46,885 bases of DNA from Prevotella sp. (GTDB lineage: Bacteria; Bacteroidota; Bacteroidia; Bacteroidales; Bacteroidaceae): assembly GCA_017561825.1 (NCBI GenBank), contig JAFZBK010000018.1:1-46885 (forward strand), given 5' to 3'. The notes beneath the pieces are model-generated. The model saw nothing but the letters and a program-made list of their open reading frames with translations, did no database searches and was not told the origin of the DNA. A program made the translations under genes and the position numbers. The number at the start of each line of letters is the position of its first letter. Within the stretch, counting starts at the first letter, position 1. This document shows, in pieces, positions 1 through 46,885 of this stretch.

Positions 1-399
1 AAACCATGGTGTTCTCGATAAGTATCTTAGTCGTTTGCTATGAAATTCTCTAGAGAATTTATGAATAAGTACGTCACTTACTAGTAGTAAACATGCTGCT
101 TGCGCACAAATTCTCTAGAGAATTTATGTAAGAGTGACGTTCTGACTGTCAGAAACTGACGTACTTTCTACCAATAAGTGCCACAGTTTCTATGGTTTTA
201 TACGGAAATTCGTGGGAAAACATGTAGGTAGCATGTAGTTATATGTAGTTTGCATGTAGTTTGAAATTCTCGTAACATGTTGAGGAATAGTAAAATATGG
301 TAAAACATGTAGGTAAATTCCAAAAACAACAATTTATTTCAAAATTCGTGGACGATAAGCATTAATTCCTTTCTTCTCTTATTTAATACGTGGTTTTTC
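1..399. repeat. Repeat-rich non-coding leader
   Basis: I see no credible gene here. Two identical 18-bp perfect palindromes, AAATTCTCTAGAGAATTT, lie at 43-60 and 108-125. Each is followed by a related tail (ATTTATGAATAAGTACGTCA after the first). A block of 10-11 bp units (variants of GCATGTAGTT) spans 221-262, with a further ACATGTAGGTAAA at 304-316. AAATTCGTGG occurs twice, at 207-216 and 342-351. The palindrome and its tail recur at 34817-34855, so this is a dispersed family. Its function is unknown. Confidence 0.7.
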
Positions 400-430
400 T
401 TTGTTTTGCGCTTAACTTTTTGTAACTTTG
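400..430 (+). promoter_or_regulatory. Distal promoter P1 of the kinase gene
   Basis: A TTTG at 400-403 and a TAACTTTG at 423-430 are separated by exactly 19 bases. This fits the Bacteroidetes primary sigma-factor pattern (TTTG, about 19 bases, TAnnTTTG). It reads towards the kinase start at 571. A stem-loop at 457-492 lies between this promoter and the gene. Confidence 0.6.
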
Positions 431-456
431 GCTTCGCCGAACTTACAATGCACTCG

Positions 457-492
457 GCAATGAAAAGAAAAACAGTTTTTTCTTTTGCATTG
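457..492 (+). promoter_or_regulatory. Stem-loop between the two kinase promoters, possible attenuator
   Basis: The left arm GCAATGAAAAGAAAAAC (457-473) is nearly the reverse complement of the right arm ending at 492 (TTTTTTCTTTTGCATTGC), with a one-base bulge. The motif TGCACTCG flanks it on both sides (449-456 and 491-498). A transcript from the distal promoter would fold here, while one from the proximal promoter would start beyond it. Attenuation is inferred. Confidence 0.45.
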
Positions 493-514
493 CACTCGTT
501 TTTCCGTAACTTTG
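484..514 (+). promoter_or_regulatory. Proximal promoter P2 of the kinase gene
   Basis: A TTTG at 484-487, a spacer of exactly 19 bases, and TAACTTTG at 507-514 match the Bacteroidetes consensus. The expected start of transcription is about 50 bases upstream of the kinase ATG. The -33 box lies inside the right arm of the 457-492 stem-loop. Confidence 0.7.
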
Positions 515-570
515 CGGATAAATCAGCGAACTCAGCATTTTGTTGTTGGAGTTAAGGAGTGTGATGATAT

Positions 571-1698
571 ATGAAAGAAGAGGAGTACATATCAGCTTTT
601 GTTGAGGACGGACAGGAGAAGGTGGTTGAACAGGAGTTCGGACAGCCGGAAGTGTTCTACCTCTCAGAAGGGTATAGTATGTTATTCCGTGTGCGGCGCT
701 ACGGGCGTATCCATCTACTAAAGGCTTTGAAGCCAGAATACCGAGGTAAAGAGTTTTATGAACGGGCACTACTGAAGGAGTTTCAGATGGGCTACCAGTT
801 GGAGCATGTGAACATCCGTCGTACGCTTGGCTGGGAGAGTCTGGAGGGTATTGGAAACTGTATCCTGTTGGAATATGTTGATGGAATCACACTGAAGGAA
901 TTGATGGATACAGGTCAGTTGATAGAAGTTCTGTCACATAGAATAGTGGAAGAGTTGTGCAGTGCCCTTTCCTATATCCACAGCAAGCAGATGCTTCATC
1001 GTGACCTGAAACCGTCGAACGTGATGGTTACCCATAACGGACAGCATGTGAAGTTGATTGACTTCAGTCTGGCGGACAGTGGTGACTTCTGCGTACTGAA
1101 ATTCCCCGCCGGTACTCCTTATTACATGGCTCCAGAGAAGAGTGATTCAGATGCCCGCAGTGACATCTATTCATTGGGTGTGATGATGGGGGAGATGGCA
1201 CGACAGACAGGGGATGTTCACATGAGGCGGGTAGCTGACAGTTGTACCCAACCCAAGCCAGAGAACCGTATAGCAAGTATGGAAGAATTATTGGCTCAGT
1301 TGAAAGCGCAGGATCAGCAGGATGGATCTTTAATATCTATGGGTGGAAAACAGCGGCATAACCTCATTGTTCTTGGTTGGATAACTGCAGTCATTGCACT
1401 TGTAGTATTGGTGTTCATACTTGTACCCAAACTGAATGATAACGGTATTGGTGGGAAGTCTGATGTTCAGATGGGACAGGGGAACATAGCATTGAGTCAG
1501 GCGGTGCTTGATGCCTGCTATCGCGAACAAGTATTGGCTAAGGAAGGCAAGACTGATACAGCGGCAGCGTATGCCCGGATACAGGCAGTGCTTGATGCAG
1601 AATACCCATCAGAGACGGCACGCCAGGGAAGTATGTATCATGCCCAACGAACAGCAGCCCGACTATTCCTCGACCATCTTCTCAAAGCGGCTCCATAG
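571..1698 (+). CDS. Membrane-anchored Ser/Thr protein kinase
   Basis: A 375-residue Hanks-type protein kinase. The presumed ATP-binding lysine is K51 (LLKALKP). The catalytic loop is HRDLKPSN at 143-150, and the APE motif is in GTPYYMAPE. The magnesium-binding motif reads D164-F165-S166 rather than DFG. One hydrophobic segment at about residues 264-287 is followed by roughly 85 residues, so the topology is a cytoplasmic kinase domain with an extracytoplasmic tail. The tail has no domain I recognise. Two consensus promoters lie upstream. The last 36 bases overlap, tail to tail, the LRR lipoprotein gene that ends at 1663. The neighbouring surface operon suggests a linked role, but no substrate can be named. 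Confidence 0.9.
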   Translation: MKEEEYISAFVEDGQEKVVEQEFGQPEVFYLSEGYSMLFRVRRYGRIHLLKALKPEYRGKEFYERALLKEFQMGYQLEHVNIRRTLGWESLEGIGNCILLEYVDGITLKELMDTGQLIEVLSHRIVEELCSALSYIHSKQMLHRDLKPSNVMVTHNGQHVKLIDFSLADSGDFCVLKFPAGTPYYMAPEKSDSDARSDIYSLGVMMGEMARQTGDVHMRRVADSCTQPKPENRIASMEELLAQLKAQDQQDGSLISMGGKQRHNLIVLGWITAVIALVVLVFILVPKLNDNGIGGKSDVQMGQGNIALSQAVLDACYREQVLAKEGKTDTAAAYARIQAVLDAEYPSETARQGSMYHAQRTAARLFLDHLLKAAP

Positions 1699-3021
1699 GT
1701 TTGCACTTCTGTATTGTTTGATACAGCCTTTGGGAACGAACAGTGTGCAAGTGGAGAAAAGAGTCTCGGCTCCGCCAAAGGTATCAGGCTGGCAATGGGG
1801 AACGAAGTCAGCTGATTTTATATGCAGTTCTGTCAGTGGGCATCCTTCGAAGACATAGTCAGATAGGTAAAGTGTTTCTGTGCCTAAAGTGAGTGATGTC
1901 AGCTGGGTGCATCCCTGAAACACACCTCTTTCCAGATTCTCTACCATATCGGGAATGACCATGTTCTCTATCTGTGCGTTGGCAAAGGCAAATGGAGCGA
2001 TGTGTTTGATTTGTCCGTGCATGGAGATATGGAGGCACTGACTATCGGAAAAGGCATAAGGACCGATAGTCGTGACACTTTCAGGTATCTGATAGTCGTC
2101 GGTTACTGCTGGGGGGAACCATACGAGAGTCTTCATATCCTGATTGAAAAGGATACCATTCTTGGAGAGATAGACCTTGTTATTGCCAGGAATATCGATA
2201 CAAGTGAGGGCTAGACAGCCAGTTGATGGTTCCACGCTGTTAATATTCCCTGGCAGATGCAGCGCCTTCAAGGAGGTACAATCCTTGAAGGCATCGGACT
2301 CTATAACAACGGTTGAGGCTGGCAGGGTCAGTTCTTTAAGTTGCTGGCAACTGGCGAACAGTCCTTTCCCGATGGTGTCTGCCTGTGCATATCGCATACC
2401 ATCATAGCTTTCCCCTCCGCTGATAATCTGCACATCGGTCATATCGAGCACAGATACATGACCAGGAGTGGGCAGACCGTCGTTATCTCTACCAAGCATA
2501 CGACGCAGGAAACGCAAATCGTTACCATTCAGCTTACCACTAAGCAGCAGGGTATCGCAGTCGTATGCCTCGCTTGTAGTAAATAGCTGTTCGAGTGTGC
2601 CAGGCGTGCTCACCCAAACAGAGCCTGTATCAGTGCGCCGTTCCGTGGTGAAGTCGAGTATAGGACTGGAAATGAGTGACACGTCATCACCAGCTTCCAG
2701 TCGGAAATAATAAACTGTACCATGTTGTAAACCGTCGATGACGGTGCTGACGGAGCCTGGTGTAGGTGCCACATGGGCTGTTTGTTCGAGTTCCGAGGTC
2801 TGTCCGTAACGGAATTGTATTCGTGTAATGGCTCCTCCATTGGAGGTTACTACTCCATGAAGTGTGGCACTGATACGGGAGATGTCGGTGGCTGGCAGTA
2901 CAGTCACTGTTGGAGGCAGGTTATCGGGTTCTTTCTTACTGCATGCCGACAGTAGAAGAAACAAGAGTAAGAATGCTAAGATTCTTGCCATTGGTGGGTA
3001 TGATATACAATGTTTGTTCAT
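1663..3021 (-). CDS. FN3 plus BspA-type leucine-rich-repeat lipoprotein
   Basis: A 452-residue predicted surface lipoprotein. I chose the ATG at 3021 because it gives a signal peptide ending in a lipobox (LLLSAC, Cys at about residue 27). A start ten codons further in (MARIL) is also possible. A fibronectin type III-like domain covers about residues 32-120. LRR_5 (BspA/TpLRR) repeats follow at about 170-420, with the usual pattern of IxxxAFxxCxxLxxLxLP. The C-terminal CTLFVPKGCIKQYRSA is typical of the end of BspA proteins. Such proteins act in adhesion in other Bacteroidales. It is the last gene of the minus-strand operon and overlaps its upstream neighbour by four bases (ATGA), which suggests coupled translation. 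Confidence 0.85.
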   Translation of the reverse strand: MNKHCISYPPMARILAFLLLFLLLSACSKKEPDNLPPTVTVLPATDISRISATLHGVVTSNGGAITRIQFRYGQTSELEQTAHVAPTPGSVSTVIDGLQHGTVYYFRLEAGDDVSLISSPILDFTTERRTDTGSVWVSTPGTLEQLFTTSEAYDCDTLLLSGKLNGNDLRFLRRMLGRDNDGLPTPGHVSVLDMTDVQIISGGESYDGMRYAQADTIGKGLFASCQQLKELTLPASTVVIESDAFKDCTSLKALHLPGNINSVEPSTGCLALTCIDIPGNNKVYLSKNGILFNQDMKTLVWFPPAVTDDYQIPESVTTIGPYAFSDSQCLHISMHGQIKHIAPFAFANAQIENMVIPDMVENLERGVFQGCTQLTSLTLGTETLYLSDYVFEGCPLTELHIKSADFVPHCQPDTFGGAETLFSTCTLFVPKGCIKQYRSANLWSRFEKMVEE

Positions 3022-3971
3022 GGTTTTCGCTTTTTGTTTGAAAGATAGAGTCCGATACTGATGGTGCCCTGATACTCCTTGGCGGTGATGGTCTGCAATC
3101 CAATGGCGGCAAACCATAGATTGCGGTAGCAGTAGCCAAGACCTGTTTCTGCACTCCACCCCTTATGACACTTTTCTTCATGACTATACCACTGTCCGTC
3201 AATTTGTTCCCAAGCCTCCTGGTGATTACCCCAACCACCGCCTTCATACAGAAGAAAACCTTTGCCTAACTGGTGGATTACTCCTGCGGTAAACAATGAG
3301 CAGGAGTTACGGGTACGTCCTGTGTTGTAGGTGATGGCCTCTGCAGTGGTGCCTTGAGTAGCTGGGGAAGATCTCAGACTGCTATATGCAGAAAGGTAAA
3401 GACCATGTCGTTTCATGGCAGCAATCCTTATGCCTGGCATTAATGAGGCTGAGCCTATGGATACACCTGCTGATAGACAAAAATGGAGGGGCTGTCGAGG
3501 GTGACGGATTTTGGTTTGTTGACTAATGATTACGAGGGTGTCACGACGTGGATCTGCAGGTGATGTAGAGGACCAGCTTCCGATTGGAATATGCTTCTGA
3601 GGCCGTGGTTCACTGATATGAAGTTCATAGGTGGTCTGTGACTTAAGCGGATAAGGGAACCTGTAGTCACGAAGAACACCCCACTGCGGATGCTTGATGG
3701 TAAGAAGCGTAGATCCCTCTGGTAGGTAAAGCCAAACCTCACCGATCTCATTCCTCCGTTTGGTGATGCCTAATGGTGAGGAAAAGGCAAAGTCGTGATT
3801 GCAAACCACCTTGACGAGCGCACAGATGTCATTGTTCAGATCATAGACAGGTTCCATGGAGGCACTGATGTCGTTGGGCAGTACCCGGAGACTGTCTGCC
3901 TTAAACTGCTGAGACCGTCCGCAAATGGTCAGACTTAGCAAGGTTGCAATGAGGAATAGTCGACTCTTCAT
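3018..3971 (-). CDS. Secreted protein of a Bacteroidales-specific type, function unknown
   Basis: A 317-residue protein with an N-terminal signal peptide (MKSRLFLIATLLSLTICGRS) and no clear lipobox. The N-terminal half reads DLNNDICALVKVVC, then GEVWLYLPEGSTLLTIKHP. I recall this pattern from conserved Bacteroides proteins with a PEGA-like or carboxypeptidase-regulatory-like fold. The C-terminal half (about residues 165-317) has alternating hydrophobic strands and could be a small beta-barrel or beta-sandwich. The start is 3 bases beyond the stop of the WG-repeat gene, and the stop overlaps the LRR gene. The function is not known. Confidence 0.75.
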   Translation of the reverse strand: MKSRLFLIATLLSLTICGRSQQFKADSLRVLPNDISASMEPVYDLNNDICALVKVVCNHDFAFSSPLGITKRRNEIGEVWLYLPEGSTLLTIKHPQWGVLRDYRFPYPLKSQTTYELHISEPRPQKHIPIGSWSSTSPADPRRDTLVIISQQTKIRHPRQPLHFCLSAGVSIGSASLMPGIRIAAMKRHGLYLSAYSSLRSSPATQGTTAEAITYNTGRTRNSCSLFTAGVIHQLGKGFLLYEGGGWGNHQEAWEQIDGQWYSHEEKCHKGWSAETGLGYCYRNLWFAAIGLQTITAKEYQGTISIGLYLSNKKRKP

Positions 3972-3974
3972 GTG

Positions 3975-5081
3975 TTATCTGAGGTTGAAGTCCTGAAGAC
4001 CAATGATGGAGTCGCGTGGGAGAGGTGTTTGACTGCCAGTGATGGCAGCCTGCCATGTGCGAACATGTATCTTCGGAGCAGTCTTATCGCGGAAGTCCCA
4101 TAACAGGAACAGGTATCCATCGTCTGCATATTTGTCGGAACGGTAGCGTTGACGAAGGGAAACACCATAAATACCATCTACCGTTGGGTGTCGCCTGATG
4201 GCGAAATCGCTGAAATGTACGTCAATCTTCTTATTGGCGGCAAACACCTCACGGAGTCTTTGAAGGTAATGCTGCTTGGATATGATGTTATATGTGACCT
4301 GAGGAGGCAGTTTCACTTCTCTGTTAGGTGCAGGTCTAACGACATGTCCAACGATAATCAATGCTTTCTCGCTGAACAGTTGTTGCAGGAAATCGATATC
4401 CTTCGTAGTATATGAAGTGCGCAGATGCTCCACGTAATTCAGGATCATGGTGCGGTTGGAGGCATCTTCTTCAGTCAGTTTTCCTGTAATCACCTTTTGG
4501 GCTTCCTGATAAAAGGGATTCTGCGGTGTGGCTTCATGCCAGTTGTGGGTCGTGATGGTAACCGTCACGTCCTGTTGCCTCTCTTGTTGGGGATGAGGCT
4601 GGTGCTCCTGGTTCTGTTCGCTTTGTGATTGTGCAGGAGAGTTATGGCTAACAGACGGTCTGGCGGTTGTAGGATGCCCCTCACGGTCGAGATAGCCTTC
4701 ATGACCAGTACGCATGTCCATATACCAAAGGAGCCCATCATGGTATTCTGTTCCAATAAGACAACTGTCAAGGGCAATGCCGAAGACTGTATTCCCTTCA
4801 GCGTCAATGGTATGATAGGTCATAGTTCCGTCATGAGCGATAGTACCCACAACAGCCAGACTTTCGTGAAAGTCGCTGGCGAAGTCATAGATGGCGGGAA
4901 TAGCCATCTGTTGGTCTCTGTCGATGAAGCCATACTTGCCATCACTGGTCATCACCCGTGCCCGTCCTTCGTGGTAGTCGTCTGTATGCACAATGTTGGC
5001 TGTCTGCTTTCTATTTGTATCATTGCAGCTAATTAGCAGAAAGATACACAACAGGAGGAAGAGGCTTTTGGATTGCTTCAT
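3975..5081 (-). CDS. WG-repeat lipoprotein with C-terminal NTF2-like domain
   Basis: A 368-residue lipoprotein. The signal peptide MKQSKSLFLLLCIFLLISC ends in a lipobox with Cys19. Residues of about 35-75 form a WG/KWG-type repeat (EGRARVMTSDGKYGFIDRDQ), normally a ligand- or protein-binding module. A low-complexity Gln/His-rich linker follows at about 140-175. The C-terminal part (about 190-345) resembles NTF2/SnoaL-like domains found in Bacteroidales lipoproteins (QVTYNIISKQHYLQRLREVF, then DDGYLFLLWDFRD). It lies 12 bases after the fimbrillin-like gene and 3 bases before the next gene, so it is in the same operon. The partner or ligand is unknown. Confidence 0.78.
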   Translation of the reverse strand: MKQSKSLFLLLCIFLLISCNDTNRKQTANIVHTDDYHEGRARVMTSDGKYGFIDRDQQMAIPAIYDFASDFHESLAVVGTIAHDGTMTYHTIDAEGNTVFGIALDSCLIGTEYHDGLLWYMDMRTGHEGYLDREGHPTTARPSVSHNSPAQSQSEQNQEHQPHPQQERQQDVTVTITTHNWHEATPQNPFYQEAQKVITGKLTEEDASNRTMILNYVEHLRTSYTTKDIDFLQQLFSEKALIIVGHVVRPAPNREVKLPPQVTYNIISKQHYLQRLREVFAANKKIDVHFSDFAIRRHPTVDGIYGVSLRQRYRSDKYADDGYLFLLWDFRDKTAPKIHVRTWQAAITGSQTPLPRDSIIGLQDFNLR

Positions 5082-5093
5082 ATATTATCGGTA

Positions 5094-5969
5094 TTATTCA
5101 TTCCAGTTTTCTGTTTCTCCACCTAACAGTATCTTCACTTGATTAGCATTCTTCGTGAGGACAAGCAATACGTTGTGCTGAGTTCCGGGTTTGAAAAGAA
5201 ACTTACCTTCGTAAAGGTATGATATCCCTTTCGTCACAACCTCGATCAAGGGCTGGCGATTGTCTAAGCGCTGGGGAACGACAATGGCAGAATAACGATG
5301 GTTGCCAAGTGGTCGTGCATGGATTGTCTGTGCTGAAGCATGAGAAGCACGTGTTGCTATTCCTGCATTCAAGTCGATGGTTGCATCAGTTACGGTGTTG
5401 TGAATATATACCTCAGCATCCTCGGGCAGATCACCTTCATATTCTTCGCCTTTTACCAATCTTACCAGCAGTCGACTCATACGGTGGGTAAATGTAAGCG
5501 TGATACCACCATCAGATCCTGTTGCACCTTTTTCCTGTGCCCAGAGGAAATCACTTGAGGTATAGGCGGCAGCCGTGCTTTGGTCGGTCTGCACAATGAA
5601 AGGCAAATCGCTTATTGAAGACAAAGGACTTGTATAAGGATAGTAGGCTATGGCATCGTATTGTCTATCATCCCAGTAAAGTGTATAAAATGAAGACCAT
5701 TTTGTCCCGTCATAACTAAGCGGAAGGTTGGTTACGTAGTTGCCGGCCACCTCGACAGCCTGTCCGCTGATAGTCAGGAACACTCCCACCTGATCGCCTG
5801 CCTCAAAACCCGTATCCGTGGCTCTGGTCTGCATCGTGGCAGGATGGTTGATATTGAAGGTGATGATGTCGCTTCTGTCGGTTATGGTTCCCATCTCACC
5901 ATCTGTGCAGCCTATCAATCCGAGAGTTAAGCTGATGGCTCCTATATATGTAATAAGGTGTACTTTCAT
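5094..5969 (-). CDS. Fimbrillin-like (Mfa/FimA family) lipoprotein
   Basis: A 291-residue lipoprotein from the ATG at 5969; in-frame sequence upstream codes a basic, unlikely N-terminus. The signal peptide ends LGLIGC. Family features include a TRA motif near the mature N-terminus (MQTRATDTGFEAGDQVGVF), then IAYYPY, SSDFLWA and THRMSRLLVRL, which are typical of Mfa_like/fimbrillin proteins. These usually form or cap fimbriae, or act as surface lipoproteins. It shares these motifs with the N-terminal domain of the 1155-residue protein encoded just upstream, so the two are probably related by duplication. The ATG overlaps the upstream stop by one base (TAATG). Confidence 0.85.
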   Translation of the reverse strand: MKVHLITYIGAISLTLGLIGCTDGEMGTITDRSDIITFNINHPATMQTRATDTGFEAGDQVGVFLTISGQAVEVAGNYVTNLPLSYDGTKWSSFYTLYWDDRQYDAIAYYPYTSPLSSISDLPFIVQTDQSTAAAYTSSDFLWAQEKGATGSDGGITLTFTHRMSRLLVRLVKGEEYEGDLPEDAEVYIHNTVTDATIDLNAGIATRASHASAQTIHARPLGNHRYSAIVVPQRLDNRQPLIEVVTKGISYLYEGKFLFKPGTQHNVLLVLTKNANQVKILLGGETENWNE

Positions 5970-8900
5970 TACATTCTTCTTTTGCTGTTCGTATTTTTTC
6001 TTCTGCTTACTGGACTCCCTTTGATGATAACGGGTTTGTGTTGGGAGCGATAAAAGTTGCTGCCAATCCAAGGCGAAACCACAGATCGGGTAGTGACCGT
6101 AACATCACGACAGTCGTTTCTTACAAAGTCCTCGAACGAGAAAGTCTCACCTGCATACGACTTGATACGTCGCACAATGCTTTCCCTGCTAATGGTGTTG
6201 TAGTAAGGGATATCATTGTTCATACAACTGTTGGGTTCAGAACGATAGACACCCCTGCTATGCATGAAGGCTCCTTCAAACATATCGACAATGTTGTTAT
6301 AGCGGGAATCGAAGATGAGGTGACTCCATGTGACATCATGAATCTTTCCTGTCACATCAATGTTATCATACCAACCCAAAGCCTTGGCGCCTAATACCGC
6401 ATCAACATGTCCACAGCAAGAGCATCCACACATGTCAATAAAGGCGTTGTGGTAAATGTACTCATCGGCCAGTTTGCCAAAACCGTGTCCGCCTGCCTCA
6501 TGTTGGATGACGCCTCTAAAGTCGAACGGATAACCGTATGCGCTTTTCGGACAGAAGGCAATAGCTGTGCCTGACTCATAGAGATAACTGATGCCACCAT
6601 ATTCTGTGGTGTTGGGTATGACAATGATGAGTGTCTGATTGATATTCTTTTCATTAACAGACGGTATGTGCAAAGCATAGTCAACAATAGCATCCTGGTC
6701 AGCCCTAAGTCCGACACCTCCCGCAAAACTGGTTTCAAAACGATTGTAGCGAATGGCGTTTATCGTGCCGATACCATTCTCGGGTGAGACAGCGATAGCA
6801 GTGTTGACATTAAAATAGTCGCGATAGGTCTTGTAAGGCTCGATATCGAAGAAGTATTCCATAGCCTGAAGCATATCTTCCATGTATAGCCCTTCGCTGA
6901 TATCCTTACCGTTGTAGCCGTCTCCCACCAAGACGATATTGATGCCCCCCTTGCTGCCACGTGTTGCTTGTTGAAGGTTTACCACCTCATCTTCTCCATA
7001 TTGGTAATCGTATTGGTTAACGGTACACTGATGAGTATAGTCTTTATTTTTCAATCGAAAGACGATGTTGCCTGTGCGGGACTCACTACCTGATGGCATT
7101 TGTTTGATGGTTAGGGTAAGTTCTGTTTTGCCAGAACCACTTTTTTGAGACAAATCACACCAGTCAGGCATGCTTTGTATCTCCCAGTCACCTTCAGCAT
7201 CAAGAAGCAGTGTGCGTTTGGCAGTTGTGTTGATGGCACATGCCATTGACGGACGACATACCAGTTCATGATGAGCAGCGATGCGCTTGAATTCACGCCA
7301 GCCATTTTCTGACCGATAGAGATGTATGTAGCTTTCTGGGACTTCGAGTGCAAAATTATCCTTTGGTACACCATTGAAGGCTCCATCCTGCACATAAGGG
7401 GGGATGATGCTCTTGCAGATGATGGAATTGATACCATAACAATTCTCGAAAGCACCGGCTGTTTCATTCGAGCCTTCCAAACCAGAATAGCCGATGTTCT
7501 CCAAATTCTGATTAAATATAATCCCTTCCAGACTGCGGCAGTTCAGGAATGCACCTCCACCGATGCTCACCACATCTTCAGGGATCTCGATGATACCAGT
7601 CAGCCTCCAGTTGTTGGCAAAGGCAAAGTTACTGATGGCAGCCAGGTTTCGGGGAAGTTTCAGTTCGCCAGAGAAATCGCATCCATAGAAAGCACCTTCG
7701 CCTAATGAAACCAAGTTCTTAGGGAGAATGAGATTACCTCGTAGTGAGGTTCCCCGGAAAGCATTACTGTTAATGCTTGTTATTCCGTCGTGTAAAGTGA
7801 GGATGCCATTAAGATGTTCACAACCGAAAAACAGGTTCCCTCGTACCTCTGTGATGCTCTGTGGTATCTCAATACTACCTGAGATGTTCTGACATCCTTC
7901 AAAAGCTCCTTGTCCTAAGTATTGTAGATGTGAGGGGAATCGAATCTCTCCGTATAGATTCCGATTTTGGAAGAAGGCATAGTCACCGATATAAGTTACA
8001 TTTTCAGGGAACTTCAGTTCACATGTGAAGCCAACGTCGCAGAAAGCCTGGTAACCTATGTGTTCCAGTGTAGAGGGTAAAGAGAGTGTTCCATTATAGC
8101 CACGACAACTGTTAAAGGCACCACTCTCGATACGAGTTACTCCTTCAGGTACGATGAGGGAACCTGTGAGGTTGGTGCAACCGGAGAAGGCATCACTGCC
8201 AATGATGTGAAGTTTATCAGGAAGGACGATTCTTTGGAGCGTTGACTTTCCTGAAAGAGCACCATCGGGTATCTTATATTTGCCGTCAGTTTGAACCATT
8301 TCCATCTCTTTCATGTTCAGCGATTGTAACATGGACATTTCATCGCGAAGGAAGATAAAGTCATGATTGTTGACTTTGCCTATGATCTTCAGGTTGCATA
8401 ACTGGGTGTAGTCCTTACTAACAGCCATCACGGAGTCTTTCAAGTGTCCAGCAGTACTGTTGACAATCACGTATTCCTTCATGGTGGCATCATGACTTAC
8501 GTCATCGTTCTCCCAAGCTGTAATGCTTGACGAAATAAGGGTTAGTTTGTATTTTCCTTCTCCAGCCTTTTTGTCAATACGGATGGTGAAGATATGCATC
8601 TTTCCTTGTACGAACTCAAAGGGTTCCTCTTTTTTGAAAGAATAAGGCATTCCGCCTATATTGAATGCCAAGAATACTTCTCCGGCATCTATGATCTGAG
8701 GAACTACAACACAGCGATATTTAGCATTGTGAAGATAAGGAATGATACCTGTCTCATTAGTCTTGCTACTTGGCGTAACACTTCCCGTTGACATGTCAAT
8801 GATGGCGGTACGACATGTGTTCTTCACTAAGACATTCTTATCCAGACTGGCATATTCGCCTGCTGTGAAGCCACTTCCCTCAATCAGTTCTATGCAGATG

Positions 8901-9436
8901 GAACTCATACGATGGCGCAAAGGAAGGTGGATGACTTGTGAGGTGGGAGCTACATCAGCAACCTTTCCCCAAAGGAAATCGCTGGCCTCATATCCTGCCA
9001 TGGCATTGACCGTTCCAGTTGTGCTTTGGTCTGCTCGTACTTCAAAATTCCAATGTTTGATATCTTCAGGGGCTGTTTGCGAATAGGGGTAATAACCATA
9101 AATGTCGATATGAGTATTGTTGTCGCGCCAATAAACATCATAGGCAGGTTTCCAATAAAGGTTAGAAGCGTCAAAGGTATGTTGTACGTTGTCGCCACGA
9201 TTGCCAGTTCCAAGCAGGGTTCCTGGTTGTGTGCCGTTGTAGTCAACGAAATAAACACCTATGGCATCCCCATGGGCGAAGCCGTTGTCATTAGCACGTG
9301 TCTGATAGACCTGTTCGATTTCTCCACTAAGCAGAATCTTCCCTGCCTGATTTGTATTCGACTTGTCTTCATCGTAATCAGAGCACCCCAATATGACAGA
9401 CACTGCCAGTAATATAATAGGAATTTGAACTTTCAT
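5969..9436 (-). CDS. Fimbrillin/LRR/BACON/M64-metallopeptidase fusion lipoprotein
   Basis: A 1155-residue surface lipoprotein (lipobox VILGC, Cys18). Four modules are visible. Residues of about 35-310 are a fimbrillin-like domain (TRANDNGF, YGYYPY, ASDFLWG, RHRMSSI). Residues of about 320-715 are BspA-type LRR_5 repeats. Residues of about 725-810 are a BACON-like domain (WEIQSMPDWCDLSQKSGSGK). Residues of about 820-1110 are a peptidase M64-like domain (GGINIVLVGDGY, then HEAGGHGFGKLADEY at 979-993). M64 is the IgA-peptidase family of zinc metalloproteases. The zinc motif here reads HEAGGH, one residue longer than HExxH. After the M64 domain comes a Cys cluster (DMCGCSCCGH). The combination suggests an adhesin that carries its own protease. 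It is the second gene of the operon, 14 bases after the small lipoprotein gene. Confidence 0.88.
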   Translation of the reverse strand: MKVQIPIILLAVSVILGCSDYDEDKSNTNQAGKILLSGEIEQVYQTRANDNGFAHGDAIGVYFVDYNGTQPGTLLGTGNRGDNVQHTFDASNLYWKPAYDVYWRDNNTHIDIYGYYPYSQTAPEDIKHWNFEVRADQSTTGTVNAMAGYEASDFLWGKVADVAPTSQVIHLPLRHRMSSICIELIEGSGFTAGEYASLDKNVLVKNTCRTAIIDMSTGSVTPSSKTNETGIIPYLHNAKYRCVVVPQIIDAGEVFLAFNIGGMPYSFKKEEPFEFVQGKMHIFTIRIDKKAGEGKYKLTLISSSITAWENDDVSHDATMKEYVIVNSTAGHLKDSVMAVSKDYTQLCNLKIIGKVNNHDFIFLRDEMSMLQSLNMKEMEMVQTDGKYKIPDGALSGKSTLQRIVLPDKLHIIGSDAFSGCTNLTGSLIVPEGVTRIESGAFNSCRGYNGTLSLPSTLEHIGYQAFCDVGFTCELKFPENVTYIGDYAFFQNRNLYGEIRFPSHLQYLGQGAFEGCQNISGSIEIPQSITEVRGNLFFGCEHLNGILTLHDGITSINSNAFRGTSLRGNLILPKNLVSLGEGAFYGCDFSGELKLPRNLAAISNFAFANNWRLTGIIEIPEDVVSIGGGAFLNCRSLEGIIFNQNLENIGYSGLEGSNETAGAFENCYGINSIICKSIIPPYVQDGAFNGVPKDNFALEVPESYIHLYRSENGWREFKRIAAHHELVCRPSMACAINTTAKRTLLLDAEGDWEIQSMPDWCDLSQKSGSGKTELTLTIKQMPSGSESRTGNIVFRLKNKDYTHQCTVNQYDYQYGEDEVVNLQQATRGSKGGINIVLVGDGYNGKDISEGLYMEDMLQAMEYFFDIEPYKTYRDYFNVNTAIAVSPENGIGTINAIRYNRFETSFAGGVGLRADQDAIVDYALHIPSVNEKNINQTLIIVIPNTTEYGGISYLYESGTAIAFCPKSAYGYPFDFRGVIQHEAGGHGFGKLADEYIYHNAFIDMCGCSCCGHVDAVLGAKALGWYDNIDVTGKIHDVTWSHLIFDSRYNNIVDMFEGAFMHSRGVYRSEPNSCMNNDIPYYNTISRESIVRRIKSYAGETFSFEDFVRNDCRDVTVTTRSVVSPWIGSNFYRSQHKPVIIKGSPVSRRKNTNSKRRM

Positions 9437-9450
9437 GTCGTTGGGTTTAT

Positions 9451-9693
9451 TTATTCTGCAGTTCCTCCGTTGTCATCTTTGTCATTCTCCCATGAGCCAT
9501 AGTCAACGCTTAATCCGTTGGAAACATCCCGAATGGAGTCATTTCCTGTTGAGTCTCCTTTTTCTTCAGGAGATGCAGGTATCGAATCATTTATTACTAC
9601 AGAAGGTATGGGAGGCACTACCTCTTCTCTAGAGCAAGAAGTGACTAATATGATGGCGAATAATGCTGTCAGTATGATATACAGATTCTTCAT
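9451..9693 (-). CDS. Small lipoprotein, first gene of the surface operon
   Basis: An 80-residue protein from the ATG at 9693, with signal peptide MKNLYIILTALFAIILVTSC and Cys20 as lipidation site. The mature part is acidic and rich in Pro, Ser and Asp. It ends DYGSWENDKDDNGG. The WEND motif resembles the end of the fimbrillin-like domain in the next gene (ITAWENDD), so it may be a remnant of a fimbrillin domain or a small accessory subunit. A TATATTTG promoter element lies about 28 bases upstream, making this the operon leader. Confidence 0.65.
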   Translation of the reverse strand: MKNLYIILTALFAIILVTSCSREEVVPPIPSVVINDSIPASPEEKGDSTGNDSIRDVSNGLSVDYGSWENDKDDNGGTAE

Positions 9694-9720
9694 GTTCTGA
9701 TGACCCTGTTGTTTACGGTG

Positions 9721-9728
9721 CAAATATA
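9721..9728 (-). promoter_or_regulatory. -7 element of the surface operon
   Basis: The reverse strand reads TATATTTG, a match to the Bacteroidetes -7 consensus TAnnTTTG, 28 bases upstream of the ATG at 9693. No clean TTTG is present at the expected -33 distance. The surrounding sequence is very AT-rich. Confidence 0.55.
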
Positions 9729-9912
9729 CATAAAAAAGATGAAATAATGATAGCTAAAAATAAAAAACAAAGATACCACATAAACTCAATCGAAGTCACG
9801 TTCTTGCACATTACCCCGAATGAGTGTGCAATATCATGTTCTCTTTGTGACTGATTTACAAGTAAAAGCATAAAAAAAGTAAATCTTTCTGTTCTAAATC
9901 GAAAAAGTTTTG

Positions 9913-9920
9913 TACCTTTG
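9913..9920 (+). promoter_or_regulatory. -7 element of the DUF177-rpmF-fabH operon
   Basis: TACCTTTG matches TAnnTTTG and lies 20 bases upstream of the DUF177 ATG at 9941. The nearest -33-like sequence (TTTC at 9886-9889) is about 23 bases away, slightly too far. It is divergent from the surface-operon promoter at 9721-9728. Confidence 0.5.
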
Positions 9921-9940
9921 CAACCCAAATATGCTTTGAA

Positions 9941-10468
9941 ATGTGCAGTTTAGAGTCTTTTAAGATAGATCTGAAAGGGTTGAAAGAAGACGTGACAGTC
10001 TTGGAATACAACCTTGACGAGCAGTTTTTTAAGGCGATGGACAGCACGGAAGTGAACGGTGGAGACGTGCAAGTGTCAGTGTCTATACGCAAGGCTACTG
10101 GCTATTTTGAGCTTCATTTTCAAGTCCGTGGCACAGTAGCTGTTCCTTGTAATCTTTGTTTAGACGACATGGAGCAGCCAGTCGAGACGGATCACCGTCT
10201 CGTGGCAAAGTTTGGAGCAGAAAACTCAGAGGAAGACGATGTCGTGACAGTGAATGAGGACGAAGGAATACTCGATCTGTCATGGCTTGTCTATGAGTTG
10301 ATAGTATTGGCTATCCCCATCAGGCATGTACATGCACCTGGCAAGTGCAATGCAGCCATGATGCATGCTCTGGAAGAGCACTCAACTGACCGAAGCAGTG
10401 ATGAGGAGTCCAACCAGTCTATTGACCCCCGATGGGAGAAACTGGCAACTTTAAACATTAAAGATTAA
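9941..10468 (+). CDS. DUF177 (YceD-like) protein
   Basis: A 175-residue member of the DUF177/YceD family, which is found next to rpmF in most bacteria and has been linked to 23S rRNA or L32 metabolism. The family core VRGTVAVPCNLCLDDM contains C70xxC73. An acidic stretch follows (EEDDVVTVNEDEG), then LDLSWLVYELIVLAIP, which matches the family's second conserved block. The gene starts the housekeeping operon and is followed by rpmF. Its final codons (LNIKD plus stop) are encoded by a 7-bp-period repeat array that continues into the spacer, so the natural C-terminus has probably been altered by the repeat. Confidence 0.9.
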   Translation: MCSLESFKIDLKGLKEDVTVLEYNLDEQFFKAMDSTEVNGGDVQVSVSIRKATGYFELHFQVRGTVAVPCNLCLDDMEQPVETDHRLVAKFGAENSEEDDVVTVNEDEGILDLSWLVYELIVLAIPIRHVHAPGKCNAAMMHALEEHSTDRSSDEESNQSIDPRWEKLATLNIKD

Positions 10469-10491
10469 AGATTAAACATTAAAAATTAAAG
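10455..10491. repeat. Heptad array H1, ATTAAAG type
   Basis: Five consecutive 7-bp units (ACATTAA, AGATTAA, AGATTAA, ACATTAA, AAATTAA) followed by AG. The first units encode the C-terminus and TAA stop of the DUF177 protein, and the rest fills the gap to rpmF. Confidence 0.8.
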
Positions 10492-10501
10492 TAATAGAAT
10501 T

Positions 10502-10690
10502 ATGGCACATCCTAAAAGAAGACAGTCAAAGACTCGTACAGCTAAGAGAAGAACTCATGACAAGGCAGTAGCTCCCACATTGGCTATTTGTCCTAACTGC
10601 GGTGCTTATCATATCTATCACACCGTATGTCCGACTTGTGGCTACTATCGCGGCAAGATCGCAATTGTAATGGATGAAGTAGCTGAATAA
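10502..10690 (+). CDS. rpmF: 50S ribosomal protein L32
   Basis: A 62-residue protein of normal L32 length. It starts [20 protein letters not shown], the basic rRNA-binding N-terminus of L32. It has a zinc-ribbon with C30xxC33 and C43xxC46, so this is the zinc-binding form. It sits between DUF177 and fabH in the usual order. Its TAA stop overlaps the fabH ATG by one base (TAATG). Confidence 0.97.
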
Positions 10691-11691
10691 TGGAGAAAAT
10701 CAACGCAATAATCACTGGCGTAGGTGGATACGTTCCCGATTACGTTCTGAACAACGATGAACTGTCGAGGATGGTTGATACCAACGACGAGTGGATTATG
10801 ACGCGTGTAGGCATCAAAGAACGCCGAATTCTTAACGAAGAAGGTCTGGGTACCAGCTATATGGCGCGCAAGGCTGCCAAGCAGTTGTTGCAGAAGACAG
10901 GTGTGGATCCAGATACCATTGATGCGCTGATCGTTGCTACTTCCTCGGCAGACTACAAGTTCCCCTCAACCGCCAGCATCGTGCTGGGTAAGCTCGGGTT
11001 GAAGAATGCTTTTGCGTTTGACTACTGGGGAGCCTGCTGCGGTTTCTTGTTTGCCCTCGATGTGGCAGCCTCGATGATTCAAAGCGGCCGTTACAAGAGA
11101 ATCATCTTGATCGGTGCTGATAAGATGTCATCGATGGTTGACTACATGGACCGGCAGACTTGTCCGCTCTTTGGCGACGGAGCAGCTGCAGTCTTGCTGG
11201 AAGCTTCGACAGAACAGAACATCGGCGTGATGGACAGCTATCTTCGGGCAGATGGGAAAGGTCTTCCCTTCCTGCATATGAAGGCTGGTGGCAGTGTTTG
11301 TCCTCCGAGTCATTTCACCGTGGATCATCGTCTGCACTACCTCTACCAAGAGGGTAGGACGGTTTTCCGCTATGCTGTGACAAGTATGAGTGACGACTGT
11401 GCGCTGATAGCTGAACGCAATGGTCTGAATAAGGACAATATCCGTTTCGTTGTTCCTCATCAAGCCAACATTCGTATTATCGAAGCTGTGGCAAAACGCT
11501 TGGAACTGACGATGGACAAGGTGCTGGTGAACATTGAGCATTTCGGTAACACAAGTGCTGCATCCATACCACTCGCTCTTTGGGAGAATGAAAGTTTACT
11601 AAAGAAAGGCGACAATCTGGTCTTAACAGCCTTCGGTGCTGGCTTCGTTCATGGTGCCAGCTACCTGAAATGGGCTTACGACAGTGAATGA
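10690..11691 (+). CDS. fabH: Beta-ketoacyl-ACP synthase III
   Basis: A 333-residue KAS III enzyme. It condenses an acyl-CoA starter with malonyl-ACP to begin type II fatty acid synthesis in the cytoplasm. The catalytic triad is visible: Cys116 in GACCGF, His257 in VPHQAN and Asn287 in GNTSAAS. The N-terminus ([18 protein letters not shown]) and [14 protein letters not shown] are typical. The length is normal. The start codon overlaps the rpmF stop, giving translational coupling in the DUF177-rpmF-fabH unit. Confidence 0.97.
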
Positions 11692-11717
11692 AAAGTGAAG
11701 CGTTAAAGTAAAGAATA

Positions 11718-12644
11718 ATGCATAAGGCAGGATTTGTCAATATCGTTGGCAATCCCAACGTAGGTAAAAGTACGCTCATGAACCAGTTGGTTGGTGAGCG
11801 TATTTCAATTGCGACGTTTAAGGCGCAAACGACTCGTCATCGTATCATGGGTATTGTGAATACCGATGATATGCAGATCGTGTTCAGTGATACGCCTGGT
11901 GTTCTGAAGCCCAATTACAAGCTTCAGGAGTCGATGCTTGCCTTTTCGGAAAGTGCATTGGCTGATGCTGATGTGCTGCTCTACGTGACCGACGTGGTGG
12001 AGAATCCGGAAAAGAACATGGAGTTCTTGGAGAAGGTGCAGAAGATGAAGATTCCCGTGATCCTGCTGATCAATAAGATTGATGAGCTGGGTAACCAGAC
12101 TGGCGAAACGGGTAAAAAGAAGGTTGGTTCTACTAGCCAGGCTAAATTGAACAGCTTGGTGGAGAAGTGGCACTCGTTGTTGCCCAATGCGGAAATCCTT
12201 CCCATTTCGGCCAAGAACAAGTTCGGCGTGGATGTGCTGCTGAAGCGCATCCAGGAGTTGCTGCCTGAGAGTCCTGCTTATTTCGATAAAGACCAGCTCA
12301 CTGATAAACCAGCGCGGTTCTTTGTCTCGGAGATCATCCGCGAGAAGATCCTGCTGTACTACGACAAGGAGATACCCTATTCTGTGGAGGTGAGCGTGGA
12401 GAGCTTCAAGGAAACCGAGAAGAACATCCACATCCGTGCTATCATCTATGTGGAACGCGACTCGCAGAAGGGAATCATCATCGGTCATCAAGGCATTGCC
12501 CTGAAAAAGGTTGGTGCTGAATCCCGCAAGGCGTTGGAGCGCTTCTTCGGTAAACCGATTTTCTTGGAAACCTTTGTAAAGGTGGATAAAGACTGGCGCT
12601 CATCGCAGCGTGAACTCAATCATTTCGGATATAATCCTGATTGA
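11718..12644 (+). CDS. era: GTPase Era
   Basis: A 308-residue GTPase that binds 16S rRNA and assists maturation of the 30S subunit. G1 is GNPNVGKST at residues 11-19, G3 is DTPG near residue 58, and G4 is NKID near residue 118. The C-terminal KH domain (about 200-290) includes the family motif [15 protein letters not shown]. It lies 26 bases after fabH and 31 bases before der, probably in the same operon. An insertion of about 10 residues after G4 ([13 protein letters not shown]) is modest and loop-like. Confidence 0.97.
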
Positions 12645-12675
12645 TGTATTTTGTTTACACTCAAAAAGTATTATT

Positions 12676-13989
12676 ATGGCATTAGTAGCAATCGTAGGAC
12701 GCCCGAACGTGGGTAAGAGTACGCTTTTTAACCGCTTAACCAAGAGTCGCCGCGCTATTGTTAGCGAGGAGGCCGGCACCACGCGCGACCGCCAGTATGG
12801 CAAGTGCGAGTGGAATGGTAAGGAGTTTTCCGTAGTGGATACTGGCGGATGGGTGGTGAACTCTGACGATATCTTTGAGGAGGAGATCCGGAAGCAGGTA
12901 ATGGTTGCCACGGAAGAAGCCGATATGGTGCTGTTCCTTGTGGATGCCCAGAACGGTCTGACCGACTGGGATGAGGACGTGGCTGCTATCTTGCGCCGTT
13001 CCAAGCTCCCTGTGATCCTGGTCGTTAACAAGGTTGACAACAACAACCAGTATTACGATTCCTATGAGTTCTACAAGTTAGGATTGGGTGATCCGCAGTG
13101 CATCAGTTCTGCTTCAGGAAGCGGTACGGGTGACTTGCTTGACATGGTGTTGGAGAAGCTTCAGGGTGTAAAAGATGAGACGGATATTGAAGATGGTATT
13201 CCCCGCTTTGCCGTGGTAGGACGTCCGAACGTGGGTAAGAGCAGTATCATCAATGCCTTTATCGGAGAGGATCGTCATATCGTGACGGATATCGCAGGAA
13301 CCACGCGTGACAGTATCTATACCCGTTACGACAAGTTCGGTTTCGATTTCTATCTGGTAGATACCGCAGGTATCCGCAGAAAGAACAAGGTGTCGGAAGA
13401 CCTGGAGTTCTACAGTGTGATGCGTTCTATCCGTGCCATCGAGAACAGTGATGTGTGTATCCTGATGATTGATGCCACCCGTGGTATTGAGACACAGGAT
13501 ATGAACATCTTCCAGCTGATTCAGAAGAACCACAAATCATTGGTGGTTGTGGTGAACAAGTGGGATCTGGTGGAAGATAAGAGTCAGATAGCCGTGAAGT
13601 TCTTCGAAGAGGCTATTCGTAAACGTATGGCCCCGTTCACGGATTTCCCCATCGTATTTGCCTCTGCTATAACCAAACAGCGTATCTTCAAGGTGCTGGA
13701 AACGGCTAAGCAGGTGTATCTGAACAGAAAAGTGAAGATCGGAACGACGAAGCTCAATGAGGTGATGCTACCTCTTATCGAGGCTACGCCGCCGCCATCC
13801 ATCAAGGGCAAGTACATCAAGATCAAGTATTGTTCGCAGATTCCTGACACGCAGATTCCTTCTTTCGTGTTCTATGCGAATCTGCCACAGTATATCAAAG
13901 AGCCTTATAAGCGTTTCCTGGAGAACAAGATCCGTGAGAACTGGGAACTCACAGGCTCGCCCATCAATATTTTCATCAGACAGAAATAA
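12676..13989 (+). CDS. der: Ribosome assembly GTPase Der (EngA)
   Basis: A 437-residue tandem GTPase needed for 50S subunit assembly. The start is the ATG at 12676 ([16 protein letters not shown]). The reading frame is open upstream into era, but that stretch does not resemble Der. The first G domain carries GRPNVGKST at 8-16 and DTGG. The second carries GRPNVGKSS near 182, DTAG and NKWD. The C-terminal KH-like domain ends with [17 protein letters not shown], as expected. The length is normal. Confidence 0.97.
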
Positions 13990-13994
13990 AATCC

Positions 13995-14390
13995 ATGCGC
14001 AAACTCATCGTCATCACCACCTGCTTCATTCTTGCAGCGGTCATTTCCTGTTCACGCGACAAGAAGGTTGATTTTGCAGCAGCTCATGCGGCGAAAGGCT
14101 ACTATGATCTGTTGATCAAGGAGAAATACGATGAGTTTGTGAATGGAATGAATACCCCTGAACAGATTCCCGACGGTTACCGTCAGCAGTTGGTGGACAA
14201 CGTGCGGATGTTCGTGGGGGAACAGAACCAGGAACATGGCGGCATCCGTGAGGTGCGGGTTGTAAACTGTGTGAACGACAGCGTACAGCCTACAGCCAAT
14301 GCCTTCCTCATGCTTTGCTTCGGCGACAGCACCATTGAAGAGGTGGTAGTACCGATGGTCAAGCATGAGGGGAAATGGCTGATGAAATAA
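13995..14390 (+). CDS. Small NTF2-like (DUF4878-type) lipoprotein
   Basis: A 131-residue lipoprotein with signal peptide MRKLIVITTCFILAAVISC and Cys19 as lipidation site. The mature part (AAKGYYDLLIKEKYDEFVNGM, ending MVKHEGKWLMK) has the helix-then-sheet layout of DUF4878/NTF2-like lipoproteins. Its role is unknown. It starts 5 bases after der and ends 4 bases from the convergent GH13 gene. No hairpin terminator is visible between the two. Confidence 0.8.
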   Translation: MRKLIVITTCFILAAVISCSRDKKVDFAAAHAAKGYYDLLIKEKYDEFVNGMNTPEQIPDGYRQQLVDNVRMFVGEQNQEHGGIREVRVVNCVNDSVQPTANAFLMLCFGDSTIEEVVVPMVKHEGKWLMK

Positions 14391-14394
14391 CTAT

Positions 14395-16302
14395 TTAGTT
14401 GAGTTCCACGATCAGTGTTTGTCTGGGACTGAGTGTCACGTTCTGAGAGAGGTTGATCTTCTGACCAGTGATCACATCCTTACCTTCCTTATTTTTTCCA
14501 ATTACTTCCTGATAACGGGCTACCTCAAGGGTGCCTGACTGTTTTTTGCCATTGATGATGGTCAGCACAGTGTGTCCGCGATGTTGACGGGCAATGACAT
14601 ATACTCCCTTATAGGGGATGAACTGTGTCATGCTACCTTTGATGATGGTCTCGTTGCCCTGGCGCCAGTGGAGCAGTCGGGAGAGCCAGTTGAACATCGC
14701 ATTCTCTTCTTGTGTGCGTCCTTCTGCCGTGAAGGCGTTATGGGTATCGCTGGGGAAACCACCGGGGAAGTCCTTGCGCACATTTCCATCCGTCACCTCT
14801 TTCGTTCCGTTCATCAGAACCTCCGTACCATAGTAAAGCTGTGGGATGCGTTTCACGGTGAGCAACAGGGCCAAAGCCTGTTTCAGGGCCACGGTGTCCT
14901 TGCCGTTTCCGAGGAAGCGGTCTGTGTCATGGTTCTCGATGAAGGCCATCACACTGGAGGGGTTCTGATAGAGGTAATCGTAGCAGAACGAGTTATAGAG
15001 GCGGTTCATACCGTGCCACCAGTCGTCTGTATCCTCGTTCTTCGCCATACTGAGTCGGTCGAAGAAGGCGAAGTCCATCACGGTCTTCAGGTAGCTGTTG
15101 TCACTGCTCAGACGACTGTCCTTTTGCCATGAGGCTGTATAGGCAGGCTCTGTTACCCATGTCTCGCCCACCACGTTGAAGTTGGGATATTCATCATCCA
15201 GCGTTTTCATCCAACGTGCCATACCCTTTGCATCCGCATACGGATAGGTATCCATACGAATGCCGTCGATACCGATGGTCTCAATCCACCAGATGCTGTT
15301 TTGGATGAGATAGGTCATCACATGCTCATTCTTTTGGTTCAGGTCGGGCATGGTAGGTACGAACCAACCTTCAACCGTTTCCTTCAGGTCGATCTTGGAT
15401 GCGTAGGGATCTTTCACAGGAGTAAGCTTATAGCTGGTCTGCAGGAACTGGGTACCTGTGGGATCACTGCTACCCTTCGACTCCTTCAGCCAATCGGGCA
15501 GGTTCAGCCAGTCCTTGGTGGGCATATCCTGTGTCCAAGGATGTTCGAAACCACTGTGGTTGAAGATCATATCCATCACGATCTTCAGTCCTTTGGCATG
15601 TGCCTCATCGATGAGACGACGATAATCCTCATTGCTGCCGAAACGGGGATCAACGCGATAGTAATTCGTGGTGGCATAGCCATGATAGGTGGAGAATCCG
15701 TTCTCGTTATCCGGAGAGTCGTTTTCCAGCACGGGGGTGAACCAAAGCGCTGTGACGCCTAACTCCTTGAAATAGTCGAGATGCTCACGGATACCGTTGA
15801 GGTCGCCACCGTGACGAAGGCTCGGCTGACTGCGGTCTTCGACATACTGACGCATGCCTTTGATCTGTTTCGGGTGATTCGCTCCCTGCGCAAAACGATC
15901 AGGCATGAGCATGTACAGCACATCGGCATTGGTGAAGCCCATTCGCTTCTCTCCGCTCATCTCCCGCTGTTTCAGCAGGTAAGGGATCTTGAACTTTTTC
16001 TTTTGTGTCTTGAATTGTAAAGTCATCGTTCCAGGCTGAGCGTTTCTCACGTTCATGTATACCAGGAGGTAGTTGGGGGAATCGAGGCGTACCAGACTGT
16101 CGATGATCACACCGGGATAATCGGTAGTTACATCTGCCACATCGCGAATGCCCTTGCCATAGACCATTAACTGCACGGAGGAGTTTTTCAGTCCTACGAA
16201 CCAGTTGGTAGGTTCTATCCGGTCGATTACTGTCTTCTTGTCTGCCCCCTTTGCCACAACGCATGTCATCAGGATGGCCATGAATAAGAAAAATCTTCTC
16301 AT
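14395..16302 (-). CDS. SusA-like GH13 neopullulanase/alpha-amylase
   Basis: A 635-residue secreted GH13 enzyme that cleaves alpha-1,4 bonds of starch or maltodextrins. The start is the ATG at 16302 (MRRFFLFMAILMTCVVAKG, signal peptide); two codons upstream is only a TTG. The N-terminal domain (about 25-125, PTNWFVGLKNSSVQLMVYGK) is the cyclomaltodextrinase-type N domain found in SusA. The catalytic residues are D351 (GIRMDTYPYA), E380 (VVGETWV) and D459 (ENHDTDRF). VMDMIFNHSG is the usual region I. The C-terminal beta domain ends TLSPRQTLIVELN. It lies 37 bases downstream of the hybrid regulator on the same strand. A periplasmic location is inferred. Confidence 0.93.
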   Translation of the reverse strand: MRRFFLFMAILMTCVVAKGADKKTVIDRIEPTNWFVGLKNSSVQLMVYGKGIRDVADVTTDYPGVIIDSLVRLDSPNYLLVYMNVRNAQPGTMTLQFKTQKKKFKIPYLLKQREMSGEKRMGFTNADVLYMLMPDRFAQGANHPKQIKGMRQYVEDRSQPSLRHGGDLNGIREHLDYFKELGVTALWFTPVLENDSPDNENGFSTYHGYATTNYYRVDPRFGSNEDYRRLIDEAHAKGLKIVMDMIFNHSGFEHPWTQDMPTKDWLNLPDWLKESKGSSDPTGTQFLQTSYKLTPVKDPYASKIDLKETVEGWFVPTMPDLNQKNEHVMTYLIQNSIWWIETIGIDGIRMDTYPYADAKGMARWMKTLDDEYPNFNVVGETWVTEPAYTASWQKDSRLSSDNSYLKTVMDFAFFDRLSMAKNEDTDDWWHGMNRLYNSFCYDYLYQNPSSVMAFIENHDTDRFLGNGKDTVALKQALALLLTVKRIPQLYYGTEVLMNGTKEVTDGNVRKDFPGGFPSDTHNAFTAEGRTQEENAMFNWLSRLLHWRQGNETIIKGSMTQFIPYKGVYVIARQHRGHTVLTIINGKKQSGTLEVARYQEVIGKNKEGKDVITGQKINLSQNVTLSPRQTLIVELN

Positions 16303-16339
16303 AATCAAAAGTATTAATTGTTAGTATTGTTAGATGCTA

Positions 16340-19300
16340 TTATAGATGCTCCTTGTACTCCGTCGGTGTGGTGCCGAACTGTTTCTTGAACACGACGGAG
16401 AAATGACTTTGGGTACTGAATCCGCATTTGACGGCGATTTCGGCAACGGTGTATTTGCCGCTCTTCAGCAGTTCAGCCGCCCTGTTGAGCTTATAAGTAC
16501 GGAAGAAGTTACTGGGTGTCTCGCCTGTCAATCCTTTGATCTTATAATAGAGCTTGGTGCGCGAGATCAGCAACAGCTTGGTAATACGTGTCACATCCAG
16601 TTCCGGATTGGACAGCTCTTCCTCCATGAGCTTGTAGAGCTCTTCCATGAAATGCTTGTCTTGTTCGGAGAGGATATCCTCCACCTGCTCGTCCTCTGTC
16701 GTAGTGGCCTTGGTCAGCAGCTTATGAACACGCTCGCGGTTTTTCAGTTGCGACTGGATCAGCGCGGACAGCACGGCAGGTTCGAAGGGTTTGGTGACAT
16801 AGGCATCCGCACCGACATTCAGTCCTTCCACCTGATTCTCGGCCGTGATCTTGGCCGTGACGAGGATGACGGGGATATGACAGAGCTGGATATCCTGTTT
16901 GATCTCCTGACAGAGCTCATAGCCGTCCTTGCCGGGCATGGCCACATCGCTCAGTACGAGATTCGGCTCTTCTGCCCGCATTTCCTCAAGGGCCGTATCG
17001 GCATCAAGACAGGTGATGAGTCGATAGTCTTGCGAGAAGAGCAACCGCATGTAATTGATGATTTCCGTGTCATCATCAACGATGAGTATCGTAGGACGGT
17101 CATCTTCGGTATGTTCGGCAGTGGATGTTGCGAGGGGAGCGACTGCTGGTTGCGGGGTGTCGATGATGCGGAAGTCGGCAACGCCATCACCTTCCAACGG
17201 TCTGCGCTCTTCTTCCGTATATGACTGTTCCGTCATGGGATAGATGAAGGTGAAGACGGCTCCTGTACCAGGCTCACCAATCCGTGACTCCTCCCGATTG
17301 CTGGCGGTCAGACTACCATGGTGCAGTTCTGCCAGACGACGGGAATAGTAGAGACCAATGCCCGTGCCCCAGTTCACCACCGCCTTGGTCTGGTTGTCGA
17401 GCTGGTAGTAGCGCTTGAAGATGTTCTCCTTCTGTTCCTCGGGAATACCCTTACCCGTATCAGCTACGCTCACTTTTACCTGGTTATCCACCACATCGAG
17501 CTGTACATCAATCCTGCCTCCACGAGGTGTGAATTTGAGGGCATTCGACAAAAGGTTCGACACAATCTTCTCCAGCTTGTCACCATCCGTCCATGCCAAC
17601 AGCGAGTCTTCCATGCCGAAACGGTTCAGGGTCAGTCCCTTCTCTTTCATATTAAACTCGAAGGTGTCGCAGATATCATTCAAGGCCTTCACCACATCCA
17701 TCTGCTCCACGCTCAGGCGCAGGGTGTCGTTCTCCAGTTTGTTGAAGTCCATCAACTGGTTCACGAGCTTGAACATTCGTTGGATGCTGCGCTGGGCAAT
17801 GCTGAGCAATCCCTTGTCTTCACCACTGAGGTGGCCGCTCTTGACGAGCTGTCCTACAGGACCGGCGATCATCGTTAGCGGGGTGCGGAACTCATGGGCG
17901 ATATTGGCGAAGAAGCTCATGTTCATCTGGTTGGTCCGCAGCTCCTGTTCCTTCTCCATCTGTGCCTGACGGGCTGCCCTACGGGCTGCCACCACACGCA
18001 TGGTGTTTCGGTAGAGGTAGTAGGCGAGGGCAGCAGCGAGGGTCAGGTAGATCAACCATGCCCACCACGAATAGGCAGGTGATGGTTGCACCACTACGCT
18101 AATCGTTCGCTCATCGCTGTTCCCCTCATCGCTGGCGCTGTCGGTAGTCCGCACCCGGAAGGTGTAACGACCTGATGGCAGGTTGGCATAGCTGGCAGAG
18201 TGGTTGCTGCCCGCATCCATCCAGTCATCATCGAAACCATCTAACTTATAATAATAATGTACACGCTCATACTCTCCAAAATCAAGGGCTGTGAACGAGA
18301 TACTGAAACTGTTCTGTTTATGGGTAAGACGGATTTCCTTGCAGCTGTCGAGCATCTCCGTGATAGGTCCGCCATCGGCTGGGCGTACCAGTTGGTTGTG
18401 GATCTTCAGATGACAGAATCTCAGTGGAATCTTCCTCAGCGTGTCGATATCTTCAGGATTGAACATGGTGATACCATCAGTTCCGCCAAATACCAGACTG
18501 CCGTTGGGCAACTGACAAGAAGCGCGGTCGCAAAACTCATCACCAGCCAGTCCGTCAGCCTTGTACAACGAAGTGATACGTCCTGTCTTGGCATCCAGTC
18601 TGTTCAGTCCTTTCATCGTACTGATCCAGAGGTTACCCTGTCGGTCTTCCTCAATGCTACCCACATCGGAACAAGAGAGACCGCCGATGCGGGACATAGT
18701 ATTGTCTTTGGGATTGTAACGCAGCAGACCATTGCTCACGGTACCTATCCATACATCGCCTTGGGAATCCTGATGCATGTCGGTGGGGATATAGACACTC
18801 TTGCGGATGCACTGCTGCATGTCGGGAATCTTGAGCTGACTCAGCTTACCGGTCTGGGGATTCATCTTGACAATATCCTGATAGAAGGCCGAGATGAGCA
18901 TCGTGCCGTCGTTGAGTTTCAGCAGGGAAGGGATGAACGTGAAATCAACATTGAAGGTCTGTTTGGCTTCAGGTTCTTGAGAGGCGTTGGGATGGAAGCC
19001 GAAAATATATGTGGTACTCGTAGCTGCCCAAACCGTACCATCATCCGTCTGCTCAAAGTCCATGGCCATCGGTACGGGCCACTGACCGAGGATGTTCAGT
19101 CGTTGACCGTCGTAACGACATTTCATCACAATGTTACTGGTCGAGAGCCAAAGCAGTCCGTCGCGGTCGCAGAAGATATGGTTTACCGCATTCTTCGTCT
19201 CGCCTGTCGGCAGACCTTCAATGACGATCTGCTCAGCCTTCTGCGTGGTAGTATGATAGACGAAGACACCCTTCAGCAAGGTAGAGACCCAGAGGTTCTC

Positions 19301-20398
19301 CTGCTTATCCACTGCCACTGCTAACACCGAAGAGTTGTCGATGATACGGTTCAGATAGTTGTCACTACCTCCGAATTTCTCTTTGTAATAGTAGTCGGCA
19401 AAGAGTCCTTTATCGTAGGTACCCAGCCAGATATTCTTTCTAGAGTCTTGGAAGATCTGTGTCACATAGGCATCAGGAACAGGAAGCGTGAATCCCGCAT
19501 CACCTTCACCACAGAGTGTATGGGTGAGCAGGTTCATCTCGAACAGACCGTTGTGTGAGGTGCTCAACAGGATGGTGTTGTTCTCTAACAGACAGGCTGC
19601 CTGTACCACACTGCCGTGAGCCAGCAGGCGTGCTTCCATCTCCTGACTAAGTGGTACGAATTGGCGAGCCTTGGTATCAAAGAGCATCAACGAACCATTA
19701 CCGGAAGAGAGAAGTAATCCGTTTGACAGCAGGTCGAAATAGTAGAAGCCTGTACCATTGGGATGTTTGAGCTCCATGCGTTGCTTAAAGGTATTACCGT
19801 CGTAGATCAACAGGTTCTCCGGTCCTACCAGCAGGAAATCATCAGCAGCATCGATAAAGCAGTCACCCCACGACTGGTTGGTGATCTGTCTGCTGATCTT
19901 TGGCAGGAAGATATGATGCACCTCGTCGTACATCAGCACCTCCGAGCCATTATATACAAACAATCGCCCTTTGCTGTCCATCAACAGCTTGCGGGCATTA
20001 CGGTTACCCGTCTGCATCGGTATGCGTTCGAAGTTGTCCTTTTTCGTATAGCGACACACCCCATTCACCGTGGCCACCCACAGACATCCGTTCTTGTCGC
20101 ACAGCAGTCCTTGCACATTATTATCAGGCAGTCCTAATGAGTCTTCCGTACAGAAATACTGATGGTACTCATGACCGTCATAGCGGTTCAGTCCGCGGAA
20201 CGTGGCAATCCACAACTGTCCTGTAGCATCTTCCTCGATATCTTGCACACGACTGTTCGACAGTTCTTGCGAAATCACCAGTCCGTGTTCCTCATCCTTG
20301 TCACGCTGCTGCACAGGTTCTGTCTTCTGACATGCTGTTAAAACACATGCCAGGAGTACTGCCATCAATGATACTCTACCTCCCAATACTTTAGTCAT
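16340..20398 (-). CDS. Hybrid two-component system regulator (HTCS) of the PUL
   Basis: A 1352-residue one-protein two-component system. The order is: signal peptide with a lipobox-like LTAC (Cys23); two-component-regulator propeller blades at about 45-690; Y_Y_Y domain at about 690-772; a membrane segment at about 779-800; HisKA with H in NIAHEFRTPLT near 835; HATPase at about 936-1036 (DTGKGIPEE, WGTGIGLYYSRRL); receiver with phospho-acceptor Asp near 1150 (VLSDVAMPGKDGYE); and AraC-type HTH at about 1253-1352. In this family the periplasmic propeller binds an oligosaccharide and the HTH activates the adjacent susCD operon. It is divergent from susC and upstream of GH13. A lipobox is unusual for an inner-membrane sensor. 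Confidence 0.95.
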   Translation of the reverse strand: MTKVLGGRVSLMAVLLACVLTACQKTEPVQQRDKDEEHGLVISQELSNSRVQDIEEDATGQLWIATFRGLNRYDGHEYHQYFCTEDSLGLPDNNVQGLLCDKNGCLWVATVNGVCRYTKKDNFERIPMQTGNRNARKLLMDSKGRLFVYNGSEVLMYDEVHHIFLPKISRQITNQSWGDCFIDAADDFLLVGPENLLIYDGNTFKQRMELKHPNGTGFYYFDLLSNGLLLSSGNGSLMLFDTKARQFVPLSQEMEARLLAHGSVVQAACLLENNTILLSTSHNGLFEMNLLTHTLCGEGDAGFTLPVPDAYVTQIFQDSRKNIWLGTYDKGLFADYYYKEKFGGSDNYLNRIIDNSSVLAVAVDKQENLWVSTLLKGVFVYHTTTQKAEQIVIEGLPTGETKNAVNHIFCDRDGLLWLSTSNIVMKCRYDGQRLNILGQWPVPMAMDFEQTDDGTVWAATSTTYIFGFHPNASQEPEAKQTFNVDFTFIPSLLKLNDGTMLISAFYQDIVKMNPQTGKLSQLKIPDMQQCIRKSVYIPTDMHQDSQGDVWIGTVSNGLLRYNPKDNTMSRIGGLSCSDVGSIEEDRQGNLWISTMKGLNRLDAKTGRITSLYKADGLAGDEFCDRASCQLPNGSLVFGGTDGITMFNPEDIDTLRKIPLRFCHLKIHNQLVRPADGGPITEMLDSCKEIRLTHKQNSFSISFTALDFGEYERVHYYYKLDGFDDDWMDAGSNHSASYANLPSGRYTFRVRTTDSASDEGNSDERTISVVVQPSPAYSWWAWLIYLTLAAALAYYLYRNTMRVVAARRAARQAQMEKEQELRTNQMNMSFFANIAHEFRTPLTMIAGPVGQLVKSGHLSGEDKGLLSIAQRSIQRMFKLVNQLMDFNKLENDTLRLSVEQMDVVKALNDICDTFEFNMKEKGLTLNRFGMEDSLLAWTDGDKLEKIVSNLLSNALKFTPRGGRIDVQLDVVDNQVKVSVADTGKGIPEEQKENIFKRYYQLDNQTKAVVNWGTGIGLYYSRRLAELHHGSLTASNREESRIGEPGTGAVFTFIYPMTEQSYTEEERRPLEGDGVADFRIIDTPQPAVAPLATSTAEHTEDDRPTILIVDDDTEIINYMRLLFSQDYRLITCLDADTALEEMRAEEPNLVLSDVAMPGKDGYELCQEIKQDIQLCHIPVILVTAKITAENQVEGLNVGADAYVTKPFEPAVLSALIQSQLKNRERVHKLLTKATTTEDEQVEDILSEQDKHFMEELYKLMEEELSNPELDVTRITKLLLISRTKLYYKIKGLTGETPSNFFRTYKLNRAAELLKSGKYTVAEIAVKCGFSTQSHFSVVFKKQFGTTPTEYKEHL

Positions 20399-20435
20399 AT
20401 AGCCATGTTTCGAATTACGGGTATGAAGTTAATCG

Positions 20436-20466
20436 CAAAGTTAAGAAAAATTCTTCATATTTCAAT
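20436..20466 (-). promoter_or_regulatory. Promoter of the HTCS gene
   Basis: On the minus strand, ATTG (20466-20463) is followed by 19 bases and then TAACTTTG (20443-20436). The -7 matches the Bacteroidetes consensus exactly and the -33 differs from TTTG by one base. It lies 38 bases upstream of the HTCS ATG. Confidence 0.6.
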
Positions 20467-20489
20467 AAAATCTTGGTTTTTTAAACAAA

Positions 20490-20537
20490 TTGAACAAGAT
20501 TTGAACAAATAGGAAAACCCAAAAACACTTTTGAACA
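20490..20537 (+). promoter_or_regulatory. TTGAACA direct repeats, candidate HTCS operator
   Basis: TTGAACA occurs at 20490-20496, 20501-20507 and 20531-20537, all on the same strand. The offsets are 11 and 30 bp, close to one and three helical turns, so all three lie on nearly the same face. They sit about 50-100 bases upstream of the susC -7 element, where an AraC-type activator would bind. Assignment to the HTCS is inferred. Confidence 0.45.
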
Positions 20538-20588
20538 TAAAAGAAAATCAAAAGAACGTTAAGAAAAGGCACTTTGTACTCTTCTCCT

Positions 20589-20596
20589 TAACTTTG
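20589..20596 (+). promoter_or_regulatory. -7 element of the susC operon
   Basis: TAACTTTG matches TAnnTTTG and is followed by CACC, 40 bases upstream of the susC ATG. No TTTG is found at the standard distance (the nearest, 20573-20576, is only 12 bases away). This is consistent with a promoter that needs an activator. Confidence 0.55.
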
Positions 20597-20636
20597 CACC
20601 TGAAAACCAAATTATTACTAACATATTAAAATCTCA

Positions 20637-23600
20637 ATGAAAAAAAGCAGTATTCTATTGATGTTGATGACACTATTTGTGTCTGTCACATCTTTTGCCC
20701 AAGGAATCAAGGGCACTGTGATTGACGAGAACGGAGAACCTGTGATCGGAGCAACGGTTGCTGACAAAGCCGACGGCGCGAACGCCACGATCACCGACTT
20801 TGATGGAAATTTCTCCATCAAGGTTGATGCAGGTAAGACCCTTATCGTCTCCTACATCGGCTATGTGACCCAAGAAGTGGCCGCCAAGAACGGAATGACC
20901 GTCCGTCTGCAGCCAGACAATCAGTTACTGGAGGAAGTGGTGGTCGTTGGTTACGGTGTTCAGAAGAAAAGCTCCGTGACAGGTGCCATCTCGCAGGTGA
21001 AGGCAGAGGACATGGAGAATCGAACCATTGCCAATGCCCAGCAGGCCCTGCAAGGAAAGACCTCAGGTGTGCAGATCATCACCTCTTCTGCGGCACCTGG
21101 TAGCTCACCCACTGTTCGCATCCGTGGTTATTCCTCGAATGTGAGCTCTGAGCCTCTCTACGTTGTTGATGGTGTACGCCTCAGCGACATCAGTGGTATT
21201 GATCCCAGTACCATTGCTTCTATGGAAATCCTAAAGGATGCCGCCTCTGCCGCTATCTACGGTGCTGAGGCTGGTAACGGTGTGGTTTTGATCACTACCA
21301 AGAAAGGTAAGCCAGGAGAAGGAAAGATCTCCTATGATTTCATGTTCACTGATGAGAGTCTTGCCCGCATCCCCAAGATGCTGAATGCTGAGCAGTACAT
21401 CAACTACATGGATGAAGGAAATATCTTCACTAAGGATTATCTGTTGAAGAACTGGGACGGTGTGACCAACACAGCATGGACCGATGTGGCCTTCAATCAC
21501 GGTCATATGCAGAAGCATGCACTCTCGTTCACAGGTGGTAACGACCGTGGTAACTACTACCTCTCTCTTGCGTACCTTAATAATAATGGTATCATCAAGG
21601 GCGACGCAGATATCTATAAGCGTCTTACCGCCACCATTAACGCTGAGTACAAAGTCAAGGACTGGCTGAAGGTGGGAACTACCAACCAGATTGAGAAGTA
21701 CGACGTGCGCCAGGTATCGAGCAACAGTGAGTACGGCTCATTGCTGACATCCATCCTGATGCTCGACCCGCTGACTCCTAATACTTATTCTGCCGACAAC
21801 CTGCCATACCACATGGTAAACGCGCTGAACAACGGCAGAACGCTTCTCACAGATCCTGATGGTAACTACTATGCTGTATCCAAGTTCTACGCAGGTGAGC
21901 AGTATCACCCCATGATCATGCGCGACAATGGACAGTCAAACAACACGGGCTTCAATGTCAACGGATCAATCTATGGTGACTTCACCCCCATCAAGGGTCT
22001 GACCGTTACCTCACGCTTCGGTTATCGTCTGGCAGGAGCACGTAGTAATTCCGTATCACTGCCCTTCTATGGCAACGGCGTACAGAGTCGCGACTATCTG
22101 GGCTACAGTAGTTCATCATCAACCTCTATCTACTATCAGTGGGAGAACTTCGCCAACTACATGAAGACTTTCGGCGGTCATACCGTAACAGCCATGGTGG
22201 GTATGTCGTTCCAGAAATCATCTAGCGATGGTGTGAGCGGTTCGCTGACTGCCAATGGCGAGGATGCGCTGACCAAGAATGATCCGCTGTTCTACTACCT
22301 GAACTATGCTGCTGCCTCTGCCACCAAGGGTGTCAGTGGTGAACTCAGCGAGGGCAGCAAGCTCTCCTACTTCGGTCGTCTGAGCTACGACTATTTAGGT
22401 CGTTACCTCCTGCAGGCTTCCCTTCGTGCTGATGCTGCCGACTTGGCTAAGCTATCCAAGAAGAGTCGTTGGGGATATTTCCCTGCCGTATCAGTAGGTT
22501 GGACCATCAGTGAGGAGAAGTTCTTCGAGCCGTTGAGGAAGACCTTCGACAGTTTGAAGTTCCGCGCTAGCTGGGGTCAGAACGGTAGTCTTTCGGCATT
22601 AGGTGGCTACACCTACAGCACAGACATGGCACAGGGTGGACTCTATCCTTTCACCTCTGGTATCGACTATACTCAGGGTGCTGCTCCTTCAACGATGGGT
22701 AATGATGACCTGAAGTGGGAGACCTCCGAGCAGCTGAACTTCGGTTTCGACGGTATCATGATGAACGGTCGTCTGACCTTCGGTATCGACTACTTCATCA
22801 AGAAGACCAAGGACTTGCTGGTATGGAACACCACACCGTCACTGATCATCGGTGGTTCCACATCACCCATCAATGCCGGTAATGTGGAGAACAAAGGTTT
22901 CGAGTTCGAGCTTGGTTGGAGAGACCATATCGGTGACTTCAACTACGGCATTCGTGCCAACTTGTCAACGCTGACCAATAAGGTTACCTACATCGATCCC
23001 TCTATCACGCGTCTGAGCGGTAGCAGTTTCCATACTTATACCGTGACCTATTTCGAGCAGGGCTATCCTGTTTACTACTTCCGCGGATACGAGTATGCAG
23101 GTGTTGACCCCCAGACAGGTAATCCTACCTTCAAGGATCTTGATAATGACGGTAAGGTGTCTGATGGAGACCTGACCTACATTGGTGATGCTATTCCCGA
23201 TTTCACCTACGGTATTACGCTGACAGCAGGTTGGAAGGGTCTTGATCTGACCGTCTTCGGTACAGGCTCACAGGGTAACGAGATCTTCAACTGTATCAAC
23301 CGTCCTGACTATGCCGCTTCCAACCGCATGAAGGAAGTGTTCTACGATAACCGCTGGACAGCCAGCAACCCCACAGGAACCGTTCCTCGTGCCGGTGCTT
23401 CAGATATGGATAAGTACGCTTGTTCAAGCGCCATGATCTATGATGGCAGCTATTTCAAGATCAAGCAGATCCAGTTGGGCTACACCCTGCCGAGAAACCT
23501 GATCAACAAGGTGGCCTTGAGTCATGCCCGCTTCTATGTTTCGCTCGACGATTACTTCACCTTCTCCAAGTACCCAGGATTTGATCCTGCGGCTTCAGCC

Positions 23601-23684
23601 AATGCTACCTCAGGTATGGGTATTGACAAGGGAGGTTATCCTACTTCCAAGAAAGTGGTACTCGGATTGAACATCGAGTTTTAA
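20637..23684 (+). CDS. SusC/RagA-family TonB-dependent outer-membrane transporter
   Basis: A 1015-residue outer-membrane transporter that imports oligosaccharides together with a SusD lipoprotein. The signal peptide is MKKSSILLMLMTLFVSVTSFAQ. A carboxypeptidase-regulatory-like domain follows (about 23-100, GTVIDENGEPVIGATV). The plug domain begins near 105 (LEEVVVVGYGVQKKSSVTGA) and contains the SusC motif VRIRGYSS. The remainder is the beta-barrel, ending KKVVLGLNIEF with a terminal Phe as usual for outer-membrane proteins. It is the first gene of the plus-strand PUL operon and divergent from the HTCS. Confidence 0.96.
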   Translation: MKKSSILLMLMTLFVSVTSFAQGIKGTVIDENGEPVIGATVADKADGANATITDFDGNFSIKVDAGKTLIVSYIGYVTQEVAAKNGMTVRLQPDNQLLEEVVVVGYGVQKKSSVTGAISQVKAEDMENRTIANAQQALQGKTSGVQIITSSAAPGSSPTVRIRGYSSNVSSEPLYVVDGVRLSDISGIDPSTIASMEILKDAASAAIYGAEAGNGVVLITTKKGKPGEGKISYDFMFTDESLARIPKMLNAEQYINYMDEGNIFTKDYLLKNWDGVTNTAWTDVAFNHGHMQKHALSFTGGNDRGNYYLSLAYLNNNGIIKGDADIYKRLTATINAEYKVKDWLKVGTTNQIEKYDVRQVSSNSEYGSLLTSILMLDPLTPNTYSADNLPYHMVNALNNGRTLLTDPDGNYYAVSKFYAGEQYHPMIMRDNGQSNNTGFNVNGSIYGDFTPIKGLTVTSRFGYRLAGARSNSVSLPFYGNGVQSRDYLGYSSSSSTSIYYQWENFANYMKTFGGHTVTAMVGMSFQKSSSDGVSGSLTANGEDALTKNDPLFYYLNYAAASATKGVSGELSEGSKLSYFGRLSYDYLGRYLLQASLRADAADLAKLSKKSRWGYFPAVSVGWTISEEKFFEPLRKTFDSLKFRASWGQNGSLSALGGYTYSTDMAQGGLYPFTSGIDYTQGAAPSTMGNDDLKWETSEQLNFGFDGIMMNGRLTFGIDYFIKKTKDLLVWNTTPSLIIGGSTSPINAGNVENKGFEFELGWRDHIGDFNYGIRANLSTLTNKVTYIDPSITRLSGSSFHTYTVTYFEQGYPVYYFRGYEYAGVDPQTGNPTFKDLDNDGKVSDGDLTYIGDAIPDFTYGITLTAGWKGLDLTVFGTGSQGNEIFNCINRPDYAASNRMKEVFYDNRWTASNPTGTVPRAGASDMDKYACSSAMIYDGSYFKIKQIQLGYTLPRNLINKVALSHARFYVSLDDYFTFSKYPGFDPAASANATSGMGIDKGGYPTSKKVVLGLNIEF

Positions 23685-23685
23685 G

Positions 23686-23717
23686 AATTGACAATTTACA
23701 ATTGATAATTGACAATG
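23686..23717. repeat. Heptad array H2, AATTGAC type, susC/susD junction
   Basis: Four consecutive 7-bp units (AATTGAC, AATTTAC, AATTGAT, AATTGAC) and then AATG. It begins 2 bases after the susC stop. The AATG that ends it contains the first possible susD start codon (23715). Confidence 0.8.
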
Positions 23718-25286
23718 AATATGAAAAAGAATCTATTATATATAGCACTGATGGCCATGATGTCGCTGGCCTTCACAAGTTGCGACAGTGAGCTCGACAT
23801 CGAGAAGCACGGCAATCTGGGAAGTATGGACACTTACTACATCAATGATGCAAACGTGAACGCTGCCACTGCCTCTATGTATCTGGAGATGCGCGGCAAC
23901 TACTTTAACTGGTTCTTCACCAAGAACCTGCTCTCTGACGATATCTGGACTGGTGGTGGCTCACGCAGCGACAATGCCAGTATGGAAATGCTCAATGAGT
24001 ACACCTTCGGTACCGACCATGGTATGGTTGAGGGCTTGTATTCCGGTCTGTACTCGATTATCTACAAGGCTAACCTGATTATCGACAAGGTAACGGGTGA
24101 GACACCTGTCATGAAACGTGCCATCAACGAGGCAAAGGTGGTTCGAGCCATCGCACACTTCGAGTTGGTAACCCTTTGGGGTACAGCACCCGTGGTGAAC
24201 CATCTGCTTACTCCTGATGAGTATCGTCAGGGCAATAGCACACCAGCCGACCTGTGGGCACAGGTGGAGACCGACCTTACCGAGGCCATCAGCTCTGGTA
24301 CGCTGCCTTCAAAGAGCGATGCGAACGATCAGGAAACTGGTATCCGCATCACCAAGGAGACGGCACAGGCCTTCCTTGGCAAGGCTTACCTCTTCCAGGG
24401 TAAGTACAGCGAGGCTGCTTCCATGCTCGATAATGTGATCAATTCCGGCAAGTATGCCCTCTTTACAGGTGACTATGATATGCAGTTCCATGCAGCTTAC
24501 AACAACAACTGTGAGTCGATCCTGGAGCTTCAGCGACGTAATGACAGTGAGCAGCTCTGGACTCAGATGGACATGACCTTCATCATGCAGGGCTGGCGTA
24601 CTGATAAGCTGAACTATGGCGGACAGGCCGTGAACGTTCTTGCTCAGGGTATGTACGGTTTCAGCAATCCCCGTAAGTCACTCTACGATACCTTTGCTGC
24701 ATGGGAAGGCACCAACGGCTATCGCATGAACAAGACCATCATGACCTACGATCAGGTGGAGGCCTTCGGTGTTTCTGTCCAGACAGGTTCGTTCCTTTAT
24801 GGCAACGAGGGTTATTTCTTCTGGAAGAATCAGGCTTTCAAGGAAGACTGCATCACTGATATGTCATTCTTCCAGGTGGGTCAGTACACCAGTCTGAAGG
24901 TGATGCGTTATGCTGAGGTTCTGCTGATGGCTGCCGAGGCTCATCTGCAGGCTGGCAACAGTGCCAAGGCGCTCGACTACATCAACCAGATCCGCACACG
25001 TGCCAAGGAGTCTCCTCTGGCTGCTGTTACACTGAATGATATCAAGACTGAGAAGCGCTTGGAGCTCTGTAACGAGTGCGTGCGCTATCAGGATCTCGTC
25101 CGCTGGGGCGATGCTTCCTCTGCCATGAGCAGTCAGGGTAAGGATATTCCCGTATATGGTGCTGACGGTGCACACTGGAACTTCCATAACGACAACTATG
25201 GCTTCAAGGATAAGAACAAGCTTCTGCCCATTCCTCTCAAGGAGATTGACCTCAATCCTAACATGACGCAGAATGAAGGATGGTGA
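23715..25286 (+). CDS. SusD-like surface glycan-binding lipoprotein
   Basis: A 523-residue lipoprotein from the ATG at 23715; the ATG at 23721 (MKKNLLY) is equally plausible. The signal peptide ends SLAFTSC (Cys23). Family features are the N-terminal helical region, a TPR-like segment (EAKVVRAIAHFELVTLWG, typical of the RagB/SusD domain) and the C-terminal VMRYAEVLLMAAEAHLQAG followed by IRTRAKES. The end reads LLPIPLKEIDLNPNMTQNEGW, the standard SusD ending. It caps SusC and delivers glycan to it. The gene follows susC by 30 bases across a heptad repeat array. Confidence 0.95.
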   Translation: MNMKKNLLYIALMAMMSLAFTSCDSELDIEKHGNLGSMDTYYINDANVNAATASMYLEMRGNYFNWFFTKNLLSDDIWTGGGSRSDNASMEMLNEYTFGTDHGMVEGLYSGLYSIIYKANLIIDKVTGETPVMKRAINEAKVVRAIAHFELVTLWGTAPVVNHLLTPDEYRQGNSTPADLWAQVETDLTEAISSGTLPSKSDANDQETGIRITKETAQAFLGKAYLFQGKYSEAASMLDNVINSGKYALFTGDYDMQFHAAYNNNCESILELQRRNDSEQLWTQMDMTFIMQGWRTDKLNYGGQAVNVLAQGMYGFSNPRKSLYDTFAAWEGTNGYRMNKTIMTYDQVEAFGVSVQTGSFLYGNEGYFFWKNQAFKEDCITDMSFFQVGQYTSLKVMRYAEVLLMAAEAHLQAGNSAKALDYINQIRTRAKESPLAAVTLNDIKTEKRLELCNECVRYQDLVRWGDASSAMSSQGKDIPVYGADGAHWNFHNDNYGFKDKNKLLPIPLKEIDLNPNMTQNEGW

Positions 25287-25291
25287 TATCC

Positions 25292-25326
25292 AATTGAGAA
25301 TTGAAAATTGAGAATTGAAAATTCTG
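25292..25326. repeat. Heptad array H3, AATTGAG type
   Basis: Five consecutive 7-bp units (AATTGAG, AATTGAA, AATTGAG, AATTGAA, AATTCTG) between susD and the esterase lipoprotein gene. It begins 5 bases after the susD stop. Confidence 0.8.
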
Positions 25327-25348
25327 AAGACTCATAATTGATAAAGAC

Positions 25349-28206
<2,858 letters not shown>

Positions 28207-28213
28207 TGTTCCA

Positions 28214-28247
28214 AAAGTTCAAAGTTCAAAGTTAAAAGTTAAAAGAT
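28214..28247. repeat. Heptad array H4, AAAGTTC type
   Basis: Five 7-bp units (AAAGTTC, AAAGTTC, AAAGTTA, AAAGTTA, AAAGATA) fill the gap between the esterase gene and the GH3 gene. The last unit abuts the GH3 ATG at 28248. Confidence 0.8.
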
Positions 28248-30641
28248 ATGAGACGTTTATCATTTATCATTTGTACATTATCCATTGGCGCAGTGTTGGT
28301 GGGATGTACTTCTTCCGACAAGGCAACCATGAACACCATCAATCAGGAAGAGGTGATGGCCCAGTTCTCGCTTGAGGACAAGGCGCACTTTGTGATCGGT
28401 ACAGGTATGGCAGGCTTCACTGGCGATGATGCCGTGATTGGAGCCACCCGCAGTCTGGTACCTGGAGCTGCAGGTACTACTTACCCCTTTGATTCCTTAG
28501 GCATCCCCGCCGTTGTATTGGCCGACGGTCCTGCGGGCTTGCGTATCGATGCTACCCGTCAGGGCGACTCCGCCACTTACTACTGCACCCACTTCCCCAT
28601 TGGAACCCTGCTGGCTTCTACCTGGAACACCAAACTGGTGGAGCAGGTGGGTAAGGCCATTGGCGAGGAAGTCAAGGAGTATGGTGCTGACGTACTGTTG
28701 GCTCCTGCCGTGAATATCATGCGTAACTCACTTTGCGGTCGTAACTTCGAGTACTATTCAGAGGATCCTGTGGTGGCTGGTAAGACCGCCGCTGCTTATA
28801 TCCTTGGTGTACAGAAGAACGATGTGGGTACGAGCATCAAGCACTTCGCTGCCAACAACCAGGAGACCAACCGCATGAACAACGATGCGCACATCTCCCA
28901 GCGTGCCCTGCGTGAGATCTACCTCAAGGGCTTCGAGATTGCTATCAAGGAAGCGAAGCCTTGGACGGTGATGACTTCCTACAACTACATCAATGGTGTC
29001 TATACCTCTGAGAGCAAGGATCTCGTTACCACTATTCTCCGCGATGAGTGGGGCTATGAGGGAACGGTGATGACCGACTGGTTCGGTGGTAAGGATGGTG
29101 CTAAGCAGATGTGGGCTGGTAACGATATGCTCCAGCCGGGTAAGAAAGAGCAGTTCGACTCTATCGTGGCTGGTGTGAAGAGTGGTAAGTTGGATGAGGC
29201 TGATCTCGACCGCAGTGTTCGTCGCACCCTTAACCTCGTAGAGCGCAGTCCTCGCTACCAGGGGTACAAGTATTCCAACAAGCCCGACCTCAAGGCGCAC
29301 GCTGAAGTAACACGTCAGTCGGCTGCAGAAGGAATGGTATTGATGAAAAATGGAGCCACCCCCGACCCATCCAAAGAGAGGGGAGAGGTTCTTCCGCTCA
29401 AGGAGAGCGTGAAGACTATTGCGTTGTATGGTAATACCTCGTATGACTTCATCGCTGGCGGTACAGGTTCGGGTAATGTGAACCATGCATACGTGGTATC
29501 GTTGCTCGACGGACTGAAGAATGGTGGCTACATTGTTCCTGAGGAAATGAAGTCAGCTTATGAGCAGCATCTGGCCGACTGCAAGAAGAAGGCCGAGGAA
29601 GCCATTGAGGCTGCCATCAAGAAAGATCCGAAGAATGCTCAGTTGATGCGCTTCATGCCACAGCCGCTACCCCCAGAGAAACTCTTCACTGAGGAGGAGC
29701 TGACCGCACAGGTTAACATTGCCGACGTGGCCATCATCACCCTCGGTCGTATCTCTGGTGAGTTCCTTGACCGCAAGGTATCCGACTTCAACCTCAGTGC
29801 TTCTGAACGTATGCTGATCGAGCAGGTATGCGATGTGTATCACAAGGCTGGCAAGCAGGTGGTGGTACTGCTGAATATCGGTGGTGTCATCGAGACGGCT
29901 TCTTGGAAGGATCTGCCCGATGCCATCCTTTGTGCTTGGCAGGCTGGTCAGGAAGGTGGTAACAGCGTTGTGGATGTGCTCAGCGGCAAGCAGTCGCCTT
30001 CGGGTAAGTTCACCATGACATGGCCCGTGGCATTCACCGATGCTTACTCTTCCAGAAACTTCCCCATCGATCAGGATCCGCGTATCGACATGCTGAACCA
30101 GGGCAAGAAGGGTAATCTGAAGAATGTTGACTATACCGACTACGAGGAGGATATCTATGTGGGCTATCGTTACTTCGACTCGTTCGAGGTACCTGTGAGC
30201 TATCCTTTCGGCTTCGGACTCAGCTACACCACGTTTGAGTATTCTGATGCTAAGATCTCTCGTAAGAACGACATCTTTGACATTACTGTTACGGTGAAGA
30301 ATACGGGTAACTATGATGGCAAAGAGGTGGTAGAGCTCTATATCTCGGCTCCCGACAACAAGGCGAAGAACAAACCTGCTAAGGAGCTGAAGGCCTTTGC
30401 CAAGACCAAGCTGCTGAAGCCCGGTGAGAGCGAGACACTGACGCTGAGTGTGACAACCCCTGAGCTTGCTTCGTTTAACGAGGAAGCATCTGCCTGGGTG
30501 GTTGACGAGGGTGAGTATCAGTTCCTCGTAGGCGCTTCTTCACAGGATATCAAGGCCACCCTCACTGCTGATGTCAAGAACATGCAGACCAAGGTGAACG
30601 ATGTGATGAAACCGCAGGGAAAGATGAATCTGCTGCGTAGA

Positions 30642-30650
<9 letters not shown>
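28248..30650 (+). CDS. GH3 beta-glycosidase lipoprotein
   Basis: An 800-residue GH3 enzyme (lipobox AVLVGC, Cys20), most likely a beta-glucosidase or beta-xylosidase acting on oligosaccharides. The N-terminal TIM-barrel contains LADGPAGLR, the GRNFEYYSEDP loop, SIKHFAANNQETNR and the nucleophile D277 in VMTDWFGGKD. The second domain carries VVVLLNIGGVIETASW and AWQAGQEGGNSVVDVLSG. A C-terminal FnIII-like domain begins near 690. An unusual feature is an in-frame G/C-rich repeat at 29352-29388 (residues 369-380, GATPDPSKERGE) between LMKN and VLPLKES, where GH3 enzymes usually have only two or three residues. The final codons and stop are inside a heptad repeat array. Sequence alone does not fix the substrate. 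Confidence 0.92.
29352..29388. repeat. G/C-rich element in frame inside GH3
   Basis: The element begins GGAGCCACCCCCGACCCATC and continues with CAAAGAGAGGGGAGAGG. The intergenic element at 34549-34578, read on the minus strand, starts GGAGCCACCCCCATCCCCTC and also continues CAAAG. It encodes GATPDPSKERGE and keeps the frame open. Confidence 0.7.
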
Positions 30651-32024
<1,374 letters not shown>

Positions 32025-32028
32025 ACAC

Positions 32029-32068
32029 AATCATCCCCAGCCAAACGGCTGGGGATGATTGTTTCTTG
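32029..32068 (+). terminator. Rho-independent terminator of the PUL operon
   Basis: A 14-bp perfect stem (AATCATCCCCAGCC at 32029-32042 with GGCTGGGGATGATT at 32047-32060) and a 4-base loop AAAC, followed by GTTTCTTG. It lies 4 bases after the esterase stop codon. Confidence 0.9.
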
Positions 32069-32137
32069 TAGGAGCCAACGCTATTCTTGTGGCTCCTTCT
32101 TCTCTAAGAATCACTCAAAGGTACATATGAGTAAGAA

Positions 32138-32398
32138 GCCTACTTACTATGAGAAAGTGGCCTAGTTTGAGGTGGTAATCAGCCTAGTTACTATGAGAAA
32201 GTAGTCTAGTTTCTTTATGAAGTTTATGTGGAATATTTCTCCGCTAAACTCTCTAATTCTCTGTAAACTAAAAAGATGAAGGCGGAGGAATTGGGAGGCT
32301 TACATTTGACATGCTTGGAGGCTTTATTCACCTCTGAATGAAAGAATTCCTCCGCCATCATATTTCTGATATATAGATAGTTAAAGGACTTAGCGGAG
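32138..32398. repeat. Direct repeat followed by nested inverted repeats in the 32025-32649 gap
   Basis: This gap holds no credible gene apart from regulatory sequence. A direct repeat of about 31 bp with 3 mismatches lies at 32138-32168 and 32182-32212 (core CTATGAGAAAGT). An outer inverted pair CTCCGCTAA (32239-32247) and TTAGCGGAG (32390-32398) encloses an inner pair GGCGGAGGAATT (32281-32292) and AATTCCTCCGCC (32345-32356). It could be a structured RNA or a mobile-element remnant. I cannot assign it. Confidence 0.5.
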
Positions 32399-32609
32399 TA
32401 ATAATAGAAAGTATTAGGAAGCCCAAAGAACGAATGTGTTATGGGGATTCTAAGAATCTTAGGATCTAATGGATTGGGGAGTAGTGCTGGCAGATGCCGG
32501 TCCCTTAGTACCCTTTATTAACTATCTTCGCACCTCATCATAGTTAGTGCGTTTTTTGCCACAACACAAAATTCTCCCCCTGATTATTCCATTGTATTGT
32601 TTTTTTTCG

Positions 32610-32617
32610 TATCTTTG
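32610..32617 (+). promoter_or_regulatory. -7 element upstream of the HsdM-like fragment
   Basis: TATCTTTG matches TAnnTTTG and is 33 bases upstream of the ATG at 32650. The upstream region is T-rich, without a TTTG at standard spacing. Confidence 0.5.
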
Positions 32618-32649
32618 TACCGCTTAAATTCAGTATTTCCGAAAAGACA

Positions 32650-32796
32650 ATGGCATTTGAATCATCATTTAAAGCAATAGATAATACACTGCATTACAAT
32701 AACGGGTGTGGCAAAGCACTAGAAGGCATCATGGCACAGATCATGGGAGACTTGTGGGAAGATAACAATGGCGAACCTTCGCTCTTTGGAGATTAA
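32650..32796 (+). pseudogene. Possible N-terminal fragment of a type I HsdM-like methylase
   Basis: A 48-codon frame. Its first residues (MAFESSFKAIDNTLHYNNGC) resemble the start of type I restriction-modification HsdM proteins as I recall them (FK.IDDILHKDAGC). After about 22 residues it departs and ends EDNNGEPSLFGD. A full HsdM is about 500 residues, so this is either a truncated remnant or a small leader peptide. Its TAA overlaps the ATG of the DUF4062 gene (TAATG), so it is probably translated. The HsdM identity is by recollection of the motif only. Confidence 0.45.
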
Positions 32797-34442
32797 TGCA
32801 GGACGGACATGAGTTACAATTGAAAAACATGGCAGAAATCAGAATATTTATCAGTAGTGTGCAAGTGGAATTCGCCAGTGAACGAAAGCGACTTTGCAAC
32901 TATATCCGACAGGATGCGCTGTTGGGGCGCTTCTTCATTCCTTTCATCTTCGAGGAACTTCCTGCCCTCAACGCTTCTGCACAAGAAGCCTATCTCACAG
33001 AGGCTAGTCAATGCGATATTTACTTAGGACTCTATGGTGAGCAATATGGCTATGAAGATCATGACGGTATTTCACCCACAGAGCGTGAGTATGATGTAGC
33101 CACCCAGCAGCACAAGCATCGACTGATCTATTTGAAGAATGTCCCAACCCGCCATTCTAAAGAAGAACGCTTTATTCATAAGGTGGAACAAGACGTGGTT
33201 CGTAAGACCTTCGATACCTATGATGACCTGCGTACAGCAGTATATACATCGCTGGTACGCTATTTGGAAGAGAAGGAGTATCTTAGGCTGTTGCCATTTG
33301 ATGCTACCTTCCATCGTACGGCGACAATTGATGATATAGACCCTTCGAAAGTGGAGTTGTTTGTCAACCTGGCACGTGACCGCCGTAAATTCCCCATCCC
33401 ATTCAGTGCTGGCATCCCCAAAATACTGACACATATGAATCTGATGGCCGAAGACGGGAGGCTGACAAACTCAGCCTTGCTGCTTTTTGCCAAAGATCCG
33501 CAAAAGTTCTTTATAACGTCAGAAGTAAAGTGTGCACAATTCTATGGAACCAAAGTTGAGAAGCCTATTCCATTCTATCAGGTTTTCCGTGGTAGCTTGT
33601 TTGAACTTGTTGATCAAGCCGTAGGCTTCGTTATGGGTCATATTGATGCCAGAGTGGGTGATCGTTCTAAATCGACATCCGTTGATGTTAGCTATGAGCT
33701 CCCGGTTAAGGCTGTTACTGAGGCTATTGTAAATGCTATCGTTCACCGTGATTATTCCAGTAATGCCAGCGTGCAAGTGATGCTGTTCCGCGACCGTCTG
33801 GAAATCCTGAATCCAGGAACGCTACCTTTCGGTCTTTCGCTGTCTCAGCTTTCGAAAGAACATTCTTCGGTTCCGACCAACCCAATATTGGCTAATCCTG
33901 TCTATCTTGCTGGATATATAGAACGCTTGGGTACAGGTACAACTGACATTATTGATCAATGTGAGGCTATGGGTCTTCCCACCCCTCAGTTCCAACAAGA
34001 GGCTTTCTTCAAGGTAATTATTTATAGGAAGTTGAAGGATGCAGGAAGTAATAATGATAATCCCGTACAAAGTAATAATGATTATAAGCTTAATGGTGAG
34101 TGTATAAAAGGGGAAGGGGAAACATCTATTATAGGTAATAATTATGTACAAAGTAATAATGATAGTAACATTGATAGTAACATTCATCAAGTAGTACTTG
34201 ATATCAACACTTTGAACTATCAACAGCAAGTGGTTATCAACTACTGTTATATTCCTCGCACCAGTAAGGAAATATTGCAGCGCCTTGGCCTGACACGGCA
34301 GACAAAGAATATAAAAACTTATATTACTGATCTCGTTGAAAAGGGATTCCTTAGAATGATTGACCCTGAACATCCCAGAAGCAAAAATCAAAAATACATC
34401 AAAGCCATAGAGCAGCAAGAAGAGATCAACAAGAACAAGTAG
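32796..34442 (+). CDS. DUF4062 plus AlbA/RecG-like ATPase-domain protein, possible defence or regulatory protein
   Basis: A 548-residue protein. The ATG at 32796 overlaps the preceding stop; the ATG at 32829 (MAEIRIFISS) matches the domain start better. Residues of about 14-110 are DUF4062 (RIFISSVQVEFASERKRLCNY, YGYEDHDGISPTEREYDVA), a TIR-like fold often found in defence proteins. Residues of about 200-410 resemble the HATPase_c_4 region of AlbA/RecG-like putative transcriptional regulators (ITEAIVNAIVHRDYS-like AVTEAIVNAIVHRDYS, GTGTTDII). An Asn-rich linker with two copies of VQSNND follows, then a C-terminal winged helix at about 475-540. Genes like this often sit inside type I restriction loci, which fits the fragments on both sides. 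Confidence 0.8.
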   Translation: MQDGHELQLKNMAEIRIFISSVQVEFASERKRLCNYIRQDALLGRFFIPFIFEELPALNASAQEAYLTEASQCDIYLGLYGEQYGYEDHDGISPTEREYDVATQQHKHRLIYLKNVPTRHSKEERFIHKVEQDVVRKTFDTYDDLRTAVYTSLVRYLEEKEYLRLLPFDATFHRTATIDDIDPSKVELFVNLARDRRKFPIPFSAGIPKILTHMNLMAEDGRLTNSALLLFAKDPQKFFITSEVKCAQFYGTKVEKPIPFYQVFRGSLFELVDQAVGFVMGHIDARVGDRSKSTSVDVSYELPVKAVTEAIVNAIVHRDYSSNASVQVMLFRDRLEILNPGTLPFGLSLSQLSKEHSSVPTNPILANPVYLAGYIERLGTGTTDIIDQCEAMGLPTPQFQQEAFFKVIIYRKLKDAGSNNDNPVQSNNDYKLNGECIKGEGETSIIGNNYVQSNNDSNIDSNIHQVVLDINTLNYQQQVVINYCYIPRTSKEILQRLGLTRQTKNIKTYITDLVEKGFLRMIDPEHPRSKNQKYIKAIEQQEEINKNK

Positions 34443-34507
34443 CGCTCAAATTGAGTAGAAACGATAAGGAGATTGCCGCACTGACCGAATGGCTGATGCC
34501 AAATTGA
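34442..34507 (+). pseudogene. Possible C-terminal remnant of an HsdS specificity subunit
   Basis: A frame overlapping the DUF4062 stop reads ALKLSRNDKEIAALTEWLMP and then AN-stop. The end resembles the C-terminal helix of type I specificity subunits as I recall it (EIA.LT..R.WLLPMLMNGQV). The stop codon lies in a heptad repeat array, as if the array had cut the gene off. The match is short and based on recollection only. Confidence 0.3.
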
Positions 34508-34543
34508 AAATTGGAAATTAAAAATTAACTATTATCTATTAAC
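34502..34543. repeat. Heptad array H6
   Basis: Six 7-bp units (AATTGAA, AATTGGA, AATTAAA, AATTAAC, TATTATC, TATTAAC) just downstream of the DUF4062 gene. It contains the stop of the possible HsdS remnant and is followed directly by the G/C-rich element at 34549. Confidence 0.75.
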
Positions 34544-34548
34544 TGCTT

Positions 34549-34578
34549 CCTCCCTTTGGAGGGGATGGGGGTGGCTCC
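34549..34578. repeat. G/C-rich interspersed element
   Basis: The plus strand reads CCTCCCTTTGGAGGGGATGG and then GGGTGGCTCC. Internally CCTCC-CTTT-GGAGG is an inverted repeat with a 4-base loop. Its reverse complement matches the element inside the GH3 gene at 29352-29388. Confidence 0.7.
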
Positions 34579-34676
34579 TTCTTCTCCTCTTGGAGGTGAC
34601 TTTGCACTTTTCCTGACCATCTCCTACCAAAAACGATGTAAGCATCAGTGCTACTGGTGTTTATATCATTTCCATT

Positions 34677-35035
34677 CCCTACTAAATCCCCTACAAACTC
34701 CCTACTTATTCACTACTAACCTACTACTAGATTGAAGTGTAATGCGACGTGCGTGCCATAACAGTAACCGTAGTAAGGTAAGCTGTTTACTCATGGCAAC
34801 CAAGGCACTTACTGCCAAATTCTCGTGAGAATTTATCAGTAAGAACGTCACTCTCTATCAGCAACTGCGTCACTTTCTCACTAATTCTCGAGAAAATTTC
34901 AGAGCAACTACGGCAATAGCGAATTGAGATTGAGCCGATGTCTGCTCGTTATGATACTCCTTGTCGCATTGCCCCTTAAATTAGTAGAGGATAGGTAGGG
35001 AGTTAGTAGGGGATTAGTAGGGGATTTAGTAGGAG
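34677..35035. repeat. Inverted-repeat-bounded block upstream of mcrB
   Basis: This covers most of the 34443-35285 gap, which has no credible gene. The left arm (34677-34705, CCCTACTAAATCCCCTACAA and on) is the near reverse complement of the right arm (34995-35033), which carries one extra 11-bp unit (variants of ATTAGTAGGGG). Inside lie AAATTCTCGTGAGAATTT (34817-34834) with a tail similar to that at 61-81, and a decayed copy AATTCTCGAGAAAATTT (34883-34899). The structure resembles a small non-autonomous element, but there is no transposase and no target-site duplication that I could identify. Confidence 0.55.
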
Positions 35036-35269
35036 AAGAATTTGAGATATAACACTCACTAACAACATTATACGTCATATTTAGTAGGAGATAATTCGGA
35101 AAACCATTTTCTCAACCAAAATATTTATCAATCAATCAGCACGTCTAAAGAAGTGCTTTTCATTTACCATTAATCATTTAGGCGAAGCCGCTAGATGGAT
35201 TGGTGCGGTTTTTTCTTGGTCTAAAAACAAAAAATCCACCATATTATTCATACGTAAAAATTTTATTTG

Positions 35270-35277
35270 TATATTTG
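35270..35277 (+). promoter_or_regulatory. -7 element of mcrBC
   Basis: TATATTTG matches TAnnTTTG. Transcription would begin at about 35282-35285, so the ATG at 35286 would be nearly leaderless. This favours the ATG at 35319 as the mcrB start. Confidence 0.55.
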
Positions 35278-35318
35278 CAATCAAGATGAAAGGAGAATTA
35301 ATTAAAACTATCATAGCT

Positions 35319-37781
35319 ATGGCATATACATGGATACCGTTTTATAAAGAGATGTCGAAGAAACTCTTGCAGTTTAGAAACGACAGGAAGCCGTTAGTAG
35401 ATTGGATATATGATAACCTTCAAGGGTATATCAATCATCTGAAAGATGCTCCTGATGGTAGGCGTGTTCCAGATATTGACCCTTTTACAGTTTTTGCAAT
35501 CATTAATCGTGGCATCACATGGGACAAGAAGATAGTTATATGCACCAAGTTCAAAGCCTTTTTGAACATTTCCTCGCCTGTTCCACAAGACTTCACTGGG
35601 GTTCCTGAAATGAATACTCAAAGGACCAACTTTATGGCATTTGAGGATCGAAGAAAGAATGGTGATATAGAACGCCTTTGGTCTGTTTTTGAAGATGCGG
35701 TCTTGGATAGGGACATCGAATCCGCATATATGGCACTAAAAAATCAATTCCTTATCAAGTTTAATCTCACGTTTGGGTTGTTCTGGATTCGCCCTGACAA
35801 ATATATGCCTTTGGATGGCAATAGTCAAAAACTGCTTGAATCATTAGGCATAGCGTTTGACAGGACAAAGTTTCTGCCATACAAAGAATATGAGAGGGTG
35901 ATGCAAGAACTGAATAATAAGATGGCATCAGGATCCTTAGGCTTTTCTAATTATTCTGAGTTCTCGCATGCTGCCTATCAGCAGAAACCAGCAGACTCTA
36001 TCGTAAAAGAGAAACGGGCTGATGATAAAATCAATTATTGGATGTATGCTCCAGGTGAGCAAGCGGTATTCTGGGACGATTATTATCAAAATGGTATCAT
36101 GGGCTTAGGCTGGAATAAAATAGGCAACCTTAAGGAGTATAAGAAACAGGATGATTTGATAGCTCCTTTGAAGTTAAACTATGGAGATGAATCCAGTCAG
36201 GCAAAAAGTGCTGATATGCTATATAGTTTCGCTTATGAGATGAAGCCTGGGGACATAGTATTTGCCAAAAAGGGAAGATCAATAATTGTTGGTAGAGGAG
36301 TGGTTACATCTGATTATTATTATGATGGTGGTCGTGAAAACCATCCCCATTTACGCAAGGTTAATTGGACAGATAAAGGGGTTTGGGAAGCAGATATTAC
36401 GTTAGCAATGAAGACGCTTACTAACATTACTAATTCAACGGCCAATGTTAAGTATCTGAACAACTTAATTGATGGAGGCAGAAAAGTGGAAGAGTCATTA
36501 GAATCTCCTAAAAAGAACTACTGGTGGTTAGTAGCTAATCCCGATATTTGGAGTATTACAGGTATGAAGATTGGCGAGGAACAGAGTTACAGTTTATATA
36601 ACGAAAACGGTCATAAGAGAAACATTTTCCAGAATTTCCTTGATGCTAAAGTAGGAGATACGGTTATAGGTTATGAGTCTTCGCCAACGAAACAAATAGT
36701 CTGTTTGCTAACAATCTCGAAAGAGAATGATGGAAATAAATTGTCCTTTAGAATGACTGAAAAGCTACCGACTCCAATAAATTACACCACCCTTAGGAAT
36801 ACACCAGGTCTAGAAAACATGGAGTATATGAGGAGCCAACAGGGATCTTTCTTCAAGATTAGTCCTGATGAATATGATATTATTATGGAGCTGGTTCGTG
36901 GAGAAAATCCATTGCCTAAAAAGGATGCGAACGAACCCTATACAGAGAAAGAGTTCCTGGAAGAAGTCTTTGTAACTAGGGAAGATTATGTGAAGCTTAG
37001 AAAAATATTGCTCAGAAAGAAGAATATAATTCTGCAAGGTGCACCTGGAGTTGGAAAGACCTTTGCTGCTAAGCGATTGGCCTATGCCATCATGGGCGAG
37101 AAAGACGATAACAGAGTTATGCAGATTCAGTTCCACCAGAACTATAGCTATGAAGATTTCGTGATGGGCTATAAACCAAACGAGAATGGTGGATTTGATA
37201 TGAAATACGGTATATTCCGTAAATTCTGCGGTCGTGCGGCTGTTGACAAAGAACATAAGTATTTCTTTATCATCGATGAGATAAACCGTGGTAATCTGAG
37301 TAAGATATTTGGTGAACTGCTGATGCTGATCGAATCAGACTATCGCGATAAGCCGATACAGCTATCGTATAACGAAGAACTGTTTGCTGTACCATCTAAT
37401 ATATACATAATTGGTATGATGAATACGGCCGACCGTTCGTTGGCAATGATAGACTATGCACTACGTCGTAGGTTCAGTTTCTTTGAAATGAAACCTGGAT
37501 TCGAGACAGATAGTTATAATAATAATATTTTAGGATGGTCAACCCCAAAACTAAGAAACCTTATTAACGCCATCATCGAACTGAACAAAGTGATTGCTGA
37601 TGACGACTCGCTAGGTTCAGGTTTCTGTATTGGTCATAGCTATTTGTGTAATTTTGAAGGCAACTTTGATTTGGAGAGTATCGTAGAATATGATATCATA
37701 CCAATGCTTAGGGAATACTGGTTTGATAACAACGAACAGTTTGATCAGCAAGCAGAAAAACTGAGGAATGCTTTGAAATGA
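35319..37781 (+). CDS. mcrB: McrB-like NTPase of a type IV restriction system
   Basis: An 820-residue protein from the ATG at 35319 (MAYTWIPFYKEM); an in-frame ATG at 35286 is the alternative. McrB recognises modified DNA and powers translocation with McrC. The N-terminal half has no family I can name with certainty. It includes a segment near 240-350 (NYWMYAPGEQAVFWDDYYQN) that resembles EVE/PUA-like modified-base readers. The AAA+ motor has Walker A GAPGVGKT at 574-581, FFIIDEINRGNLSKIFGEL, and the McrB signature MNTADRS at 701-707. It overlaps mcrC by four bases (ATGA). The A/T content is higher than in the PUL genes, consistent with horizontal transfer. Confidence 0.9.
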   Translation: MAYTWIPFYKEMSKKLLQFRNDRKPLVDWIYDNLQGYINHLKDAPDGRRVPDIDPFTVFAIINRGITWDKKIVICTKFKAFLNISSPVPQDFTGVPEMNTQRTNFMAFEDRRKNGDIERLWSVFEDAVLDRDIESAYMALKNQFLIKFNLTFGLFWIRPDKYMPLDGNSQKLLESLGIAFDRTKFLPYKEYERVMQELNNKMASGSLGFSNYSEFSHAAYQQKPADSIVKEKRADDKINYWMYAPGEQAVFWDDYYQNGIMGLGWNKIGNLKEYKKQDDLIAPLKLNYGDESSQAKSADMLYSFAYEMKPGDIVFAKKGRSIIVGRGVVTSDYYYDGGRENHPHLRKVNWTDKGVWEADITLAMKTLTNITNSTANVKYLNNLIDGGRKVEESLESPKKNYWWLVANPDIWSITGMKIGEEQSYSLYNENGHKRNIFQNFLDAKVGDTVIGYESSPTKQIVCLLTISKENDGNKLSFRMTEKLPTPINYTTLRNTPGLENMEYMRSQQGSFFKISPDEYDIIMELVRGENPLPKKDANEPYTEKEFLEEVFVTREDYVKLRKILLRKKNIILQGAPGVGKTFAAKRLAYAIMGEKDDNRVMQIQFHQNYSYEDFVMGYKPNENGGFDMKYGIFRKFCGRAAVDKEHKYFFIIDEINRGNLSKIFGELLMLIESDYRDKPIQLSYNEELFAVPSNIYIIGMMNTADRSLAMIDYALRRRFSFFEMKPGFETDSYNNNILGWSTPKLRNLINAIIELNKVIADDDSLGSGFCIGHSYLCNFEGNFDLESIVEYDIIPMLREYWFDNNEQFDQQAEKLRNALK

Positions 37782-38821
37782 CAGAAAACAAAGGCATACT
37801 GATTCGAAACGTGTATTACATGTTGGCCTATGCTTTCCAAGAGCTTAGGCAGAATAACTATGCCAAGATTGAAGGAGAAGCGTTTGACAACATCTACGAT
37901 CTATTTGCAGAGATTCTGGTAAGAGGCATATCGTATCAGCTCAAACAAGGATTGTATCGCGAGTATGTGGCAAAAAACGAGTCAATGCAGACCATAAGAG
38001 GTAAGATAGATATTAACGGAACTATTGCCAACAGAACACGCAACATACAGCATATAGTGTGTGATTATGACGAGCTATCTGAAAACAATGTTTATAACCA
38101 GATACTGGTAACCACAGCTACATTACTGATGAAACACTCGGATGTGAAGAAAGAAAAGAAGTCGAAACTAAAACAACTGATGCTCTTCTTCCAAAATGTA
38201 CAACCAATAGATGTTCGTACTATACGTTGGAAAGCGCTACGTTTTGATCGCAATAATAGAAACTATCGCATGCTGTTATATTTGTGCTTCTTTATTATTC
38301 GGGAGTGGCTAATGACTACAGAAAACGGAGAATTCAAGATGCGTGAGTTTTCTGATGATCACATGTGCAGACTCTTCGAGAAATTCATTTTGGCATATTA
38401 CAAGAAACATCATCCAGAGCTGAAGCCGTATCCTGCACCAGTTAAATGGAATATCGATGAGGAGCTATCAACCATAAGTATTCTTCCTAATATGCAAACG
38501 GATATTCTGTTGAAAGGTAAAGAGCGGACAATAATTATCGATGCTAAATACTATTCTCGCTCTATGCAGAGGCAATACGAAAAATCGACAATCCATTCAA
38601 GCAATCTTTACCAGATACATACATACGTTACAGAGTATGATAAGGATCATAAGGGAAATGTGGATGGCATGTTACTATATGCCAAGACTCAAGAAGAAAT
38701 AGTGCCTGATGGGCAGATTAAGCTCAAAAGTGGCAACTATATCTATTTTAGGACTCTTGACCTGAATACTGATTTTAAGAGTATCAAAGATAGATTGGAT
38801 AGTTTTATAAAGGGTGACTAG
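37778..38821 (+). CDS. mcrC: McrC-like endonuclease subunit
   Basis: A 347-residue McrC-family protein, the nuclease partner of McrB. The N-terminal IRNVYYMLAYAFQEL and the middle MQTIRGKIDINGTI are typical of the family. The C-terminal PD-(D/E)xK core is intact: D242 (MQTDILL) and D255-A-K257 (IIIDAKYYS). The gene overlaps mcrB by ATGA and would be translationally coupled. Together they form a complete type IV (modification-dependent) restriction module. Confidence 0.9.
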   Translation: MTENKGILIRNVYYMLAYAFQELRQNNYAKIEGEAFDNIYDLFAEILVRGISYQLKQGLYREYVAKNESMQTIRGKIDINGTIANRTRNIQHIVCDYDELSENNVYNQILVTTATLLMKHSDVKKEKKSKLKQLMLFFQNVQPIDVRTIRWKALRFDRNNRNYRMLLYLCFFIIREWLMTTENGEFKMREFSDDHMCRLFEKFILAYYKKHHPELKPYPAPVKWNIDEELSTISILPNMQTDILLKGKERTIIIDAKYYSRSMQRQYEKSTIHSSNLYQIHTYVTEYDKDHKGNVDGMLLYAKTQEEIVPDGQIKLKSGNYIYFRTLDLNTDFKSIKDRLDSFIKGD

Positions 38822-38945
38822 ACAGGGTGCCAAAGGCTGGTCTCAGCCATCATATAACATTGGTAAAAGTGTGGAGGATCATTTTCCTGACGTCAGGAAA
38901 ATGATAAGAATGTGCTAAGGCGCTGGCACCTGCCATCATTTGTTC
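38822..38945 (+). pseudogene. Decayed fragment, possibly DinD-like, containing a 28-bp palindrome
   Basis: One frame after mcrC reads GAKGWSQPSYNIGKSVEDHF and then PDVRKMIRMC before a stop. VEDHFPDVRKMI is reminiscent of a conserved stretch of DinD-type proteins (EDHF.DV.KM), from recollection. A perfect 28-bp palindrome lies at 38878-38905 (centre CCTGACGTCAGG). It is 57 bases after the mcrC stop but lacks a T-run, so it is a weak terminator candidate. No start codon or full domain is present. Confidence 0.3.
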
Positions 38946-39041
38946 AATTTGGAGTTTTGAATGAGGAAGTACGATGTGTCGGCGAGGTCGAGGAAGAAGT
39001 AGGAGGGAATAATAATAATAGCACAAGCAACAGACCAGAAA

Positions 39042-39293
39042 GTGGAATACTCAAAGCATAAAGGTCTGGCAGACAAGAAGTGCGAGGCTTTATTGCTTGA
39101 GTCCATAAAGGATCACGGGAGCTTGACAAAAAAAGAAATTGCAAGATTGCTATGGGATATTCTGCCAGACCAACTGAATGACAAGCAGAAAAATACGAAG
39201 GTTTATAATATACTTCGTAAGCTTAGAGAAGCAGGTAGAATCTCTAATATAACAAAAGGCAACAAATCTCTATGGTCGCTCGCAAAATCGTGA
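39042..39293 (+). pseudogene. Orphan winged-helix C-terminal fragment of an AlbA/RecG-like regulator
   Basis: The 83-residue frame begins at a GTG with a stop 40 bases upstream and no ATG. The sequence HKGLADKKCEALLLESIKDH, then IARLLWDILPDQLNDKQKNTK and LRKLREAGRI, matches the C-terminal winged-helix of AlbA/RecG-like putative regulators as I recall it. In those proteins it follows a DNA-binding and ATPase region that is missing here. It is either a decayed remnant or a small stand-alone DNA-binding protein. The stop codon sits in the loop of an inverted repeat (39277-39305). Confidence 0.5.
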
Positions 39294-39386
39294 AAATTGC
39301 GAGCGATTACGAGCGAATTTGCGAGCGGTTTTTGTAGGTGGTTACGCATAACGGATTGATAATCAATATGTTCTTTGCTCGCAAAT
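39277..39386. repeat. GCGAGC-containing inverted repeats
   Basis: CGCTCGCAA (39277-39285) and TTGCGAGCG (39297-39305) form a 9-bp stem with an 11-base loop holding the stop codon of the winged-helix fragment. A second pair, ATTTGCGAGC (39317-39326) and GCTCGCAAAT (39377-39386), brackets 50 bp. The rest of the gap to 39551 shows no gene. Confidence 0.55.
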
Positions 39387-39551
39387 GCTTAGGCCTAAAT
39401 ACAAAAGAGATGTTTTACGTGCGGTCAAATAAGGAGGAAACGGGTCGTATAGCAAATACGAATACCACCGTCGCGTTATTTTGAGGAAATGAAACCGTGA
39501 CAAATTGTCACCAGTTGAAAATGTTTTCGCCTGTACCTGCTATCATAAAAG

Positions 39552-39576
39552 AGAGACGTCACAACGTGACGTCTCT
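39552..39576 (-). terminator. Terminator of the alpha-glucan operon, possibly bidirectional
   Basis: An 11-bp perfect stem (AGAGACGTCAC at 39552-39562 with GTGACGTCTCT at 39566-39576) and a 3-base loop. On the minus strand it is followed by CTCTTTTAT and on the plus strand by TTATTTG. It lies 31 bases beyond the stop of the pullulanase-like gene. Confidence 0.8.
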
Positions 39577-39606
39577 TTATTTGTTTCTAGCACAAAAAGA
39601 CTTTTT

Positions 39607-41538
39607 CTACTCGTGAATAATCAAGGCTGATTGTGCATCTACGATGACCTTGGAGCCCTGAAGGGTGCCAAGCCCCTTTTCGTTGATCACCCCGTCGCAG
39701 CACACAATGGTGTAGTTGCCCTCTGGGATGGTGATTTCCGTGTCAGCCCTGCCAGCATTCAGGATGACGGTGATGTTGCGCCAGCTGTCGTTACCAGCAT
39801 TTTCTTTCAGTCGGTAGGCCACGATCTTTTCTGGCGTATCGAGGAATTCCAGATGCTTGCGCACCAGCTCGGCACTGCCTAAGCGGAAGGCGGGATGGTT
39901 CTTCCTCATGGCAATCAGGTTCTTGTAGTACTCGAACACCTTTGGATAGGTGGTCTTGTTACTCCAGTCGAGGTGGTTGATGCTGTCAGGCGACTCAAAC
40001 GAGTTGTGTACGCCTAACTTGGTGCGTAGCAGTTCCTCACCGCTGAGCATGAAGGGAACGCCCTGTGAGGTGAAGACAGCGGTCTGTGCGAGCAGGTCAA
40101 GACGGATCAGTTCGTCTTTCGAAACGCCTGGCAGACTCGCTTTCAGTCGGTCGAATAAGCACATGTCATCATGACAACTCACGTAGCTCATCATCTGTGT
40201 AGGCTCATTTGCCCAAGGCTCCTTCGAGTAGTTCACCTTGTCCATATCCACCTGCGGATGAGCAATAGCACCTGCAATGCCGAACTTCATGCTTTCCTTG
40301 AAGCCGAGAAGGTCGGATGACTTAAAGATCCTAATGCCCGAACCTAACCAGCCTGCTTTCGAGTCATCGTCAAACGGTCCTCTGAGTGCGTCACGGATCT
40401 CATCCGAGAAGGCGGCGATGCGCGGCATCTGCAGGATATTAGCCTTTACGCCCAGCTGTTCTGTGGGTAAGGCACACTGTCCTGCACTCCATCCCTCACC
40501 ATAGATAAAGATCGAGGGATCGATTTCATCCACCGCCTTTCGGATGGCATTCATCGTTTCAATATCATGACAGCCCATCAGGTCGAAGCGGAAGCCGTCG
40601 ATATGGTATTCGTTGATCCAGTGCTTCACGCTTTCGATCATGAACTGTCGCATCATCGGTTTTTCTGAGGCTGTCTCGTTGCCGCAACCAGAGCCGTTGG
40701 AGTAGCTTTTACCGGATTCTCCGGAATTTCCGGAATTTCCGGATAGCCGATAGTAATAGTCGGGATAAGTCTTTTGGAAGTTCGAGTGCTCGATGTCGTA
40801 GGTATGGTTATACACCACATCGAGAATTACGGAGATGCCCGCCTTGTGGAGAGCCTGCACCATCTGCTTGAACTCGCGGATGCGCACAGCAGGCTCGTAG
40901 GGGTCAGTGCTGTAGCCACCCTCAGGCACATTGTAGTTCACCGGGTCGTAGCCCCAGTTGTACTGTGGCTCGTCCAACCTTGTCTCATCCACAGAGCCAT
41001 AATCGTAAGAGGGCAGGATATGGATGGCATTCACGCCCAAGGATTTCAGGTGGTCGATGGCCCACGGCTCAGTGAGTGCGAGGAACTTACCAGGGTATTT
41101 CGCCTCTTCACGGGCAATGGAGAAATCGCGGTGATGCAGTTCATACACGATATTGTCCTGATAGGGACGCAGCACATGACGGTCGTCTGTCCATCCTTCA
41201 GGATCAGTATCTTTCATATCCATGATGACACCTTTCTCGCCATTCACGGTTACAGCCTTGGCGAACACGCCCGGTGAGGCTTGTCCGTTCACTACGAACT
41301 GATACTGTTCGCCCTTGTGGTCGCCTTTCAGCGTGGCTGTCCAGATGCTGTCTTTGCGGAGCTTCATCTTTACGGAATCCTTCCCCACCACCACATAGCA
41401 TGCAGCATCGGCAGGAGCAAAGAGTTTGAACACGGTTTCGCGAGACGAGTAGGTCACCTCATCGAAATGAAACGCTTGCTTGTCAGACTGGCATGCCATC
41501 ATCAGTACAACCATTCCTGCAATAATCAGTTTCTTCAT
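39607..41538 (-). CDS. pulA: Type I pullulanase-like GH13 lipoprotein
   Basis: A 643-residue lipoprotein (MKKLIIAGMVVLMMAC, Cys16) that debranches alpha-1,6 bonds of pullulan or branched dextrins. An N-terminal E-set/CBM48-like domain covers about 20-105. The pullulanase signature YNWGYDP is present near 195, and VVYNHTYD is catalytic region I. The catalytic residues are D319 (FRFDLMG), E348 (YGEGWS) and D457 (SCHDDM). An unusual loop at about residues 266-276 (SGNSGNSGESG) is encoded by 9-bp repeats and interrupts the usual link between YYYR and YSNGSGCGNETASE. It starts 2 bases after the GH97 stop and is the last gene of the operon. Confidence 0.92.
   Translation of the reverse strand: MKKLIIAGMVVLMMACQSDKQAFHFDEVTYSSRETVFKLFAPADAACYVVVGKDSVKMKLRKDSIWTATLKGDHKGEQYQFVVNGQASPGVFAKAVTVNGEKGVIMDMKDTDPEGWTDDRHVLRPYQDNIVYELHHRDFSIAREEAKYPGKFLALTEPWAIDHLKSLGVNAIHILPSYDYGSVDETRLDEPQYNWGYDPVNYNVPEGGYSTDPYEPAVRIREFKQMVQALHKAGISVILDVVYNHTYDIEHSNFQKTYPDYYYRLSGNSGNSGESGKSYSNGSGCGNETASEKPMMRQFMIESVKHWINEYHIDGFRFDLMGCHDIETMNAIRKAVDEIDPSIFIYGEGWSAGQCALPTEQLGVKANILQMPRIAAFSDEIRDALRGPFDDDSKAGWLGSGIRIFKSSDLLGFKESMKFGIAGAIAHPQVDMDKVNYSKEPWANEPTQMMSYVSCHDDMCLFDRLKASLPGVSKDELIRLDLLAQTAVFTSQGVPFMLSGEELLRTKLGVHNSFESPDSINHLDWSNKTTYPKVFEYYKNLIAMRKNHPAFRLGSAELVRKHLEFLDTPEKIVAYRLKENAGNDSWRNITVILNAGRADTEITIPEGNYTIVCCDGVINEKGLGTLQGSKVIVDAQSALIIHE
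40712..40743. repeat. 9-bp tandem repeat CCGGAATTT in frame in the pullulanase gene
   Basis: Units CCGGATTCT, CCGGAATTT, CCGGAATTT and CCGGA. Because the period is 9 bp it encodes a three-residue repeat (SGN/SGE) without shifting the frame. The motif TCCGGA is palindromic, so the array can form several alternative hairpins. Confidence 0.8.
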
Positions 41539-41540
41539 AA

Positions 41541-46300
<4,760 letters not shown>

Positions 46301-46389
46301 AGACCATTTAGTTAGTATTATGTTGCGAAATTACGCATTAATTCGCTTCGTTGGAATCGCAAAGGGGGAGTAATTGATGGTTTTGATGC

Positions 46390-46401
46390 GCAAACGTTTG
46401 C
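46390..46401 (-). promoter_or_regulatory. GCAAACGTTTGC palindrome, candidate LacI-type operator
   Basis: A perfect 12-bp palindrome with a central CG, flanked by further symmetry (TTTGATG on the left, CATCAAA on the right). LacI-family operators have this form. It is 90 bp upstream of malQ. A weak -7-like TAATTTCG (46326-46333, minus strand) lies between. Control of the alpha-glucan operon by a LacI-family repressor is inferred; no such regulator is encoded in the window. Confidence 0.45.
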
Positions 46402-46455
46402 ATCAAAGCACTCATTTCTATTCGATAAGTTGGATGTTGGAATGGCTCTTCGTCA

Positions 46456-46755
46456 TTTTTGTTGAATCGAAACAAAAACCAATGAAAACCCGCTTCTGTT
46501 GTCTGTGGGTTAACACCCGCCTGTTTTCAATCCGTGTATCAGTGAATACAAGTGCACTTGTCTTCCCTGACACACGAATCGCAAACTGCCTTACGGCATC
46601 AACAACAGAATCGAAAAACCCAAAAAACAATACCAAAACTATTTCGGTTTTTTAGCGATAGCGTTGGATTTTATCCGACCTTTTTTCGCCATGGCAAAGC
46701 CGAAACGAGTTTCGCTTTGCTCATCTGGCTTAACAAAAACGTTGGTTTTTCTTGG
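46456..46755. other. Non-coding region rich in inverted repeats
   Basis: No credible gene is visible. Motifs seen are: the pair TGAAAAC (46483-46489) and GTTTTCA (46523-46529); the 14-bp perfect palindrome ACAAGTGCACTTGT (46548-46561); and GCAAAGCCGAAAC (46694-46706) facing GTTTCGCTTTGC (46709-46720) with one unpaired base. GAATCGAAA occurs twice (near 46464 and 46611). Together with the next element this suggests a structured RNA region or a mobile-element remnant. Confidence 0.45.
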
Positions 46756-46869
46756 TTGTGCTGTAAAGCCGAAGGCTATCTATAGGTGTTAGTCAAAGAA
46801 TGGTTATGCTTGCATAAAGAGGGTTTGACTGATACCTATAGATGAATGCTCGAATAGCATACAGCACAA
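46756..46869. ncRNA. Possible four-way-junction structured element
   Basis: Four stems close on each other. P1 is TTGTGCTGTA (46756-46765) with TACAGCACAA (46860-46869), a perfect 10 bp. P2 is AGCC-GAA-GGCT (46767-46777). P3 pairs 46778-46797 with 46824-46843, with 2 mismatches in about 20 bp, and its apex has TTATGC-TT-GCATAA (46804-46817). P4 is TGCT-CGAAT-AGCA (46847-46859). Only a few bases are unpaired at the junction. It could be a structured RNA or a cruciform-forming DNA end. I cannot match it to a known family, and the strand is undetermined. Confidence 0.5.
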
Positions 46870-46885
46870 ACAAGGGTTTTGAAGG

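Follow-up and report, generated by a model that had tools for sequence, protein, structure and literature searches.

Seven-base-pair arrays with many different cores at gene boundaries in a Prevotella-like genome

Introduction

Heptamer repeats between genes are already known, and the arrays described here are a variant with many cores. Over-representation of heptamers among long simple sequence repeats was reported by Mrazek et al. 2007 (as cited by PMC4679880 and PMC4692102), and the parts of the literature cited here give no accepted explanation for the dominance of this period among bacterial repeats. GGGAATC arrays of Xanthomonas favour four units, a preference attributed to G-quadruplexes (Rehm et al. 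2015, PMC4692102), and TAACTGA direct repeats occur in Beggiatoaceae, Cyanobacteria and five Bacteroidetes (MacGregor 2015, PMC4679880). Start sites of Bacteroidetes depend on unstructured A-rich leaders rather than on Shine-Dalgarno pairing (PMC6847099).

Like the GGGAATC and GGGGA(C/T)T arrays of Xanthomonas and Nostoc, as far as these are described in the cited part of PMC4692102, the arrays of the present genome have a 7-nt unit with degenerate positions, are dispersed and mostly intergenic, prefer four units (here in the pooled counts and in AATTGAN, though not with all cores), have inverted partners nearby and vary in length and sequence among related species. They differ in that, whereas a single G-rich, quadruplex-capable unit was studied per genome in those organisms, many cores are found here, many of them AT-rich and without G-tracts, and in that a sister species has an unrelated unit at some junctions. 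With the TAACTGA repeats they share the 7-nt period, a location mostly just 5' of start codons in one orientation, a mainly extragenic and sporadic distribution and translatability in reverse; those repeats, however, consist of one exact unit in 2-6 copies in the main genome and up to 43 elsewhere, and the cited sections of PMC4679880 describe neither the free position nor the unit swapping seen here. TAACTGA itself is not among the units of the arrays listed in this work. The series of Mrazek et al. 2007 show the same period-7 excess, but, according to the papers citing them, exceed the statistically expected length, whereas the present arrays are short and have one degenerate position.

Results

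Arrays of the window

The window, a stretch of 46,885 nt, contains seven period-7 tracts in a match-at-lag scan and no more than one of any other period between 2 and 30, multiples of 7 excepted (four tracts at period 14 and one at period 21); the scan threshold skipped the weaker array at 23686-23716, which is recovered by a separate listing. All seven arrays of the initial annotation were found again, with boundaries shifted by a few bases. Two of them fall short of the exact 7-bp phase ascribed to all: the units of 30642-30681 are irregular, and the array at 34501-34544 changes its unit half-way.

Several arrays supply coding signals, as had been proposed. The plus-strand array at 10447-10490 (core ATTAAA and a free base, about six units) codes for the C-terminal end and the stop of the DUF177/YceD protein, whose ORF ends at 10468 within it, and is followed by rpmF; at the matching junction of the sister species no 7-bp array was called. 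The gap between the SusC stop and the SusD start is filled by the plus-strand array at 23686-23716 (core AATTGA and a free base, four units, one of them deviant), on the edge of which lies the first SusD ATG (23715), and the array after the SusD stop (25292-25323, plus strand) is exactly the 32-bp form (AATTGAN)4AATT. Between the esterase gene and GH3, four units of core AAAGTT and a free base, plus a decayed fifth, make up the plus-strand array at 28214-28248, whose RNA is predicted to be unstructured. The GH3 ORF ends (30650) inside the ATTAAGN-like left arm (30642-30681, plus strand) of an inverted heptad pair, the right arm of which (30742-30776) has core ATTAAG on the minus strand; the complete hairpin element, including the 60-bp interior between the arms (30682-30741, given on the plus strand), has a folding z of -4.46 and was not found in the sister species. 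In the composite plus-strand array at 34501-34544, AAATTGA-like units give way to ATTAACT-like units.

An eighth array, absent from the initial annotation, lies at 42643-42675 (plus strand) within a minus-strand GH97 gene. It consists of (AATTGAN)4AATT plus one base and is translated in the stop-free direction, and the gene is there 10 residues longer than those of its relatives; the array is missing from all 29 of 29 relatives' loci and from the sister species. Since the event also replaced about 20 bp, the insertion was not clean. The repeat listing of the window also holds weaker 7-bp rows, given without strand, at 28256-28272 and 14278-14297, and GGCTTCGCC adjoins two arrays. Rfam gave no matches at gathering scores in the window and five further stretches (146,885 bases).

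Unit architecture

A typical array is a 6-base core and one free base repeated about four times (28-32 bp), the commonest being (AATTGAN)4AATT, and over 617 kb the most frequent array length is exactly 32 bp (25 of 130). Exact-core runs pooled over 14 cores, which were picked from arrays already found, number 144, 57, 116, 14 and 4 for two to six units, with one run each of seven and eleven, against 95, 15 and 12 for two, three and four units, and none longer, in a reversed-sequence control; the sets include one 7-kb locus twice (L065, which also lies within sister contig C26). The 12 four-unit control runs stem from just two cores. For AATTGAN the series by increasing length is 20, 14, 50, 5, 1 and 1, with a peak at four and a collapse at five. 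Runs of two to six units show no four-unit peak for AGTGAAN (11, 6, 6, 1 and 1) or ATTAAGN (4, 7, 2, 0 and 1), and TATGAAN has nine two-unit runs and none longer. Across the whole sister genome, 90 listed match windows were grouped by hand into 53 arrays, of which 19 span one match window, 31 two (32 bp), three span three and none more. Because its score threshold under-counts the three-unit class, the period scan carries less weight here, and the four-unit peak rests mainly on the exact-core counts. Longer arrays exist, such as one of seven units at C2:69708 of this genome.

The free bases form nearly unique codes: 31 are distinct among 32 exact AATTGAN arrays, and one coincidence was observed where by our own arithmetic about three would be expected among 32 random codes. 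Deviations affect 96 of 2502 core positions, and adjacent free bases are unlike in 137 of 235, a contrast that is partly built in, the free position having been selected as the most variable one. Neighbouring free bases are nevertheless identical more often than by chance (38/101 against 0.28 expected for AATTGAN; 0.42 against 0.26 for all cores), and therefore some unit duplication occurs.

Abundance, placement and orientation

Period 7 stands out equally beyond the window, with 54 tracts in 417,636 bp of this genome; leaving out multiples of 7, no other period between 2 and 30 gives more than nine. Called intergenic pieces of the same sequence hold 25 such tracts, whereas 10 dinucleotide shuffles average 0.0, and only 21 of 92 arrays lie within called genes, where 300 random placements over 617 kb put 71.8 on average (sister: 32 of 157 compared with 124.1, over 749 kb). 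Intergenic, gap and orientation counts use gene calls from custom ORF scripts, and array densities in the sister and 'other genomes' sets are biased upward because some stretches were chosen for AATTGAN arrays or matching genes. The association with gene boundaries thus exceeds chance: arrays are commoner and more boundary-bound than in shuffled spacers, the reverse of what the initial annotation had named as grounds for abandoning it.

Arrays often occupy stop-to-start gaps in operons, and 12 of the 32 exact arrays directly abut an ATG. Where codirectional genes are separated by no more than 200 bp, ATTGA arrays are oriented sense:antisense 15:4 in this genome and 29:3 in the sister, as against 1:5 and 2:7, respectively, within genes. 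Among 33 pairs of neighbouring arrays 20-150 bp apart, 20 are inverted, none is direct and 13 are of other types.

Differences between genomes

A common period with differing units, as first noted, is borne out by many unrelated cores within one genome. Per-genome counts of match windows for AATTGAN and AGTGAAN are 150 and 1 in this genome but 6 and 87 in a congener (G031), and the strong difference between genomes is limited to the counts of these two cores. The idea that the unit follows the genome was dropped, likeness of units within and between 19 genomes not differing significantly (p = 0.55). Enrichment of k-mers in the flanks was uninformative, the signal being swamped by the conserved rpmF/fabH region.

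The suspected turnover is evident as gain, loss and unit differences between related genomes, compared at the species level with one genome per species. Of 92 arrays, 27 could be mapped to sister sites, where the array is absent in 15 cases, has a similar unit in eight and an unrelated unit in four; hairpin arms count here as two arrays, so that 30642 and 30742 of the window are both among the 15, and only three of the four unrelated units are at the same spot, because one (C11:123714) lies in a 374-bp gap. Conversely, for 28 mapped of 157 sister arrays, nine are absent from this genome, 13 are at distance 1 and six at distance 2 to 4. In the grpE-dnaJ and proC-xre gaps arrays differ or are lacking depending on the species, and the sister grpE-dnaJ core is unrelated to that found here. 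Flanks of unit-swapped junctions are about 10-15% diverged, and such whole-unit differences are not easily explained by simple slippage.

Discussion

The explanation that we tentatively favour is near en-bloc synthesis of arrays combined with selection that filters their position; it draws support from the specificity of period 7, the peak of runs at four, the near-unique codes and the differences between species in the sites occupied. Arrays would arise repeatedly as short tandem arrays and turn over fast, each being written in about one event, rather than growing unit by unit, by a polymerase that re-aligns again and again on a very short template. Insertions into genes would be purged, except in the stop-free direction, so that arrays accumulate between genes, and in operon gaps an A/G-rich, weakly structured, stop-rich sense strand may be tolerated or favoured as a leader by the start codon.

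Ordinary replication slippage, by which a chance 7-bp duplication gains or loses single units in tolerant spacers and polymerase geometry favours 7, contributes to the arrays as well, but as their main explanation it is rather doubtful. Polymerase slippage has been proposed for the heptamers over-represented among longer bacterial repeats (in the cited parts of PMC4679880 and PMC4692102), and it agrees with the declining run-length series of some cores and with the likeness of adjacent free bases. The pooled and AATTGAN runs, whose numbers rise to a peak at four units and fall away sharply at five rather than declining steadily, speak against it, as do the nearly unique codes and the wholly different unit at a few junctions whose flanks remain similar; on these three grounds slippage from a local seed was dropped as the sole cause. 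An equally doubtful reading is that arrays are selected sites for a DNA- or RNA-binding factor that recognises about four 6-base cores placed at 7-base intervals, the seventh base being free since it is unread and the cores varying by factor. A preferred unit number, the strong sense orientation and the frequent abutment on ATG are what such sites would show, and MacGregor suggested translational regulators for the TAACTGA repeats (cited part of PMC4679880). Yet a single genome holds many unrelated cores, coding sequence contains the same 32-bp form, the grpE-dnaJ core is unrelated in the sister, and, among 150 sampled congeners (this genome included), AATTGAN match windows are missing in 73 and AGTGAAN match windows in 77, with no 7-bp tract at all in two congeners scanned over 120 kb each. 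The earlier view that the arrays reflect more than the descent of one repeat stands, whereas a spacing constraint alone is not supported, the 32-bp form occurring also in coding sequence and similar arrays forming hairpin arms.

That the arrays are arms or relics of transposing MITE-like hairpin elements is improbable. Hairpin pairs do include a multi-copy conserved sequence, a MITE-like trait, in the form of a family with a 21-base box (31 matches with at most two mismatches in the sister genome, four in this one), and 20 of the 33 nearby pairs are inverted and none is direct; however, copies of the family keep the box while their arm cores differ, and exact AATTGAN arrays are not copies of one another. 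G-quadruplex elements of the Xanthomonas type, which would account for the period, the four-unit preference, the inverted pairs and the location at gene ends (as in the cited part of PMC4692102), are almost certainly not the answer: AATTGAN, ATTAAAN and AGTGAAN have no G-tracts, AATTGAN peaks at four nonetheless, and the sequence rules quadruplexes out for AT-rich arrays, the test having covered these three cores.

A more far-reaching reading, which appears unlikely, if conceivable, is that a dedicated or by-product DNA-writing activity makes each array, four 6-base cores with random seventh bases, in a single event and gives old arrays a new core, in many Prevotella-like genomes and perhaps in Xanthomonas. 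By analogy, a telomerase-like polymerase re-aligning on a short template would fit AATT + 4 x GANAATT: in the DRT10 system (PMC12632851, a preprint, in the part cited), an A-B-A' template with A = AATT and B = GAN would yield AATT + n x (GAN AATT). DRT10 differs in making protein-primed cDNA with, in the main example, 9-nt repeats, and chromosomal capture is not described in that part of the preprint. No candidate enzyme, DRT10 or other, emerged: reverse transcriptase matches did not track the arrays (RVT_1 in six of ten genomes rich in arrays and seven of ten poor in them), RVT_1 being a blunt proxy, several genomes incomplete and 'poor' meaning without a match to the two cores only.

Any model must cover the fixed core with its free base, a four-unit peak without quadruplexes and unrelated units in a sister operon gap, and through these three regularities the heptamer question becomes testable. 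Should arrays be written in a single step, an undescribed DNA-synthesis activity shapes intercistronic spacers; if they are bound, the Prevotella-like group holds a large hidden regulatory code.

Inverted pairs are expected to fold as strong hairpins, and at least two in this genome sit between convergent genes, where they could be candidate terminators. By eye, the right end of the 30682-30741 interior looks like the interior of GC-armed elements elsewhere.

Excess and form of the period-7 arrays

All seven tandem arrays with a 7-bp period listed in the initial annotation (10455-10491, 23686-23717, 25292-25326, 28214-28247, 30642-30683, 30746-30780 and 34502-34543) are present at those positions, and a lag-match scan of the window assigns seven tracts to period 7 and none or one to any other period, multiples of 7 aside. 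An eighth array, missing from the first list, lies within the GH97 gene (42643-42675). In 417,636 bp of the same genome (the window and 19 further stretches) there are 54 period-7 tracts, the runners-up, again leaving multiples of 7 aside, being period 22 (9 tracts) and period 9 (7 tracts). Such tracts are also commoner than in shuffled spacers: 202 called intergenic pieces of this genome (35,066 bp) contain 25, whereas the average over 10 dinucleotide shuffles is 0.0. Genome-wide, the pattern AATTN3AATTN3AATTN3AATT, which is its own reverse complement and hence matches equally on each strand, occurs 201 times per strand, compared to 37 for the reversed pattern.

The typical heptamer unit has six constant positions and one free position (N), with families that include AATTGAN, ATTAAAN, ATTAAGN, AAAGTTN, ATTATGN, GCAAGAN, GGAGTGN, GGAATGN, GAGGAAN and GTGAGAN, among others. 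The most variable phase of the unit families holds 0.53 of deviations versus 0.40 in a simple null; since unit phases were picked from the data in both this and the core-deviation analysis, both tilt toward a 6+1 picture. A set of 32 arrays, each with four or more exact AATTGAN units and drawn from this genome and from selected stretches of others, yields 31 distinct four-letter codes at the free position; adjacent free bases are identical in 38 of 101 cases versus an expected fraction of 0.28, which indicates some local duplication and no wholesale copying.

The unit number is not open-ended. Exact AATTGAN runs peak at four units (20, 14, 50, 5, 1 and 1 runs of two to seven units), and so do, relative to the reversed-sequence control, the runs pooled over 14 cores (144, 57, 116, 14, 4 and 1 runs of two to seven units, and one of 11, versus 95, 15, 12, 0 and 0 control runs of two to six). 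This peak is absent for AGTGAAN (11, 6, 6, 1 and 1 runs of two to six units) and ATTAAGN (4, 7, 2, 0 and 1), TATGAAN forms nine two-unit runs and none longer, and runs of at least five units are scarce for each core tested. The modal array length is exactly 32 bp (25 of 130 arrays in 617 kb). In the genome of a related species, Prevotella sp. isolate Tb.RUG.501 (hereafter the sister; entries G413 and G469, with identical counts and coordinates, are one genome, that of locus L065), 90 25-bp windows grouped by hand yield 53 arrays, of which 19 consist of one window, 31 of two and three of three.

Position and RNA structure

Association with gene boundaries goes beyond chance, as had been proposed: 21 of 92 arrays in this genome and 32 of 157 in the sister lie inside called genes, where random placement expects 71.8 and 124.1. 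Many arrays between codirectional genes span the entire gap from stop codon to start codon, and an ATG directly follows 12 of the 32 exact AATTGAN arrays (counted by eye). Within codirectional gaps of up to 200 bp, ATTGA is on the sense strand in 15/19 own and 29/32 sister arrays; stops in all three frames are found on the sense strand of 25/41 and 38/57 arrays, and on the antisense strand of 16/41 and 8/57, respectively. In intragenic arrays ATTGA is mostly antisense (5/6 own, 7/9 sister). By eye, AATT, the bases that end AATTGAN arrays, often precedes the ATG of rpmF in loci L065-L144, whatever the spacer.

When single arrays were folded as RNA, three out of four proved no more structured than shuffles and the remaining one had z = -1.67; the inverted pair at 30642-30776 of the window reaches z = -4.46. 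Array pairs 20-150 bp apart are inverted in 20 of 33 cases and direct in none, and at least two inverted pairs of this genome sit between convergent genes (contig coordinates C13:56212-56324 and C1:5480-5606). The arms of such hairpins share a core that differs from copy to copy, identity between the two arms of one copy being 0.95 at core positions and 0.68 at the most variable position. In some pairs the arms flank a conserved box, GAGAATAGTACTGAGATACAG, which is matched 31 times in the sister and 4 times in this genome; with up to two mismatches it is matched in 10 of 100 genus genomes, several of these matches looking like chance. The family with heptad arms and this box is MITE-like, and occurs in the sister and on C1, C11, C13 and C50 of this genome (among loci L172-L200).

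Turnover between relatives

Turnover between species is evident from the sister, whose FabH is 98% identical. By both flanks, 27 of the 92 own arrays could be placed there: 15 are absent, 8 are present with units no more than a distance of 1 apart, and 4 are present with units a distance of 3 apart, the spot being the same in three of these. Reciprocally, 28 of the 157 sister arrays were placed, with 9 absent, 13 at distance 1 and 6 at distance 2 to 4. AATTGAN arrays in the grpE-dnaJ gap and at C12:30163 (flanks 95 and 93% identical) face AGTTCAN-type arrays in the sister. In the core-keeping arrays at C11:117661 and C13:22284 the free base, judged by eye, takes most changes.

Across 30 listed loci (51 of 60 genomes matched), the grpE-dnaJ spacer ranges from overlap to 160 bp, with various array units or none between near-constant coding ends. 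The proC-xre gap is likewise variable (matches in 45 of 60 genomes, and the two genes in order in 26 of 30 listed loci), and DUF177-rpmF spacers measure 5 to 177 bp in loci with both genes identified. At the GH97 array the protein is 10 residues longer than in the sister and in 29/29 relatives' loci, and about 20 bases around the array also differ. The GH3-esterase junction is present in the sister, where fabH and GH97 are ~11 kb apart (C26 ~4100-14600) versus 31 kb here (~11700-41500 of the window), so that part of the intervening genes is missing or elsewhere there. At 32796-37781 the window encodes a DUF4062/ATPase-domain protein, then an AAA_5+EVE protein that we take to resemble McrB.

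Distribution and origin

Sampling of the phylum found AATTGAN windows in 16 of 296 genomes, and sampling of the genus found them in 77 of 150 (1 to 162 matches each), this genome included in both; AGTGAAN windows occur in 73 of the 150. The clearest cases show the two cores preferring different genomes; a direct test of unit similarity within versus between genomes was not significant. Two congeners have no period-7 tracts in 120 kb each, and array abundance shows no association with reverse transcriptase (RVT_1) among 10 array-rich and 10 array-poor genomes.

Intergenic heptamer repeats are already known: Rehm et al. (PMC4692102) describe Xanthomonas GGGAATC arrays with degenerate positions, mostly four units and inverted partners, and tie the four units to the quadruplex minimum, and MacGregor (PMC4679880) reports TAACTGA arrays upstream of start codons. 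Titles and abstracts of the literature searched, which left out most subscription papers, contain no description of the Prevotella arrays, of AT-rich units whose seventh base is free, or of unit swapping.

That a peak at four is also seen for units lacking G-tracts means that quadruplex formation is not the general reason for this number, and near-unique free-base codes, together with a few whole-unit swaps, argue against both pure unit-by-unit slippage and dispersal of array copies. We favour a putative re-aligning polymerase activity that would write an array in about one step; selection against coding damage would then filter array positions, and the surviving arrays may later be put to use as leaders or hairpins. 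Recognition of the arrays by a bound factor is a serious rival to this one-step writing.

Window spacers also hold 22-bp and 11-bp tandem repeats (32126-32211 and 34980-35033) that are not of the 7-bp type. Arrays of period 9, in which an ACTAG/CTAGT core is joined by about three free bases and which in several instances have at least four units, lie at C2:40307-40347, C13:35608-35667 and C12:6493-6534 of this genome and at C29:5460-5544 of the sister.
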